In this document: piece after piece, positions 1-64,000 of the stretch
Position numbering within the stretch: the stretch's first letter is position 1
Layout: every line of letters begins with the position of its first letter
NCBI RefSeq assembly: GCF_000233955.1
Contig: NZ_JH376581.1
Coordinates: 62,001-126,000, forward strand
DNA length: 64,000 nucleotides
DNA from: Paraprevotella clara YIT 11840
Lineage (GTDB): Bacteria; Bacteroidota; Bacteroidia; Bacteroidales; Bacteroidaceae
Direction of reading: 5' to 3'
The notes under the pieces: generated by a model
Seen by the model: only the letters and a program-made list of their open reading frames with translations
The model's database searches: none
What the model was told of the DNA's origin: nothing
Translations under genes and position numbers: made by a program

Positions 1-744
1 ATACTGTGCCGTAGCTGCCGCATCTTTCAATACCGTAATATCCTCAATATCCTCGAAAGGCAAACTGGACAAAGGGCTGACTCCGGAACCGGCCAGCAAC
101 CCATTGGCATCATAATCTCCGACATCTTCCTGCGGAATCCCGTCAATCACAAACAAAGGAGCCGAAGACCCCAGAATATAATCCCCACCCGATTCTTCTA
201 CCGAAATATTGGATATACCCCGAATCGTGTAGGTTCCGATAGAACCAGGTGCGCCGTTATTCTGCTGCACATTCAAACCCGCGACACGCCCTTGCAACAA
301 CTCCATCACATTCGCAACAGGAGCCGGCGGCAGGTCCTTTGCCTTAACCACCGTAACAGCGGCACCGACATCAGCCCGTGTTTGAGCCTGATAGGCCACG
401 ACAACAGTTTCGTCCATGGCATTCACACTCTCTTCCATAAAGACATTCATATTCTTGGAAGCCTTATCCACTTTCATTTCTACGGTACGAAACCCCATAT
501 AAGAAAACACCAGTGTGGATTTTTTATCTGCATTCACTTTAAACGCCCCATCCATTCCGGTCAAAGCACCGCGCCCTTTCTTGCCCGAACCATCTCGTAC
601 GACTACGGTTACACCGGGAATCGGCTCTTTCCCATTCCCGATTCTTTCATATACATGTCCTGTGATTTCCACAACCTGCGCGTAACCCACGGCAGCAAAT
701 AATGGGAACATGCATATCAAGACTACGATATATATTTTCTTCAT
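1..744 (-). CDS. SusC/RagA-family TonB-dependent outer membrane receptor, N-terminal part (cut by window edge)
   Basis: This is an outer membrane transporter that would import glycan fragments with a SusD partner. Only the first 248 residues lie in the window and the frame is still open at base 1. The start MKKIYIVVLICMFPLFAAVG is a signal peptide. Next comes a carboxypeptidase-regulatory-like domain (EITGHVYE, then VVVRDGSG and LVFSYMGF, about residues 25-100). The TonB plug follows, with the SusC signature NVQQNNGAPG and IEDITVLKDAAATAQY. It starts 21 bases after the DUF5007-like gene stops, on the same strand, so it is probably in the same operon. It is the second SusC of this locus, and its SusD partner should lie just outside the window. 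Confidence 0.93.
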   Translation of the reverse strand, partial: MKKIYIVVLICMFPLFAAVGYAQVVEITGHVYERIGNGKEPIPGVTVVVRDGSGKKGRGALTGMDGAFKVNADKKSTLVFSYMGFRTVEMKVDKASKNMNVFMEESVNAMDETVVVAYQAQTRADVGAAVTVVKAKDLPPAPVANVMELLQGRVAGLNVQQNNGAPGSIGTYTIRGISNISVEESGGDYILGSSAPLFVIDGIPQEDVGDYDANGLLAGSGVSPLSSLPFEDIEDITVLKDAAATAQY

Positions 745-765
745 TTTTCGAACTTTGTTATATCA

Positions 766-1830
766 TTAATAATTGTCTCTGAACTCCGGATCTCCACCGG
801 AAAAGACGAAAATAATCTCCCAATGCCCTTCTTTATATATGGAAAAATCAAATGACATCGATGAAGCGACGCGTTGCGTACCATTCATAAGACGGTCGTA
901 ACGGAATACGACGTGAGCCTTGTCTCCATCCTTATTGGTATATTCGGTCGGTATATCATTCAAAGGAATGGGATAGGCAACCTTATACCGGACATATTCA
1001 TCTGTCATCTCCATGTCGAAGCCATGCACCAAATGTCCCCAATCCGTTCCGGAAAACTTACGGGGAGAAATCGGCTGATAATCTTTTGTCATAAACCGGA
1101 AAGTCAGCGTATATTCCTTTGACCCGTTCTCTACGTCACGTCGAAAAAAAACATTGATATCTTCTGGATCCATTAACCCGAACAAGGAACTTTCCCCCAC
1201 CTTATACATCCGGCTCACGCTCGTGGGGTGCACGTAATCTTCAGTCACGATACCAGTCGTTTCATCCATATTAGTAGGTTCATAATCCCGTTCACGATAC
1301 GGAATCAACCGCAATCCGGTATAATCCTTCCAACCACCGGAATTCGTCACTCGTATATCAAAGACATAACCACTGTCCGGTGCACATTTTACGAAAGAAG
1401 ACAAAGCATTTGCCCACAAAATCAATTCGCCGGAATGTTCGCGCACCTGCAACAGGCTTCTGTTCTCATAACCTCTTTTGGCTTCAATCTCTTCCAATGA
1501 AGTTTCCGTTCCCAGATAAGGTGTATGCCAGACTCTGACCGGAAACTCTTCCGTCAACTCCGGTGCTTCGCTTCCATCCTTACGCACCACACGGGTTATC
1601 GAAAAAGTCAGGGGTTGCGTAGAATTGCCGGGACTAAAGTTTTCAGAAATCAAATTATTCCGTCCCAACACCGGGCGATAAAGCGTGGTCGTAAAGCCGG
1701 CATCTTTATCGAATGCATCCAAACTCTCCGGAACAAACTTATCTACACAGGACTGTTGCAACACCCCCACCACAACAACTCCCATATACCAACAAACTTT
1801 ATTCTTCAACTTTTTTCTTTTCATTTCCAT
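766..1830 (-). CDS. DUF5007-like surface lipoprotein of the PUL
   Basis: This is a predicted lipoprotein: a basic start (MEMKRKKLKNK), a hydrophobic stretch and the lipobox LQQSC, about 354 residues in all. The rest is beta-rich (for example SYVFDIRVTNSGG-like segments and a C-terminal HWEIIFVFSGGDPEFRDNY) and has no catalytic motif that I recognise. The open frame extends further upstream to 2058, but that part is out-of-frame fasciclin coding sequence. I chose 1830 because the signal peptide begins there; 1824 (MKRKK) is equally possible. The start overlaps the end of the fasciclin gene by 32 bases, which suggests translational coupling. The order SusC-SusD-fasciclin-DUF5007-SusC is one I recall from Bacteroides loci. 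A glycan-binding role is inference; the family name is from memory. Confidence 0.7.
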   Translation of the reverse strand: MEMKRKKLKNKVCWYMGVVVVGVLQQSCVDKFVPESLDAFDKDAGFTTTLYRPVLGRNNLISENFSPGNSTQPLTFSITRVVRKDGSEAPELTEEFPVRVWHTPYLGTETSLEEIEAKRGYENRSLLQVREHSGELILWANALSSFVKCAPDSGYVFDIRVTNSGGWKDYTGLRLIPYRERDYEPTNMDETTGIVTEDYVHPTSVSRMYKVGESSLFGLMDPEDINVFFRRDVENGSKEYTLTFRFMTKDYQPISPRKFSGTDWGHLVHGFDMEMTDEYVRYKVAYPIPLNDIPTEYTNKDGDKAHVVFRYDRLMNGTQRVASSMSFDFSIYKEGHWEIIFVFSGGDPEFRDNY

Positions 1831-2605
1831 AATTATAAAACAACTGTTCAAAATTATTAAAACCGAACTCATGCTCCTTCGATAAAATATGCACCCAAGC
1901 GTTGGAAGTGGCCAGATTGAATGTCTCAACCTCCGCATTAACCCATTGCGTAGTAACCTTTGAACCGGAAGTCTCCACCAAACGCATGTAGCGCGACCCC
2001 AGTTCTTCCGCTCCGGAAGCAGAAATTCGCCCAGCCTCCATACGCATCTGGTGTCCAAAAGTCAAAGCAACAGGTTCTACAGCCCCACCGACTTCGCTGA
2101 TATTCTGCATCGTATATTCCCCATCAAAACAATAGGAACAAACCAAAGAATCCAATAGCCTGCGATAGTCATAATTCCGTGCCACAACAATCGTATCAAA
2201 TTCTTCTGTCGTAATTTGATTGATAATCGTATCCCAAACTGTAAAGGGTTCTATCAAGAAATCTTTTAGAGACAACTCATCTCCCAACTCATAGGAACTA
2301 CGATATCGGTTCAGGGCATACAAAGCCTTTTCAAAGCAAGGATCCGGAATGGCAAACACCGTCATCGGCACATGACGTTCCAAAGAATCTTTCAATCCGG
2401 GAAGACTGTCTATCAAAAAAAGAAGAGAATCGAAAGTCACTTGTGGGTGAGCATCCTTATCCGCAAGATAAGCATACAACGTTCCCGCATAAGTTTCCGT
2501 AGCCGCCTTTGTCGTCGGTACTTCTCCTATCTCATATTCCTGACAAGAAAACAGCCCGCATACGGCCATGAATAAAATCACATTTTTCAAAAGTATTTGT
2601 TTCAT
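1799..2605 (-). CDS. fasciclin-like lipoprotein of the PUL
   Basis: This is a 268-residue lipoprotein whose signal peptide ends in the lipobox LFSC at about residue 21. The body has features of a FAS1 fold: a helical start (TLYAYLADKDAHPQVTFDSL) followed by MTVFAIPDPCFEKAL, the typical 'T-x-FAPtD-AF' strand, and a later LKDFLIEPFTVWDTII. Fasciclin lipoproteins in Bacteroidales PULs are surface proteins thought to help bind glycan or protein partners; this role is not visible in the sequence. It lies 57 bases after the SusD gene and overlaps the DUF5007-like gene. Confidence 0.75.
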   Translation of the reverse strand: MKQILLKNVILFMAVCGLFSCQEYEIGEVPTTKAATETYAGTLYAYLADKDAHPQVTFDSLLFLIDSLPGLKDSLERHVPMTVFAIPDPCFEKALYALNRYRSSYELGDELSLKDFLIEPFTVWDTIINQITTEEFDTIVVARNYDYRRLLDSLVCSYCFDGEYTMQNISEVGGAVEPVALTFGHQMRMEAGRISASGAEELGSRYMRLVETSGSKVTTQWVNAEVETFNLATSNAWVHILSKEHEFGFNNFEQLFYNYGNEKKKVEE

Positions 2606-2662
2606 GATATTTATCGTACTTTAAAATTCATACCCATTATAACTCGCTCAAAGCAGATTCAA

Positions 2663-4228
2663 TTATTCCCAATACGGATTTTGATGAATTAAACTATTTT
2701 GCTTGATGACTTCTTCGGATACAGGCCAGTAAATGCCTCCATTACTTATCAAGTCAAGAAGCTGCGGATTATCTTTGAGTATTTTCTGTCTCCTGACCAG
2801 ATCATACCACCGATGTCCTTCTCCAATCAATTCCCTACGCCGTTCTTCAAAAATATTATTTATCAGTTTGCGGATATCACTTCCGAAATCCTTCTTGAAA
2901 GACAAAGAAGCCAGCCCACGGTACTTCCGGAACTCATTCAATTCCTGAATGGCTTCATCCCCCCTGTTGATAGCGGCCAAAGCCTCCACATGTAGCAGCA
3001 TCATATCCTCCATCCGAGAAAAAAGAATAGAGGAACCGAATACGGCAAAATCGCCATCCTTTCCTGCCCCGTTCTGCACGACATTTATCTTTTTGAAAAC
3101 AGGCTTTGAAACGTTCATATCAAAATAGGTCGACTGATACTTATGCGTTATCGTATCCATACCAAACCGCACATCCTTAAAATCTCCATATATGACTGCC
3201 AACGAATCCTTCATCACATATAAATCCGGATATAACTTCTGAACGTACGGTTTACATAATGTCCACTGTTCCAGATGTCCGCTTTGCGTCATATCCATAT
3301 TGTCTTTATAAACAAAATTAAAGGCAACCAGACGATAGGGTGCATAAGTCGTCGTACTACCACAAAACAGTCCTGTCTCGGAAACGACATTCTCCACATC
3401 CAGACAAATTTGTTCCTCACCGATACCTATTTGAGTGTAATTATCCAACACATAAGCGGAATAAGTCTCAGCATCCGCATAATGTCCTGTCCAGGCTGAC
3501 AAATGTGCCAAAATAGCATAAACGGATAACTTGTTCAGCAGTTTCCCTTGCCAAAAAGACGGACTTTGGCGATAATACTGATTATTGTCACTCCCGAATT
3601 GGAAAGGAAGTTCTTCAGCGGCAGCCAACAGTTCATTTTTAGCATATAGTAAAACTGAGGAAGAAGGAGATTTTCCTATTTGGGGAAACGAACCGTTGTC
3701 ATAAGATGAAGTCACCAAAGGCACATCGCCCCAAATCCGAGCCATATAGAAATAAGCCAATGCACGCAATGCACGAGCTTGGGCTACATCCCACTTCAGA
3801 TTCTGTTCCGAGTAAGCCATGTCTTGCCCAACAATGGCTTCCACATGCTCCATATAAACAGAAGCAGCATTCACTACGGCATAAAACCGTCGCCAGTCGG
3901 CTACATGATTCACTAAAGACAGATTGCGGTTCAAATCATTATGTATGATGGCATCCAAATCATCCCGGCTATCGGTATGGAAATCCCCCAAACGTAATTC
4001 TCCACAAACCCACTGGGTATTATTATCAGCCAAAGCCGCACGCATCAAGCCATATACTCCCATCAAACCGGAACGGGCATCTTCCAAAGTTTTCCAATTC
4101 TGGGTATCCGGCAAGGCATGATGAGATTCTTCGTCTAAAAAATCACTGCAAGAAAACATCCCACAAGCCGCTATAGCCATACATAGGCCACAAAAGAAAT
4201 CTCTAATATAAAAAACTATCTTTTTCAT
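2663..4228 (-). CDS. SusD/RagB-family glycan-binding surface lipoprotein
   Basis: This is the lid that sits on the SusC pore and binds oligosaccharides. It has 521 residues, normal for the family. The signal peptide ends in the lipobox GMFSC. The mature start DFLDEESHHALPDT is the standard SusD beginning. TPR-like helices follow (QARALRALAYFYMARIWGDVPLV), and the C-terminal RagB region contains FEERRRELIGEGHRWYDLVR, which is diagnostic. The gene follows the SusC-like gene by 18 bases and precedes the fasciclin gene, so the four genes and the next SusC form one leftward operon. Confidence 0.96.
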   Translation of the reverse strand: MKKIVFYIRDFFCGLCMAIAACGMFSCSDFLDEESHHALPDTQNWKTLEDARSGLMGVYGLMRAALADNNTQWVCGELRLGDFHTDSRDDLDAIIHNDLNRNLSLVNHVADWRRFYAVVNAASVYMEHVEAIVGQDMAYSEQNLKWDVAQARALRALAYFYMARIWGDVPLVTSSYDNGSFPQIGKSPSSSVLLYAKNELLAAAEELPFQFGSDNNQYYRQSPSFWQGKLLNKLSVYAILAHLSAWTGHYADAETYSAYVLDNYTQIGIGEEQICLDVENVVSETGLFCGSTTTYAPYRLVAFNFVYKDNMDMTQSGHLEQWTLCKPYVQKLYPDLYVMKDSLAVIYGDFKDVRFGMDTITHKYQSTYFDMNVSKPVFKKINVVQNGAGKDGDFAVFGSSILFSRMEDMMLLHVEALAAINRGDEAIQELNEFRKYRGLASLSFKKDFGSDIRKLINNIFEERRRELIGEGHRWYDLVRRQKILKDNPQLLDLISNGGIYWPVSEEVIKQNSLIHQNPYWE

Positions 4229-4246
4229 CTGTTTCTTTTTGAAAGA

Positions 4247-7225
4247 TTAAAAACTACAACGAACTCCCAACGTGACGGAGCGAGGTATCCCCATGCCATA
4301 ACCCCGATAATATCCGTCAAAATCCACCAATTCGGGATCATCGCCGCTAAAATTAGTAACAGTAAACAGATTATTTCCTGACACATACACATACACGCTA
4401 TGTTTTGCCGTAGGAACAGAATACCCCAAAGTAACAGACCGCAACTTCAAGTAAGAAACCTTTTCCAAATACAAATCCTGATCAGCCCGGTAAGGATGTA
4501 CCCCACTCAATACGTTGTAACGCGGGTAATCCATCGGTACATTTCCGCTCTGCCAAAAAAAGATTTCTTTCGCACCGGCCAAATTGTCCCCCCTGTCAAG
4601 CGTCGCAAAATCATACTGTTGATAAGCCCTGTAATTCATCGCAGAATGACCGGCGGCAAAGAAGAATGAAGCACCTAAATCAAAACGTTTGAATTTTAAT
4701 TGGGTAGAGAATCCACCTGTATATTTCGGCAAAGAATGGCCTTTCAGGACTTTGTCTTCATCCGTTATCTTATTATCGCCATTCTTATCTACCCATTTCG
4801 GGTCGCCGGCCTTCAGTTCCACCCCGTTCACCGTCATCTTCCGTCCGTCTTTTACAGGTACTTCTGCATCGGATTGATAGATTCCGTTGTTTTCCAGAAC
4901 ATAAAAACGGTCAACGGCTTCACCCACTTTCAACAACCTTCCATCCGTTTCTGCCTGTTGAAGCCCATCTGGAAGAGAAGACAATTCATTATGATTGAAA
5001 GCAAAATTTGCGGCGACAGACCATTGCCATCCGTCATTAGGCTGATTCACTAAAACTCCGGCCAACGACAACTCCACACCGCGGTTTGTAATCTCCATAC
5101 CTTGTTTATATTGTCCGTCATACCCATATTCATGAGCCACAGGCAATTTTACGAGCAGATTTTTATCCCTATTAGAGTAAAAAGAAACATCTGCAGACAA
5201 CCTGTTCTTCAACCACTTAGAACGTATACCCCATTCTGCCTTATCAGCATAAGGCCATTCTACCCCAAAACCTATCCATCCAAAGGTATAAGGGCGAGTA
5301 GCCGTGGCATATTGATTATACGAACCGGAAATCCATGACCCACTCCAACCGATATTCTCTGATGTAGATTGAGGCCCCATTCCGTAACGGTCGGACGGGA
5401 GGTAACGGCCGATTCGTGCCCACGAACCAAACAAGGCAAGATCGGAAATCCAACTGATATTTTCCATCAAAGAATGCTTCAAATTCCAATTTAAGTTTGC
5501 AGCCGGAGTAAAAAGCCACTTATGGTTCGGGTGTACGGAAGTAACCCCGTCATAGCGAAACATCACACCTGCCGATAAATAGTCTCTCCACCGATAGCCT
5601 ACATTCAATGAGGAATTCATAAAATGCAATACTTCCTGATCCAAAAAGTTGGTTACTTTATATCCTCCTCCTGAAGTACTTTTATGCATATCATCGTTCC
5701 CATCATATCCTCTGGTATAATTATAATGAAAACGATCTTCCTCCATAGCTCCCTTCAAATCAAAAGAAAGCTTATGCCCTTTCGTGAAATCTATATCATA
5801 TCCCAGATAAAAATCCCCGATAAACCGTCGATTATAGGCCGAATAATTTGATGTAAAGTTCATAGACTCAATGACAGTCGTAGGCCAAAAAGCATTACGT
5901 ACATCCGTCTCATAATCAAATTTTACAGATACTCCGGCACGTAAAGCACGCCAAAGGTAATTTAAAGCCAGACTACCATTCAATGCAATATTGTCATTGT
6001 CATCCTTCGAATCATCCAAGTAAGAAAGATAAGTGCCACTTCCGGACTGAGTCGGAGGCAACGGCGTAGACAAGGACGGGAAATATTCCATCTCCGCATA
6101 ACGATCCCTTAACGTATTGTTCCGCGAACGTGATGCTTTCGTGGCTTGCAGGATCGTACTTACCGTCAAGCCTTTTACGGGCATCATGTTCAAATAGAAA
6201 TCAATATTGTATTTCGAATAGTCTGTATTATCCGCCATACCCTCATTGGTAGCCGTCCCAATAGCGAACAAATAATTGGCAATACCTTTACCGCCGGCGA
6301 CAGACGCATTCACGTTATATTGCAACTGGGGAGTGTTATAATAATCCTCGGCCCAACCCGGTACTCCGAAAAACATAGGATCGGTTCTATCTTTCAAATA
6401 AGCAGGAAGATAACGGTCCAAATCCGTACCTTCGGGGTAAAATCCGGCACGGAAATTCCGCTCATCGTTTGCATTCGTCATCCGCACATCCCCGTTGGAG
6501 GCCATAGATGCCGTTAAACTGGCATCTACCGTAACATTCGGTCCTCCCCTGTATCCGTCCCGGGTCACAATCCAAATGGCTCCGTTAGCTGCCAACGGGC
6601 CTAACTTAGCCAGCTCGTAAGGGTCTTTTATAACTTCTATCGACTCTATATTGGCCAAATGCAAACCGGCCAGAAGATTAGTGGCTGTCCCCAAAGGATT
6701 CACGTCATTATTCTTTATACTATATGAATAAGCCCGGTTTTCTATGATAGGAACCCCGTTGACGTATACAGCCGGCTGAGTAGACATCGCATCGACTTTC
6801 GAGAACAAAGGAACGGACGTTCCGCGCAAAAACATGGCTTGCTGCGTTCCGGGTTCCCCACTCGGCTCCTGTATGTACAATCCGGGCACTTGTCCTTTTA
6901 AATTTTGTTGAAGAGAAATGTACGGTGACCGGTAGACTCCCATCATGTCGACCGAGTCCGGTAGCCCCAAGGCCTTACACGGTTTTTGGGCTTCCTGAAG
7001 AAAATCCTGTTTTTCTCTCTTTTTCGTACCGTCCTTCAGTAAGGTATCATTCCTCAAGGCTTCTTTTCGATAAGATGTCACACTACTGCCTGCATCCGAT
7101 TGTGACAAAGGGTACCTATAGTTCATGCAGTATGCACTTCCAGCATACAGCATGGAAAAACAATATACCGCACAAAACGGATAGGTGATTCGACTGTATC
7201 GTCTTCCTTTTCTTTTGTTTTTCAT
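4247..7225 (-). CDS. SusC/RagA-family TonB-dependent receptor lacking the regulatory N-terminal domain
   Basis: This is a 992-residue outer membrane beta-barrel for glycan import, paired with the SusD gene that follows. The plug has the SusC landmarks QVPGLYIQEPSGEPGTQ, FLRGTSVP, VYVNGVPI and IESIEVIKDPYELAKLG. The barrel ends in GIPRSVTLGVRCSF with the usual terminal aromatic. The frame is open to 7351, but the signal-peptide-like start MKNKRKGRRYSRI at 7225 follows a TAnnTTTG box, so I place the start there. Unlike most SusC proteins it has no clear carboxypeptidase-regulatory domain before the plug; instead there are about 70 polar residues (DTLLKDGTKKREKQDF). How this affects TonB use is unknown. 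Confidence 0.93.
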   Translation of the reverse strand: MKNKRKGRRYSRITYPFCAVYCFSMLYAGSAYCMNYRYPLSQSDAGSSVTSYRKEALRNDTLLKDGTKKREKQDFLQEAQKPCKALGLPDSVDMMGVYRSPYISLQQNLKGQVPGLYIQEPSGEPGTQQAMFLRGTSVPLFSKVDAMSTQPAVYVNGVPIIENRAYSYSIKNNDVNPLGTATNLLAGLHLANIESIEVIKDPYELAKLGPLAANGAIWIVTRDGYRGGPNVTVDASLTASMASNGDVRMTNANDERNFRAGFYPEGTDLDRYLPAYLKDRTDPMFFGVPGWAEDYYNTPQLQYNVNASVAGGKGIANYLFAIGTATNEGMADNTDYSKYNIDFYLNMMPVKGLTVSTILQATKASRSRNNTLRDRYAEMEYFPSLSTPLPPTQSGSGTYLSYLDDSKDDNDNIALNGSLALNYLWRALRAGVSVKFDYETDVRNAFWPTTVIESMNFTSNYSAYNRRFIGDFYLGYDIDFTKGHKLSFDLKGAMEEDRFHYNYTRGYDGNDDMHKSTSGGGYKVTNFLDQEVLHFMNSSLNVGYRWRDYLSAGVMFRYDGVTSVHPNHKWLFTPAANLNWNLKHSLMENISWISDLALFGSWARIGRYLPSDRYGMGPQSTSENIGWSGSWISGSYNQYATATRPYTFGWIGFGVEWPYADKAEWGIRSKWLKNRLSADVSFYSNRDKNLLVKLPVAHEYGYDGQYKQGMEITNRGVELSLAGVLVNQPNDGWQWSVAANFAFNHNELSSLPDGLQQAETDGRLLKVGEAVDRFYVLENNGIYQSDAEVPVKDGRKMTVNGVELKAGDPKWVDKNGDNKITDEDKVLKGHSLPKYTGGFSTQLKFKRFDLGASFFFAAGHSAMNYRAYQQYDFATLDRGDNLAGAKEIFFWQSGNVPMDYPRYNVLSGVHPYRADQDLYLEKVSYLKLRSVTLGYSVPTAKHSVYVYVSGNNLFTVTNFSGDDPELVDFDGYYRGYGMGIPRSVTLGVRCSF

Positions 7226-7252
7226 ACAAATTTTAGTTAATTCGACATGGTG

Positions 7253-7260
7253 CAAAAATA
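7253..7260 (-). promoter_or_regulatory. -7 box of the SusC operon
   Basis: On the minus strand this reads TATTTTTG, an exact match to the Bacteroidota -7 consensus TAnnTTTG, 27 bases before the SusC start at 7225. No good TTTG lies at the expected distance upstream, as expected if an activator such as the neighbouring hybrid regulator is needed. Confidence 0.5.
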
Positions 7261-7414
7261 AAGGTATATTAAAAGAATGCAGTACAATATTCAACCAAGT
7301 TAACCCGTTTTTAGACCAAATTAGAGAAATCCAAAGATAAAAATCATTCAATCAAAGATATTTTTGATTCAGAAACCACATATAAAGCATTTATTATCAA
7401 AATAATACAAAAAC

Positions 7415-7449
7415 CTCCCTATCAGTTTCATTCGGAAACGAATAGAGAG
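7415..7449 (-). terminator. terminator after the hybrid regulator gene
   Basis: An imperfect hairpin pairs CTC, CTAT and GTTTC with GAAAC, ATAG and GAG around an ATTCG loop. On the minus strand it is followed by GGTTTTTGTATT, a T-rich tail. It lies about 65 bases after the stop of the hybrid regulator and before the SusC promoter. Nothing else is seen in the 286-base gap 7226-7511. Confidence 0.5.
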
Positions 7450-7511
7450 ATGCGTATCGCCTTTAAGACAAACAGTAATCCCTAATATTTGATAAAACCA
7501 AGTCCTCCCCG

Positions 7512-10500
7512 TCAGACATCCAGTTCACGCCTACGTAAAAATTCCGTCGGGGTGATTCCGAACTGTTCCTTAAAACAGGTGGAAAAATACTTCGCACTGG
7601 AAAATCCGGTGGAATAAGCAACGGACTCCAATGATGTCTCCCCCTTTTCTAAAAGTTCGTATGCATGCTTCAGCCGGATATTTTTCACAAACTCTACGGG
7701 CGAAAGATCCGTGATAAGCTTTATCTTACGATAAAAAGATGATTTGGACATTCCCACCTCGCGGGCTATCGTGTTCACATCTATATCTATCGCCTTCTTC
7801 ATATTATGCTCTATAATCGAAATTACCTTATCCAGAAACTTCTGATCCAGAGCTGACATTTTCAACATGGCAGTCCTCACTTCCCGCTCTTCCTTAAAGT
7901 CTCTTTGGGCACAACGCTTATGTTCCAAGAAACTTTCCACTCTGGCTTCAAGCACTCTCAGCTCGAACGGTTTAGCCACATAACCGTCACATCCGGCCTT
8001 ATAACACTCTATTCTGTCTTCCGGAGCGTTTTTTGCCGTCAATAAAATCACCGGAATGTGGCTCGTATTAATATCGGCCTTCAAATGGCGACACAGTTCA
8101 AGACCATCCATATTCGGCATCATCACGTCACTGATAATCACATCCACAGCGTTATTCTCAATCACGGCAACAGCTTCTATACCATCGTGTGCCAACAGGA
8201 CTTTATGGCGGTGCGAGAAAACACGGCACATTACATCCAATAAGTCCACATTGTCGTCCACCAGCAACATACAACCGTCCACTTCCTTTTGCGGTTCAGT
8301 CTTCTCTAATACGGAATAGCCCACAATATTTTCTTCGTGAGGAAGTTCAAGCTCTTCCACCGCCGACATATCTTCCTGAGGAGCAAATTCTTCCGGCAAA
8401 TAAGCAGATTTCTCCATCGGCAAAAGAACTGAAAATTCAGTCCCCTTACCGACCGTACTCTCCAATGCAATCCGTCCGTGATGAATCTCAAGCAACTCTT
8501 TTACCAGAGACAGCCCTATCCCGTTTGCTTCTGCCGCCGTGTCCGTCGTAGCAGTATAAAAACGATTGAATACAAAAGGCTGTTTTTCAAGAGGAATGCC
8601 CACACCGGTATCTTTGACCCGAATCAATGCTGAACGTACACCGTCATTTTCCACCACAGAAAGAGAAACAGTGATTTCACCGCCTTCATTCGTATATTTA
8701 TAAGCATTAAACAACAAATTATACAAAACTTTCTCCAGTATATCCCGGTCAAAGCAAGCCGAAATATGGGGCTTCTCCGCCACAACGGCAAAAGAGATAT
8801 GCTTCTTGTCCATCAGCACGGAAAAGTTCATCCGGCATAAATCTTCTATAAAGACTGAAATATCTCCCTCGGACACCTGAAGGCTCATTTTCCCATTCTC
8901 AATCTTTCGGAAGTCAAGCACTTGCTGAATCAAATGTTTCAATTGGCGCAGGCTGCTTCTCATTTTATCCAACTGGGGAATTCTGTTTTTATACGTCATG
9001 ACCATATCGTCAATCAAACAGGATATGATTGTGATGGGCGTAAGGAAATCATGAGATATATTTGTGAAATAGCGTAACTTAGCCTGTGTCAGTTCCTCGC
9101 TCTTTTCCTTTTCTATTTGAATAATCTTCAATTCGTTGCGCAACCTGACACGGTAGACTGCCCATCGGTAACAACAATATGCAAGTATCCCGCAAAGGAA
9201 CACATATACCACATACGCCCACCACGTCTCATAAAAAGCCGGTTTACGTTCTATCAAATAGGAAACCGTCTTCGCACTCCACCTCCCTTCACTGTCCGTG
9301 GCACGCAGTTCCAATATACTCTCTCCCTTGGGCAATTTGTTATAATAGGCACGAGGCAGATTATTTCCGGTATATACCCAGTCGTTGTTTACGCCCTTAA
9401 TCCGATAGGCATACAGTACTTGCCTGGGAGAAGAATAGTTCAAAGTCGAAAAATCAATTTCAATATCATGAGCGTCCGCCCCCAATACAAGTTTCCGCGA
9501 CTGTATATCCAACAATCCCTCTTCAGAAAAGCCTCCGTCCAAGATTGATTTTCCTGAAACCCTCACATCCGTGATATCCACATCCACAGCCTGTGCCTTT
9601 CCTGCCAAATCAGACGTCCCCTTGAAACCGGTAATTCCTCCGTCTCTACCATAATAATAGACACCATCATAATAGAAACAGGCATTCCGCTCAAAAGAAT
9701 GTATTCCGGTATCGTCCAGTCCGGCGTATGACTTTATCACCTCATTATCCGGACTGAATTCTATCACATTTTTAGCCGTAGAGACCCATATATGCCCCTC
9801 TTTACCCGTAATAATGTCGTAAATAGAAGCATTGATATAACTATAAAATAATGGAGAATAATCTTTCGCCTTGTTCGTCGCTATATCCCAAGCCTGCACA
9901 TATCCCTCCGTCGTGCCAATCCATATTTTCCGACGGTGCACATCGGAACAAAGGGTCTCTATATTATCTGAAAGCAATGTGCTGTTATGCGCATTAAAAT
10001 GCATAACCGTATATTTCACGACCTCGCCCCGACGATATTCCGGAACAATCCGATAAAGTCCGTGCCCGTGGGTCCCCAGCCAAATAGCTCCTCGCGTATC
10101 AATCTCCATGGATGAAATATCATGGATATCCACTTTTATTACGGCCAATTTATCGCGGTCTGTACGACAAACCACGAGACCATAATCCGTCGCAACCCAT
10201 ATATTCCCAAGCGAATCCTCTTTAATTGATAAAGGAACTCCCGCACCTATACTTTTAAGATCTAGAACCTTCTTTAGAGTGGGCAATTTTACCCCCCCCC
10301 TCTGTGTTAAAAATACATAAATTTTAGGTGCAAATTTAGCTCCCACCCAAACCTCTTCTTTCTGCGAAGAAGGTGAAAAGAACGTAGAAATATCTCCCAA
10401 ATCCCCTAAATCATCCGTAGACTCCAGGTCACGGCAAAAGAACAGAGAATTATCGCTAGGGGTATACCACCCCAAACCGATACGGTCGTAATTAATCCAA

Positions 10501-11612
10501 AACAGCTCCGCGTTATTCTTGAATATCCCCCGGACGATAGGACTAAGCCTTCCCGTTTTGTCTTGCCATACAGGCAAAGAGTAATTAGAGATTCGGCTGT
10601 CATTGACAATCAACTGATAAGCTCCGTCCCCGGCTGCAGAAATCCAAATATTCCCCTCTCTATCGGCACAAATCCGATTAAACAGATTATTCGTCTGGGT
10701 GGCCAACTTGTCCGACGGTATAGCTACCAAATGCCCGTTTTCAATCCGGGCGATGGTCAAACCATAATAACCGAGCATCCACAAATATCCCCAGTGACTG
10801 TCTTCGAACAAACAAAAAGCATACTTCAAATTCTGAACCTCGTCTTCGTTCTCGCCCGACAGAGACTCGCTGACATAATGAATGGCATTCTTGTCGTCCA
10901 CCTCCATCCTGAACAGTCCTTCTCCCCATGTAGAAAGCCAATACCTTCCTTGCCTGTCTTGCAACATACGAAAAGGATTGTCGTATAACCCCAATCGGGG
11001 CATACGCTCGAAACGATCCGTCGTCCGGTTATAACGGTACAACCCGCTTTGCCAGAAACCGGCCCAAACCGTACCGGCCTCATCTTTATACACCATGTTC
11101 ACGCTGGTCACGGGAAGGCTTGAATCGTAAGACTTGACCTCAGACAAATCCGGACTAAGCCGTACCAATTTCTTATATGAACCGACCCAGATATACCCCT
11201 CATCGTCGGTCACGATGGAGCGTATTTCATAATTCGTCAACAAAGAATCCGTAAAAGAAATGAACCGATTGGTCCTCTTATCCCACGCACACATTCCTTT
11301 CTGCGTACCGATGAGTAATTTTCCATCCCGTGTCTCGGTAATTTCCCGGATGTCGTTATGAGGCAAAAGTGTAGGATACATTGGAGAAGAGCGAAAGACA
11401 TGAAGCCCGTAGCCATCGTAGCGACACAACCCGTCGGTAGTGCCCAACCAAAGTACTCCTTCCTGGTCCTGATACATACAATACACCTTATTGGAAGGCA
11501 ACTGTCCCAACAAAGGAAACGGTTTCACTGAAATCTTATCCAATAAACTCCCGCAAGCCCAAGCCGTATACAGTAAAAACGAAATGAGAAAAACCACACT
11601 CCTTTTTTTCAT
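7512..11612 (-). CDS. hybrid two-component system sensor/regulator (HTCS) of the PUL
   Basis: This single protein of 1366 residues senses a glycan fragment in the periplasm and activates the flanking genes. In order: signal peptide; two seven-bladed propellers of Reg_prop repeats (WLGTTDGLCRYDGYG, WVGSYKKLVRLSP, WLGTHGHGLYRI, about residues 30-690); Y_Y_Y domain (LNYSSPRQVLYAYRIKGVN, about 700-790); one membrane helix (about 795-815); histidine kinase with phospho-acceptor His854 (YFTNISHDFLTPIT); ATPase with NAYKYTNEGG and VKDTGVGIP; receiver domain with Asp1162 (VIISDVMMPNMDG); and a C-terminal AraC-type DNA-binding domain (KSSFYRKIK, AYSTGFSSAKYFSTCFKEQFG). All key residues are present. 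The coding strand has a run of nine G at 10292-10300 inside the sensor propeller. Confidence 0.97.
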   Translation of the reverse strand: MKKRSVVFLISFLLYTAWACGSLLDKISVKPFPLLGQLPSNKVYCMYQDQEGVLWLGTTDGLCRYDGYGLHVFRSSPMYPTLLPHNDIREITETRDGKLLIGTQKGMCAWDKRTNRFISFTDSLLTNYEIRSIVTDDEGYIWVGSYKKLVRLSPDLSEVKSYDSSLPVTSVNMVYKDEAGTVWAGFWQSGLYRYNRTTDRFERMPRLGLYDNPFRMLQDRQGRYWLSTWGEGLFRMEVDDKNAIHYVSESLSGENEDEVQNLKYAFCLFEDSHWGYLWMLGYYGLTIARIENGHLVAIPSDKLATQTNNLFNRICADREGNIWISAAGDGAYQLIVNDSRISNYSLPVWQDKTGRLSPIVRGIFKNNAELFWINYDRIGLGWYTPSDNSLFFCRDLESTDDLGDLGDISTFFSPSSQKEEVWVGAKFAPKIYVFLTQRGGVKLPTLKKVLDLKSIGAGVPLSIKEDSLGNIWVATDYGLVVCRTDRDKLAVIKVDIHDISSMEIDTRGAIWLGTHGHGLYRIVPEYRRGEVVKYTVMHFNAHNSTLLSDNIETLCSDVHRRKIWIGTTEGYVQAWDIATNKAKDYSPLFYSYINASIYDIITGKEGHIWVSTAKNVIEFSPDNEVIKSYAGLDDTGIHSFERNACFYYDGVYYYGRDGGITGFKGTSDLAGKAQAVDVDITDVRVSGKSILDGGFSEEGLLDIQSRKLVLGADAHDIEIDFSTLNYSSPRQVLYAYRIKGVNNDWVYTGNNLPRAYYNKLPKGESILELRATDSEGRWSAKTVSYLIERKPAFYETWWAYVVYVFLCGILAYCCYRWAVYRVRLRNELKIIQIEKEKSEELTQAKLRYFTNISHDFLTPITIISCLIDDMVMTYKNRIPQLDKMRSSLRQLKHLIQQVLDFRKIENGKMSLQVSEGDISVFIEDLCRMNFSVLMDKKHISFAVVAEKPHISACFDRDILEKVLYNLLFNAYKYTNEGGEITVSLSVVENDGVRSALIRVKDTGVGIPLEKQPFVFNRFYTATTDTAAEANGIGLSLVKELLEIHHGRIALESTVGKGTEFSVLLPMEKSAYLPEEFAPQEDMSAVEELELPHEENIVGYSVLEKTEPQKEVDGCMLLVDDNVDLLDVMCRVFSHRHKVLLAHDGIEAVAVIENNAVDVIISDVMMPNMDGLELCRHLKADINTSHIPVILLTAKNAPEDRIECYKAGCDGYVAKPFELRVLEARVESFLEHKRCAQRDFKEEREVRTAMLKMSALDQKFLDKVISIIEHNMKKAIDIDVNTIAREVGMSKSSFYRKIKLITDLSPVEFVKNIRLKHAYELLEKGETSLESVAYSTGFSSAKYFSTCFKEQFGITPTEFLRRRELDV

Positions 11613-11641
11613 GGTGTCTAATCAATCTGTTTTTTCGCATG

Positions 11642-11649
11642 CAAAAATA
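11642..11649 (-). promoter_or_regulatory. -7 box of the hybrid regulator gene
   Basis: On the minus strand this reads TATTTTTG, matching TAnnTTTG, 29 bases before the start at 11612. No clear TTTG is seen at the -33 distance. Confidence 0.45.
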
Positions 11650-11700
11650 ATAAAATATAGCTATATGCTGTCTTTCACAGTTCTTTTTTCTCCTTTTATT

Positions 11701-11788
11701 TTCTGCGCCAAACGATTTTTCGTTCTCAGCCAAACGATTTTTCAATCTGCGGCAACTGATTTTCGACTATGAGGAACACGGTTTTCAC
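11701..11788. repeat. array of 22-bp repeat units (copy C), four units
   Basis: Four consecutive 22-base units begin at 11701, 11723, 11745 and 11767. The first two are close copies with the core CCAAACGATTTTTC; the third is diverged (GGCAACTGATTTTCGA) and the fourth weak. The same unit with the same period occurs at 34491-34578 and 51421-51508. Unlike those, this copy has no recognisable terminal inverted repeats. It occupies the 414-base divergent region 11613-12026 between the hybrid regulator and the rightward operon; apart from the regulator's -7 box I see no other feature there and no strong TAnnTTTG for the rightward genes. Confidence 0.7.
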
Positions 11789-12026
11789 CCCACATAAGTG
11801 AACCATTTTTGCCTTTATTGAACTATAATCTTCCTCAGACGATATTAGATTGAATTTTGTCCTAATCTGAATAAAAATCGTCCCTTACTCATTTTATTTT
11901 TTATGAATTTTGCATCAGAAAAAAGCAAGAGTGAAAGAAACAGGTAAAGTTTTGCCAGGTATAAAAGATGTTTTCAGAATAATGCTTTACCAGATGTTGT
12001 ATATGTATGATTAAAAAAAATAGAAT

Positions 12027-13466
12027 ATGAAAAGAAATTATGTAAAAGTCATAGCTGCTGTAGTGGGAATGACCATGGTGTACTGCCCGCTTACGCTCAA
12101 TGCCAAGTCGAAAAAGAACGCCACAGCCGCCCCGTCGGAAATCGCCATTCACGGATATGGAGAGACTGCGTCGTTCACCGTAGATTCCAGAAATCTGCGT
12201 TCGGACGAACCCATCCTGATTTCTGCAACAAACGGATTTGAGGTTTCTCCCCGCGAACTTTCTCCTAACAGCAAGGGTACAGTGACCGTGAAACTGATAA
12301 GTTCCAAACAACAAACCACAGGGAAGGTAATCCTTCGCAGCGGTGACACCCGTTATTATGTCGCTGTCAAAGGAGCCGGAAAAGCACTCCCTGTCAAAGA
12401 CTTATCCGCCACTCCCACCTACCAAGGAGGCGAAGAGGAAAATTTTGAAAAAGCATTCAATCCGTCTGCCGACGGATACACGATAGAATTCAAGGTGGCG
12501 ACACCTACGGATGGAGATGAATTTTATCCTTTCGCCATCGATTCCCAAGGCAACGGCTTTAAAAGTTATGTCTCTTCCACCGCTTTCGGTTTATTCCATT
12601 CTACTTCCAAAGCGGACGGTTTCACAAACCCGTCGACCAACGTAACCGGAGGACGAGGCAAATTCTACAACAACGATGGCAAAGCACATACCTATAGAAT
12701 TGCCGTAATGCCGGACAACCGCGCGTTCTTCTATCGCGACGGCATAGCCGTGGACACAGTACGTCTGCACGACTACGGATTGCAACCCGACTTTGCCACC
12801 GGCAATGGAGAACTAAAGGAAAACCTGCTGAAGAATCCGGGATTCGAAGGGGAATTCGAAGTTTTCGGTATTAAAAATGCAGAAGACGTGGCCAAAAGCA
12901 TAGAAGGCTGGTATATAGACATACACGACTATTGGTGCAGCCAACAGTTTATCCTCCCGGAAGAAATAGACAACACGGTCGACGTGGACAATCACATCGC
13001 CAAAATCGTACCCTATATGTGGGCCAACGGTTGGGGCAACGGCAATATCAACCAAATTGTCGACGTGGCGCCGAATGAAACCTACACGCTCACGGCACTG
13101 GCCAAAGGCGGAATCCGGGAAAAAGAGGGAACCTTAGCCGCCACTATGTTTATTGAAGAAATGCAAGACCGTGAGAAAAGAACCAAGGTGGAAATTGCCA
13201 GCGATTCATGGGAGACTTACTCTTTGGACTATACCACCTCTCCCGATTGCCGTCAAATCCGTGTCGTCTTCCAGACCGAATCCGGAAAATGGGGCGAACA
13301 CAGAAGCCCGTTCGAGATAGACAACGTAAAACTGACCGGAGTATCACGCCAATATACCCCCAAAATCGGCTTCATCAACCATAATGCCAAGGTGGAATAC
13401 TTCACATTCGATACCACCGGGGCATACGCTCCGGCATCTCCTGAAATTACGGTAAATATCAACTAA
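12027..13466 (+). CDS. secreted carbohydrate-binding-like protein of the PUL, no catalytic domain recognised
   Basis: This 479-residue protein begins with a signal peptide (MKRNYVKVIAAVVGMTMV...LNA). Residues about 30-120 form an Ig-like beta domain (ISATNGFEVSPRELSP, then GKVILRSGD). About 130-260 look like a concanavalin/LamG-type sandwich (YTIEFKVATP, HTYRIAVMPDNRAFFYRDG). About 270-450 resemble a CBM4/22 or galactose-binding jelly roll (LLKNPGFEGEFEVFG, YTLTALAKGG, IRVVFQTESGKW, FEIDNVKL). It is the first gene of a four-gene rightward run, 14 bases before the GH43 gene. A role in holding the polysaccharide is inferred from the folds and context; domain names are by eye. Confidence 0.72.
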   Translation: MKRNYVKVIAAVVGMTMVYCPLTLNAKSKKNATAAPSEIAIHGYGETASFTVDSRNLRSDEPILISATNGFEVSPRELSPNSKGTVTVKLISSKQQTTGKVILRSGDTRYYVAVKGAGKALPVKDLSATPTYQGGEEENFEKAFNPSADGYTIEFKVATPTDGDEFYPFAIDSQGNGFKSYVSSTAFGLFHSTSKADGFTNPSTNVTGGRGKFYNNDGKAHTYRIAVMPDNRAFFYRDGIAVDTVRLHDYGLQPDFATGNGELKENLLKNPGFEGEFEVFGIKNAEDVAKSIEGWYIDIHDYWCSQQFILPEEIDNTVDVDNHIAKIVPYMWANGWGNGNINQIVDVAPNETYTLTALAKGGIREKEGTLAATMFIEEMQDREKRTKVEIASDSWETYSLDYTTSPDCRQIRVVFQTESGKWGEHRSPFEIDNVKLTGVSRQYTPKIGFINHNAKVEYFTFDTTGAYAPASPEITVNIN

Positions 13467-13480
13467 CCTGCAAACGAAGC

Positions 13481-14914
13481 ATGAAGAAACTGTTTTTGTT
13501 CATCGTAGGTTTGTGGACATGGCATACCCACTGTCCGGCACAACTTGCCCAATTCCATCCGGGCGAAGTATGGAACGACACTGAAAACGCCCCCATCAAT
13601 GCCCACGGAGGCTGCGTAGTGTTCCACAATGGCACATACTATTGGTTTGGCGAGGATCGTACGAAATTCGAATCGAACGGTGTCAGTTGCTATTCTTCCA
13701 CAGACCTCTACAACTGGAAACGTATCGGACTGGCATTGAAAACCGACGGCCAACCCCGTGAAGACTTGAACGACATCTCACAAGGCCGCCTCTTTGAACG
13801 CCCGAAAGTCATATACAACCCGAAGACCCAAAAGTGGGTGATGTGGAGCCATTGGGAAAAATCGAGCAGCGACTATGGTGCCGCACGGGTATGCGTAGCC
13901 ACGAGCGACCGAATCACCGGTCCTTACACGCTCTACAAGACGTTCAGACCGAACGGAAACGAATCGCGCGACCAAACATTATTCGTGGACAGCGACGGAA
14001 AAGCTTACCATATCTGTTCCACCGAAATGAACACCAACACGAACATCGCCCTCCTGCGTGAAGACTATCTGGAGCCGGAAGGCACAAATCAGCAAGTGTT
14101 GAAAGGGCAGAAATGCGAAGCGGCAGCCGTCTTCAAATGGAACAACCGGTATTTCGGTCTGTTTTCGGGTTGCACCGGCTGGGCTCCCAACCCGGGACGG
14201 CGCGCCTACACGGACAACCTCATGGGCGAATGGCAACGCAACGGCAATTTTGCCATCGACAAGATGAAACAAATAAGTTACCGTACGCAACCGTGTTACG
14301 TCTTCCAGTTGGAAGGCAAAAAAGATGCATTCATCTATATGGGCGACCGTTGGAATCCCAACGATGTGGAACATTCCACTCATGTCTGGTTACCGGTCAG
14401 CATGCGTTCGGGTTATCCTGTCGTCCGCTGGTACGACCAATGGGACTTGAGTATCTTCGACAAAATGTACCGCTATAAACAAGCTGCGGAAATCGTGCCG
14501 GGAAACACTTACGCCTTATTGGAACAACAGGCAGACCGGCTCGTGTCCAAACCTGCGAACGGTTTCACCCTCGCTGACGACAACGACGAAATCAACCTGA
14601 ACTTTGTATTCTTGCAAACCGAAAGTCCGGACGTGTATAAGTTAAAAGACACCAAAAGCGGCAAGCTCCTGACCAACACGTTCGGTTCCTTACGCCTGAA
14701 TGCCGAAGCTACAGACGGCAACAGTCAAAAGTGGAAATTCATCCGACAAGCAGACGGATTCTATCGCATACAAAGCATGCAGGACCAGAAGTTCATCTCT
14801 GTTTCGGGCAATAATACTTTCGAAGGAACTCCTTTATACCTCACGGAAAACGGAGAACCTCACTATTTCGGAGTTTACTTCGATTCAGACAAATATTCAT
14901 ACAGGGCATCTTAA
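13481..14914 (+). CDS. GH43-family glycosidase with C-terminal ricin-like domain
   Basis: This secreted enzyme has 477 residues: a signal peptide ending at CPA, a five-bladed GH43 propeller (about 25-335), and a ricin/CBM13-like beta-trefoil (about 345-477, SGKLLTNTFGSLRLN, SQKWKFIRQADGFYRIQS). The propeller start is VWNDTENAPINAHGGCVVFH, followed by YYWFGED and GVSCYSSTDLYNWKR. This type resembles GH43 subfamilies 24 and 34, which include exo-beta-1,3-galactanases and beta-galactosidases. In the galactanases I recall, the usual catalytic Asp base is absent, and here too INAHGG stands where other GH43 proteins have it. It closely resembles the gene at 59848-60882. Exact specificity is not certain. 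Confidence 0.88.
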   Translation: MKKLFLFIVGLWTWHTHCPAQLAQFHPGEVWNDTENAPINAHGGCVVFHNGTYYWFGEDRTKFESNGVSCYSSTDLYNWKRIGLALKTDGQPREDLNDISQGRLFERPKVIYNPKTQKWVMWSHWEKSSSDYGAARVCVATSDRITGPYTLYKTFRPNGNESRDQTLFVDSDGKAYHICSTEMNTNTNIALLREDYLEPEGTNQQVLKGQKCEAAAVFKWNNRYFGLFSGCTGWAPNPGRRAYTDNLMGEWQRNGNFAIDKMKQISYRTQPCYVFQLEGKKDAFIYMGDRWNPNDVEHSTHVWLPVSMRSGYPVVRWYDQWDLSIFDKMYRYKQAAEIVPGNTYALLEQQADRLVSKPANGFTLADDNDEINLNFVFLQTESPDVYKLKDTKSGKLLTNTFGSLRLNAEATDGNSQKWKFIRQADGFYRIQSMQDQKFISVSGNNTFEGTPLYLTENGEPHYFGVYFDSDKYSYRAS

Positions 14915-14953
14915 ACTATTCAATAAAAACACTTGAAATTAGGTTAATGTTGT

Positions 14954-14990
14954 TAAGTGCGTATCCGTGACGGCCTCGCACTTACTTTCT
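14954..14990 (+). terminator. intercistronic hairpin, possible partial terminator
   Basis: A perfect 8-bp stem TAAGTGCG/CGCACTTA (14954-14961 with 14977-14984) encloses an inner CCG/CGG pair and is followed by CTTTCTTT. It lies between two genes of the same run, so it may reduce rather than stop transcription or stabilise the upstream message. Confidence 0.5.
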
Positions 14991-15036
14991 TTAAAGAGAC
15001 AAGCAATCAAATTACAAACCGTTAAATATTTATCAA

Positions 15037-17742
15037 ATGACACTCAAAAAATCATGGATGAGGAACTATATTATAGTAACGTTCCTGTTATGTCCCCCTT
15101 TACAGGGCATGGCCTCCCCCGATGACACCAAGGGAGAAACCGTGGTCATAGGTACTGTGGTCAACCAACTTCCCGCATTGCCATCGAGCATTCAACTCGG
15201 TTCGGACAGCCTGCCGGTAAAATGGGACAAAACCAATAAGAACCAGTTCAATACCCCATTCGACAAGACGGTCGTAAAAGGCGAAGCAGACCGAAAAGGT
15301 ACAAAAATACCAGTAACTGCCGCCGTATGGACTTTGCCGGAGAACTTGGTTTACCTTATCGACGCAGGCCGTGTCGCCCCTCATTCCTCCCAAATATTCG
15401 AAGCTGCCAAGTCCCTGCGTGGCGAGGCTTTACTGAATGACGCCCCGGACCGTAAATTCCATTCGGGCACTGACCAATGGGGATATGTGGAACGCGAACA
15501 ATATGAGGACCAGAAGGTATATGTCACAGCCGGAAATGGGGATGACTGGGCAACCTCATTCCTCAGCGACGGTAAAGATAAAGACGAAGGACTGACCTAC
15601 AAACTGACCTTACAACCGGGAGTATACAGAATCAGAGTCGCACACGTTCCGATTATCAAATTAAACTTCACCAGTTATCTCAGAGTAGATCAAAAGATTG
15701 TCAACACCCAGCAACTGTCTACCAACGTATCCGAAGACAAGATACACCCAGCCGTATGGGTAACTCACGATCTGAAATTGACGCACCCCACAACTTTCAC
15801 CTACGAAAGTAACAAGATAGGCGGAAAAGAATGGGAAAACGGCAATATCAGCCTGATTTCCGTAGAGCAAATCAGTGCCAACTTAGAAACACCCATCATT
15901 TCCTGGGACGGCGGTTCGTGGGATAGCCAAACCGTAGAATTAAAACACAAGGACCCTTCTGCCGAAATTTACTATACGCTCGATGGCAGCCAACCGGACA
16001 AAAACAGCCATAAATATATTGCTCCGTTCACGATCGACAAAACGACAAGAGTCAACGCCATTGCTTACAATGCGGAAGGCGCCAGTAAAATAGTCTCGGC
16101 AGATTTTGCCATCAGTACATGGGCCGTCACTGCCACCCCATTCAAGTTAATCGGCGAAAACGAAGTGAAGAACGTAAAAATCAACTGGATGCAAAGAAAT
16201 GACGCAGACGTGTACAAAATATTTCGAAACGGAACCTTGATTGGGGAGACCCGGGGAGACACCTACGATGATTACGGGTTGTCTTTAGGGGAAAATTATA
16301 CCTATCATGTAGAAGGCTACAAAGAGGGTCGAAAGATAGCCACATCGGAATCGCAGTCGGCCATGCCTTTCAGCCCTTCACAAGATTGCGACGTGTACGA
16401 CAACCGCAACGGTCAATATCTGAAAAATAGAGAAGGTGGCATCTCCGGGATGAAAATAGGAGACCTTTATTTCTCTTACCGGCTGGAACGGAAGAAAAAA
16501 ACTGTAGATGGACAGGAAAAAGACGGTTGGTTGCTGTCAGAATCTTATTCCACAACAGGAAAGGAAGGAAGTTGGAACAGTCCACGCGAGATAGCTTTCT
16601 ATCCCAATGTAAATTTCGAGGGTATAGGATTCCGTTACAACGAAAAGACCCGTAAAGTCGTATTGTCCGCCCATTATGAAGATCAAGGCGGATATACCGC
16701 AGCTAAAATATTCTTGGCGCAGATAACCCCGAAAGGCGGTATCGAGGTCGGTACGATGGAACGACCTTTAGGTTACGATTCCAGAGACCAATCGTTATTC
16801 GTGGATGACGACGGTAGCGGATACCTCTTGTCTGCCACCAATATGAACAGCGATATCCACATCTACAAACTGGACGAGACATGGACCAAACCGGTAGAAC
16901 TGGTCAATACGATATGTAAAGGGCAACATCGCGAGACCCCATCCATCATCAAAAAAGACGGAGAATACTATTTCTTCAGTTCCAAAGCGTCCGGATGGTA
17001 TCCCAGCCAGGCCATGTATGCCTCGGCGGAAAATTTGGGTGGGGTATGGACTTCATTACGGGAAATCGGTAACAACTCTACTTTCGGGGCACAGTTCAAC
17101 AATATCCAAAGAAGAGGCACAAACCACGAAACATTCGGCGTGTGGAGCTACCATTGGGGCGCCCAGTACCACCATAAAGACCCGGACGGGAATTTCCCGA
17201 GAATATCCGTAGCCAAATTCAACAAAGGCTATGCTTCCATGGATTATTACCGTTATATCGAATTTCATGACTCATACGGCATTGTCCCCGTACAAAACGG
17301 CAGGAACCTTACGCTTAACGCACTGGTCTCTACCACCACGGTTGGTGCCAATCCTCATACGGCATCCTGCATCACGGACGGAGCCGACATGAATTCTTCC
17401 GTTTACTTCCAGAACAGTACGTACCCGTATGTCCTGACCATAGATATGCAAAAAAAGGCCAAGATATCGGAGCTCAACTTGTCAACCAAATTGGTCAACG
17501 GCTCGGAAACGGCATATAAATACACGATCGAAGGGAGTGTGGACGGCGAACACTTTCAAACCTTGGTAGACGGAACGGACAACTGGCAAGTAGGTTTCCA
17601 GATACTCCCTGTCACGGACTCGTCGGCTTACAGATACCTCAGGTTAACGGTACTGAGAATCATCAATGTGCATAACAATAATCCGGCCACCTGGGCCGAT
17701 GGTGTCTATGAGCTCACCGCATACGGTATGCCCGTAGAATAA
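15037..17742 (+). CDS. large secreted multidomain GH43-like protein with CBM32-type C-terminus
   Basis: This protein has 901 residues. After a signal peptide (IIVTFLLCPPLQGMA) there is a jelly-roll domain (about 120-280, YKLTLQPGVYRIRVAHVP), a chitobiase-type C-terminal fold (about 285-360, AEIYYTLDGSQPDKNSHKY), a fibronectin-like segment (about 365-445), a five-bladed propeller (about 450-740, VDDDGSGYLLSATNMNSDIHI, ETPSIIKKDGEYYFFSS) and an F5/8-type (CBM32) domain (about 760-900, YKYTIEGSVDGEHFQTL). The propeller matches the GH43 clan in pattern, including DSRDQSLFVDDDG, which parallels SRDQTLFVDSDG in the GH43 gene before it. Catalytic activity is likely but not shown. It sits between two hairpins in the rightward run. 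Confidence 0.78.
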   Translation: MTLKKSWMRNYIIVTFLLCPPLQGMASPDDTKGETVVIGTVVNQLPALPSSIQLGSDSLPVKWDKTNKNQFNTPFDKTVVKGEADRKGTKIPVTAAVWTLPENLVYLIDAGRVAPHSSQIFEAAKSLRGEALLNDAPDRKFHSGTDQWGYVEREQYEDQKVYVTAGNGDDWATSFLSDGKDKDEGLTYKLTLQPGVYRIRVAHVPIIKLNFTSYLRVDQKIVNTQQLSTNVSEDKIHPAVWVTHDLKLTHPTTFTYESNKIGGKEWENGNISLISVEQISANLETPIISWDGGSWDSQTVELKHKDPSAEIYYTLDGSQPDKNSHKYIAPFTIDKTTRVNAIAYNAEGASKIVSADFAISTWAVTATPFKLIGENEVKNVKINWMQRNDADVYKIFRNGTLIGETRGDTYDDYGLSLGENYTYHVEGYKEGRKIATSESQSAMPFSPSQDCDVYDNRNGQYLKNREGGISGMKIGDLYFSYRLERKKKTVDGQEKDGWLLSESYSTTGKEGSWNSPREIAFYPNVNFEGIGFRYNEKTRKVVLSAHYEDQGGYTAAKIFLAQITPKGGIEVGTMERPLGYDSRDQSLFVDDDGSGYLLSATNMNSDIHIYKLDETWTKPVELVNTICKGQHRETPSIIKKDGEYYFFSSKASGWYPSQAMYASAENLGGVWTSLREIGNNSTFGAQFNNIQRRGTNHETFGVWSYHWGAQYHHKDPDGNFPRISVAKFNKGYASMDYYRYIEFHDSYGIVPVQNGRNLTLNALVSTTTVGANPHTASCITDGADMNSSVYFQNSTYPYVLTIDMQKKAKISELNLSTKLVNGSETAYKYTIEGSVDGEHFQTLVDGTDNWQVGFQILPVTDSSAYRYLRLTVLRIINVHNNNPATWADGVYELTAYGMPVE

Positions 17743-17763
17743 ATCCTATCCAAATAGGACAAA

Positions 17764-17800
17764 GAGAGTGTGTCTATAACACACTCTCCATTCATTTTTA
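17764..17800 (+). terminator. hairpin after the large GH43-like gene
   Basis: A perfect 10-bp stem GAGAGTGTGT/ACACACTCTC (17764-17773 with 17779-17788) is followed by a T-rich tail (CATTCATTTTT). It lies 21 bases after the stop codon and 25 bases before the next start. Confidence 0.65.
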
Positions 17801-17813
17801 ACAAAACATAAGC

Positions 17814-19940
17814 ATGATGAACAAATATTTTTATAAGCCATACATGGCAGTCGTTTTATGTGTACTGTCAGTCAATCCTTCCGTCCAAGCTGACGAACAC
17901 GGTATTCATATCAAAATCAATACCCAAACAGGCGCTATAAACCAGCTTATCCTCGACCACGATCCTCAAAATATGAATTGGATACTCCAAACGGATGGTA
18001 GCCAATATCCTTGGATAACCGAAAAATACGGTTGGGGGCTGGGATATCTCACCCTTGAGAGTGAAAATAAAAAAGTAAAATACGAATGGAAAAAGCCTGT
18101 TTCCACATCTCCCACATCTTATACTCCGTGGGATAAAAAAATATCCTCTTTTGAGCAAACACAGGTCTATCGGGTGGGAAACATACGAATAGATGTGAAA
18201 CGTTCACTGGACCATGACCGATTAACCGAGCGTTACACCTTTACCAATACCGGCCAGACATGTACACGAATCAGCGATATCGGTATCTATACTCCTTTTA
18301 ACGACAATTACCCCGATGCAACGACTTGTATTCATTCACGTACCCATGCCCATATTTGGGACGGTGAAAGTGCAGCATACGTCAATGCGCTGCGCATGGG
18401 TGGTACAGCGCCACATCTCGGACTGGTATTAACCGAAGGAAGTATCAAAAGTTACGATATCTTGGAACGAGGCATAGATAAAGGAAACTCTCATACTCGT
18501 GGAGTCATAGCACTCAATTTACCTGATACGTTACTTCAATCCGGAAGTTCCTATTCCATCCAATGGTCTCTCTTTCCACATCTCGGAAATGAAGATTTTA
18601 AAAACAAATTGCTTCAGCAAGGAAGTGTATGGATGTCATGCAACAAATACATGTTTGAAAAAGGAGAAAAAGCCGAAATCGAACTCCGTAGCCAGTATCC
18701 ACTGAAAGATGTCAAACTTCTGAAAAACGGTAAACCCATAAAGATAAAACAAAAAGGCCGTGTCTGGAAGGCAGAAGCCATCATGGAACAACCGGGGGAA
18801 GTCCGCTTTGAAATCCTGTACAACAATGGCCGACGTACGCATGCCGACTGTCTGGTACATTCTTCTTTCGATAAATTAATAGAGAAACGCACGGAGTTCA
18901 TCCGTACGCACCAGCAAATGAACGATACAAACGATATGCGATACGGTGCTTATATGGTATACGATAACGAAGCTAACCGTATTTATAAGAATGACACTCC
19001 GAACTGCAACCCGGTAGACCGCGATGAAGGAGCAGAACGCCTCGGAATGGGTATTTTATTGGCAAAACAATACTTGTTAACCCATAAACCCGAACTGAAA
19101 GAATCACTTCTAAAATATGTCCATTTTGTTCGTGAACGCCTACAAACGGAAGATTATACGACCTATTCCAGTGTTGACCAAAAAGGACGGAACAGGGGAT
19201 ACAATTACATGTGGGTAGCCGAACTATATTTCCAAATGTATAAAGTGACAGGCAATAAACAATATGCTATCGATGGCTACCAAACCTTATGTTCCATGTT
19301 CCGGCAGTTCGGTTACGGTTTTTATGCCATTAATATTCCGGTGTGTCTGGGACTGCAATCACTGAAAAAAGCCGGTATGACAAATGAGTATGAGCATCTT
19401 AAAGACGAATTTATCAAAAGCGGCGATGTCTTCGTTAAAAACGGAATGAATTACCCTAAACATGAAGTGAACTACGAACAAAGCATTGTGGCTCCCGCCC
19501 TACAATTCCTCCTACAACTATACATTGAAACAGGTATCCGAAAATACTTCGACGAAGCCCAACGACAATTACCAGTATTGGAAGCCTTTAACGGTTGTCA
19601 ACCTAGCTATTATCTCCATGACATCAGCATTCGCCATTGGGATGGTTACTGGTTCGGCAAACGGGAACTCTTTGGCGATACGATGCCGCACTATTGGAGT
19701 ACGATTACGGCCGAAGTCTTTCATCTTTATGCCCAATGCACGGGGAAGGCTGCTTATCAACAACGTGCAGAAGAAATAGTCCGTAACAACCTCTGTCTAT
19801 TCTTCGAAGATGGCAAAGCCTCCTGTGCCTATGTTTATCCACACGAAGTAAACGGAATAAAAGCACAATTCTATGACGAATATGCCAATGATCAAGACTG
19901 GGCATTAGTACACTACCTATTGGTGAACAAGGGACTTTGA
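17814..19940 (+). CDS. secreted (alpha/alpha)6-barrel glycan-active protein
   Basis: This is a 708-residue protein with a signal peptide (MAVVLCVLSVNPSVQA). Residues about 25-270 form a beta-sandwich (HIKINTQTGAINQLILDH, RYTFTNTGQTCTRISDIG). An Ig-like strand set follows at about 275-350. Residues about 370-705 are helical repeats typical of six-hairpin glycosidases (DRDEGAERLGMGILLAKQYL, RGYNYMWVAELYFQMYKVTGNKQY, HEVNYEQSIVAPALQFLLQLYIETG, DGYWFGKRELFGDTMPHYWS). This layout is shared by GH154-type glucuronidases, PL27-type lyases and related families, several of which act on arabinogalactan. I cannot assign the family. It closes the rightward PUL run. Confidence 0.72.
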   Translation: MMNKYFYKPYMAVVLCVLSVNPSVQADEHGIHIKINTQTGAINQLILDHDPQNMNWILQTDGSQYPWITEKYGWGLGYLTLESENKKVKYEWKKPVSTSPTSYTPWDKKISSFEQTQVYRVGNIRIDVKRSLDHDRLTERYTFTNTGQTCTRISDIGIYTPFNDNYPDATTCIHSRTHAHIWDGESAAYVNALRMGGTAPHLGLVLTEGSIKSYDILERGIDKGNSHTRGVIALNLPDTLLQSGSSYSIQWSLFPHLGNEDFKNKLLQQGSVWMSCNKYMFEKGEKAEIELRSQYPLKDVKLLKNGKPIKIKQKGRVWKAEAIMEQPGEVRFEILYNNGRRTHADCLVHSSFDKLIEKRTEFIRTHQQMNDTNDMRYGAYMVYDNEANRIYKNDTPNCNPVDRDEGAERLGMGILLAKQYLLTHKPELKESLLKYVHFVRERLQTEDYTTYSSVDQKGRNRGYNYMWVAELYFQMYKVTGNKQYAIDGYQTLCSMFRQFGYGFYAINIPVCLGLQSLKKAGMTNEYEHLKDEFIKSGDVFVKNGMNYPKHEVNYEQSIVAPALQFLLQLYIETGIRKYFDEAQRQLPVLEAFNGCQPSYYLHDISIRHWDGYWFGKRELFGDTMPHYWSTITAEVFHLYAQCTGKAAYQQRAEEIVRNNLCLFFEDGKASCAYVYPHEVNGIKAQFYDEYANDQDWALVHYLLVNKGL

Positions 19941-19948
19941 TTTGAAAA

Positions 19949-20007
19949 AAACGAATGACACAATAGAGGAAGAATTTGGTTTATCTTATCTGCTGTGTCA
20001 TTCGTTT
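19949..20007. terminator. bidirectional terminator between convergent genes
   Basis: A perfect 14-bp inverted repeat (19949-19962 with 19994-20007; arm AAACGAATGACACA) surrounds a 31-base AT-rich loop between the converging glycosidase and FKBP genes. A and T runs flank the arms, so it can serve both directions. Confidence 0.6.
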
Positions 20008-20035
20008 ATAAGGATTATATATTTCAACATACTTT

Positions 20036-20698
20036 CTATTTCCAGTCCGGAACGTCCTCTCCCGGTTCGTAATACTCTACCAGATTGGCATAAAACGTTA
20101 ACGTGGAATAAGGCAGCACCGAACCTGTAGACTGACTTCCGTAAGCCAGTTCAGACGGTATATATACCCACCAGACATCACCTTTGTGCATGTATTGCAA
20201 AGCCGTGGCAAATCCGGCTACGGCACTCGATACTCCCATCTTGGCCGGCACGGCAATCTGATTGTCCAGTTCACCCATGAAAGACTGGGAGAACACCTTA
20301 CGCTCTTCCACCCATTCTCCGTTTACCATATTTTGGGTAGGCATCAGATAGCCCCGGTAATTGACACGGACCGTGTCGGACCATGTCGGACTTTCCGTCC
20401 CCGCACCCCGCTGTTCAATATATACACAAATCGAATCGGTCAACGCCCCGGCCGCATTCTGCGACTTGGTCGTCGATTTGAACATGCGCCAGTTGCAATG
20501 TTCTTCCCAACGTTCGCCATACTGTCCCTTTGCCCGGGCAATGGAATCACGGGCTTCGGCAGCGATTTGAGCAAAATACTCGGCATTACGGGCAGGCCAA
20601 TTCGCATAAGCATCATACGTATCGTCTTCCTCCTTGCAAGCCCCCAAGGTACACACGGAGAAGATGACGACTGCCAGATACAATAAACCTTTTTTCAT
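20036..20698 (-). CDS. FKBP-type peptidyl-prolyl isomerase lipoprotein
   Basis: This enzyme helps fold proteins by turning proline peptide bonds, here on the outside of the cell membrane. The signal peptide ends in the lipobox LGAC (residue about 21) and the mature protein starts KEEDDTYDAYANWPARN. The FKBP domain is in the C-terminal two thirds: DTVRVNYRGYLMP, then MGVSSAVAGFATALQYMHKGDVWWVYIPSELAYGSQ-type strands and a final YSTLTFYANLVEY. It has 220 residues and starts 26 bases after glyS ends, on the same strand, so the two are probably co-transcribed. Confidence 0.93.
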   Translation of the reverse strand: MKKGLLYLAVVIFSVCTLGACKEEDDTYDAYANWPARNAEYFAQIAAEARDSIARAKGQYGERWEEHCNWRMFKSTTKSQNAAGALTDSICVYIEQRGAGTESPTWSDTVRVNYRGYLMPTQNMVNGEWVEERKVFSQSFMGELDNQIAVPAKMGVSSAVAGFATALQYMHKGDVWWVYIPSELAYGSQSTGSVLPYSTLTFYANLVEYYEPGEDVPDWK

Positions 20699-20723
20699 TA
20701 ATGTCTGTCTTTTTTAGGCAGGG

Positions 20724-22265
20724 TTACATAATCTTTTTCAGCAACGAAGTGATGCTCACACGGTCTTCGATGATACCTTGCAAGTCGGCAATGTTCACCC
20801 GCTTCTGCTCCATCGTGTCGCGGTGACGCAACGTCACGGTATTGTCTTTCAACGTATCGTAATCCACTGTCACGCAATACGGCGTACCGATGGCATCCTG
20901 ACGGCGGTAACGCTTGCCGATAGAATCCTTCTCATCGTATTTGCAGTTGAAATGGAAACGCAGGTTGCTGATGATTTCGTGCGCTTTCTCCGGCAGACCG
21001 TCTTTCTTTACCAACGGCATGACGGCCAGTTTTACCGGTGCCAATGCCTCCGGTAATTTGAGTACCACGCGAGTTTCCCCGTTTTCCAGTTTCTCTTCCT
21101 CATAGCTGTGGCACATGATGGAAAGGAACATACGGTCCACTCCGATAGAGGTCTCGATGACGTACGGCGTATAGCTTTCGTTCGTTTCGGGGTCGAAATA
21201 TTCTATCTTCTTGCCCGAATACTTGGCATGTTGGCTCAAATCAAAATTCGTACGGCTATGGATACCTTCCACTTCCTTGAAACCGAAAGGCATGTGGAAC
21301 TCGATGTCACTGGCCGCATTGGCATAGTGCGCCAGTTTCTCATGGTCGTGGAAACGGTAGTTTTCCGCTCCGAAACCCAATGCCTGATGCCAAGCCATAC
21401 GGGTCTTCTTCCACGTCTCGAACCATTGAAGCTCCGTGCCGGGCTTCACGAAGTACTGCATCTCCATTTGCTCGAACTCGCGCATACGGAAAATAAACTG
21501 ACGGGCCACGATTTCGTTGCGGAACGCCTTGCCGATCTGTGCGATACCGAAAGGCAGTTTCATACGCCCCGTCTTCTGCACGTTCAGGTAGTTCACGAAG
21601 ATGCCTTGGGCGGTTTCCGGACGCAGGTAAATAGTGGAAGAACCTTCAGCCGTAGAACCAACCTCGGTCTTGAACATCAAATTGAACTGGCGGACGTCGG
21701 TCCAGTTGTGCGTGCCGCTGATGGGGCACACGATACCCTCATCCAATATGATCTGTTTCAGTTCATTCAGGTCGCTCGCATTCATCGCATCACTGTAACG
21801 CTGGTGCAACGCATCGCGTTTCTGCTGATGTTCCAACACGCGGGGATTGGTTTCGCGGAACTTCTGCTCATCAAAGCTATCCCCGAACTTCTTGGCCGCC
21901 TTGGCTATTTCTTTGTTTATCTTTTCCTCGTACTTGGCAATCTGGTCTTCAATCAATACATCTGCACGATAACGCTTCTTGCTGTCGCGGTTGTCAATCA
22001 AAGGGTCGTTGAACGCGTCCACGTGTCCGCTGGCCTTCCACGTCGTAGGGTGCATGAAGATGGCGGCATCGATACCTACGATGTTCTCGTGCAGCAACAC
22101 CATGCTCTGCCACCAATATTGCTTGATGTTATTTTTCAACTCCACACCGTTCTGACCGTAATCATACACGGCACCCAATCCGTCATAGATGTCGCTTGAA
22201 GGAAACACGAAACCGTATTCCTTACAATGTGACACTATTTTCTTGAATACATCTTCCTGAGCCAT
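20724..22265 (-). CDS. glyS: glycine--tRNA ligase
   Basis: This enzyme charges tRNA-Gly. It is the single-chain dimeric type found in Bacteroidota, archaea and eukaryotes, not the alpha/beta type. The class II motifs are visible: FPSSDIYDGLGAVYDYGQNG at the start, YLRPETAQGIFVNYLNV (motif 2 region) with RNEIVARQFIFRMREFEQME, and a motif 3 stretch ETSIGVDRMFLSIM. The C-terminal anticodon-binding domain follows (APVKLAVMPLVKKDGL). At 513 residues it has normal length. It is divergent from the topoisomerase gene and followed by the FKBP gene. Confidence 0.97.
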   Translation of the reverse strand: MAQEDVFKKIVSHCKEYGFVFPSSDIYDGLGAVYDYGQNGVELKNNIKQYWWQSMVLLHENIVGIDAAIFMHPTTWKASGHVDAFNDPLIDNRDSKKRYRADVLIEDQIAKYEEKINKEIAKAAKKFGDSFDEQKFRETNPRVLEHQQKRDALHQRYSDAMNASDLNELKQIILDEGIVCPISGTHNWTDVRQFNLMFKTEVGSTAEGSSTIYLRPETAQGIFVNYLNVQKTGRMKLPFGIAQIGKAFRNEIVARQFIFRMREFEQMEMQYFVKPGTELQWFETWKKTRMAWHQALGFGAENYRFHDHEKLAHYANAASDIEFHMPFGFKEVEGIHSRTNFDLSQHAKYSGKKIEYFDPETNESYTPYVIETSIGVDRMFLSIMCHSYEEEKLENGETRVVLKLPEALAPVKLAVMPLVKKDGLPEKAHEIISNLRFHFNCKYDEKDSIGKRYRRQDAIGTPYCVTVDYDTLKDNTVTLRHRDTMEQKRVNIADLQGIIEDRVSITSLLKKIM

Positions 22266-22297
22266 ACTCTATTCGTAAAATATTGATAAATCTTTCG

Positions 22298-22336
22298 CAA
22301 AAGTACGCCTTTTTTTTCATTAAAATGTTATTTTTG
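22298..22336. promoter_or_regulatory. two divergent -7 boxes between glyS and the topoisomerase gene
   Basis: On the minus strand 22305-22298 reads TACTTTTG, facing glyS. On the plus strand 22329-22336 reads TATTTTTG, facing the topoisomerase gene. Both match TAnnTTTG. No clear TTTG is found at the -33 position of either. Confidence 0.5.
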
Positions 22337-22366
22337 CGTTAAAATAGATATATAATCGACATAAAT

Positions 22367-25102
22367 ATGAGCGAAGACAAAGACGAGTTGACAGACCTGA
22401 CTACGGGAAGCCCGGAAGAGGAAAATGACGCACACTCCAATTACCAACCGGAAACAAGTCCTCACGACAGCATCACGCACCACCTGAGCGGAATGTATCA
22501 GAATTGGTTTCTGGATTATGCCTCTTACGTGATTCTCGAACGGGCCGTGCCCCACATCAATGACGGTTTCAAACCGGTACAACGCCGCATCCTGCACTCC
22601 ATGAAGCGTATGGACGACGGGCGCTACAACAAGGTGGCCAACATCGTGGGACATACCATGCAATTCCATCCGCACGGAGACGCTTCCATCGGGGATGCCT
22701 TGGTACAGTTGGGACAGAAGGATTTGCTCATAGACTGCCAAGGAAACTGGGGCAACATCCTTACCGGCGACTCGGCGGCTGCCCCACGTTATATCGAGGC
22801 CCGGCTCTCCAAATTCGCCCTCGATGTGGTGTTCAACCCCAAAACCACGGAATGGAAACTTTCATACGATGGCCGGAACAAGGAACCGGTGACGCTCCCG
22901 GTCAAGTTCCCGCTGCTGTTGGCTCAAGGCGTGGAAGGCATTGCCGTAGGTTTGTCTTCCAAAATCCTGCCGCACAATTTAAACGAGATATGCGATGCCG
23001 CCGTAAACTACCTGCATGACGAACCGTTTCAACTTTATCCGGATTTCCTGACTGGAGGAAGTATCGACGTAAGCAAGTATAACGACGGCGGACGAGGGGG
23101 CGTAGTGAAAGTACGTGCCAAAATCACCAAGATAGACAACAAGACGCTGGCCATCCGTGAGATTCCTTACGGAAAGACTACTACAACCCTGATCGACTCC
23201 ATCCTGAAAGCCATCGAAAAAGGCAAAATCAAAGTACGCAAGGTAGAGGACAACACGGCTGCCGAAGTGGAAATCTTAGTGCACCTGACGCCGGGCGTAA
23301 GTTCGGACAAGGCATTGGATGCCCTCTATGCCTTTACCGACTGCGAAGTCAGTATCTCGCCCAACTGCTGTGTCATCGACGACAAGAAGCCTTGCTTCCT
23401 GACCGTCAGCGAAGTGCTGAAACGCTCAGTGGACAACACGCTCGGACTGCTCCGCAAGGAATTGCTCATCCGGAAAGGAGAGCTTCAAGAAAGCCTGCAT
23501 TTCGCCTCGCTCGAAAAGATATTCATCGAAGAGCGGATTTACAAAGACCGCAACTTCGAACAGGCCAAAGATATGGACGCGGCCTGCGCACACATCGACG
23601 AACGGCTCACGCCTTTCTATCCGCAGATGATAAGGGAAGTGACCCAAGACGATATCCTCAAACTGATGGACATCAAAATGGCCCGAATCCTGAAATTCAA
23701 TAAAGACAAGGCCAACGACGCCATCGCCCGGATGAAAGATGAGATTGCACGCATCGACCGCGACTTGGACAACATGGTAGAAGTCACCTGCAACTGGTTC
23801 CGTATGCTGAAAGCCAAATACGGCGATGAGCATCCGCGTCATACCGAACTGCGCAATTTCGATACGATCGTAGCTACCAAGGTGGTGGAAGCCAACGAGA
23901 AACTGTACATCAACCGCGAAGAGGGCTTTATCGGCACATCGCTCAAAAAGGACGAATTCATTGCCAACTGTTCCGACCTCGACGATGCCATCATTTTCTA
24001 CCGCGACGGAACTTATAAAGTCATCCGTATCAGCGACAAAACGTTCGTGGGCGAAACGGAAAGAAGCAAGGCGGAAAAGAAAAAAGCCGAAATCATCCAT
24101 GCCGCAGTGTTCAAACGCAACGACAAACGGACGATTTACAACGTAGCCTACCGGGACGGCAAGGACGGTTTCTACTACATCAAACGTTTCAATGTGACGT
24201 CCATCACCCGCGACCGTGAATACGACCTGACGCAAGGCAAACCCTTTTCACGCGTCGTCTACTTCACTGCCAATCCGAACGGAGAAGCGGAGGTCATCAA
24301 AATTACCCTGAAACCCGCCCTGAAACTCAAAAAGATATTTGTGGAAAAGGATTTCAGCACTGTGACTATCAAAGGTCGCCAAAGTATGGGTAACATTTTA
24401 AGCAAAAACGAGATACAGCGTATCGGCCTGAAATCCCACGGCGGTTCTACCTTGGGCGGGCGCAAAGTATGGTTCGACCATGATGTCAACCGCCTGAATT
24501 ACGATGAGCGGGGAGAATATCTGGGTGAGTTCCACAGCGAAGACCTGATTTTGGTCATCCTGAAAAGCGGAGAGTTCTACACAACCAATTTCGACGTAAA
24601 CAACCATTATGAACCGGGCATACTCCGTATCGAAAAGTTCTCACCGGACAAGATATGGTGTGCCGTTCTCTACGATGCCGACCAGCAAAGTTATCCCTAC
24701 GTCAAGCGTTTTGCGTTCGAACCGAGTACCAAGCCCCAAAGTTTCATGGGAGAAAACAAAGACAGCCGCTTCGTCTTGCTCACGGACGAAGCCTATCCAA
24801 GGTTGCAAATCACGTTCGGCGGGCACGACAGTTTCCGCGACCCGCAGGAAATTGATGCAGAAAGTTTCATCGGCGTAAAGAGTTTCAAAGCGAAAGGCAA
24901 ACGGCTCACTACGTTCGATACGGAAACCATTACCGAACTGGAACCCATACGCCGCCCGGAACCGGAAACAGAAGAAGCAGTGGCGGAAGAAACGGAAGAA
25001 AAAGACACAGAAAAGGAGAATCTGGATCCGGATGCCGGTAAAAGCCAAAGCGACATCATGGATGAGCTTACCGGGCAAATGAAACTTTTTGAAGACGAAT
25101 AA
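22367..25102 (+). CDS. parC: DNA topoisomerase IV / gyrase-type subunit A
   Basis: This is the DNA-cutting subunit of a type II topoisomerase that separates linked chromosomes. The breakage-reunion domain has MYQNWFLDYASYVILERAVP, the helix HPHGDASIGDALVQLGQ and the catalytic tyrosine Tyr142 in AAAPRYIEARLS. The tower and coiled coil follow, and after about residue 530 there is a propeller C-terminal domain (SLKKDEFIANCSDLDDAIIF, MGNILSKNEIQRIGL). The last 60 residues are a highly acidic tail. I see no strict GyrA box, so topoisomerase IV is likelier than gyrase. At 911 residues it fits the Bacteroidales family. The partner subunit is not in the window. Confidence 0.92.
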   Translation: MSEDKDELTDLTTGSPEEENDAHSNYQPETSPHDSITHHLSGMYQNWFLDYASYVILERAVPHINDGFKPVQRRILHSMKRMDDGRYNKVANIVGHTMQFHPHGDASIGDALVQLGQKDLLIDCQGNWGNILTGDSAAAPRYIEARLSKFALDVVFNPKTTEWKLSYDGRNKEPVTLPVKFPLLLAQGVEGIAVGLSSKILPHNLNEICDAAVNYLHDEPFQLYPDFLTGGSIDVSKYNDGGRGGVVKVRAKITKIDNKTLAIREIPYGKTTTTLIDSILKAIEKGKIKVRKVEDNTAAEVEILVHLTPGVSSDKALDALYAFTDCEVSISPNCCVIDDKKPCFLTVSEVLKRSVDNTLGLLRKELLIRKGELQESLHFASLEKIFIEERIYKDRNFEQAKDMDAACAHIDERLTPFYPQMIREVTQDDILKLMDIKMARILKFNKDKANDAIARMKDEIARIDRDLDNMVEVTCNWFRMLKAKYGDEHPRHTELRNFDTIVATKVVEANEKLYINREEGFIGTSLKKDEFIANCSDLDDAIIFYRDGTYKVIRISDKTFVGETERSKAEKKKAEIIHAAVFKRNDKRTIYNVAYRDGKDGFYYIKRFNVTSITRDREYDLTQGKPFSRVVYFTANPNGEAEVIKITLKPALKLKKIFVEKDFSTVTIKGRQSMGNILSKNEIQRIGLKSHGGSTLGGRKVWFDHDVNRLNYDERGEYLGEFHSEDLILVILKSGEFYTTNFDVNNHYEPGILRIEKFSPDKIWCAVLYDADQQSYPYVKRFAFEPSTKPQSFMGENKDSRFVLLTDEAYPRLQITFGGHDSFRDPQEIDAESFIGVKSFKAKGKRLTTFDTETITELEPIRRPEPETEEAVAEETEEKDTEKENLDPDAGKSQSDIMDELTGQMKLFEDE

Positions 25103-26006
25103 TATGTCTCACCTCTTACCGGCCTATACAACCGTTTCGTTCCGAATGTCCCGCTCCGTCAGGAAGCGGGCACTCATTTTCTTATTAGCCATAGGGACAT
25201 TTCTTGGCATCAGGCCATGCCAAGCCCAAGATGCCGCCCCCCTTCCGGAAAACCGCTATACGACACACGCCACACTCTTCGGCGCGGGACGCACAAGCCT
25301 ATACGAGACTTACCTGTCTCCCTCCACTTATACCGGGCCCCACCTGAGCATTCTGCATGAGACCTTACGTAAAACCCACTGGTTAGACGGACGCATCACG
25401 ACACAAAGTATCCTCGACGGATTTTTTTGTTATACCTCCAACCGGGCCGGAAACTCCGACGAACTGGGGGGCAAGATAAATTATTCCATCGGTTGGCATT
25501 ACAACTGGGTCGTAGGCGGACGGTTGCGGCTGATGGCCGGAGGAGAAGTCCATGCCGGACTGGGAGCGATTTACAACAACCGTAATTCCAACAATCCGGT
25601 ACAGGCCAAGGCTGACATCGACATAGACGCATCCTTGATGGCCGTCTACCCGTTCCATATCCGCAAAGTACCTTTCACCGCCCGCTACCAAACCAGCCTG
25701 CCGCTCGTCGGAGCCATGTTCTCCCCACGCTACGGACAGTCTTACTATGAGATGTCATTAGGCAACTACGACCGCAACGTATGCTTTACTTATCCGGGCA
25801 ACGCACCGTCCATGCGCCATTTCCTGACATTGGACTTTCCCATTGCGGGATTTACGTTCCGGGCCGGCTATTTGTGCGACATCCGCCAAAGTCGTGTGAA
25901 CGGACTGCGCAGCCATATCTGGAACCATAGTTTCATGATAGGCTACGTGAAGCATTTCAGCTTCGTCAAACGCAAAGAGCCGCAACACCGCCCATTTATC
26001 CTGTAA
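25089..26006 (+). CDS. DUF3316 domain-containing secreted/outer membrane protein
   Basis: The function is unknown. The protein has up to 305 residues and a signal peptide (RALIFLLAIGTFLGIRPCQAQ). The mature part is beta-rich with alternating aromatic strands (GGKINYSIGWHYNWVVGGRLRLMAGGEVHAGLGA), as in a small outer membrane beta-barrel, and ends FMIGYVKHFSFVKRK. It matches DUF3316 from memory. The start is uncertain: 25089 overlaps the end of the topoisomerase gene by 14 bases, 25104 follows it directly, and 25146 (MSRSVRKR) gives the best signal peptide. It is followed 12 bases later by the S41 peptidase. Confidence 0.78.
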   Translation: MKTNNMSHLLPAYTTVSFRMSRSVRKRALIFLLAIGTFLGIRPCQAQDAAPLPENRYTTHATLFGAGRTSLYETYLSPSTYTGPHLSILHETLRKTHWLDGRITTQSILDGFFCYTSNRAGNSDELGGKINYSIGWHYNWVVGGRLRLMAGGEVHAGLGAIYNNRNSNNPVQAKADIDIDASLMAVYPFHIRKVPFTARYQTSLPLVGAMFSPRYGQSYYEMSLGNYDRNVCFTYPGNAPSMRHFLTLDFPIAGFTFRAGYLCDIRQSRVNGLRSHIWNHSFMIGYVKHFSFVKRKEPQHRPFIL

Positions 26007-26018
26007 CCCACCATCGGT

Positions 26019-27035
26019 ATGAAACATTACATCTTTTTTATATTCTGCGCCATTCTCGCCCTGCTTTTCTGCCCGAGTTGCATTCGTGAAAAAGAGCCGG
26101 ACAACACGCCGGTCAATAATTTCGAGACGCTTTGGCGCATTATCGACACCCAATACTGTTTCCACGACTACAAGGCGCAGGAAGGATGTCTGCCATGGAA
26201 CGAGGTATATGCCAAATACCGTCCGCGCGTACATGACGGAATGACTTCCGCCCAACTATTCGAAGTCTTGTGCGACATGCTGTCCGAACTTCGCGACGGC
26301 CACGTCAACCTCTATTCCGCAGCCGACGTTGGCCGTTACTGGAGCTGGCATGAGGACTACCCAAGTAATTTCAACGACAGCATCCATCAAGTTTATTTGG
26401 GTACGGACTACCGCATCGCCGCCGGCATGTATTACAAGATTCTCGACGACAACATCGGTTATATATATTATGGAAGCTTCAGCTCCGGCATCGGTGAAGG
26501 CAATCTGGATGAAGTCATGTATTATCTGCGCTTGTGCAACGGACTGATTGTGGACGTACGCAACAATTCCGGCGGCACGCTGACCTACGCCGAACGATTG
26601 GCCGAACGGTTCACCAACGAAAAACGACTGGTAGGCTACATCGCCCATAAAACCGGAACGGGACACAATGATTTTTCGTCCCCCGAAGCCGAATACATCG
26701 AACCGTCGAAAGGCATACGCTGGCAAAAGAAAGTCGTCGTGCTGACCAACCGTTCATGTTATAGTGCCACCAATACGTTCGTACGCGATATGAAGGAATG
26801 CCCCTTGGTCACCATTATGGGCGACCGCACAGGCGGCGGTTCCGGTCTCCCCTTTTCTTCCGAACTCCCCAACGGATGGTCTGTCCGCTTCTCCGCCTGT
26901 CCGATGTACGATGCCGGAATGAACCAAATCGAGTTCGGTATCAAACCGGACACTTGCGTATCGCTCACACAAGAAGACCTGGCACGCAACAAAGATACGA
27001 TGATAGAAGCCGCCCGAGAATTTCTGAAACGATAA
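26019..27035 (+). CDS. S41-family (C-terminal processing-like) peptidase lipoprotein
   Basis: This is a secreted serine peptidase of the tail-specific protease family with 338 residues. The signal peptide ends in the lipobox FCPSC (about residue 24). An N-terminal helical region follows (FETLWRIIDTQYCFHDYKAQ, ELRDGHVNLYS). The S41 core is NGLIVDVRNNSGGTLTYAERLAERF, then VVVLTNRSCYSATNTFVRDMK, where the Ser in CYSAT is the expected nucleophile, and GDRTGGGSGLPFS. I see no PDZ domain between them, as in other short Bacteroidales members. It is probably co-transcribed with the DUF3316 gene. Confidence 0.88.
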   Translation: MKHYIFFIFCAILALLFCPSCIREKEPDNTPVNNFETLWRIIDTQYCFHDYKAQEGCLPWNEVYAKYRPRVHDGMTSAQLFEVLCDMLSELRDGHVNLYSAADVGRYWSWHEDYPSNFNDSIHQVYLGTDYRIAAGMYYKILDDNIGYIYYGSFSSGIGEGNLDEVMYYLRLCNGLIVDVRNNSGGTLTYAERLAERFTNEKRLVGYIAHKTGTGHNDFSSPEAEYIEPSKGIRWQKKVVVLTNRSCYSATNTFVRDMKECPLVTIMGDRTGGGSGLPFSSELPNGWSVRFSACPMYDAGMNQIEFGIKPDTCVSLTQEDLARNKDTMIEAAREFLKR

Positions 27036-27067
27036 TTTGGCCAAGCCGATAAATCTTTCTATCTTTG
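27036..27067 (+). promoter_or_regulatory. promoter of tRNA-Leu
   Basis: TTTG at 27036-27039 and TATCTTTG at 27060-27067 are separated by exactly 20 bases, a full match to the Bacteroidota promoter (TTTG - 19 to 21 bases - TAnnTTTG). It starts directly after the S41 peptidase stop and ends 13 bases before the tRNA. Confidence 0.8.
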
Positions 27068-27080
27068 CAGCCGTCTTACC

Positions 27081-27162
27081 GCGCCTGTGGTGAAATTGGT
27101 AGACACGCCAGACTTAGGATCTGGTGCTTCGCGGCGTGTAGGTTCGAGTCCTATCAGGCGCA
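27081..27162 (+). tRNA. tRNA-Leu, anticodon UAG
   Basis: The acceptor stem GCGCCTG pairs with CAGGCGC at 27155-27161, followed by discriminator A. The anticodon arm CCAGA-CTTAGGA-TCTGG gives anticodon TAG. The T arm has GGTTCGAGTCC. A variable arm (GCTTCGCGGC) fits a class II leucine tRNA. The CCA end is not encoded. Its 3' end is one copy of the direct repeat that bounds the island to the right. Confidence 0.95.
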
Positions 27163-27168
27163 CTAATC

Positions 27169-27209
27169 AAATCCTCTAATCTGCTAATTAAAAGTAGTTT
27201 AGAGGATTT
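27169..27209 (+). terminator. terminator-like hairpin after tRNA-Leu
   Basis: A perfect 11-bp inverted repeat, AAATCCTCTAA at 27169-27179 with its complement at 27199-27209, is followed by ATTTATTTAT. It lies seven bases after the tRNA and probably ends its transcript. Confidence 0.65.
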
Positions 27210-27359
27210 ATTTATAGATATCCTACCTACATATTGCCTACAGATTCAAACTATCTACCTTTTTGGGCGTTTCAATAGGGAAATGGGATATTCTTTCAGA
27301 TGCCTATCTCGTCAAATTCAAATAGAGGAAATCTCCCTTAGATAGGATGGGAGTTTGCC

Positions 27360-27467
27360 ATGAAAAAACGGATGGCCAAACCGCCATCCGTGAAAGATTG
27401 GGCCACCATGACCCACCCCGTGAAAGGTAGACCAACCTTGTACCAATGGAGATATGAGTTTTTATGA
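27360..27467 (+). CDS. possible 35-residue small protein
   Basis: An ATG at 27360 opens a 35-codon frame ending at a TGA at 27465. A GGGAG sequence lies about seven bases upstream as a ribosome site. The peptide is basic and starts MKKRMAKPPSVKDWATMTHP. I do not recognise it. The same bases contain a 9-bp hairpin (ACGGATGGC with GCCATCCGT, about 27368-27391), so the region could instead be structural. It is the only candidate gene in the 395-base stretch between the tRNA and hicA. Confidence 0.25.
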   Translation: MKKRMAKPPSVKDWATMTHPVKGRPTLYQWRYEFL

Positions 27468-27492
27468 ATATAGCAAAATAGTTATGTTTTTA

Positions 27493-27524
27493 TTTGGTGG
27501 TTTATAGCAAAAACGCTATATTTG
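27493..27524 (+). promoter_or_regulatory. hicAB promoter with palindromic operator
   Basis: TTTG at 27493-27496 and TATATTTG at 27517-27524 are 20 bases apart, an exact promoter. The palindrome TATAGC-aaaaac-GCTATA (27503-27520) fills the spacer and overlaps the -7 box; a related half-site TATAGCAAAAT lies upstream at about 27469. HicB antitoxins usually repress their own operon by binding such a palindrome, so this is the likely operator. Confidence 0.72.
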
Positions 27525-27557
27525 CACTGTCTTAATAAATAAACGGTCTTTTACATT

Positions 27558-27743
27558 ATGAAGTACAATCAGTTTTTTGCGGAATTGACCGCAGCAGGTT
27601 GTTACGTTCTTAGGCATGGGGCTAATCATGATATTTGGTATAGTCCTAAAACGGAAAACAAATTTGCTTTGTCAAGGCATGGCAAACAAGAAGTACCTAC
27701 CGGAATGGAACGTAAAGCAAGAAAGGTTCTTTTGGGGGAGTAA
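27558..27743 (+). CDS. hicA: HicA-type toxin (mRNA interferase)
   Basis: This is a small double-stranded-RNA-binding-fold toxin that cuts mRNA when not bound by HicB. It has 61 residues, the normal size. The family pattern is clear: a helix FFAELTAAGCYVLRHGANHD with the catalytic His in GANHDIWYSP, then FALSRHGKQEVPTGMERKAR. It is the first gene of the pair, behind a full promoter, with hicB starting about 90 bases later. Its stop codon lies in the loop of a perfect hairpin (27732-27751). Confidence 0.93.
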   Translation: MKYNQFFAELTAAGCYVLRHGANHDIWYSPKTENKFALSRHGKQEVPTGMERKARKVLLGE

Positions 27744-27751
27744 TCCCCCAA
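27732..27751 (+). promoter_or_regulatory. hairpin holding the hicA stop codon in its loop
   Basis: TTGGGGGA (27732-27739) pairs perfectly with TCCCCCAA (27744-27751) around a four-base loop GTAA that contains the hicA stop codon. A second stem, GTACGG/CCGTAC (about 27798-27817), follows before hicB. They could slow ribosomes, direct RNA cleavage or set the toxin/antitoxin ratio; this is inference. Confidence 0.45.
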
Positions 27752-27833
27752 CCTTTTGCGCTTCATGGTTGAAAGATTGTTTTTGTTGAGGCAATGGGGT
27801 ACGGTAATAGTGCCGTACTCCTATTTTAAAGAA

Positions 27834-28235
27834 ATGGATATGAAAGTAACTGTTATCATGGAAAAAGCGAGCGATGGGTATTACTCATGCTTTGTTGAGG
27901 AAGATTTACCCGGCTTCGGGTTGGCTGGATATGGAGATACGGCAGAATCCGCCAAAGAGGATATGATGAAAGCGTATGAGGAAATAAAGGAAATGCAGGC
28001 AGAAGAGGGCAAGGAAGTTCCGGAACTGGAGTTTTCCTACAAATATGATATGCAATCCTTTTTCAACTATTTCTCATTCCTGAATGTTACTAAGGTTGCG
28101 GAGTTGGCAGGCATCAACGCTTCATTGATGAGGCAATACACTTCCGGTGTGACAACAGCCGGACAAAAGCAATACGATAAGATAAGGGTAGCGGTGGAAC
28201 GTATATCTAAAGAACTGTCCGCAGCTACTTTCTAA
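27834..28235 (+). CDS. hicB: HicB-type antitoxin
   Basis: This protein neutralises HicA and represses the operon. It has 133 residues from the start MDMKVTVIMEKASDGYYSCF. Residues 1-60 form the partially degraded RNase H-like HicB fold (YYSCFVEEDLPGFGLAGYGDTAESAKEDM). The C-terminal part (VTKVAELAGINASLMRQYTSG) is a helix-turn-helix, so it can bind DNA. The open frame continues upstream to 27756, but those residues are not HicB-like; 27834 or 27840 is the better start. A good terminator follows the stop. Confidence 0.92.
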   Translation: MDMKVTVIMEKASDGYYSCFVEEDLPGFGLAGYGDTAESAKEDMMKAYEEIKEMQAEEGKEVPELEFSYKYDMQSFFNYFSFLNVTKVAELAGINASLMRQYTSGVTTAGQKQYDKIRVAVERISKELSAATF

Positions 28236-28280
28236 AGATAGTGTACCGCTGTGAAGCGTGACCGTTTAATTAAGACAATG

Positions 28281-28317
28281 AAACCCCGTTCCTTAATTGG
28301 TTCGGGGTTCTTTTTTT
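28281..28317 (+). terminator. terminator of hicAB
   Basis: The stem AACCCCG (28282-28288) with CGGGGTT (28303-28309), extended by weaker pairs inside, is followed by C and seven T. It lies about 45 bases after the hicB stop. Confidence 0.85.
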
Positions 28318-28618
28318 GAACAGCAACCCAACAGCATATTTACAGCACCTTAAGACTTAAATAAAAGGAATAGCTTTTTTATTTGAGAAAAAGGGCATGA
28401 CGTCAAGTCATGTAGACTATATTGTAGATTTATTATTTTAGATTTTCAGCGGTTTGATACAACTGTTTGAGGAATAAACATTTAACGGAGTATTTGAAAA
28501 ACAGCGGTAACGAGTTGGAAACCGTGCTAATTTCAGCGGTTTGCGGTGCTATGCTGTCAAATAACTCTTGATTGCAAAGGTATGATTATTTTTTTTAATA
28601 CAGCCATAACCTTTGCAT
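28318..28618. other. non-coding stretch with a short direct repeat and an inverted repeat
   Basis: I see no gene here. TTTCAGCGGTTTG occurs twice, at 28444-28456 and 28531-28543, 87 bases apart. A near-perfect inverted repeat, TGCAAAGGTATG (28573-28584) with CATAACCTTTGCA (28605-28617), surrounds a run of eight T and ends just beside the rhuM stop. It may terminate the leftward rhuM transcript. Confidence 0.5.
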
Positions 28619-29645
28619 TTATTCTTCCTTATCAAAATCAAGCAAATTGTTTGTCCCCCAATGATCAAAATCTGATTGAAACAACTTATCTTGGATAATG
28701 CGATATTTCTCAAACTCGGTTTCTGCAATATAACTTAGCTTGTTCTGCAGATATTGTACCGATGTCAACTAGTATGGGTCTGTCATCACTATCCAAGAAC
28801 TTGTCGATACGAGCAGCCCAATCTTCCATAGTCATAGGAATATGACGCTTTGCTCTGTCTTCCGCTAAATCAAGAAAAGCATTGACTATTCTTCCCATTG
28901 ACTCCAATTCTGTTTCTTTTAAATAGTTCTTAGCTATTGAGACATCTGTTTTTACAATCTTGCCGTTAGGGGCTTTCTCCCAAGAAGTAAGTCCCATATG
29001 CTCTTTTTCTGCATTGGCTCGTTCTACAATCAGTTCTGCTGCAATATGCCCATGAACAGCATAGTGCATTTTATTTTGCACCTTCTTGAAAAACATTCTA
29101 GTTGTTGGAGCATCTCGATTATAATCAATACTTGTTGCATAAATATCAGTCAACTTTTGATAAAAGCGGCGTTCACTCAATCGAATCTCTCTTATTTCCG
29201 CAAGTAAATGTTCGAAATAATCCTCATTGATGAATGTTCCGTTTTCCATTCGTTTCTTGTCAATCACATAACCGCGTATGGCAAATTGTCGGAGAACATA
29301 AGTGCACCATTGCCGGAATTGGGTAGCACGTACAGAATTGGCTCTATAACCGACAGAAATGACTGCATCTAAATTATAATATTTAGTAGCATAACTTTTT
29401 CCGTCAGCAGCAGTTCGTCGGAATTTCCGACAGACTGAATCTTCTTGTAATTCTAGGCTTTGAAAAATGTTTTGCAAATGTTCTGCAATTGTTGAACGCC
29501 CTTTATCAAATAATGTAGCTATGGCATCTTGAGTAAGCCAAAGTGTTTCGTCTTGATATAAAACCTCTATTCCTTCTTCTTTACTTTCTAATTGAAATAT
29601 AAGGAATTCTACAGTACTATTATGTATTTGAAGTTTTTTACACAT
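28619..29645 (-). pseudogene. rhuM: RhuM-family protein gene with a frameshift near its 3' end
   Basis: RhuM-family proteins are found in islands and near restriction systems; their activity is unknown. The intact frame runs from 29645 (MCKKLQIHNS) to 28710 and gives about 311 residues, including TLWLTQDAIATLFDKGRSTI (winged-helix-like start), KYYNLDAVISVGYRANSVRATQFRQW and ELESMGRIVNAFLDLAEDRA. It then ends abruptly in CRNRV. One base out of frame, from 28726 down to the stop at 28619, the DNA encodes AETEFEKYRIIQDKLFQSDF and a short tail, which is the expected RhuM C-terminus. One extra T at about 28727 explains this. The start lies two bases after the preceding gene's stop. It could also be a sequencing error. 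Confidence 0.82.
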
Positions 29646-29647
29646 GA

Positions 29648-30436
29648 TTAAATATATCCCATCTCTTGGCAATAATCTGCGATAGTTTTCTTAAAATGCT
29701 TAAGTTTGGTTTGATATCCGCGATGTTGAGTTATTAAACCACTTACACTCATTTCATTACAAACTAACAATTCATTTACTGATAATTTAAAACTCTGAAT
29801 CATATATTCTGTCAATAAATCTCGCGCTTCTTTATAATCTGAAAATTCTCCTGCACAAAAACTTATTAAGATTTCAGAATACCATTTTCGTATTGATTCA
29901 TTCATACACTTATGAATATTTTTCATTGAAGACAATATACTACTGACTTTTGCATCATAACCATCTTCTGTAAGAATATTGAATTTTCCTGATGCATGTG
30001 CCATATCGTTACGTGCATCTACTAAATCACTAACATTTGCAATTTGAGATTTATCCAAACATATAATCTTAAAAAGTTTTGCGATATCTTTTTCCGGTAA
30101 TAAACTATATGCAAATATTGAATTAGCATCTTCTATCTTCAAGTCTTTCTCTCTGCCACTATATGGACGTGCAAAAACAATTACATCTTGATATCTGTCA
30201 GGGATAATTTGACTAATTTGCCATGCCGTACAATAAATGTAAGTCATATAAAGCAGATGAACACCAAAATAGGCAAATTGATACTGCTCATATTTGTAAT
30301 TTACGGCAATTAAATTAGTTACATTATTGACATAGCTATTTATATCTTCTTCATCATCTGGATTGATTGGAAGATAATTCAATATTTCCTGCAAATATGG
30401 GACTTCTGTGTAGTCAATTTCTTCTACCATAATCAT
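29648..30436 (-). CDS. unknown protein with an HEPN-type RxxxxH motif, in the restriction operon
   Basis: I do not recognise a named family. The 262-residue protein is largely helical and has no signal peptide. Residues 138-150 read LVDARNDMAHASG: Arg142 and His147 make an RxxxxH motif in a helix followed by a glycine turn, the pattern of HEPN ribonucleases such as those in abortive-infection and anticodon-nuclease systems. Earlier helices (YKYEQYQFAYFGVHLLYMTY) and a C-terminal basic stretch (HRGYQTKLKHFKKTI) surround it. Its ATG overlaps the stop of the restriction-modification gene by four bases (ATGA) and rhuM follows two bases after its stop, so the three are translated together. An RNase toxin or guard function is inference from one motif and context. 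Confidence 0.6.
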   Translation of the reverse strand: MIMVEEIDYTEVPYLQEILNYLPINPDDEEDINSYVNNVTNLIAVNYKYEQYQFAYFGVHLLYMTYIYCTAWQISQIIPDRYQDVIVFARPYSGREKDLKIEDANSIFAYSLLPEKDIAKLFKIICLDKSQIANVSDLVDARNDMAHASGKFNILTEDGYDAKVSSILSSMKNIHKCMNESIRKWYSEILISFCAGEFSDYKEARDLLTEYMIQSFKLSVNELLVCNEMSVSGLITQHRGYQTKLKHFKKTIADYCQEMGYI

Positions 30437-33366
30437 TCACCCCAAACTTCGTTAATTTTTTGTTCTATTTTTTTTGTGAAAATAGAAACAATTTCTTCTG
30501 ATGACTTTATGAATGATAATTCTCTTTCAATTTGGATGACTGCTTCATTTTGTTCTTCAATAGAAGGACAAATAATATCCAAATTTTCCAAATCGGATTT
30601 GTTTACGCTTGGATACATTGCTTTACTCATTGCATCGCTTAGTTGGTTACCAACAAAGTCATCCAATAACGCATACAGTAGATACTTTCCGTTCACATTT
30701 TTGGGGGTCAAAACAGCAAAGCCTGTTGAAGCAACAAAGCCTTTAGTGTCAAAATCAACATAACTGAAAGCCTTTAGGTTCGGACGAACGGTTGACATTA
30801 ATATATCTCCCTTGTTCATTCCTCGTCTTGCTCTACTAGGAGCATCCTTCCCTTTTATTTTTTGAGATGTATCAACTTTGCCTGTACCGCTAGTAACAGA
30901 AGAAATATCAATATAAGTAAATGATTCTTCTCCGTATTCTCGTTCTGGATTTACAGAAAAACGATTTATCTCACAAATATCTGAAAGCTTTACAATATTA
31001 CCAGTCTTAAACTTTGGCAAATGTGGCTCATAGTTTGACACAATAGATTGAGCACCGAAAATAATTTTTCTATATCCGTCAAGTTCGTCAACAATCTTTT
31101 GTTGAACTTCAACAGAAGGCAATGGGATTTTTATGGAATTAATCGTACTACTTATATTATTGATATTAGCACCTTGTGTTAATAGTTTAATCTCCTCTCT
31201 GTATTTTAAAGATTTCAGCAAATAGAAAAATAGATATTGTGGAAGGCAACGTGATGTGCTTGTTCTAATAATTCCCATAAAACCTCCAGCATAATACTTC
31301 GTATCCTGATCAATAAAAGCAACCTTTCCTACATGCTCCTTACTACCACTTGACATACATATAAAGATATCGCCTTGCCTTAATTGTTTTTCTGGAGCAA
31401 GAATAATAGATTGATCTATATATATTTCTTTTATAACCTCTAATTCTCCTGATAATGTGATATTATCTGCGGGAAGTATAATATTAGATGTTTTATATGT
31501 TGTCTGTTGCGCTCTTTGATAATTTACTCCCCTTGTTATTGTTGCAATATCAGAAAAATCAACAATTTCATATTTTGAAGTAATATTTGGAGAGATTCGA
31601 TACCTGTTTCCTGCCAATATAAAAGAATTGCTACACACTTTATCCAATGGAATTATCTCAAATCCTACATTAGTCATTTCTGTAGATTGATCCTCATCTA
31701 ATTTACGAAACTCCTCATATTTAGCTAAATCACTTGGCGTATCTAATTTACGACGATGATTATCTAAAGTATATCCGTCACTTTTGACATCAAAGTACCA
31801 AAATTCTTTTTTCTTCTCTGATTTCTTTATCTTTTGATTTACTTTGGTTGCATATATAATATCTGTTTTAACACCTGTATATGGCAAGAATACTCCCTGA
31901 GGTAATGAAATAATACTTTGTAATTGGCAATTTTCCAAGAGGTATTCACGTGTTCTCGTTAAATCCTTTCTAAAAAGAAAGCCTTCAGGAACTACCAAAG
32001 CCATTCTACCATTAGGAGATGTGCTATTTATTGCTTTCATACAATGTTGTACACAAATACTATCACCATTTGTACTTGGCAAGTCATACAATTCTCCATG
32101 TTTAGTTTTTTGAGAATAAGGCATATTTGCAAGGACTATATCATATCCGTAATGATACTCACTTCCATCATTATCTCTATATGTAGCTTTCCCGTCTATA
32201 GGATTTGCCAAACTATCACGCATATTGATATTGCTATGCCCATCACCTGCCAAAATCATATTCATTTTGGTTATGCGTGCAGTATTAGTAATTTCATTGC
32301 CATAAACCGTATGCTCCCGCAACATCTTTATATTGGCTTCGGTTCTCGCCATATTATTGTATATATAGCGAAAACTTTCTATTAAGAATCCACCTGTACC
32401 ACAAAATGGGTCATATATGGTTTCCCCAATTTGGGGATTAACCAAACGTACCATTGTTTTTACAATGTGGCGTGGAGTGAAATATTCTCCTAAGTCATTT
32501 TTAGTTGCAGTTGAAGCTTTCAAAAAATACTCAAAGGCATCTCCCTTTACATCACTATCCACATCTGTAAGCGTTAGTGGGTCAAGCTTATCCATTATTT
32601 CTTTCAAGATACTTGCATCTCGAATCTGTAAGGGAGTAAATATATCAGTATTATATAATGAATTTAGTTTTTCATAAACCGTTTTATTTATATAGTCAAT
32701 GCGAGTTGTAAAAGGAATATTTTTAATGCTATCCCAACTACATGCTGTTGCATCAAAAAGCGTTTTGATACCACTTTCTCTTTTGATTTGTTCGCTTTCA
32801 CTAATCAGTTTTAGAAATAGTATATTTGCAAACTCACCAAAACGTTCGATACCAGCACGCAATCCTTCCCCTCGTAACATATTGTTTGCTTCATCAAATA
32901 TGCGGATTAGCTCTTTTCTATCATATTGAACCTTGGGACTTACGGTATTTACCTCATAAGTTGTCAAATACCGCAACGCAAGAGTTTCTCTGATAAACTC
33001 GTCTATTTCTTCCCCATTTAAAATAGGAACTCTATTGGCTTCTGTATGATATGCTTTACAAAAGACACCATCTGTAGCAAATACAAGTGGAGCATTAATT
33101 GCACGGGCATAACTAATGCCTTGCTCCATTGCTGCATCAAGGCGAGTGCCTTTCTTTTTGGCCTCAATAACAATTAATGGTCTATCACTCTCATTTGAGT
33201 ACAACACATAATCAGGACGTTTGCCTCCGAGAGATTTGCGTTCTGCTTCTGTTTTGGGCTGCTCAAAGAAAACATTCTTATCTTTTCCGTTTAACTTCCA
33301 TCCTAAATTAGTTAAAGCGGTATCAATAAGATTCCGTGTATCAGCTTCTAATGGCATTGTATTCAT
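30433..33366 (-). CDS. single-chain restriction-modification protein: nuclease, N6-adenine methyltransferase and two target-recognition domains
   Basis: This 977-residue protein joins the parts of a restriction system. Residues about 1-130 match the HsdR N-terminal nuclease fold: RPDYVLY with Asp52, then LIVIEAKKKG with Glu68 and Lys70, a PD-(D/E)xK site. Residues about 165-555 are HsdM-like: the AdoMet site DPFCGTGGF (Asp319) and the catalytic ANMPY (Asn414-Tyr417, an NPPY variant). Residues about 580-977 are HsdS-like, with two recognition domains ending IPLPSVEVQQKIVDEL and CPSIEEQNEAVIQIEREL. No helicase/translocase gene is near, so it is not classical type I; it resembles type IIB/IIG single-chain enzymes. 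It has low GC compared with the flanking chromosome. Confidence 0.9.
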   Translation of the reverse strand: MNTMPLEADTRNLIDTALTNLGWKLNGKDKNVFFEQPKTEAERKSLGGKRPDYVLYSNESDRPLIVIEAKKKGTRLDAAMEQGISYARAINAPLVFATDGVFCKAYHTEANRVPILNGEEIDEFIRETLALRYLTTYEVNTVSPKVQYDRKELIRIFDEANNMLRGEGLRAGIERFGEFANILFLKLISESEQIKRESGIKTLFDATACSWDSIKNIPFTTRIDYINKTVYEKLNSLYNTDIFTPLQIRDASILKEIMDKLDPLTLTDVDSDVKGDAFEYFLKASTATKNDLGEYFTPRHIVKTMVRLVNPQIGETIYDPFCGTGGFLIESFRYIYNNMARTEANIKMLREHTVYGNEITNTARITKMNMILAGDGHSNINMRDSLANPIDGKATYRDNDGSEYHYGYDIVLANMPYSQKTKHGELYDLPSTNGDSICVQHCMKAINSTSPNGRMALVVPEGFLFRKDLTRTREYLLENCQLQSIISLPQGVFLPYTGVKTDIIYATKVNQKIKKSEKKKEFWYFDVKSDGYTLDNHRRKLDTPSDLAKYEEFRKLDEDQSTEMTNVGFEIIPLDKVCSNSFILAGNRYRISPNITSKYEIVDFSDIATITRGVNYQRAQQTTYKTSNIILPADNITLSGELEVIKEIYIDQSIILAPEKQLRQGDIFICMSSGSKEHVGKVAFIDQDTKYYAGGFMGIIRTSTSRCLPQYLFFYLLKSLKYREEIKLLTQGANINNISSTINSIKIPLPSVEVQQKIVDELDGYRKIIFGAQSIVSNYEPHLPKFKTGNIVKLSDICEINRFSVNPEREYGEESFTYIDISSVTSGTGKVDTSQKIKGKDAPSRARRGMNKGDILMSTVRPNLKAFSYVDFDTKGFVASTGFAVLTPKNVNGKYLLYALLDDFVGNQLSDAMSKAMYPSVNKSDLENLDIICPSIEEQNEAVIQIERELSFIKSSEEIVSIFTKKIEQKINEVWGE

Positions 33367-33407
33367 ATGTCTTTTACAATCAAAATTATATATAATATCC
33401 CAATATG

Positions 33408-33447
33408 CAAAAGTACTACTTTTATTTAGCTTATAGGTTATAGCTAA
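33408..33447 (-). promoter_or_regulatory. promoter region and possible operator of the restriction operon
   Basis: On the minus strand 33415-33408 reads TACTTTTG, a -7 box 42 bases before the start at 33366. Just upstream, TTAGCT (33426-33431) and AGCTAA (33442-33447) form an inverted repeat with TATA inside each arm. It covers the -33 position, where no TTTG exists, so a regulator may act there. Confidence 0.5.
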
Positions 33448-33522
33448 CCATCTTTTTCCCTAAAAAATTAATCTACCGACTTTGGAGGTGAGATTGTCCG
33501 CATGGACGGCAAGGCTTTTCGG

Positions 33523-33620
33523 GCTGCTCAAATCTTTTTGAGCGGCAGAAAAGACATCTTGCTGTGCTCCTGCGGACACACTTTCGGGTTACTCCCGAAA
33601 GGTTTTGAGTTACTCAAAAC
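33523..33620. repeat. cluster of three strong hairpins
   Basis: Three stems follow one another. 33523-33532 pairs with 33537-33546 (10 bp, arm GCTGCTCAAA, one G-T). 33581-33588 pairs with 33594-33601 (CTTTCGGG/CCCGAAAG). 33602-33609 pairs with 33613-33620 (GTTTTGAG/CTCAAAAC). The second and third abut and share a TTACTC loop core. Flanking CATGG and CCTTGCCATG sequences may add an outer stem. Such structures occur at transfer origins and ends of conjugative elements; no relaxase is present, so this may be a remnant. Confidence 0.6.
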
Positions 33621-34072
33621 ATACCTTGCCATGTTCGGGTGAACATATACGGAAATAGCGGTATAACCCTCCTTGCTATAATCAATATCTTCATTATACC
33701 GACTTGACTAAATGAACACACTGTACCCTCATTGCAGAGTGTGCAGAACTGTGGCTATATTTCCTGTACTTGCCCAACCCTAACTCCCCATATATTATTT
33801 TTCCCTTTCGGTCGGAGGGTGGCGGAGCGGTCGTTTCCGTTTTCAAAGGCTTTTCTTGCATGGGGCGGTCGGAAGCAAGGTTTAGGGGAAGAATACTACC
33901 CGAAGAATGAGGGTGGAGATTGTTCCCCTAACTGCATAGCCGCCTGACCTTGAAGCCGACAGAAAGCCCCGTGCTTACTTTGCCTTTGTAAACGGAAATG
34001 ATTGCTCCGCTTTCCTCTGAAAGAGGAATAAACCCTGTATCACCATATCAACAGGATTGTTTGTTGATATGA
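33621..34072. other. non-coding remnant DNA in the island
   Basis: No convincing gene is seen on either strand. The stretch is richer in G and C than the restriction genes beside it (for example GGTGGCGGAGCGGTCG at about 33820), and its style reminds me of non-coding DNA near mobilisation genes of Bacteroides conjugative elements. That resemblance is a recollection, not a search result. Confidence 0.35.
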
Positions 34073-34354
34073 TTATTCTTTATAGGTTTTAGCAACAGAA
34101 GATATATCAAATGTTATACTAAGAACATCTTTTACTTGCCTTAACCGATGAAATTCTTTTATCTCATTTTTCAGTTCTTGATGTTCCTTACAATACTCAT
34201 AAATGCTTTCTATTTCTTCATCAGGAATAAATTCGTAGCTACTGAATCCGTTATAATCCTCATCGATATAAAATATCTCATCTTCTTCAAGCCTATCAGG
34301 CGCACAGAAAAAGAATCCTGAACACTTCTTGATGAGGTGGTCAGGATTTCTTTT
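34073..34354 (-). pseudogene. 3' fragment of an unknown gene across the right island boundary
   Basis: A frame of 93 codons ends at the TAA 34073-34075. Its last part is acidic and helical and looks like real protein (DEDYNGFSSYEFIPDEEIES, YCKEHQELKNEIKEFHRL, ITFDISSVAKTYKE). There is no ATG in this frame, and it runs through the right copy of the 14-bp repeat before meeting a stop at 34355. It is therefore probably the tail of a gene cut by recombination at the island end. The product is unknown. Confidence 0.45.
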
Positions 34355-34378
34355 TTATGGACATCAAAAGCCTCTCTC

Positions 34379-34715
34379 CTCCCTACCAGAGTTTTCCCAA
34401 AAACACCTTTCATCTTTCAGGCTGTATGACAAGTCTCTTATTACCTTGTAGTTACAAGCTGAAAGATGTTCCAAACATCCTTCAGCTATGCTTCATTTCG
34501 TTCTGCGGCGAACGATAAATCGTTCGACTGAGAACGGAAAATCGTTTGGCTGAGAATGATTTATCGTTCGGCTGAGAACTTTTTACCGCCTTCCGCAATG
34601 AAAGGAAGCTGAAAGATGGACTCCTTATCCTTCATTCCGTAACACATTATATGAAAGCCATTTACCATACATCCTGAAAGATGAAAGGTGTTTTTGGAAA
34701 AACCTTGGTAGGGAG
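34379..34715 (-). repeat. 337-bp element with 43-bp terminal inverted repeats (copy A)
   Basis: The left end (34379-34421) and right end (34673-34715) are inverted copies differing at only about three of 43 positions; the inner 25 bases, ending CACCTTTCATCTTTCAGG, are identical. The element has no transposase or other gene. It contains the 22-bp array at 34491-34578. Its reverse complement aligns along its length with the element at 51288-51616, for example GGAATGAAGGA, CATCTTTCAG and GGTAAAAAG in the same order and spacing. This is the structure of a MITE-like, non-autonomous element. No clear target duplication is visible. Confidence 0.8.
34491..34578 (-). repeat. array of 22-bp repeat units (copy A), four units
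   Basis: Read on the minus strand, units begin at 34578, 34556, 34534 and 34512, each 22 bases. Three begin TTCTCAG and all carry a GAACGA or AAACGA core; the last begins TTCGCCGCAGAACGAAATG. The first and third units contain their own inverted parts (CGAACGAT with ATCGTTCG), so neighbouring units can also pair. A 22-base period is not a multiple of three, so this is not a coding repeat. Confidence 0.85.
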
Positions 34716-34839
34716 AGAATGAAGAAGGAGGATACCTTCATACGGCTTCTGCCATTCAAGTGTATCCTCCTTATTTACCAACCGGCTTGACTTCCGTAAG
34801 CCCAATCCGGCTCGCCTATGCCCAATACCGGGAGCAGCC

Positions 34840-36297
34840 TTATTTACAAACGACCTTCCGCACCTTACCGTCTGGGAACTTCACGATGCAGACCGTACCA
34901 CGACGAAGAGCATCCAAACGTTCGCCGGTGAGTGAGAATATCTGACAATCGTTTCCTATATACTCAGCCTGTACCGCATGAATGCCCGATGCCTCATCAA
35001 ATTCAGCCTGAGCTTTCTCCGCATCTTTCTCGATTTGCCTTATAATCCTATAAGTCCCGATATAATCGACCGTATAACTTTCCGTGAACAGCCATCCGGC
35101 ATATAAACTGTCGATCTCATATTTTTGTTGATCGATAACGTCCTTTGCCGCAGCCAATTCATCCTCAAATTCGGCGGCCACGTCCGCACATTCGGTTGCA
35201 ATACTCTCTTGAGCCTCCTGCAACTGCTCATAAAGCTTGTCTATCCGTTCCAAAGCCTTGTCGTACACCGTCTTATTTCTACGTTCCAACCATTTGTAAT
35301 TGTTGGCAATCAAGGTATCCACCAACTCGCGCCCACGCGTCAGGTACTTTCCATCCACCTCGTTAGGACTCCTGTCCACACAATAATCCATCAGAATAAC
35401 TCCCGTAGGCCCCGCTTCATGCGTCTGCAAATACTCTATAATAGCCGCATTCGTGTAGGTCGCATTCTCACGATAGCCATTCGCCATGGATATCGACCCG
35501 GGATAAGCCGATGCAAAGTTAAACACCCACACCACGTCCGACTCGTCTTTTGTCACATGTTTCGTACTATGCTCCAGCATCTCGGTTACCGCGCTTACCT
35601 TCTTGGCCACACCTCCTTCGCTATCTTTCGTATTGGCATAATCCTGCACCCACAAAGGAGATTTATAATCCGATGCCGCGCTCTCCCCTATGATACTGCA
35701 AGAAGACTGTGCATTCCAGTCCAACCAACCGCACCAACTTTGGAAAAAACCGCCTGTTATCGGTTTGCCGGCATATTGGTCACGGCTCAACAGCAAGATC
35801 TTTCCCCGCATATCCCCCACCGTCAAGTCCCGCCGGAACGGAACGAAATAGTCCTTCAAATCCTCACGCGACAATAATTCGCGCAACATGGTTTCGTATT
35901 TGGTTTTGTCACTATCGTAACCGGAGGCATACAAACAATGGATCACCGCAAATTCGGATGGATGCTCCTTCAACGAATCCCGCAACAGGTACAAGGCATC
36001 GTCGAAACGAAGATTGGTCACAGCAATCCCATGGTTGATATTCAGATAATCGCCTTTAACTTTCGGACGGAAATCGAAAGCACGGATTCCGATAGACCAC
36101 TGCGTGGCCACATCTATATCTTGACATTGAGAGTAGGAAGCCAAAGTAACCCCATTTCCCGTAGCGGCATCATGCGTTCCGGGAATAGAAACTTGGGATA
36201 CAAAAAGGTTGTCCGGCAGACGTTTCATCCAATCTCCGGCTTTCACATGGACACTCATGCAAAGCATCAGTAATGAAGTAAAGTAAACGTTTCTCAT
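34840..36297 (-). CDS. secreted phosphatidylinositol-specific phospholipase C-like protein
   Basis: PI-PLC enzymes cleave phosphatidylinositol head groups. This 485-residue protein has a signal peptide (residues 1-20) and a PLC X-like barrel at about 25-330. The two expected catalytic histidines are His42 (SIPGTHDAATG) and His89 (LNINHG), with RAFDFRP between. Residues about 335-430 are a charged coiled coil (DKLYEQLQEAQESIATE, DEASGIHAVQAEY). The tail IFSLTGERLDALRRGTVCIV resembles a short type A sorting domain used in Bacteroidota for export or surface attachment. The start is supported by the signal peptide. The substrate is not known. Confidence 0.85.
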   Translation of the reverse strand: MRNVYFTSLLMLCMSVHVKAGDWMKRLPDNLFVSQVSIPGTHDAATGNGVTLASYSQCQDIDVATQWSIGIRAFDFRPKVKGDYLNINHGIAVTNLRFDDALYLLRDSLKEHPSEFAVIHCLYASGYDSDKTKYETMLRELLSREDLKDYFVPFRRDLTVGDMRGKILLLSRDQYAGKPITGGFFQSWCGWLDWNAQSSCSIIGESAASDYKSPLWVQDYANTKDSEGGVAKKVSAVTEMLEHSTKHVTKDESDVVWVFNFASAYPGSISMANGYRENATYTNAAIIEYLQTHEAGPTGVILMDYCVDRSPNEVDGKYLTRGRELVDTLIANNYKWLERRNKTVYDKALERIDKLYEQLQEAQESIATECADVAAEFEDELAAAKDVIDQQKYEIDSLYAGWLFTESYTVDYIGTYRIIRQIEKDAEKAQAEFDEASGIHAVQAEYIGNDCQIFSLTGERLDALRRGTVCIVKFPDGKVRKVVCK

Positions 36298-36449
36298 GAT
36301 TCTTAAAATTTAAAAGGTTCCTAAAAATTGTTTTTCTTCCTCTTACAAAGGAAGCAAATGTATCCAATATCAGAATGAAAATCAGGAGAAAAAAACGGGG
36401 CAAAAGCTCATTTTAGCATAAAATAACACAAAAAGGTAAACTGAAGCTC

Positions 36450-37730
36450 TCACACTTTCACCACCAAGACCTCATCCAGATTCGTTGTATAACGTCGCGA
36501 AACGTATTGCCTTTCCGAAGCATATTTCTGTCCGGTCCCCAATGCTGCCACTTTCACCGCGTTATGCCCGTTCTTACGGTTTATCTCGTCAACAGCCCGT
36601 ATCAACGCCCTACGCCTTCCACGATCCAACTTATCAAACAAATCCGTCTGGACCGCTTCACGCGGCGACAAATCCCAAACGATAACGCCGGCTTTCTTGT
36701 AATCGAAATGCCCGTCATACGCATGCAACCGCAACGCTTCCAAAGCCGCATGTACAATTTCGGCCGTATCCTGTGTCGGTACAGGCATACGTACCTGTTG
36801 ATGGACCATATTGCCGGGAACATCCGTCCGGAAACGGCTGGTATAAGCAAACACCGTGACCTGTCCGCAACAAGTGCCCTGTTCGCGCAGCTTACGGGCA
36901 CACTCCGAAGCAAAACAAGCCACGGCCTCTTCCAAGACATGCCATTCGGACAGTCCATGTCCGGGAAAACTGCGGCTCATGCAAATGCTTTTTTTATAAG
37001 GCAGGTCGTCCAAAGCAATGCAACTCTCGCCCTGCAACTCACGCCACGTGCGGACTCCGGCCACGGAAAATTCATGGCGTACCCATCCTTCGGAACGGCA
37101 CACAAAATCCCACGCCGTACGGATACCATGATATTCCAGAGCCTTTTGCATGCGACGCCCTATCCCCCACACATCACCGACCGCAAACCTTCTCAATGCC
37201 TTCTCGCGCTTCTCCTCCGTATCTATCAGGCACACTCCCTCGTATGCCGGATAACGTTTGGCGTATTTGCTAGCCATCTTGGCCAATGTCTTGGTCCCGG
37301 CTACCCCCAACGACACGGGTATCCCCACGCCTTTTCCAATCTTGCGCACAATGTCCCGGCCGTACCCGCGCAAAAACTCCGCATCCCCCATCCCTGTCAG
37401 GTCAAGTACGGCCTCATCCACACTGTAAATGTCCAACCGTGGCGTATAAGCCGAAAGCAAAGACATCACACGCCGACTCATGTCGCCATAAAGTGCAAAG
37501 TTACTGGAGAACACCGCCACCCCATGCCGAGCCACCACGTCACGCACCTTGAAAAACGGTTCTCCCATCCGGATGCCCAAAGCCTTACTCTCATTACTCC
37601 GCGCAATGACACATCCGTCGTTGTTGGAAAGCACCACTACAGGCTTGTCCCGCAAATCCGGACGGAACACCCGTTCGCACGACACAAAGAAATTGTTGCA
37701 GTCCACCAACCCGAACACCGCGCCCTTCAT
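36450..37730 (-). CDS. umuC: Y-family DNA polymerase, UmuC-like
   Basis: This is a translesion DNA polymerase of the pol V type. The start MKGAVFGLVDCNNFFVSCER holds the first metal-binding Asp; VVVLSNNDGCVIARSNESKALG and YSVDEAVLDLTG (with the catalytic Asp-Glu pair) follow, then KIGKGVGIPVSLGVAGTKTLAK and the helix-hairpin-helix region (VGDVWGIGRRMQKALEYHG). The little-finger and C-terminal UmuC domain fill the rest, 426 residues in total. The ATG overlaps the umuD stop by four bases. Confidence 0.95.
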   Translation of the reverse strand: MKGAVFGLVDCNNFFVSCERVFRPDLRDKPVVVLSNNDGCVIARSNESKALGIRMGEPFFKVRDVVARHGVAVFSSNFALYGDMSRRVMSLLSAYTPRLDIYSVDEAVLDLTGMGDAEFLRGYGRDIVRKIGKGVGIPVSLGVAGTKTLAKMASKYAKRYPAYEGVCLIDTEEKREKALRRFAVGDVWGIGRRMQKALEYHGIRTAWDFVCRSEGWVRHEFSVAGVRTWRELQGESCIALDDLPYKKSICMSRSFPGHGLSEWHVLEEAVACFASECARKLREQGTCCGQVTVFAYTSRFRTDVPGNMVHQQVRMPVPTQDTAEIVHAALEALRLHAYDGHFDYKKAGVIVWDLSPREAVQTDLFDKLDRGRRRALIRAVDEINRKNGHNAVKVAALGTGQKYASERQYVSRRYTTNLDEVLVVKV

Positions 37731-38164
37731 CCTTTATACAGTTTTTTAATGACGTAAGTCACCACCCCCCAAACCCTGAAATCATTTTCTCCCGTAATCT
37801 TTATCGGTTGGAACTCTTCATTGGCGGGAAGCAGCCAAGCGCAACGGTTTGCCGCATCGATCCGGAACTGTTTGAGGGTGAACTCCCCGTCGATACAAGC
37901 CACCACATAGTCTCCCGTCCGGGCCTCAAGAGACTTGTCCACCACCACAAGGTCGCCATCCTCGATGCCGGCACCAGACATGGAATGACCGGACACCCGG
38001 GCATAGAACGTCGTCTCCCGATGTCGCACCAACTCCTTATTCAAGTCGATGCCGCCCGACATGTAATCCTGCGCCGGAGAGGGAAATCCGGCTCTTACCC
38101 CCTCCTCGGAATAAGGAAGAGCCCGTGGTACCGACAAGTCGACCGGACTTATTTTTAGTTTCAT
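37727..38164 (-). CDS. umuD: UmuD/LexA-like autoproteolytic subunit
   Basis: This S24-family protein cuts itself when RecA is active and then joins UmuC. From the start MKLKISPVDLS it has 145 residues. The cleavage site is Ala25-Gly26 (VRAGFPSPAQDY). The catalytic Ser61 is in GHSMSGAGIEDGDLVVVD and Lys98 in GEFTLKQF. The frame is open to 38191, but a -7 box at 38178-38185 leaves no room for transcription to include that part; 38164 (or 38173 at most) is the better start. No LexA-type box is obvious. Confidence 0.92.
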   Translation of the reverse strand: MKLKISPVDLSVPRALPYSEEGVRAGFPSPAQDYMSGGIDLNKELVRHRETTFYARVSGHSMSGAGIEDGDLVVVDKSLEARTGDYVVACIDGEFTLKQFRIDAANRCAWLLPANEEFQPIKITGENDFRVWGVVTYVIKKLYKG

Positions 38165-38177
38165 CTCATCCATACGG

Positions 38178-38185
38178 CAAAGATA
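38178..38185 (-). promoter_or_regulatory. -7 box of umuDC
   Basis: On the minus strand this reads TATCTTTG, an exact TAnnTTTG. The expected transcript start, about seven bases downstream, falls near 38171, which favours translation from 38164 with a very short leader. Confidence 0.55.
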
Positions 38186-38207
38186 CGACAAAAAAGGCTG
38201 CTTTTAG

Positions 38208-40832
38208 CTATTCGGGAATGACTTCCTGCATGTAGATGGCGGCCAGACTCCATGTGGCCGCATCGTTAGTACACACCACGGGATTCTCGTCCACCGGTGC
38301 TGGAACTTCGGGCACCTCCACACGACGCACCGTGAAAGGTTTGTCATTGTGCCACACGTGCCACAATTCATCCCAAGCCTCGGCAGCCAGTTCCCTGTTC
38401 CCCGTTTTAACAGCGGCATAAGCCGTAAGGCGCGTCACAGGGAAAGGATTGTGCGTAATCGTGCGCGCCTTCTCCTTGTATTCCCTGGCAAAGGTGAGCC
38501 ACGTGCGGTTCCATTCCGGCAAGTCTATCATTTCCATCAGCTCGTTCATCACTTGGAAACCGCCCATGATGGTAATCAAATGTTCAGTGCGCTGTAAATC
38601 GGGGTCTCCCTCGTAGCTCAACACACCCGTGGCAGGGTCGAAGCCCAATACGCCCGGCCCAGTAAAGATGCCGTAGGGCAAGGCCGCGATGCTTTTCATG
38701 CCAGCAATGATTTTGTCGCGGTAAGTCGTGTTGCCCGTCCGTTCCCATTCCGTCATCCAGTTTCCGACGTAAGCCAACCAGTCGGGCCCGACGCGCAGAC
38801 GTGCCGGTGCCGTACAGGGATACTTCTCACGCGGCAGAGCCAGCCTCATCGGATCGATGTCGTAAAGTTTCTGTTCGGCATCGCGCACTTCTGTCATCAG
38901 GTCACCGCTGCGCTCGTCCGTGGTCAGATAATAATAGAAACGGTTCCACGCCGCTTGGCTGATGCGCGCCTCCTTCGCTCCACAGCCCCAATGGCTCACG
39001 TTGTGACGCGACCCCAATCCGGCAAAAGGTCCGAGATGGTACACGTCGCATTCCGTCGTGTGGCGGCTCATGGCCACTGCCATCCGCCAAAGGTCGGCGC
39101 GGCCGGTGCGCAGGAAACTGTACCACAACCACATATTGGAGGCCAGTTCCGTGTTGTCCCATGCGTACCCGCCCACGTCATACCGCCATGTATGACGCAC
39201 GGAATCGTAAGTGTGCATAAAGTCGCCGTAGTTCCAGAAACCGTACCAGCGATGCTGATCGACAGCCTTCACGTAATAGTCCAAATAGTCTTCCAGACGG
39301 TCCTCCACCCGTGCCCGCTTCGGGTTGCTCCGGTCGGGCAGGCTCCACACCCCGAAGGCATGCTTGGCGTGGAGGTATTCCGGTGTGCACAACAAGGGGG
39401 CGTCTTCGGCTAACATGGCCGCCGTCCGGGCTACCGTCTCCTTTCCCCCATAAGCCACAGACGGAACGAGAGTCAGCGTGTGAGTACGCGCTACGCCGTA
39501 GGGCGTGCTCATCCCTTCCTGCACGTCCTCATAACTGGCCTCCAAATCGTGCGCCACATCGTCGTAATGACGCAAGTCCATCGGTTCCGCATCGGGACTC
39601 CACATCCATACGGTCAGATGGGCATTCCGGGCAGCAGCATTGTCCACCTGCAAAGCCGTGGGATAGGATTGCCAAAAATCTTTCAGAGCCACGCCCAATC
39701 CGCCGCTTACGTCTCCGGCAAATACATAACCCGGCGCACGGGTTCCCGAGAAAGTCCCTATCCACGGACGGTCGGCATGCGTACGTTTACGGATAGAAAA
39801 AGCGTCGGCCGTCGTCTGGCTCAAACGGAAACCGTTCCACACCGCCCAATGGTCGAGAAGATGACGGTTCTTGGTATCGAACTTCTCGTAGGCCGGTATG
39901 CGTTCGCCACGCATCTGCCTCCCCTGCCAACCTTTGTCCCCGTCCAATGTCAGGATGCGCCTCCCGTTCAAAGGCTGCACCGGTTCCGCCCATACCCCGC
40001 CATCGGCTGTAGCAAAGGCCACGTGGCGGTTATAGACCTCCTCGCGCATGGGAACCTCGAAACGGATACCCAAGCTACGGATGAAATCACGGTCCATATC
40101 GCCGTCGAACACAAAGGAATGTACCATCTTGATTTGTTCGCTCCCGGCATAAAAATAAAAGCGTACGGTGAACGGAAGCCATTTTCGTCCCGTGGCATCG
40201 TTCGCATAACGGCCTTCTATCCGCACCAATGCCCGGACATCCCCCGCACGTTCCACCGTGACGCGTTCCACTTGTCCGCGATAGTCGGTAAAATGCAGTA
40301 CCGCCTCTCCTCCAGCCGACGGATGGTCCTGCGTGGAGCACAGCAAAGCAGCCTGTCCGCCTACCGTTCTCCCTTCGCAACGGAGGCTGTCGAGCAGACA
40401 ACTGCCCCGTTTGGGAACATAAGCCTCCACCTTGCCTGTGGACACCCGGAAGAAAGAGCCAGCCTCGTCCACCCGTACTTTTGCCCCGGAACGGTTTTCC
40501 GCTTTATGCTTTTTTCCGGCGGTCTCGAAACGGACGCCCTCCGCCTCTCCGGGCACCACCGCAGCCACTCCGAGCCACTTGACTGACCCATCCGGCCAAT
40601 AAGCCAACGGCCAACAGTCCGACGGGATGTCCGCGCCGTCCCAGTCATTTAACACCACCCGGCCGTCGGCCTCCAGTTCCCCTTTCAGGAACGGAATGCC
40701 CAAACTGACCGGACAATCCGTCGGAGGGCGCGTACCGACCCAACGCAAGTCGCCCGACACGCCGTTTTTACCATAAAGTCCCATGGAAAGCATGGACAGC
40801 CCCATGCACAAAATTGAAATCAGGTTTTTCAT
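38208..40832 (-). CDS. PcRGLX/YetA-like protein, exo-rhamnogalacturonan lyase family
   Basis: This secreted protein has 874 residues from the signal peptide start MKNLISILCMGLSMLSMG. The N-terminal beta-sandwich (PVSLGIPFLKGEL, WPLAYWPDGSVKWLGVAAVV) and the helical barrel (WYGFWNYGDFMHTYDSVRHTWRYD style; LDYYVKAVDQHRWYGFWNYG, AWDNTELASNMWLWYSFLRTG, GPFAGLGSRHNVSHWGCGAK) match the PcRGLX/YetA three-domain family as I recall it, which includes an exo-acting rhamnogalacturonan lyase (PL26). It is divergent from a GH105 gene, whose enzymes act on the unsaturated ends that such lyases create, and this supports a pectin role. Activity of this member is not proved. Confidence 0.8.
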   Translation of the reverse strand: MKNLISILCMGLSMLSMGLYGKNGVSGDLRWVGTRPPTDCPVSLGIPFLKGELEADGRVVLNDWDGADIPSDCWPLAYWPDGSVKWLGVAAVVPGEAEGVRFETAGKKHKAENRSGAKVRVDEAGSFFRVSTGKVEAYVPKRGSCLLDSLRCEGRTVGGQAALLCSTQDHPSAGGEAVLHFTDYRGQVERVTVERAGDVRALVRIEGRYANDATGRKWLPFTVRFYFYAGSEQIKMVHSFVFDGDMDRDFIRSLGIRFEVPMREEVYNRHVAFATADGGVWAEPVQPLNGRRILTLDGDKGWQGRQMRGERIPAYEKFDTKNRHLLDHWAVWNGFRLSQTTADAFSIRKRTHADRPWIGTFSGTRAPGYVFAGDVSGGLGVALKDFWQSYPTALQVDNAAARNAHLTVWMWSPDAEPMDLRHYDDVAHDLEASYEDVQEGMSTPYGVARTHTLTLVPSVAYGGKETVARTAAMLAEDAPLLCTPEYLHAKHAFGVWSLPDRSNPKRARVEDRLEDYLDYYVKAVDQHRWYGFWNYGDFMHTYDSVRHTWRYDVGGYAWDNTELASNMWLWYSFLRTGRADLWRMAVAMSRHTTECDVYHLGPFAGLGSRHNVSHWGCGAKEARISQAAWNRFYYYLTTDERSGDLMTEVRDAEQKLYDIDPMRLALPREKYPCTAPARLRVGPDWLAYVGNWMTEWERTGNTTYRDKIIAGMKSIAALPYGIFTGPGVLGFDPATGVLSYEGDPDLQRTEHLITIMGGFQVMNELMEMIDLPEWNRTWLTFAREYKEKARTITHNPFPVTRLTAYAAVKTGNRELAAEAWDELWHVWHNDKPFTVRRVEVPEVPAPVDENPVVCTNDAATWSLAAIYMQEVIPE

Positions 40833-40947
40833 GATTTTACGATTATCTACATGCAAAATTCAGCATAACTTCCGTAATATCCAATTTTCCCGGAAAATAA
40901 ATTCAAAAAATCTGTGGGATTGCCCTTTCCCGTTATGGATTTATTCC

Positions 40948-40955
40948 TAATTTTG
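40948..40955 (+). promoter_or_regulatory. -7 box of the GH105-DUF4861 operon
   Basis: TAATTTTG matches TAnnTTTG and lies about 70 bases before the GH105 start. The -33 position has only TTTC-like sequence. The 192-base divergent gap 40833-41024 shows nothing else clear. Confidence 0.5.
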
Positions 40956-41024
40956 CATTTGGGTTGCTTGTGCCTTTACAGCAAGCCTGCCCTGATTATT
41001 AACCTGATTTTATAAACGAAACGC

Positions 41025-42446
41025 ATGAAAACCATCTGCAAAACCTGCCTCCTTGCCGCAGGCATCCTGGCCCTCGGTCACTCCGTCACGGCGCAGGAAA
41101 CCGAAATCAACGACATGACGACTCCGTTGCACCTGCTCCGACCGGAATACAAAGTACCCTACGGCGACCTGACCGCTGAACAAGTCAAGACGGACATCGA
41201 CTGGGTATTCGCCTACATTGAGCAGCATACTCCCGTACGCGTATTGGACGCCAACGGCAAAGAAGTGACCGACTACCGGCACATTCCCCACGGCGCCACA
41301 CTCGACCGGGGCGCGTTCCGCATCGGGAGCTATGAATGGGGCGTGACTTATCAGGCATTGCTGGATGCCGCCGAAGTGACGGGAGATGACCGATACAAGG
41401 ATTACGTCGTCCGCCGTTTCAAATTCCTGGCCGAAGTCGCTCCGGGATTCCGCAAGCTTTACGAACAATACAAAGATACCGACGCACAGATGGAACAAAT
41501 CCTGCACCCGAAAGCATTGGACGATGCCGGAGCCATGTGTTGTGCCATGATGAAGGCGCGTATCGCCGACCCGTCCTTGCCGCTGTCCGACCTGATAGAA
41601 AATTATTTCGCTTTCATCGAACACGGACAATACCGCCTGCCCGACGGCACATTCGCACGCCACCGCCCGCAACACAACACCATCTGGTTGGACGACATGT
41701 TCATGGGAGTCCCTTCTTTGGCTTATCGTGGCATTTATAAAAAGGAGGAATCTACAAGATATTTCAACGAGGCGGCCAAGGTCAGCCGACAGTTCATCGA
41801 CCGCATGTTTGTCCCGGAAAAGGGGCTTTACCGTCACGGCTACGTGGAAGGACTGGCGCAGCATCCCACCTTCCATTGGGCACGTGCCAACGGATGGGCC
41901 ATACTGACCAACTGCGAACTGCTCGACGCCCTACCCGAAGACCATCCCGACCGCCCGTTCCTGCTCGAACAACTGCGCCGCCACATCAAGGGGTTGGCGG
42001 CTTACCAAAGTTCGGAAGGTTTCTGGCATCAGCTTGTGGACCGCAGCGATTCCTACTTAGAAACCTCAGCCACGGCCATTTATGTATATTGCATCGCCCA
42101 CGCCATCAACAAAGGATGGATAGAAGGCATCACTTACGGCCCGGTGGCGCAACTCGGATGGCATGCCGTCAGTACGCAAATCAAGGAGGGCGGGCAAGTG
42201 GACGGTACTTGCGTGGGTACAGGAATGGGATTTGATCCAGCGTTCTACTACTACCGTCCGGCCAACTATCAGGCTGCCCACGGTTACGGTCCCGTCATCT
42301 GGGCCGGCGCAGAAATGATACGTTTGCTCGGCCATTGGTATCCGCGCACGAACGACAGCGGTTTACATTATTATAAGGTGAAACAAACAAACCCTTCTCC
42401 GCTCTTCTACCTCACCGAAGACGGGCAAGGAGAAGCCGTAGAATAA
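41025..42446 (+). CDS. GH105-type unsaturated rhamnogalacturonyl hydrolase
   Basis: GH88/105 enzymes hydrate the double bond of unsaturated uronic acids left by lyases. The 473-residue protein has a signal peptide (LLAAGILALGHSVTA) and an (alpha/alpha)6 barrel. Recognisable elements are YEWGVTYQALLDAAEVTGD, LDDAGAMCCAMM, HNTIWLDDMFMGVPSLA, whose Asp is the expected catalytic residue, WARANGWAI, GFWHQLVDRSDSYLETSATA and GTCVGTGMGFDPAFYYYRP. The length is somewhat longer than the cytoplasmic YteR type, as for secreted Bacteroidales members. The DUF4861 gene starts six bases after its stop. Confidence 0.92.
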   Translation: MKTICKTCLLAAGILALGHSVTAQETEINDMTTPLHLLRPEYKVPYGDLTAEQVKTDIDWVFAYIEQHTPVRVLDANGKEVTDYRHIPHGATLDRGAFRIGSYEWGVTYQALLDAAEVTGDDRYKDYVVRRFKFLAEVAPGFRKLYEQYKDTDAQMEQILHPKALDDAGAMCCAMMKARIADPSLPLSDLIENYFAFIEHGQYRLPDGTFARHRPQHNTIWLDDMFMGVPSLAYRGIYKKEESTRYFNEAAKVSRQFIDRMFVPEKGLYRHGYVEGLAQHPTFHWARANGWAILTNCELLDALPEDHPDRPFLLEQLRRHIKGLAAYQSSEGFWHQLVDRSDSYLETSATAIYVYCIAHAINKGWIEGITYGPVAQLGWHAVSTQIKEGGQVDGTCVGTGMGFDPAFYYYRPANYQAAHGYGPVIWAGAEMIRLLGHWYPRTNDSGLHYYKVKQTNPSPLFYLTEDGQGEAVE

Positions 42447-42452
42447 ACAGAT

Positions 42453-43679
42453 ATGGCCATGAGACTCCCATTATCAGCCTGGTTCCTGATAGGCTTGTCC
42501 TGCGCAGGAACGGGACAAGCCCGTGAAATCATACGGGAAGTACGCATATCCAATCCCACGAGGATGGCACGCAAAGCCTATCCGGTGGTGGTCGACCTGC
42601 ACCGCCACGCCGACGGCCTGCATGTACGGTCTGCCAAAGTCGTCTGCGACGGACGGGAAATCCCTTCGCAAGCGGACGACCTGAACGGCGACTTCCGAGC
42701 CGACGAACTCGCCTTCACGGCCGACATCCCGGCGCAAGGTGAAGCCGTGTACCACATCACGCTGTCCGATGCGGACGCTCCCCGAAGCTACCCTCGCGAA
42801 ACACGCGCTTACTTGAAACTGCACGACGAGAAAGGAAAGCACCCGGAAGTGAAATCCATCACCTATCCCGGCAATGCCGATCTGTTGGACATGTACAACA
42901 GTATCTATGGGCACGGTGCGGTTTTCGAAAGCCGGTTGGCAGCGTTCCGCATCTACATGGACAACCGGCAAAGCATCGACCTGTACGGCAAAACCTCCTA
43001 CCGGTTGGAGATGGACAGCACCGGATTCTACACCACGCCCGAACAACTGGCACAAGGATACGGTTGTGACATCCTCTGGGCCGGACAGTCTGTGGGCGCA
43101 GGTTCGTTCCGGGGTTACCAAAACGACAAACCCTGCTACATCGACACCGTGGCTTGGCGCAGGCAGACCATCCTGGCCAACGGACCGGTACGTACCGTAG
43201 TGGAAGTAGCCGACGGCGGATGGATATACCACGGACAAACGTTGCACATGACCCAACGCTACACACTCTATACCGGACACCGCGACGTGGAGGTGGACAT
43301 CCGCATCGACGGCGCTTCGCCGGATGCGACCTTCTGCACGGGCATACAAAAATTGGAACGCCACTCCACCGGCTTCATGCAGGAAAACGGCCTTTGCGGC
43401 AGTTGGGGGAACAATGTCCCGGAAAAAAGTGCACCGGAACATGACGAATGGGTCGGCCTGGGACTGTATACCGACAAAGCCTGCCGCAAGGAAATAAAAG
43501 AAGACGAGTTCAATTACCTCACCCTATTAGGTACCGATGCCGACAAGCATATCCGTTACTACATCACCGTGTGTGCCCGGCGTGAAAAAGACGGTTTCAA
43601 GAACAGCAAAGCATGGTTCGATCACTTGCGTCTGTGGAAAACCGAATTAGACAACCCGTGCACCGTCAGTATCCGATAA
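42453..43679 (+). CDS. DUF4861 secreted protein
   Basis: The function is not established. The 408-residue protein has a signal peptide (LSAWFLIGLSCAGTGQA). It has two beta domains: RKAYPVVVDLHRHADGLHV with EIPSQADDLNGDFRADELAF, then an aldose-epimerase-like sandwich (GHGAVFESRLAAFRIYMDNR, RYTLYTGHRDVEVDIRIDG, GLCGSWGNNVP). It is directly behind the GH105 gene, a pairing I recall from pectin loci. A role in acting on or binding pectin-derived uronic sugars is inference. Confidence 0.82.
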   Translation: MAMRLPLSAWFLIGLSCAGTGQAREIIREVRISNPTRMARKAYPVVVDLHRHADGLHVRSAKVVCDGREIPSQADDLNGDFRADELAFTADIPAQGEAVYHITLSDADAPRSYPRETRAYLKLHDEKGKHPEVKSITYPGNADLLDMYNSIYGHGAVFESRLAAFRIYMDNRQSIDLYGKTSYRLEMDSTGFYTTPEQLAQGYGCDILWAGQSVGAGSFRGYQNDKPCYIDTVAWRRQTILANGPVRTVVEVADGGWIYHGQTLHMTQRYTLYTGHRDVEVDIRIDGASPDATFCTGIQKLERHSTGFMQENGLCGSWGNNVPEKSAPEHDEWVGLGLYTDKACRKEIKEDEFNYLTLLGTDADKHIRYYITVCARREKDGFKNSKAWFDHLRLWKTELDNPCTVSIR

Positions 43680-43704
43680 ACAAAAGGCATACGGAAAAAC
43701 CGAA

Positions 43705-43752
43705 ACAATCCCCCGGTTGCACCACTGTGCATTCCGAGGGATTGTCTTTTAA
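43705..43752. terminator. terminator between converging genes
   Basis: ACAATCCC (43705-43712) pairs with GGGATTGT (43738-43745) with extra CGG/CCG pairs inside, followed by CTTTTAAAAT. It lies between the DUF4861 gene and the oppositely oriented lipoprotein gene. Confidence 0.65.
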
Positions 43753-43766
43753 AATAAAGATATTGC

Positions 43767-44933
43767 TTATTGGACGGCCGTCACCCAAGCGTCATTCAAC
43801 CAAGCGAAAGACAAATCACCGGCCACATCGTCCCACGTCGTGGCTATCTGGGCGTTTTCAGCATTGCCTTGTCCAGCGAGGAAATTGGCCGAAAGATATT
43901 TTCCACCCGTCACGTCGTTCTTCAACACGCCTGCAATCTGTACATTTTTCAACACGGAAGTACCGTTGGCCAAAGCATCGTCGGTCTGCGTCGTTTCAAT
44001 AGTGAGCGGATTGGGCTTGCCCGCTACCTTCGCGCCGTCGATATTAGCCCGTGTACCGGCACGCAAACGGATGCCGCGCTTGTTCTCGCTGCTGCCGTTG
44101 CCCACCAAATAAAGGTTGCGCAAAGTGGGGTGAGCCACCGGAGTTGCGTCGAAATTGTCGCCGTTGTTGTCGGCTTCAATCAAACAGTCGCAGGAAGCAT
44201 CGGTCTGGTAAGCCACAAGGTTGGTAGCCGTGCCGCTCCAACCTTCTGTCCAGTCGAAACTATCGTCCGTGCAATCCACTACTACGCAATGGTCTACATT
44301 CACCGTACCGCCAAAGAACTCCAAACCGTCATCGGCACCTACGTAAGTCTGCACATACGACACCTGAGTTCCGGCACCCACACCGTAGAAAGAAATGCCG
44401 TTGGACTCGTGTTCGTCATCCAGAGCAAAACCCGTATATTCCAAACGTATATACTTCAACACACCGGAATTATCATTGGCATCATTGCCGCCATAAGCGG
44501 CATTACCGATTTCAGAAAAGCCCGAACCCGCATTGGTGGGAGCATAACCGCAGATGTGCAAACCGCCCCAACCACCGGCAGTCTTATTTTCGGCCGTCAT
44601 CACGATAGGATTTTCTACTGTGCCCACTGCATTGATTTTGGCTCCTTGCTCGATCAGGATGTAAATAGGATCTTCGCTGTCGGCTGCCGTTATCTTCACA
44701 CCTTCTTCGATGGTAAGTACGGCGGGCGCCTTTACCTGCAACTGACTGGTCAGTTTGTACTCCGTATTGGCCGTGAGGGTCATGTTTTCCGTCACGATGC
44801 CGCCCAGGTTTTCAACACTCGGAGCGGGAGGCGGTGTAGTTCCGTTCTCGTCGTCATTACAAGCCGTAAACACAGCCATAGAAGCGCACAGAGCCATAGC
44901 CCACGTGGAAACTTTCATGAAATTTGTTTTCAT
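43767..44933 (-). CDS. beta-helix-like surface lipoprotein partner of a TonB receptor
   Basis: The protein has 388 residues. The signal peptide ends in the lipobox VFTAC and is followed by a proline-rich linker (GTTPPPAPS). The body has features of a right-handed parallel beta-helix: VLTIEEGVKITA, IEQGAKINAVGTVENPIVMTAE, GWGGLHICGYAP, LKYIRLEYTGFA, YVQTYVGADDGLEFFGG, VDHCVVVDCTDDSFDWTEGW. Acidic turns suggest metal binding. It starts 53 bases after the TonB receptor gene stops, on the same strand, so it is probably that receptor's surface partner. Some databases name relatives as transporters, which the sequence does not support. Confidence 0.72.
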   Translation of the reverse strand: MKTNFMKVSTWAMALCASMAVFTACNDDENGTTPPPAPSVENLGGIVTENMTLTANTEYKLTSQLQVKAPAVLTIEEGVKITAADSEDPIYILIEQGAKINAVGTVENPIVMTAENKTAGGWGGLHICGYAPTNAGSGFSEIGNAAYGGNDANDNSGVLKYIRLEYTGFALDDEHESNGISFYGVGAGTQVSYVQTYVGADDGLEFFGGTVNVDHCVVVDCTDDSFDWTEGWSGTATNLVAYQTDASCDCLIEADNNGDNFDATPVAHPTLRNLYLVGNGSSENKRGIRLRAGTRANIDGAKVAGKPNPLTIETTQTDDALANGTSVLKNVQIAGVLKNDVTGGKYLSANFLAGQGNAENAQIATTWDDVAGDLSFAWLNDAWVTAVQ

Positions 44934-44985
44934 CTTTCTCTCTTTTTAAAGTTTTGAATTGAATTAATTTATGCTTTTACTACTT

Positions 44986-47679
44986 TTATAATGTATACGT
45001 CACTCCGAAGCTCAACCCCACACCTTCGTTAAAGCGCTCCACTTCCACCTCGGTATTCTTACTCGGTATCTCCTGACGGAACACCACATCGGTATTCAAA
45101 AGATTCTTGGCCGAGAACTTCACGCTCCAATGAGCGTTGAACTTCATATTGGCATTGAAATCCAACGTATGGAGAGTGAGTTGCTTCACATCGCCGATAC
45201 CCTGTATACCCACAGCCTGTATGCGCTCGCCTTGCAAGTTGTAGAGCAAGGCCACGGTGAGCTGGCTTTCCTTTCCGAACTTAGGCGAATAGGTGAGGTC
45301 GGCATTCATCAGGTAGGGCGACGCACCTTGCAGCGGACGTTCGGCATTGGTGTAAACCCCACCTTCCGGAAGGTTTACGTTGGTGTACATGTAGGACGCG
45401 TTGATTCCCGCTTTCAAGTCTTTCACTATTTCCTTGCGTGCTTCCACTTCAACCCCTGCTGCCAAACCGTCGGACGCGTTCTGGAAAGAATGCATCATGG
45501 CTCCGCCGGACGTTGTTTGCGTACGCTCGATAGGACTGTCCAAATACTTGTAGTAGGCCGTGACGGCCACCATGTCGGTGGACGACGGACGAAAGAACTC
45601 ATAACGTAAGTCTATGTTGTAGTTGTAACCGTTGTCCAAGTTTTCATTACCACGTACTTGGGTGCCGCCATAAGACTCCTGATAAAGGAAAGGAGCCATC
45701 TCGACAAATGAAGGCCGTGTCACCGTACGCGAAGCCGCCAGACGCAAGCTGTTTTTCTTGTCGAACGTGTACTTAAGATTCAAGGCCGGGAAAAACTCAT
45801 CGGTGTTCAGGTCGCGCCGCATCTCCATGCCGCCGTCGTTATAGTATTTCACCCACTGACGCGTGCTTTCCATACGTACGCCCAAGTTCACCAGCAAGGC
45901 CTTCACCGGATAATAGTCGGCCTCGATGAAACCGGCCCAGATGCGGCTACCGGCTGAGTACTCATTGCGTTTCTGATGGCTGCGGTTGATGGTAATGCTA
46001 CCGTTCTGCACGTTCTCGAAGTTCAAGTAACCGTCGGTATGATAGATGTCGGTCACATTAAGAGATTCCATCTCTTTCAAGTTATAATAGAAGCTCGTGC
46101 AGGTAAAATCCCTCGTCTTGTCACGCAAGGCCGCACCGAACCTCAACTTGTTTTCATCGGAAAAGCGGCACTGCGCCTGTACGTCACCCACCCATTCGTC
46201 CTCGTCCAACTTGCCGAAATAGCGCATGGTTTCCTGAGCATTGAGCTTGAACAAATCCCAAGTACCGTCGGACATCTGCCGGAACATCACCTGACGACGA
46301 TCGGGTTCCTCACTGGAAGTCTTGCTATACGAACCGCTCCAATCCGTATCCCACTTGCCCAACACGTGGTGCCCAGCCAACTGGTAATTCTGCAATTCAT
46401 ACACATGGCTGTTTTGGTTACTGCCTTTCAAGCGGATGCCTTCCTCGTCATGCCCTTGACGCGCCATATAGCTGTCCACCGCATTACGGGCATAAAAGGC
46501 CGAAAAGCCCACACGGTCTGCCTTGCGGAACGAATAGCCCACACTGGCCAAACCGGCCATCTTGAGCGTTTGGATAAAAGAATCGTAATCAAAACGGCTC
46601 ATCTCCGTACCTGACGCCTCGAAAGTGCGGACATAAGCATTATCCAGACTTTCGTTGTCGGTATCAATACCGAAAGTAGCCAACACATCCATCTTGTTGC
46701 GCCCCAACCGGAAAGTGCGGCCGAAACCGAAACTACCGTTCAAGTCGGGTAGAGCAGAAGACTTATTCACTTCGAATGTGGTGGGGAAGATATTATGATT
46801 GCGACTGTACTGCCGGTAATCGGAAAGCGGCAAATCCATGGCCTTCCGGTCCATAGAAGGAGTCTTGAACATCGTATTCGCCCTATCCATCTGATAGAAG
46901 TCGCCAAAGACCGTCCCCACCTTACCGCCGGTACCGAAGGATACGTTGAAAAAATCCTTCGTGCCGCCCTCTTTGGTACTGATGTCCACATGGGCACCGG
47001 AATAGTCGGCAAACGCACTGGCCTCGTACACCTTGCTTACCGTGATGTTCTGCACGGCGGAGGAAGGAAAGATGTCCAACGGTATCAGTTTGTTATCCGG
47101 GTTGGGTGAAGCGATGGGAAGCCCATTGAGCGTGGTGGAACTGTAGCGGTCACCCAAACCGCGCACAATCAACTGGCCGGCTTCGGCGATGGAGATACCG
47201 GTAAGTTTTTTCACTCCTTCTTGTACGTTGGAAATACCTTTGATAGACATTTCGCTTGCGCCAAGGTTTTCAATGGAAAGCACCGCGTTCTGGCGTTCAG
47301 CCAGCAAGGCACGCTCCAACTCCAAGTTCTTGCGCGCGGTAACGGTCACTTCGTTCAGTTGTTTGTCATCAGTAGACATCTCGACCTTCACGGCCACATC
47401 ACCCTTGACCGGGACCTGCAACGTCAGTTTCTGGGGGAAAAACGAAACGTATGAAACCTCCAAGGTATAGGTTCCCTTCTTCAATCCACGCAAATGAAAA
47501 TTTCCATTGATGTCGGCCGTAGTGCCGATGCGCGTACCGGCGATGCGCACGGAAGCCCCCATCAGCGGTTCGTTCATTTCCTTGTCGATGACCACGCCCT
47601 TGATGTCGCCTGCCTGGGCTACCGCCACGACGGCGGTCATCAACGCTACAGTCAAATTACACTTTTTCGATAAACTCAT
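44986..47679 (-). CDS. TonB-dependent receptor with carboxypeptidase-like regulatory domain
   Basis: This is an outer membrane importer of 897 residues from MSLSKKCNLTV. A signal peptide is followed by a regulatory beta-sandwich (IKGVVIDKEMNEPLMGASVR, TTADINGNFHLRGLKKGTYT), the plug (LSIENLGASEMSIKGISNVQ, IVRGLGDRYSSTTLNGLPI) and a beta-barrel ending VGLSFGVTYTL. It is not of the SusC type, since there is no SusD gene; its partner is the lipoprotein that follows. The frame is open to 47718, but a -7 box lies at 47704-47711, so the start is 47679. The ligand is unknown. Confidence 0.92.
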   Translation of the reverse strand: MSLSKKCNLTVALMTAVVAVAQAGDIKGVVIDKEMNEPLMGASVRIAGTRIGTTADINGNFHLRGLKKGTYTLEVSYVSFFPQKLTLQVPVKGDVAVKVEMSTDDKQLNEVTVTARKNLELERALLAERQNAVLSIENLGASEMSIKGISNVQEGVKKLTGISIAEAGQLIVRGLGDRYSSTTLNGLPIASPNPDNKLIPLDIFPSSAVQNITVSKVYEASAFADYSGAHVDISTKEGGTKDFFNVSFGTGGKVGTVFGDFYQMDRANTMFKTPSMDRKAMDLPLSDYRQYSRNHNIFPTTFEVNKSSALPDLNGSFGFGRTFRLGRNKMDVLATFGIDTDNESLDNAYVRTFEASGTEMSRFDYDSFIQTLKMAGLASVGYSFRKADRVGFSAFYARNAVDSYMARQGHDEEGIRLKGSNQNSHVYELQNYQLAGHHVLGKWDTDWSGSYSKTSSEEPDRRQVMFRQMSDGTWDLFKLNAQETMRYFGKLDEDEWVGDVQAQCRFSDENKLRFGAALRDKTRDFTCTSFYYNLKEMESLNVTDIYHTDGYLNFENVQNGSITINRSHQKRNEYSAGSRIWAGFIEADYYPVKALLVNLGVRMESTRQWVKYYNDGGMEMRRDLNTDEFFPALNLKYTFDKKNSLRLAASRTVTRPSFVEMAPFLYQESYGGTQVRGNENLDNGYNYNIDLRYEFFRPSSTDMVAVTAYYKYLDSPIERTQTTSGGAMMHSFQNASDGLAAGVEVEARKEIVKDLKAGINASYMYTNVNLPEGGVYTNAERPLQGASPYLMNADLTYSPKFGKESQLTVALLYNLQGERIQAVGIQGIGDVKQLTLHTLDFNANMKFNAHWSVKFSAKNLLNTDVVFRQEIPSKNTEVEVERFNEGVGLSFGVTYTL

Positions 47680-47703
47680 TCTTATGCCTCTTTTTGTTCG
47701 CTG

Positions 47704-47711
47704 CAAAAGTA
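47704..47711 (-). promoter_or_regulatory. -7 box of the TonB receptor operon
   Basis: On the minus strand this reads TACTTTTG, 24 bases before the start at 47679, matching TAnnTTTG. It decides against the longer reading frame. Confidence 0.55.
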
Positions 47712-47841
47712 GGCACATTACATTTCAAAAAGCTTACAAAAAGATGAATCTTCTGAGACAATACCTCATCGTAACATGTTCTTAATGTACGCGAAACAAC
47801 TTCGTATCCGAATCTTACAAATCATTTCAGGATGCGAATCT

Positions 47842-49305
47842 TCACCACTCCATCAAACCCTTGATTCCCCTTCGGGTCAGTGTGATCCGAAACCTGCGAT
47901 AACCGGTCTTGCCCTGATAACGATAACGCATGACGAAATGGACATAATAAACCTTCTCGGCTGCCTGCGTGTGAAACTCTCCTTTCCCTTCATTCATATA
48001 AACCGGGACATGAGGACTGTCCATCCGCCGCAAGAAATCCCGCAGGTTGATGCGGATGATATCATTAAACCCTTGCAACGGGTAATGACTCAAAAGTTTC
48101 AACTGCTTATCCAATATGGAAATACGGCGGCGGTACACGATGACCGTCTCCCGCAAAGCACAATGACCGGCCTCCAACTCCGACACACGGCCACGCTGCG
48201 CACGCACTTCGAGCGGCAATTTTTCTTCGTTTACAAAATCACATCCTTCCTTTCCCCATCCCACCGGCTCTCCGTGCATCACCAGTTTGATTTTATAGTC
48301 GTAGAACTTACTGCCCAACTTGTTGGCGAACCAATAATGCATCAGGTCCTTGATGCGGTCTTTGAACATATAACTCACCACCAATGCAATGAAAAGCGGC
48401 ATGGTGAAATTCCCGTAGGTCTGCTGGAAGGAAAAAGAAACGACCGTGGCAAAAACCATGCTCAGCCCGGCCGCCAACATGAAAAACACTTGCTGAAGGA
48501 CGAAAGTGTTGCTTTTCTTGTCTGCCAATATATACAAATCGCTCTCGATGTACTTCTTCAGTTGCCCGGCCCTGTGCAGGAAATTACGGTTATTATCACT
48601 GTTGCCTTCCTCCGGCAACAGAAATCCCCGCTCTCGCTGGTAAGCCAAATCCCCATCTATATAGGTTGCCGCAGCCGCCACCACACGGGTATAATCCTTC
48701 GGAAAATGCTCGCGTGCATATTCCATGACGCGGAACAAATGCATGTTAACCATACGGCACAGATACTCCTCTCCCAAATCGTAACGCGACCGCAACTCGA
48801 AAGCCACACGGTCTAAACCGGCTTTACGGGGTATCTCCCGATAAGCAGCCATAATGCGCGCCAACAAAAGCACAATGCCGTCCAGACGAACCCTGAACGC
48901 GTTCACTTCCGTTTCGCGATAAAGTCCGACGGCTGCCGTACGCAAAGCACTACGCGTGATACTGCCGAACATCTTTATCTGGTGTTCATACGTTTTTTCA
49001 TGCTCTTCCGAAGGCTCCTCCGCCAATTCGCGACAACACATCAGCAACCGCGACAAAGGCAGGGCTTCTTCGTCGGCCACCTCCTCTAACGTATAAACCG
49101 GCGTAATCAGGCGCACCAAAGCCCGGAAGTCCCGGTAGAAATTACTTTTGGGATACGTTTTGGCGTTGATATAAAGGGAATCGGGAATGAAGATCCACGT
49201 ATCCATCATGAAGTCGCTCACCGCAGCCGAAGGACTGTAGCGCGAATACCCCACCTTGAATTCCAGGGTATAACGGTCGTGTATCTTTCCATGAATCTCC
49301 AACAT
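47842..49305 (-). CDS. unknown membrane protein with two central helices
   Basis: I do not recognise this 487-residue protein. Residues about 1-250 are soluble, acidic and helical (VYTLEEVADEEALPLSRLLMCCREL, YDLGEEYLCRMVNMHLFRVMEYA). Two hydrophobic helices follow near residues 275-300 (QQVFFMLAAGLSMVFATVVSF) and 305-322 (FTMPLFIALVVSYMF) with a short turn, so both large ends face the same side, probably the cytoplasm. The C-terminal part is basic (YYVHFVMRYRYQGKTGYRRF, TLTRRGIKGLMEW). There is no signal peptide. It stands alone on its strand between other transcripts. Confidence 0.8.
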   Translation of the reverse strand: MLEIHGKIHDRYTLEFKVGYSRYSPSAAVSDFMMDTWIFIPDSLYINAKTYPKSNFYRDFRALVRLITPVYTLEEVADEEALPLSRLLMCCRELAEEPSEEHEKTYEHQIKMFGSITRSALRTAAVGLYRETEVNAFRVRLDGIVLLLARIMAAYREIPRKAGLDRVAFELRSRYDLGEEYLCRMVNMHLFRVMEYAREHFPKDYTRVVAAAATYIDGDLAYQRERGFLLPEEGNSDNNRNFLHRAGQLKKYIESDLYILADKKSNTFVLQQVFFMLAAGLSMVFATVVSFSFQQTYGNFTMPLFIALVVSYMFKDRIKDLMHYWFANKLGSKFYDYKIKLVMHGEPVGWGKEGCDFVNEEKLPLEVRAQRGRVSELEAGHCALRETVIVYRRRISILDKQLKLLSHYPLQGFNDIIRINLRDFLRRMDSPHVPVYMNEGKGEFHTQAAEKVYYVHFVMRYRYQGKTGYRRFRITLTRRGIKGLMEW

Positions 49306-49316
49306 AATATTACGGA

Positions 49317-49324
49317 CAAATCTA
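49317..49324 (-). promoter_or_regulatory. -7 box just before the unknown membrane protein gene
   Basis: On the minus strand this reads TAGATTTG, matching TAnnTTTG and ending only 11 bases before the ATG at 49305. If used, the leader would be only about five bases. Confidence 0.35.
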
Positions 49325-49380
49325 CGAAAAAAACATCAGAATGCCACATTCACACCTCTACATATTAAGGAAAAAGAACT

Positions 49381-51063
49381 TTATTTCACCACATATATCT
49401 TGCTTCCCTTCAGTTTATCGTTTTTTCTGATAATATATATTCCCCTTGGCAGCTCATCCATACTTGAGATTCCATACAACCTCACACCGTGCAAAGTGAA
49501 AATCTCAACGTTTTCCTGTACGTCCGGAAAATCAATTCCTATTTCCCTTTTTGACAGATTACTATCATAATCATAGTAGAAACGTTTCGTTCCGGAACCA
49601 TAATTATTGTCCAAGCTAACATCAATCCATAATTGACTATATTTAAACGCATTGGGTACATGTATTGTAGTTTGACCAGAACCTTTGATGTCAAATAACA
49701 TGGCAGCCCCACCTTCATTACATACAGTCAACACCCCATTGTCACTCCCTACATAACTAAGAGTAATATCAAAACTGAAATAATACGGATTTTCCGCATC
49801 CTGCACATTAGCGATTTGATAGCCCAACACAAGGGGATGGGCATCCAGAAAAACGGGATAGCTTACTGAGGCTCCATCGTTTGTTTCGCATATGACCCTC
49901 CCCTGTTGACACTGGAATTTATCCAAATATTCATCCCCTTTTAGGGTAGACGGGATGGTAAAACTTCCTCCCGTACCTTGGGCTTGGTCTACATACGCCC
50001 CACTATGATTATTGTAAAGCTGGTATTTCCATCGAGCATTAGTGATAGGGGTTCCATCTTGACCGGAAGCCTTGAATATGTGTCCTTGATAAACACTCCC
50101 GTAACCATAAGTATCCAGACTGCTGCCATCGAGGGAAAGTTCATGGGGCTTCACCTCCCATCCTATCGCGGAAAGGGCATCAAGCGTTTCCGGATTTATG
50201 GGCAAAAGTTTGGTTTTGTCCTGATAAGGATAATTCATCAAATTGTCTTTCTCTAAAGAGAAATAGCATCCACTCCGATAGAGGACGAATCCCTGTGAAT
50301 TGCTGTACAATCTCTGTTTACCACCCGGAAGATTAAGATACAAGTCTTGCACAAGGAATGCCTCAATGGCTTCGGAAGAACCAAAACCAGCCAAAGAACC
50401 CAATGACAGATTGTCGGCATTTACAATGAGATTATCAAACAAAGAAGCTGTATTAGGATTTGCAAAATTTATTCCCGTACCACTTTGTACGATAGAAGTA
50501 CCAAACCCTAATATATGAGCCAAATGCCTCGTCAAAGCTGTGGTCAGGTTATCATAACCGAACTCCAACTCATTAGCCCAAGAGGAATTCCAATAAACAT
50601 AAGCATTAATATCTATAGTAGTAACTTCGTCCTTTCTTTGGAACTCTATCTGGTTGAGTAAATTTAATGGTGCACAGTTTCTATTTCTGTCCAACGCATA
50701 TTCCACCGTGGTTTGTATTTCCACGTCCAGCGACATATTTTCATTAAACGTAACCTTAAATCGAACAGGCTCCTTAATATTCAGTTGTTCTTCCCATACA
50801 TCCATAGCCATCATAAGACAATGTTCCACCCCGATAGTCATATACGGGCTTACGGGCACGGTTGCCAAAATGTTCCCCTGCCTCGACCTCAGTTCATAAG
50901 TCTCCCCTTCCACTACAGTTTCTACCAACGGTTGGGGTGCGTATGCACTATAATTGTTCCCCACACTGTCCACATACGTTACTTTATAGGTTTCTTCTGT
51001 CTGCCCTATAGCCGTAGAAGACAAGGAAAACAACAAACCCAAAATACTTAAAATACACTTCAT
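49381..51063 (-). CDS. secreted metalloprotease-like protein with a lost HExxH motif
   Basis: The protein has 560 residues from the signal peptide start MKCILSILGLLFSLSSTAIG. Residues about 70-300 resemble secreted zinc peptidases of Bacteroidota: a segment TTIDINAYVYWNS, then ALTRHLAHILGFGTS, and further on NLMNYPYQ and ETLDALSAIGWEV. Where active enzymes read HExxHxxGF, this one reads RHLAHILGF (Arg169, His170, His173), so two of the key residues are missing. Beta-rich domains follow, and the end (FTLHGVRLYGISSMDELPRG, then YIIRKND) is a type A sorting domain for type IX-style secretion. It is probably a non-catalytic relative with a binding role. Confidence 0.75.
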   Translation of the reverse strand: MKCILSILGLLFSLSSTAIGQTEETYKVTYVDSVGNNYSAYAPQPLVETVVEGETYELRSRQGNILATVPVSPYMTIGVEHCLMMAMDVWEEQLNIKEPVRFKVTFNENMSLDVEIQTTVEYALDRNRNCAPLNLLNQIEFQRKDEVTTIDINAYVYWNSSWANELEFGYDNLTTALTRHLAHILGFGTSIVQSGTGINFANPNTASLFDNLIVNADNLSLGSLAGFGSSEAIEAFLVQDLYLNLPGGKQRLYSNSQGFVLYRSGCYFSLEKDNLMNYPYQDKTKLLPINPETLDALSAIGWEVKPHELSLDGSSLDTYGYGSVYQGHIFKASGQDGTPITNARWKYQLYNNHSGAYVDQAQGTGGSFTIPSTLKGDEYLDKFQCQQGRVICETNDGASVSYPVFLDAHPLVLGYQIANVQDAENPYYFSFDITLSYVGSDNGVLTVCNEGGAAMLFDIKGSGQTTIHVPNAFKYSQLWIDVSLDNNYGSGTKRFYYDYDSNLSKREIGIDFPDVQENVEIFTLHGVRLYGISSMDELPRGIYIIRKNDKLKGSKIYVVK

Positions 51064-51287
51064 ATCTCCTCCCTCCATCAATTATTTGTAATATCTTACA
51101 TTAAAATACGACCTATTTTACAAACAATCCAAAGATAACAACTTTTTGGAATAAAAGGCACAAATAAATACAGAAGATACTTTTTCAATATCATTATTTT
51201 TTTGTAGCCCCTCATCTGCAATGTCATGAACATTCATTACCACCATAAGCCATTAGCCGAGATGCCTCCACACCTCGCATGCTTCCC

Positions 51288-51616
51288 CTCCCAAGGTTTT
51301 TCAGAAAAGAGCCTTCATCTTTCAGGCGGCATGCCAACCACCTATCAAATAGCATGTTATGGAATGAAGGACAGAAAGGCCATCTTTCAGTTTCCTTTCA
51401 TTGCAGAAAGCGGTAAAAAGTCCTGTACCAAACGAAAATTCAATCTCAGCCGAATGATTTTTCAATCTCAGGCGAACGTTTTTCAGTTCTGCGCCAAACG
51501 AAATGAAGCCTGGCTGAAGGATGCCTGAAACGCCCTTCAGCCTGTAACATCAATATTATGAACGGATTACCATGTAACCTGAAAGATGAAGGATCTTTTT
51601 TGTAAAATCCCGGTGT
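51288..51616 (+). repeat. about 329-bp element with terminal inverted repeats (copy B)
   Basis: The ends, about 51288-51326 and 51578-51616, are inverted copies; the inner 15 bases (CCTTCATCTTTCAGG) are identical and the outer parts have drifted. It aligns with the reverse complement of the element at 34379-34715, with the same internal order and nearly the same length, and holds the 22-bp array at 51421-51508. A 100-codon frame (51226-51528) crosses it, but the corresponding frame in the other copy has stops. It fills most of the 749-base gap 51064-51812, in which I see only the Nudix promoter besides. Confidence 0.75.
51421..51508 (+). repeat. array of 22-bp repeat units (copy B), four units
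   Basis: Units begin at 51421, 51443, 51465 and 51487, each exactly 22 bases. The middle units start ATCTCAG, the last TTCTGCGCCAAACGAAATG. The last unit is nearly the same as the last unit of the array at 34491-34578, and its first half matches the first unit at 11701. Confidence 0.83.
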
Positions 51617-51763
51617 AAATATGTCCATCCTAAAGGACAATATCCCCATTGATTGCCTACTGTTCCCTAATTCCCACTATATTTCTACTGCCCCATTTAT
51701 ATTTCATGCTTTTGGGATATTAAAATTAACCCAATACGAAGCCTGCTTTCCGGATTTATTCCG

Positions 51764-51771
51764 TAGCTTTG
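51764..51771 (+). promoter_or_regulatory. -7 box of the Nudix gene
   Basis: TAGCTTTG matches TAnnTTTG and lies 41 bases before the ATG at 51813. It shows that the longer open frame starting at 51621 is not the true start. Confidence 0.6.
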
Positions 51772-51812
51772 CAATCCAAGAGAAAATAAACTTAAAAAAA
51801 CAGACTGTCATC

Positions 51813-52343
51813 ATGATGCACGAACATCCTTTCGCACAATTCCACTTCTGCCCGAAATGCGGCTCACCGCGCTTCGTGGAGCATAACGAAAAATCGAAAC
51901 AATGCGAAGACTGCGGCTTCGTTTACTATTTCAACCCCAGTGCAGCCACTGTCGCGGTCATCCTGAACGAACGACAGGAACTGTTGGTCTGCCGCAGGGG
52001 AAAGGAACCGGCCAAAGGCACGCTCGACCTGCCCGGCGGATTCTCGGACTGTTTCGAGAGCAGCGAGGAAGGAGTGGCACGGGAAGTAAAAGAAGAAACC
52101 GGGTTGGAAGTAACCCGCACGGAATTCCTGTTTTCCCTGCCCAACACTTACCTGTATTCCGGATTTCTGGTACATACCGTAGATTGTTTCTTCCGCTGTA
52201 CGGTGGCAGACAGTAGCCTGGCTCATGCCATGGACGACGCAGCCGAACTGTTGTGGATTCCCGTGAAAGAATTGCGCCCGGAAGACTTCGGCCTGGCATC
52301 CGTGAGAAAAGGCATCGAAAAGCTGTTGGCACAATGGCCCTAA
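51813..52343 (+). CDS. Nudix hydrolase with N-terminal zinc ribbon
   Basis: This is an NADH pyrophosphatase-like enzyme of 176 residues. A zinc ribbon uses Cys13, Cys16, Cys31 and Cys34 (FCPKCGS, CEDCGF). The Nudix box is at residues 76-98, from GFSDCFE to REVKEETGLE, with all catalytic glutamates in place. The start 51813 is set by the promoter at 51764 and by the beginning of similarity (MMHEHPFAQFHFCPKC). The substrate is not predictable beyond a nucleoside diphosphate linked to another group. Confidence 0.9.
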   Translation: MMHEHPFAQFHFCPKCGSPRFVEHNEKSKQCEDCGFVYYFNPSAATVAVILNERQELLVCRRGKEPAKGTLDLPGGFSDCFESSEEGVAREVKEETGLEVTRTEFLFSLPNTYLYSGFLVHTVDCFFRCTVADSSLAHAMDDAAELLWIPVKELRPEDFGLASVRKGIEKLLAQWP

Positions 52344-52431
52344 TCCCCTCTCCCCAAGGGAGACACAGCGCGTACGGCTCCATTTATTCAAAAAAATTGT
52401 TATATATAAGGTGTAATCTATCTTTTTTTTC

Positions 52432-52439
52432 TACTTTTG
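52432..52439 (+). promoter_or_regulatory. -7 box of the topA operon
   Basis: TACTTTTG matches TAnnTTTG and lies 28 bases before the topA start. No clear TTTG is seen at the -33 distance. Confidence 0.5.
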
Positions 52440-52467
52440 CTGCCGAAATTTTATAAAGGTACAGACC

Positions 52468-54816
52468 ATGCAGAAAAATTTGGTGATCGTGGAGTCTCCT
52501 GCCAAAGCCAAAACCATCGAAAAGTTTTTGGGAGCAGACTACAAAGTATTATCCAGTTACGGGCACATCCGTGACTTAAAGAAAAAAGAGTTCAGCATCG
52601 ACACGACGAACTTCGCACCGCAATATGAGATACCTTCCGAAAAGACCAAACTGGTGAACGAACTGAAAGCGGAAGCCAAAAATGCCGGAACCGTCTGGCT
52701 GGCTTCCGATGAGGACCGTGAAGGAGAGGCTATCTCATGGCATTTGTATGAAGTGCTCGGCCTGAAACCGGAACAAACCAAACGTATCGTGTTCCACGAA
52801 ATCACCAAACCTGCCATCCTGCAAGCCATCGAACACCCGAGGGACATCGACCTCAATCTGGTAAACGCCCAACAGGCACGGCGGGTGCTCGACCGTATCG
52901 TGGGTTTCAAACTCTCTCCGGTGCTTTGGAAGAAAGTAAAACCCGCGCTTTCTGCCGGACGCGTGCAAAGCGTGGCCGTACGCCTGATTGTGGAACGCGA
53001 ACGGGAAATCCAACAGTTCAAAAGCGAAGAAAGTTATCGCGTAGTAGCCCTTTTCACGCCTGCCAATAGCAAGGAAGGCACGGAAATCAAGGCCGAACTG
53101 AACCAACGTTTCAAAAACAAGGAGGAAGCCACTCGTTTCCTGGAAAGCTGCAAAGGCGCGGCCTTTACCATCCGCGACATCGCCACACGACCGCAAAAAC
53201 GCATGCCGGCGGCTCCGTTCACCACTTCTACGCTGCAACAGGAAGCGGCCCACAAACTCGGTTTTACCGTGGCGCAAACTATGATGATAGCCCAACGCCT
53301 TTATGAATCCGGGCGCATCACCTACATGCGTACGGACTCTGTCAATTTGTCTTCGCTGTGCATCAATGCCAGCACGGCAGTCATCAAAGAACTCATGGGC
53401 GAACGTTACGTCAAGAGCCGCCAATTCCATACCAAAACGAAAGGAGCGCAGGAAGCCCACGAGGCCATCCGCCCTACCTATATGGACCAGACGGAAATAG
53501 AGGGTACGCCACAGGAACGCCGTCTGTACGACTTGATATGGAAACGTACGGTCGCTTCCCAAATGGCCGATGCTGAAATAGAAAAAACTACCGCTACCAT
53601 CCAGATAAGCGGACAAGACGCCGCTTTCGTCGCCACAGGAGAAGTCATCAAATTCGACGGTTTCCTGAAGGTATATCGGGAAAGTTTCGACGAAGACTCG
53701 GAGAACGAGACGGCGGAAGGCAACCTGCTCCCCCCGATGGAGACCGGACAGCAACTGGAACGAAAAGAGATACAAGCCCTGCAACGGTTCACCCAACACC
53801 CTCCACGCTACAACGAAGCCAGCCTGGTTAAAAAACTGGAAGAATTGGGCATCGGGCGCCCTTCTACTTACGCTCCTACCATCAGTACCATACAACAACG
53901 CGAATACGTGACCAAAGGAGACAAGGGAGGAGAAGAAAAGGAACTGGTTATCCTTACATTGAAAGGAGACACCATCAGCCAACAAGCCAAACAAACCGTC
54001 ATCGGAGCCGAAAGGGGCAAGTTGGTTCCGACAGATGTGGGGACGGTGGTCAACGACTTCCTTTTACAATATTTCCCCGAAATCATGGATTATAACTTCA
54101 CGGCCGAGGTGGAAAAGAAGTTCGACGACATCGCAGAAGGAAAAACGGAATGGACGCAAATGATGAAAGACTTCTACGGCGACTTCGAACCGGAGGTGGA
54201 AAAAACCCTCAATGCCAAATCCGAGCATAAAGTGGGCGAACGTTTGTTGGGCACGGACCCGCAAAGCGGAAAGCCTGTATTTGTCAAAATCGGGCGTTTC
54301 GGCCCGGTGGTGCAAATCGGAACGGCCGAGGATGAGGAGAAACCGAGGTTCGCCCAGATGAAGAACGGGCAAAGCCTGGAAACCATCACTCTGGAAGAAG
54401 CCCTCGAACTGTTCAAACTTCCTCGCGACCTCGGCACTTTTGAAAACACGACCGTATCCATCGGTACCGGACGTTTCGGCCCTTACGTCTTGCACAACAA
54501 GAAATATGTCTCGCTCCCCAAAGGCAGCGACCCGATGAGCGTCACCCTCCAAGAGGCCATCAAACTCATCATCGAAAAACGACAGGCCGAAGTGGAACGC
54601 CATTTGAGAAAATTTGAAGAAGAGCCGGAATTGGAAGTACTCAACGGACGCTACGGCCCTTACATCGCCTACAAAGGCAATAATTACCGATTGCCGAAGA
54701 CTCTGGCAGAACGTGCCAAAGAACTAACACTGGAGGAGTGCATGACCGTGGTCAAGGAACAAGACGAGAAACCTAAAACGACGGCACGTAAAAGAACTTA
54801 TAGCAAGAAAAAATGA
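52468..54816 (+). CDS. topA: DNA topoisomerase I
   Basis: This type IA topoisomerase relaxes negative supercoils. It has 782 residues. The toprim domain starts NLVIVESPAKAKTIEKFLG and includes ASDEDREGEAISWH, which binds magnesium. The active-site Tyr286 is in GRITYMRTDS. The gate domain has QEAHEAIRPT and GIGRPSTYAPTI. The C-terminal part has repeat domains of the type GRFGPYVLHNKKYVSLP and GRYGPYIAYKGNNY in place of cysteine zinc fingers, normal for Bacteroidota. The shikimate kinase ATG overlaps its stop by four bases. Confidence 0.97.
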   Translation: MQKNLVIVESPAKAKTIEKFLGADYKVLSSYGHIRDLKKKEFSIDTTNFAPQYEIPSEKTKLVNELKAEAKNAGTVWLASDEDREGEAISWHLYEVLGLKPEQTKRIVFHEITKPAILQAIEHPRDIDLNLVNAQQARRVLDRIVGFKLSPVLWKKVKPALSAGRVQSVAVRLIVEREREIQQFKSEESYRVVALFTPANSKEGTEIKAELNQRFKNKEEATRFLESCKGAAFTIRDIATRPQKRMPAAPFTTSTLQQEAAHKLGFTVAQTMMIAQRLYESGRITYMRTDSVNLSSLCINASTAVIKELMGERYVKSRQFHTKTKGAQEAHEAIRPTYMDQTEIEGTPQERRLYDLIWKRTVASQMADAEIEKTTATIQISGQDAAFVATGEVIKFDGFLKVYRESFDEDSENETAEGNLLPPMETGQQLERKEIQALQRFTQHPPRYNEASLVKKLEELGIGRPSTYAPTISTIQQREYVTKGDKGGEEKELVILTLKGDTISQQAKQTVIGAERGKLVPTDVGTVVNDFLLQYFPEIMDYNFTAEVEKKFDDIAEGKTEWTQMMKDFYGDFEPEVEKTLNAKSEHKVGERLLGTDPQSGKPVFVKIGRFGPVVQIGTAEDEEKPRFAQMKNGQSLETITLEEALELFKLPRDLGTFENTTVSIGTGRFGPYVLHNKKYVSLPKGSDPMSVTLQEAIKLIIEKRQAEVERHLRKFEEEPELEVLNGRYGPYIAYKGNNYRLPKTLAERAKELTLEECMTVVKEQDEKPKTTARKRTYSKKK

Positions 54817-55340
54817 CACGTATCATCTTAATCGGTTACATGGGAGCCGGAAAGACGACCGTGGGAAAGGCATTGTCCCAAAGCCTGGCTCTCCCGTTTT
54901 ATGATTTAGACTGGTATATCGAAGAACGCTACCGCCGGACCATCCCCCAAATATTCGCGGAAAACGGAGAAAACGGATTCCGTGAGATCGAACAGAAAAT
55001 CCTGCACGAGGTAGCCGAGTTCGAGAATGTCATTATTTCCTGCGGTGGGGGAACACCTTGCTTTTTCGACAACATGGAATACATGAACCGGCAGGCACAA
55101 ACGGTATACCTGAAAGCTTCTCCCGACGTGCTGTTCCAGCATCTGAAGATGGGAAAGGTGGAACGTCCTCTGTTGAAAGACAAAACGGAGGATGAGATGA
55201 AACAATATATCCGGGATTCCCTCGCGATACGCGAACCCTTTTACAGCCGGGCACAATATACATTAGATGTCAGCTTATTAGAGAACTACGATAAAATAAA
55301 GGACTCCGTCCGTTTGCTTCGTGAACTATTAAACCTATAA
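54813..55340 (+). CDS. aroK: shikimate kinase
   Basis: It phosphorylates shikimate in the pathway to aromatic amino acids. The 175-residue protein has the P-loop GYMGAGKTTVGKAL near residue 7, the shikimate-binding DLDWYIEERY with conserved Asp, FREIEQKIL, the CGGGTP motif and the lid region with ERPLLKDK. It overlaps topA by four bases and is followed by the arginine decarboxylase gene eight bases later. Confidence 0.95.
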   Translation: MTRIILIGYMGAGKTTVGKALSQSLALPFYDLDWYIEERYRRTIPQIFAENGENGFREIEQKILHEVAEFENVIISCGGGTPCFFDNMEYMNRQAQTVYLKASPDVLFQHLKMGKVERPLLKDKTEDEMKQYIRDSLAIREPFYSRAQYTLDVSLLENYDKIKDSVRLLRELLNL

Positions 55341-55348
55341 AGAACGTA

Positions 55349-57237
<1,889 letters not shown>

Positions 57238-57241
<4 letters not shown>

Positions 57242-58017
57242 ACATGAAAGAGAAACTCACCATCATCAAAGTGGGCGGCAAAATCGTAGAGGAAGAAGAC
57301 TCGCTCCACCAACTGCTGGCAGCTTTCACGGCCGTTGAAGGCCATAAGATATTGGTACATGGCGGAGGACGTTCCGCCACCAAAGTCGCAGCCCAATTAG
57401 GAATAGAAAGCCAAATGATCAACGGTCGCCGCGTCACGGACGCAGACATGCTGAATGTGGTCACCATGGTGTATGGCGGACTTGTCAACAAAAACATCGT
57501 GGTACGCCTTCAGGCACAAGGTGTCAACGCCTTAGGCTTGACCGGTGCCGACATGGACGTGATACGTTCTCACAAACGTCCGGTAAAGGATGTGGACTAC
57601 GGTTTCGTAGGAGACGTAGACGCAGTAAACGGTACGCTTTTAGCCGACCTGATTCGTAAAGGCATCGTGCCCGTCATGGCTCCCTTGACGCACGACGGGC
57701 AGGGACATATCCTGAACACCAATGCCGACACCATTGCCGGGGAAACCGCCAAAGCCATGGCCGATGTGTTCGATGTCACCCTGATGTACTGTTTTGAAAA
57801 GAAAGGCGTATTGAGAGATGCAGAAGACGATGACAGCCTCATTCCTCATATCAACGAAAGCGAATTTAAACGTTACGTGGAGGAAGGCATCATACAAGGG
57901 GGAATGATTCCGAAATTGGAAAACTCATTTGAGGCCATCCATGCCGGAGTAAGCAAAGTCATTATCACTTTGGCCACAGCTATCGACGGCGTATCCGGCA
58001 CAGTTATAGAGAGATAG
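57238..58017 (+). CDS. argB: acetylglutamate kinase
   Basis: It catalyses the second step of arginine synthesis, adding phosphate to N-acetylglutamate (in some Bacteroidota N-succinylglutamate). The 259-residue protein has IKVGGKIVEEE, LVHGGGRSATKVAAQLG, GRRVTDADML, LNTNADTIAGETAKAM and GGMIPKLENSFEAIHAGV, all family landmarks. The start 57238 overlaps speA; 57244 (MKEKLT) is also possible. With speA before it, the operon links arginine making and use. Confidence 0.95.
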
Positions 58018-58046
58018 GATAAGACGAAAAAAATATTTCAAAAAAA

Positions 58047-58086
58047 ATGGCGGGTGAGTGTAACTTTTCAGGCACTCGCCCGTCAT
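58047..58086 (+). promoter_or_regulatory. hairpin containing an ECF-type promoter before the sigma factor gene
   Basis: Bases 58047-58060 pair with 58073-58086 in a 14-bp stem with two G-T pairs and a 12-base loop. The same bases hold GTAAC (58060-58064) and CGTC (58081-58084), with AAC and CGTC 16 bases apart, the spacing and sequence type of ECF sigma promoters. It lies 12 bases before the likely sigma start, so the sigma factor may transcribe its own operon. It may also terminate the argB message, although no T-run follows. Confidence 0.5.
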
Positions 58087-58098
58087 TATTACAGAGAG

Positions 58099-58608
58099 AT
58101 GAAAGAAATCAGTTTTCGGAACGATATATTGCCCCTGAAAGACAAACTCTATCGGTTGGCTCTTCGTATCACGTTCGACACGGCAGAAGCGGAAGACATC
58201 GTTCAAGAAACACTGATAAGGGTGTGGGACAAGCGCGATGAATGGCCGCAACTGACCTCTATCGAAGCTTATTGTCTGACCATTTGCAGGCACCTCTCCT
58301 TGGACAGAAGCGAAAAAAAAGAAGCGCAGCATGTCGCCTTGGACGAAAGCCTGCATAGCCGCCCCGATACTTCCACTCCATACGATAGCCTGACGGCTCG
58401 TGAAGGGCTTGGACTTCTTCAAAAACTGTTGAAAGAATTGCCCCAAACCCAACAGGACATCGTCCAACTGAGAGAAATAGAAGGCAAAAGCTATAAAGAG
58501 ATTGCAGCAATTCTGAATCTGAGCGAAGAACAAGTGAAAGTCTATCTGTTCCGTGCCAGACAACGAATCAAACAAAAGTACACAGAAATACAAGGATATG
58601 GACTATAA
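58099..58608 (+). CDS. ECF-type RNA polymerase sigma factor
   Basis: This sigma factor, 169 residues from MKEISFRNDILP, has region 2 (LYRLALRITFDTAEAEDIVQ, TLIRVWDKRDEW) and region 4 (LLKELPQTQQDIVQLREIEG, SYKEIAAILNLSEEQVKVYL, FRARQRIKQKY). The frame is open to 58054, but that part is the hairpin and promoter region, and 58099 is where similarity to sigma factors begins. The anti-sigma-like gene begins inside its last codons. The signal it responds to is unknown. Confidence 0.92.
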   Translation: MKEISFRNDILPLKDKLYRLALRITFDTAEAEDIVQETLIRVWDKRDEWPQLTSIEAYCLTICRHLSLDRSEKKEAQHVALDESLHSRPDTSTPYDSLTAREGLGLLQKLLKELPQTQQDIVQLREIEGKSYKEIAAILNLSEEQVKVYLFRARQRIKQKYTEIQGYGL

Positions 58609-59113
58609 GTACATAGAACAACTTCTGGAACGCTATTGGCAATGCGAAACCTCCTTGGAAGAAGAAGCCATACTGAAAACCTTCTTCAACCAAACCCATA
58701 TACCGAGCCATCTCATGCCTTACAAGCCTCTCTTTGTAAGCGAAAAGATGTGGCAGGACGTGAAATTGGGTGAGGATTTTGACGCAAGAATCATGGCGCA
58801 CATAGAGAAGGACGAACCGGTGAAAGCACGTAGAATCACGTGGGTACGCCGGATGATGCCTCTCTACAAAGCCGCTGCATCCGTAGCCATCATCCTCACG
58901 TTAGGCAATGCCGCACAAAGTTCTTTCCGCCGTGAAGCCACTGTGGAGAACGACTACAACTACGAGAACTATCAGGATTCGTACAATGATCCGGAAATGG
59001 CTTACAATCAGATATCCGATGCCTTACAAATGGTGTCGCAAAGCCTGAGCGAAGCATCCAAACAGGATTCTCTCCTGCAAATGCAGCCTAAAGAGACACA
59101 AAAAGAACAATAA
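58598..59113 (+). CDS. putative anti-sigma factor, membrane-anchored
   Basis: The 171-residue protein from MDYKYIEQLLERYWQCETSL has a helical cytoplasmic part (LEEEAILKTFFNQ), one hydrophobic segment near residues 88-108 (AAASVAIILTLGNAAQSSF), and an outer part with YNYENYQDSYNDPEMAYNQI and DALQMVSQSLSEASK. The start at 58598, with AAGGA before it, overlaps the sigma gene by 11 bases. The single-helix layout and overlap with the sigma gene indicate an anti-sigma role. There is no recognisable zinc-binding motif. Confidence 0.72.
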   Translation: MDYKYIEQLLERYWQCETSLEEEAILKTFFNQTHIPSHLMPYKPLFVSEKMWQDVKLGEDFDARIMAHIEKDEPVKARRITWVRRMMPLYKAAASVAIILTLGNAAQSSFRREATVENDYNYENYQDSYNDPEMAYNQISDALQMVSQSLSEASKQDSLLQMQPKETQKEQ

Positions 59114-59114
59114 A

Positions 59115-59612
59115 ATGAAACGCGTTCTTTGCTTATTGTTAATAGCATGTTCTATCCACGTGTGGGGGCAGGACTTTGCGTCTAAGTTCATGGAACAGTG
59201 TGCCAAGGAAGACGGTGATATACAATGCCAGACCGTCAGTCCGATAATGATGGAGAAACTCATGGACACCATGACGGCCCCGAATGGAGACAGAGATGAA
59301 GAGGTTCCGGAATATCTCCTTTCCAAACTGAAAAGTGCCCGTATCATCACGGCGACAAAGCAAAGCGAGAAGCTCTTCCGTGAAGCCGAACAGCTCATAG
59401 AAAAGAACAAAAACAGATTTTCCCCGTTGGTAGAAAACCAACCCGGGCAAAACAATAAAGTCTTTGTCCGCAAACACGATGAAGTGATACGGGAACTGGT
59501 CGTGCTGAATCTGAATCCGGATGAGAAAACACTGACCATCGTCAATCTTACAGGAGATATGGATGACCGGTTCATGAAAATACTTTCATCGGGGAAACTC
59601 AAACAAGATTAA
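59115..59612 (+). CDS. DUF4252 secreted protein
   Basis: The 165-residue protein has a signal peptide ending at WGQ and a compact domain with SPIMMEKLMDTM, EYLLSKLKSARIITA, KQSEKLFREAEQLIEKN and a C-terminal ELVVLNLNPDEKTLTIVNLTGDM. This matches DUF4252, which in Bacteroidales is commonly encoded after ECF sigma/anti-sigma pairs. It starts one base after the anti-sigma stop. The function is unknown. Confidence 0.88.
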   Translation: MKRVLCLLLIACSIHVWGQDFASKFMEQCAKEDGDIQCQTVSPIMMEKLMDTMTAPNGDRDEEVPEYLLSKLKSARIITATKQSEKLFREAEQLIEKNKNRFSPLVENQPGQNNKVFVRKHDEVIRELVVLNLNPDEKTLTIVNLTGDMDDRFMKILSSGKLKQD

Positions 59613-59717
59613 TGGAACATTTTATGCTTTTTCTATATAAACAAGTTAGTGCTTAATAAAACGCAATGAAACTGTGAAGTTTCAATTCTCTCAAATTTTT
59701 TCATAACATACTAACGA

Positions 59718-59753
59718 CGAAAAGGGTTGCCTGTGGAGGTGGCCCTTTTTCAT
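59718..59753 (+). terminator. terminator of the sigma factor operon
   Basis: AAAAGGG-TTGCC pairs with GGTGG-CCCTTTT (12 bp with three wobble pairs) from 59720, then T. It lies about 107 bases after the DUF4252 stop; a smaller hairpin GAAACT/AGTTTC (about 59669-59684) comes first. Confidence 0.75.
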
Positions 59754-59778
59754 TTTTACGGTTTTTGCATGCCTAAAC

Positions 59779-59810
59779 CTTGATTTTTACTCAAGATTAT
59801 ACTATCTTTG
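59779..59810 (+). promoter_or_regulatory. promoter of the second GH43 gene
   Basis: CTTG at 59779-59782 (three of four bases of TTTG) and TATCTTTG at 59803-59810 are 20 bases apart, a near-full Bacteroidota promoter, 37 bases before the start. Confidence 0.65.
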
Positions 59811-59847
59811 AAGCGAATTCTAATTTTATAAACCTGGCCATTATATT

Positions 59848-60882
59848 ATGTTAAGAAGAATTGTAATTGCTGCAGTGGCCGTATGTGCATTGGGAACAGT
59901 ACACATTCAGGCACAAAAAAATGAGTTCTTCCGTCCCAAAGAAGTTTGGAACGACACGGAAGGCAACCCCATCAACGCTCATGGAGGCGGTATCTTATAC
60001 CATAAAGGTATGTACTATTGGTACGGTGAATACAAGGTCGGTAAGACCGTCCTGCCCTCTGATGCAACTTGGGAGCGCTATCGCACAGACGTAACCGGTG
60101 TAAGTTGCTACTCCAGTAAGGACTTACTGAATTGGAAGTTCGAAGGAGTGGCCCTGAAAGCCATTACCGACGATCCGAACAGCGACATCCACCCGACGCA
60201 GGTACTCGAACGTCCTAAGGTGGTTTACAACAAAAAGACCAAGAAGTTTGTCATGTGGATGCACATAGACAGTCCGGACTACAGTAAAGCGGAGGCTGGT
60301 GTAGCCATCGCCGATTCACCGACAGGCCCGTTTAAGTATCTGAACGGATTCCGCCCGAACGGTACGATGAGCCGTGACCAAACCGTATTCGTGGACGATG
60401 ACGGAACTGCCTACCAGTTCTCTTCGTCAGAAGAAAACCAGACCATGCACATCAACCGGCTGACTGAAGATTACACCAAACCGGACGGAAAATATGTACG
60501 CCGTTTCGTTGGTATGGCAAGGGAGGCACCTGCCGTCTTCAAACACGGAAACAAGTATTATATGCTTTCCAGCGGTTGTACCGGTTGGGATCCCAACAGT
60601 GCCGAGTTGGCAGTGGCCGACTCTATCATGGGAGAGTGGACGGTATTGGGAGACCCTTGTACTGGACCGGATGCCGAAAAGACATTCTACGGACAAAGCA
60701 CTTTCGTTATCCCCGTGCAGGGCAAGAAGAACGCTTTCATAGCATGCTTCGACATGTGGAAAAAGAAAGACCTGCAAGACAGCCGTTACATCTGGTTGCC
60801 TATGATGATTGACAAGCAAACCAACAAAATTACGATTCCATGGCATGCCGAATGGAATCTGGATGTATTCAAAAAGAAATAG
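59848..60882 (+). CDS. GH43-family glycosidase, single domain
   Basis: This is a secreted enzyme of 344 residues with a signal peptide ending at IQA. The five-bladed propeller begins VWNDTEGNPINAHGGGILYH, then YYWYGEYKVGKT, GVSCYSSKDLLNWKFEG, LERPKVVYNKKTKKFVMW, SRDQTVFVDDDGTAYQ and FYGQSTFVIPVQGKKNAFI. It is a clear paralogue of the GH43 propeller at 13481-14914 but lacks the ricin-like domain, and it also has INAHGG at the usual base position. It stands alone with its own promoter and terminator, outside any PUL, so it may be made constitutively. GH43 subfamily 24/34 type is from memory. Confidence 0.9.
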   Translation: MLRRIVIAAVAVCALGTVHIQAQKNEFFRPKEVWNDTEGNPINAHGGGILYHKGMYYWYGEYKVGKTVLPSDATWERYRTDVTGVSCYSSKDLLNWKFEGVALKAITDDPNSDIHPTQVLERPKVVYNKKTKKFVMWMHIDSPDYSKAEAGVAIADSPTGPFKYLNGFRPNGTMSRDQTVFVDDDGTAYQFSSSEENQTMHINRLTEDYTKPDGKYVRRFVGMAREAPAVFKHGNKYYMLSSGCTGWDPNSAELAVADSIMGEWTVLGDPCTGPDAEKTFYGQSTFVIPVQGKKNAFIACFDMWKKKDLQDSRYIWLPMMIDKQTNKITIPWHAEWNLDVFKKK

Positions 60883-60910
60883 GCAAGATTACACATATTA
60901 AATACCCGAC

Positions 60911-60958
60911 TTCCCCGCCACGTTTCTTACCGCAAGAACCGTATGGCGGGGATTTTGG
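60911..60958 (+). terminator. terminator of the second GH43 gene
   Basis: TCCCCGCCA (60912-60920) pairs perfectly with TGGCGGGGA (60944-60952), with further inner pairs (ACG/CGT, CTT/AAG), followed by TTTTGG. It lies 30 bases after the stop. Confidence 0.7.
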
Positions 60959-60994
60959 AATCGTGATATATCTTCATGACAAACCCACAACAAA

Positions 60995-61492
60995 ATGATG
61001 ATAGACGGTAATTTTAAGATAACTACCGACCAACTGACTCTCACATTCACGGAGGGACAACGGCAGGACTTTTTCATCCAGCATACTCCCCACCGCGTGG
61101 AAATCATCTATCCTCCGCAAACGGATTTCGAACATTTGCAACCTTGGCTTTTCAAAGTCGTCACGGAGGCATTGCGCAAGCAAGCCAAGGCCATACTACC
61201 GCCACGGATTCAGGAATTGGCTTCCCGTCACGGATTCCATTACACCCGGCTCAGCATCAATTCTGCCCGTACACGTTGGGGAAGTTGCTCCAGCAAAGGA
61301 CATATCAACCTGTCGCTATACCTGATGATTCTCCCCCTCCGGTTATCCGATTACGTACTGCTCCACGAGCTTTGCCACACCCAAGAGATGAACCACGGTC
61401 CCCGCTTTTGGACTTTAATGGACAGAGTGACCCAACAGCAATCCGGCACACTCAGAAATGAGTTGCGCCACTACCCGTCTCCATTCCGATAA
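60995..61492 (+). CDS. YgjP-like zinc metallopeptidase (DUF45)
   Basis: The 165-residue protein has no signal peptide. The domain includes SRHGFHYTRLSINSARTRWG, SCSSKGHINLSLYLMILP and the zinc site LLHELCHTQEMNHGPRFW with His124, Glu125, His128 and a third ligand near His134. This is the YgjP/M48-like pattern. Some relatives sit beside restriction systems; this one lies between a GH43 gene and a CPBP protease with no such partner. Its substrate is unknown. Confidence 0.88.
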   Translation: MMIDGNFKITTDQLTLTFTEGQRQDFFIQHTPHRVEIIYPPQTDFEHLQPWLFKVVTEALRKQAKAILPPRIQELASRHGFHYTRLSINSARTRWGSCSSKGHINLSLYLMILPLRLSDYVLLHELCHTQEMNHGPRFWTLMDRVTQQQSGTLRNELRHYPSPFR

Positions 61493-61548
61493 GATAACAT
61501 CGAGACGGCAGAGAGCCTCTGCATCCCTTACGTTCTCCCACACGTTTT

Positions 61549-62346
61549 TTACTGTCCCGACTCACCCTCTACCCCAAGCACCTTATCTAAATAACGGTAA
61601 CCTACATATCCGCAAACCGCAGCTGCCAAAGCCCAAACGGAAGCTGCGCCGGCACCACCGCACAACTCCACCAAAGTCGTATCCGTATCTCCCGTACACC
61701 AAAGCATGGCAACACCCACAAAATTATTGAAGACATGTGCCACCACCGGAATCCAAATCGTACCCGACCGCCAGTACAACCAACCCAAAACCCAACCAAA
61801 AACTACGGCTCCCGGTATTTGTGCCGGATTGCCATGTACGGCTCCGAATATCAAGGCTGAAAGCAAAATGGCCATCCACGGACGCATCCTGTACCGGATA
61901 AGATGCCGCTGGATTCCCATCCGGAACACCAGTTCTTCGGTAAAAGGCCCGACCAAGACGATGGCCAAGACCCCCCAAGGGTTATACACAAGCGTGGCAA
62001 ATACATCTTTATTCAAGTCTTCTAATGTCAAAGTCTCCAATAACAAGTTCACAACAAATATGACGGGCAACATCCATAAAACCACGACGGCGTATACAGG
62101 CCATTTTATTTGCCTGAAACGGAAACTTTTACGGTCTGTCCATCTCAACAAAGTCATCACCGACCATACCACAGCCCCGTTTAATAACAGAGAAATCCCC
62201 AAGGCCGATGGAGAAGATGCCAATGCATTCACATCCAAACGTCCTTCGTGAAGCAGATCCGAAAGATTGAAAAAGAACAAGACTGCCAAGGAAGACAAAA
62301 CCTGGGCCAACAAAAAAATAATCACCAAACAAACCGTACGTTTCAT
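61549..62346 (-). CDS. CPBP-family intramembrane glutamic protease
   Basis: The 265-residue protein has about seven to eight membrane helices. The family motifs are present: Glu137-Glu138 in PFTEELVFRMGIQR with Arg142, His171 in IFGAVHGNP, and HVFNNFVGVAM near residue 204. These make the active site of CAAX/Abi-type proteases. The start follows ribF by 18 bases on the same strand, so it is probably co-transcribed with ribF and the HAD gene. Confidence 0.93.
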   Translation of the reverse strand: MKRTVCLVIIFLLAQVLSSLAVLFFFNLSDLLHEGRLDVNALASSPSALGISLLLNGAVVWSVMTLLRWTDRKSFRFRQIKWPVYAVVVLWMLPVIFVVNLLLETLTLEDLNKDVFATLVYNPWGVLAIVLVGPFTEELVFRMGIQRHLIRYRMRPWMAILLSALIFGAVHGNPAQIPGAVVFGWVLGWLYWRSGTIWIPVVAHVFNNFVGVAMLWCTGDTDTTLVELCGGAGAASVWALAAAVCGYVGYRYLDKVLGVEGESGQ

Positions 62347-62364
62347 ACCAATCTCCTTTCCAAG

Positions 62365-63309
62365 CTATTGCTCCTTGTTTAAAATCATTCTCACCATAGC
62401 CTCATCCTCGCGAAGCTGATGAACCAAATCCCCTTTATTCCTGAACTTCTTTTCATCTCTTAAACGCCTGACGAAACTCAACGTCAAGCAACAACCGTAC
62501 AAATCTCCGGCAAAATCCAACAAATGTACTTCTATGGTGCGATTCTCGCCGTTTTCCATCGTGGGCCGAAGACCGATATTCAACATCCCTCCCCAAACGT
62601 GTTCCTCTCCTCCTGTTCCTCCTTTGACCCAAACAGCATATACGCCGTTTTTAGGAATCAGTTTCTGTGCATCCTCAACCTGTATATTCGCCGTAGGAAA
62701 GCCCAGTTCATGCCCTACGTGGAAACCATGAACCACACGTCCCGTAATTTCGTACGGACGGGTCAGGCAACGTGCCGCCATTCCTACCTCGCCTTCGGCC
62801 AGACAAGCCCTGACCATAGACGAACTTACATTCACCTCGCTCATGGCAAAGGCGTCCGCACGAACGACTTCCATCCCCAATTCCCGTCCATATTCCACAT
62901 ATTCCGCAAATCCCTCCGAACGGTCATGTCCGAAACGATGGTCGTATCCGATAATCAGGACCTTTACAGATAACTTCTCTTTCAGTATTTCAACCATAAA
63001 GCGACGAGCTGACAAAGCTGCCAATGCCGTGGTGAAATCCAACGTCAGGCAATAATCCGCTCCCGTCGTAGTCAACTGCTCGCATTTCTCATCATATGTG
63101 GTCAGCAACTGAGGCTGATAAGCGGCTTGCATGACCTGACGCGGATGCGTACGGAAAGTGATCAGCAAGGAAGCCAAATCGTGCCCGGCGGCATAACGGG
63201 TCAACTGCCGTATCAAAAAGCGATGCCCCCGGTGCACGCCGTCGAAAAAACCAATCGTGGCGACACAAGCCTGATAAGGTAAGGGGTCAGTAAGCGTGAT
63301 AAACTTCAT
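62365..63309 (-). CDS. ribF: bifunctional riboflavin kinase / FAD synthetase
   Basis: It makes FMN and then FAD from riboflavin. The 314-residue protein has the N-terminal nucleotidyltransferase (ATIGFFDGVHRGHRFLIRQL, RFGHDRSEG, VSSSMVRACLAEGEV) and the C-terminal kinase (GRVVHGFHVGHELGFPTANIQ, NGVYAVWVKG, EVHLLDFAGDLYG). The length is normal. The HAD hydrolase gene precedes it by 12 bases. Confidence 0.97.
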   Translation of the reverse strand: MKFITLTDPLPYQACVATIGFFDGVHRGHRFLIRQLTRYAAGHDLASLLITFRTHPRQVMQAAYQPQLLTTYDEKCEQLTTTGADYCLTLDFTTALAALSARRFMVEILKEKLSVKVLIIGYDHRFGHDRSEGFAEYVEYGRELGMEVVRADAFAMSEVNVSSSMVRACLAEGEVGMAARCLTRPYEITGRVVHGFHVGHELGFPTANIQVEDAQKLIPKNGVYAVWVKGGTGGEEHVWGGMLNIGLRPTMENGENRTIEVHLLDFAGDLYGCCLTLSFVRRLRDEKKFRNKGDLVHQLREDEAMVRMILNKEQ

Positions 63310-63321
63310 TCTCCTTCATCA

Positions 63322-63933
63322 TTACTCCAACAAACTGAACCAATCTTCCGGCTGTCGGGAATGGAACACCTGTATACCCAAACTCTCTGCCGTCCTGCAA
63401 TTTTCGGAAGAGTCATCGACAAACAATGTCTCTTCCGGCTTCAACCCGGCTTCGGCCAACACCTTACGGAATATCCGTTCGTCCGGTTTGGCCAAATGCA
63501 TCTGGAAGGACAGGAATATGCGGTCGAAACAATCTTCCATCTCCAACCCAGTAGAAGCCATCAATTCACGGCATGAATATGCCCAGTGCATGGCATTCGT
63601 ATTACTGAGCATATAAGTGCGGTAATCCGTCCGCAGATTACGGATGGTTTGCATGCGACGAGCCGGAATCCCGACCAACATCTTATTCCAAGCCCGAAAG
63701 ATTTCTTCATCTTTCACATCCGCCCCGACTTTCTTCCGCACATAAGTGCAAAACTCATCCGGTGACATCTCTCCGGTTTCCATCAAGGCAAACACCCCGT
63801 CCTGCACATAATCATTGATATAAGCGTGGGCTTCAAAGCCCAACGCCTCAAAAGCATGAACCGCTGCCTGCTTGTCCAAATCCACGATAATACCGCCGAA
63901 ATCGAAAATAATATTTTTTATCCGTTTATCCAT
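63322..63933 (-). CDS. HAD-family hydrolase, YihX-like
   Basis: This phosphatase-like enzyme has 203 residues from MDKRIKNIIFDFGGIIVDLD. In this subgroup the second Asp of the usual DxD is Gly and the later Asp is conserved, as in YihX and haloacid dehalogenase relatives. Motif II is MLSNTNAMH, the motif III lysine lies near HLAKPDERIF, and motif IV is TLFVDDSSENC. The frame is open to 63999, but the residues before 63933 do not belong to the family. The substrate is a small phosphorylated molecule, not identifiable here. Confidence 0.92.
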   Translation of the reverse strand: MDKRIKNIIFDFGGIIVDLDKQAAVHAFEALGFEAHAYINDYVQDGVFALMETGEMSPDEFCTYVRKKVGADVKDEEIFRAWNKMLVGIPARRMQTIRNLRTDYRTYMLSNTNAMHWAYSCRELMASTGLEMEDCFDRIFLSFQMHLAKPDERIFRKVLAEAGLKPEETLFVDDSSENCRTAESLGIQVFHSRQPEDWFSLLE

Positions 63934-64000
63934 TTCATTCTGCTTTTTTCCGGCAAAGCCGTTTAAAGAGACGGCCTGCCTCTCCGACCCATAATACAAG

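Follow-up and report, generated by a model that had tools for sequence, protein, structure and literature searches.

Two kinds of described repeat come closest to the family reported here. BrickBuilt, a MITE of Porphyromonas gingivalis, is built from a 23-nt tandem unit and has 19 copies with 1 to 22.8 units (PMC4596501). Its short units follow each other without spacers inside an element with a leader, a tail, and inverted ends. The copies are intergenic, long stem-loops are predicted for them, and 3 of the 19 have neither leader nor tail. REPs carry a GTAG or CGTC tag and, with BIMEs, form many intergenic palindromic repeats with both unit orientations and mosaic clusters (PMC3733652). Template switching between short inverted repeats leaves an inversion of the spacer and homogenisation of the arms (PMC8604942). 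It is described there as a general mutation process in yeast coding DNA, without being proposed as the way in which a family of dispersed repeats evolves.

The Paraprevotella family described below resembles BrickBuilt in having a leader and a tail around a spacer-free intergenic array, and its arrays without arms can be likened to the three BrickBuilt copies without leader and tail. Both hosts belong to the order Bacteroidales. However, the unit is 22 bp throughout, compared with 23 nt, and there are 149 listed sites with 2-6 units and a wide minimum spacing, compared with 19 copies of 1 to 22.8 units. The 12-nt BrickBuilt ends are GAGACCTTTGCA / TGCAAAGGTCTC, whereas the element ends here have TTTTGCAAAA and lack GAGACC, as judged by eye only. 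As the BrickBuilt unit is published as a figure, the two systems are set beside each other by description. Unlike REP/BIME, the family is found without a Y1 (RAYT) transposase, and its units are longer and strictly periodic. Because the BrickBuilt period and the RAYT of the REPs were both looked for and not found, we file the family as a member of neither. A RAYT is today not obligatory for every REP family. The family is best described as built like BrickBuilt and probably working like a mosaic palindromic repeat. Its members resemble mosaic repeats already known and are spread between the genes with unusual evenness. Among the literature matches listed, we found no description of this family in Paraprevotella; preprints and most subscription papers were outside the scope of the search.

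Arrays in the window

The window is the whole 64-kb stretch that was analysed. A first-pass annotation, made from its letters only, had reported three distant sites with an exact 22-bp step, and these are borne out (Table 1). A window-wide profile scan with filters off gave the three arrays at E 4.2e-21, 1.1e-19, and 1.2e-15, although these arrays are themselves among the 33 rows used to build the profile; all other matches under E 0.8 were fragments of the same three, the only arrays of the window. Tandem Repeats Finder called a period of 22 at 34498-34579 and 51439-51485 and none at 11701. The core alone, with 3 mismatches allowed, had 20 matches compared with 13.2 expected, and 5 of 100 shuffles were equal or above, which is weak evidence. 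The Rfam search of the window at gathering scores left the arrays unmatched, its sole match being a tRNA elsewhere.

The surroundings of the arrays had also been described as diverged. This is wrong for two of the three sites: at 34.5 and 51.4 kb, the array sits in the middle of one of two homologous ~330-bp elements with inverted-repeat arms, and only the site at 11.7 kb is bare.

Table 1 Features of the repeat family in the window (window positions)
Feature	Position	Strand	Remarks
Array without arms	11700..11787	+	Four 22-bp units, three of them clear and the last degenerate (by eye); array also at the orthologous place in G014
Full inverted-repeat element	34379..34715	-	Missing from the orthologous G014 place
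Four-unit array, centre of the 34379..34715 element	34492..34579	-	
Outer inverted-repeat arm pair	34379..34439 with 34655..34715	.	61 nt, 85% complementary
Full inverted-repeat element, approximate ends	51285..51615	+	Also at the orthologous G014 place
Four-unit array, centre of the 51285..51615 element	51420..51507	+	
Outer inverted-repeat arm pair	51297..51333 with 51571..51607	.	37 nt, 84% complementary

The unit and its copies in the host genome

Each unit consists of a 14-bp core of two half-words and an 8-bp A/T linker, for example GTTCTCAGCCGAAC + GATTTTTC. The core words vary widely inside one genome and between species. The linker is one of a few A/T words, in two orientations, and the units abut; as unique spacers are absent, CRISPR was rejected. 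A coding role was rejected as well because three does not divide the period. A crude ORF call places an ORF of at least 90 aa across 22 of 98 sites; most of these overlaps are probably spurious.

The host, a Paraprevotella close to P. xylaniphila, has a genome of 4.23 Mb in 165 contigs. The genome-wide motif search proposed with the first-pass annotation was run and gave many further copies. The array profile has 157 matches, and the 150 listed merge to 133 sites. Ten weaker sites from gap scans and six from a second model bring the listed sites to 149; a few of the ten are doubtful by eye, and some sites will have been missed, as the profile search rates only the best initial candidates. A further 60 loci were fetched from the 92 remaining sites, mainly the stronger ones.

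The number of units is not fixed at four, as had been proposed, but ranges from 2 to 6 and is mostly 3 or 4, with a count that tolerates one failing unit per run. Among 25 full elements, 15 have three units and 10 have four, while the 73 other sites have 2, 3, 4, 5, and 6 units in 1, 24, 40, 6, and 2 cases, respectively. These two classes were set by the first BLAST, and two sites classed as other (L098 and L094) have element ends.

Inverted-repeat elements and folding

In about two dozen copies, the array forms the tip of an imperfect palindrome of ~330 bp; most of the other sites lack arms, and many of these are strong predicted hairpins on their own. Genome matches to the 34.4-kb copy have 67-78% identity over most of the element, and the arms of 23 aligned copies contain very few indels. 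The end-to-end distance in 24 pairs is 254 (8 pairs), 273 (1), 276 (12), 298 (1), or 299 bp (2). Since 23 of the 24 pairs are at 254, 276, or 298-299 bp, element length is quantised by the number of 22-bp units.

The consensus fold predicted from 23 full elements is a single long hairpin (four helices, 48 pairs) that has the array at its apex. In this model, 94.3% of the cells are paired, compared with 92.8 ± 0.4 in shuffles and at most 53% in slid versions. The 28 double-changed cells (shuffles: 15.6 ± 3.8) and the covariation score of 0.126 (shuffles: 0.103) were each reached in 0 of 500 shuffles, although kinship of the copies alone can lift covariation above shuffles without structure. Two weaker measures, pairs with a double change (9 vs 6.6; 27 of 500 shuffles equal or above) and further pair types (29 vs 26.9; 53 of 500), are unremarkable. 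For this covariance check, pair counts and shuffles replaced the suggested R-scape.

The arrays outside full elements fold far better than shuffles: the median folding z of 73 such arrays is -4.3 (70% under -2), compared with -0.2 for 196 nearby control stretches (3% under -2) and -0.9 for 25 arrays inside full elements (28% under -2). Arm pairing and array folding support the earlier preference for structure over coding; the fixed four units and the diverged surroundings of two sites are not supported. Inside the arrays, the two half-words of one core are equal in 4 of 394 cases, compared with 66.0 ± 6.5 expected. Adjacent cores are inverted copies of each other in 22 of 197 cases (12.5 expected, p 0.003), whereas half-word matches facing across the linker (39 of 197; 35.1 expected) are not above chance and whole-word matches (7; 12.5 expected) are under it.

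Distribution and change between species

An exact 27-base element pattern was found in P. xylaniphila YIT 11841 only, in four stretches, within a genome collection from which the host genome is possibly absent. Model R1 with strict filters matched 3 of 18 same-genus genomes, host included, and 0 of 43 others. Model R2, run on 41 genomes with only one further genus member among them, matched the host and gave one weak match in one other genome. A phage or plasmid origin was set aside, as one 20-base pattern had no exact match in viral contigs and one full element had no match in plasmids.

In the P. xylaniphila genome G014, the full element query gives 11 matches of 234-355 bp and many array matches. 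Of 40 fetched G014 loci, 31 match a fetched locus of the host genome. In at least 20 cases, the match spans the array, and orthologous arrays are mostly kept in place. A comparison of 27 orthologous places, made up of 25 of the 40 loci and two sites of the window with partial matches excluded, gave 88.5% identity for the arrays (2,723 columns) and 82.0% for the flanks (13,717 columns), and the array is more alike than the flank at 22 of the 27; as the flanks mix coding and non-coding DNA, this is no neutrality test. Three spacer inversions, 16-20 bp long, were found in the 27 arrays and none in the flanks; two of them are exact, and the third has one mismatch. The share of substitutions that lie in clusters is not raised in arrays (137 of 313; flanks: 1,458 of 2,466).

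G015 is a third, more distant species with an incomplete genome. It has 78 matches to the array model, and the full element query finds three short array matches there, with the arms absent. Predicted folding is weak for some of its arrays (to -15 kcal/mol, without shuffle control). Six of 20 fetched G015 sites have a syntenic host locus, and in two of these, genes are matched on both sides of the shared array. For 5 of the 6, the stretch that seems to correspond in the host has an array, L022 being the least certain; at L216, the genes match on both sides, yet no host array was seen. Independent gain in one gap may be an alternative to shared arrays.

The five syntenic G015-host array pairs have scores of 14-18, no closer than random G015-host pairs (19.2 ± 5.5, n 204), and G015 arrays are alike among themselves (34.5 ± 9.9, n 136). 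This points to a species dialect of units, based on five cases at loci mostly picked for having arrays. For the host and G014, syntenic pairs reach 71.7 ± 20.8 (n 16), compared with 25.8 ± 9.0 for random pairs.

Spacing and gene context

The 149 sites give 119 within-contig spacings with a median of 20.3 kb, a CV of 0.60, and 1 spacing under 7 kb. Uniform placement gives a CV of 0.925 ± 0.069 and 30.0 ± 4.3 spacings under 7 kb, with a minimum of 16 in 5,000 runs. When sites are placed in random intergenic gaps (113 spacings then known), 24.9 ± 3.9 fall under 7 kb, with a minimum of 13 in 2,000 runs, compared with 1 observed. The sole close pair, 3,419 bp apart on contig C21, comes from the match listing. 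In G014, 0 of 49 spacings are under 9 kb among the matches listed. Around 98 sites (524 kb scanned), the nearest 2.5-3 kb or so are free of further arrays. Distances of 3-7 kb were scanned directly in the window and 392 kb of gap pieces, where the nearest pair is 7.4 kb apart and one member is very weak. These spread-out positions, the 22-bp length steps, and the higher identity of arrays than flanks at 22 of 27 places are signs of constraint, in line with the selection on the arrays that the first-pass annotation had suggested.

Neighbouring sites are randomly oriented (40 of 89 alike). Among sites without ORF overlap, 25 of 76 lie between convergent genes, compared with 10 of 68 control gaps (p 0.012). 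The share between divergent genes is no lower than in control gaps (16 of 76 sites, 15 of 68 gaps), and median distances from called genes are 110-242 bp. At L111 and L126, the array comes directly after an apparent terminator hairpin, as seen by eye.

Possible origin and function

The arrays form a large intergenic, often foldback family with unit-quantised length. Close species keep them at the same places, their spacers have been inverted, their units follow a species dialect, and the sites keep clear of each other. Our preferred reading, to which we give about an even chance, is a family of foldback mosaic repeats that probably act on DNA topology or at transcript ends. Template switching between short inverted arms would rewrite the arrays where they stand, and copying between arrays may provide a second route. 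A REP/BIME-like role seems the most likely one, with the arrays as structure-forming intergenic sites that may affect supercoiling or transcript ends; such a role would fit both the avoidance of close neighbours and the excess of convergent genes. We consider rather unlikely a stronger version, in which about one foldback array per 20 kb evenly punctuates the chromosome and marks the borders of supercoil or nucleoid domains in Paraprevotella, with the position selected, the sequence free, and the arrays renewed in place by template switching and copying into species dialects. If the spacing is functional, chromosome domains in Bacteroidota could be approached through their sequence. With or without such a function, inversions and a dialect at about 150 sites would record how template switching and concerted rewriting proceed in nature.

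A selfish, non-autonomous, BrickBuilt-like inverted-repeat transposon, which we regard as unlikely, would have mobile full elements and arm-less remains as the other arrays, and its wide spacing would come from target immunity or from the selective removal of copies that lie close together. As in MITEs, the ends are inverted repeats and the copies are many, and of the sites classed as bare, at least one has both ends and another has one end (L098, L094). At the only presence/absence site, window 34375-34781 (BLAST) corresponds to 3 bp in G014, which lacks the element. However, no target duplication is seen, and about 65 bp beyond the element are missing in G014 too, so loss in G014 is as likely as insertion in the host. 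A parent was not found either. PF01797 is absent from the host, G014, and G015 (it occurs in 1 of 18 genus genomes), which rejects a RAYT system, and PF01609 is absent from the host in a search that was positive in 9 of 14 control genomes; the transposase search covered these two families. No longer element with the same ends was found in the host genome, and a repeated gene beside L013, L017, and L021, at first suspected to encode a transposase, does not seem to do so when its translation is read by eye. G015, with array matches and no arms, argues against this transposon as well.

In another reading, a sequence-specific chromosomal protein would bind the arrays, with an asymmetric 14-bp core every 22 bp (about two helical turns) across the chromosome. 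This would suit the exact period, the almost complete lack of equal core halves, and the avoidance of close neighbours, but the wide variation of core words within the genome and between species and the random orientation of neighbours make it improbable. Quite improbable, too, are transcript-end hairpins alone (terminators or RNA stabilisers) or arrays that merely result from replication errors at old palindromes. A minimum spacing of several kb is expected from neither version, and the divergent-gene share equal to that of control gaps and the distance from genes do not favour them, whereas the convergent-gene excess, the arrays behind apparent terminators, and the strong predicted hairpins do. 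Long, nearly perfect stems are predicted at L087, L121, and L131.

Unit sequence and spacing of the arrays

The two 7-bp halves of the array core hardly ever carry the same word: genome-wide, identical halves were observed in 4 of 394 cores, against 66 expected. In the more distant, incomplete third-species genome (G015), the units of the arrays at loci L188-L203 and L207 form a species dialect, with CTGCGGAGAAAAATTT as an example of a recurrent unit sequence. The array sites listed for contigs of the window's own genome (e.g., C21 and C23) and for the close relative P. xylaniphila are overdispersed; gaps between neighbouring sites are mostly 10-40 kb, and only one spacing among those listed is below 7 kb.

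Neighbouring features

Three full elements (L013, L017, and L021) each lie directly past the C-terminus of one common repeated gene family. At L111 and L126, what appears by eye to be a terminator hairpin is followed at once by the array. The P. xylaniphila genome is without both the full element at 34.4 kb and its adjoining hairpin. Against Rfam, the window gave a single match, the tRNA gene.

Features located in the window
Feature	Position	Remarks
Hairpin, T-rich end	34716-34781	GGAGGATAC...GTATCCTCC; adjoins full element
tRNA gene	27081-27162	Rfam match
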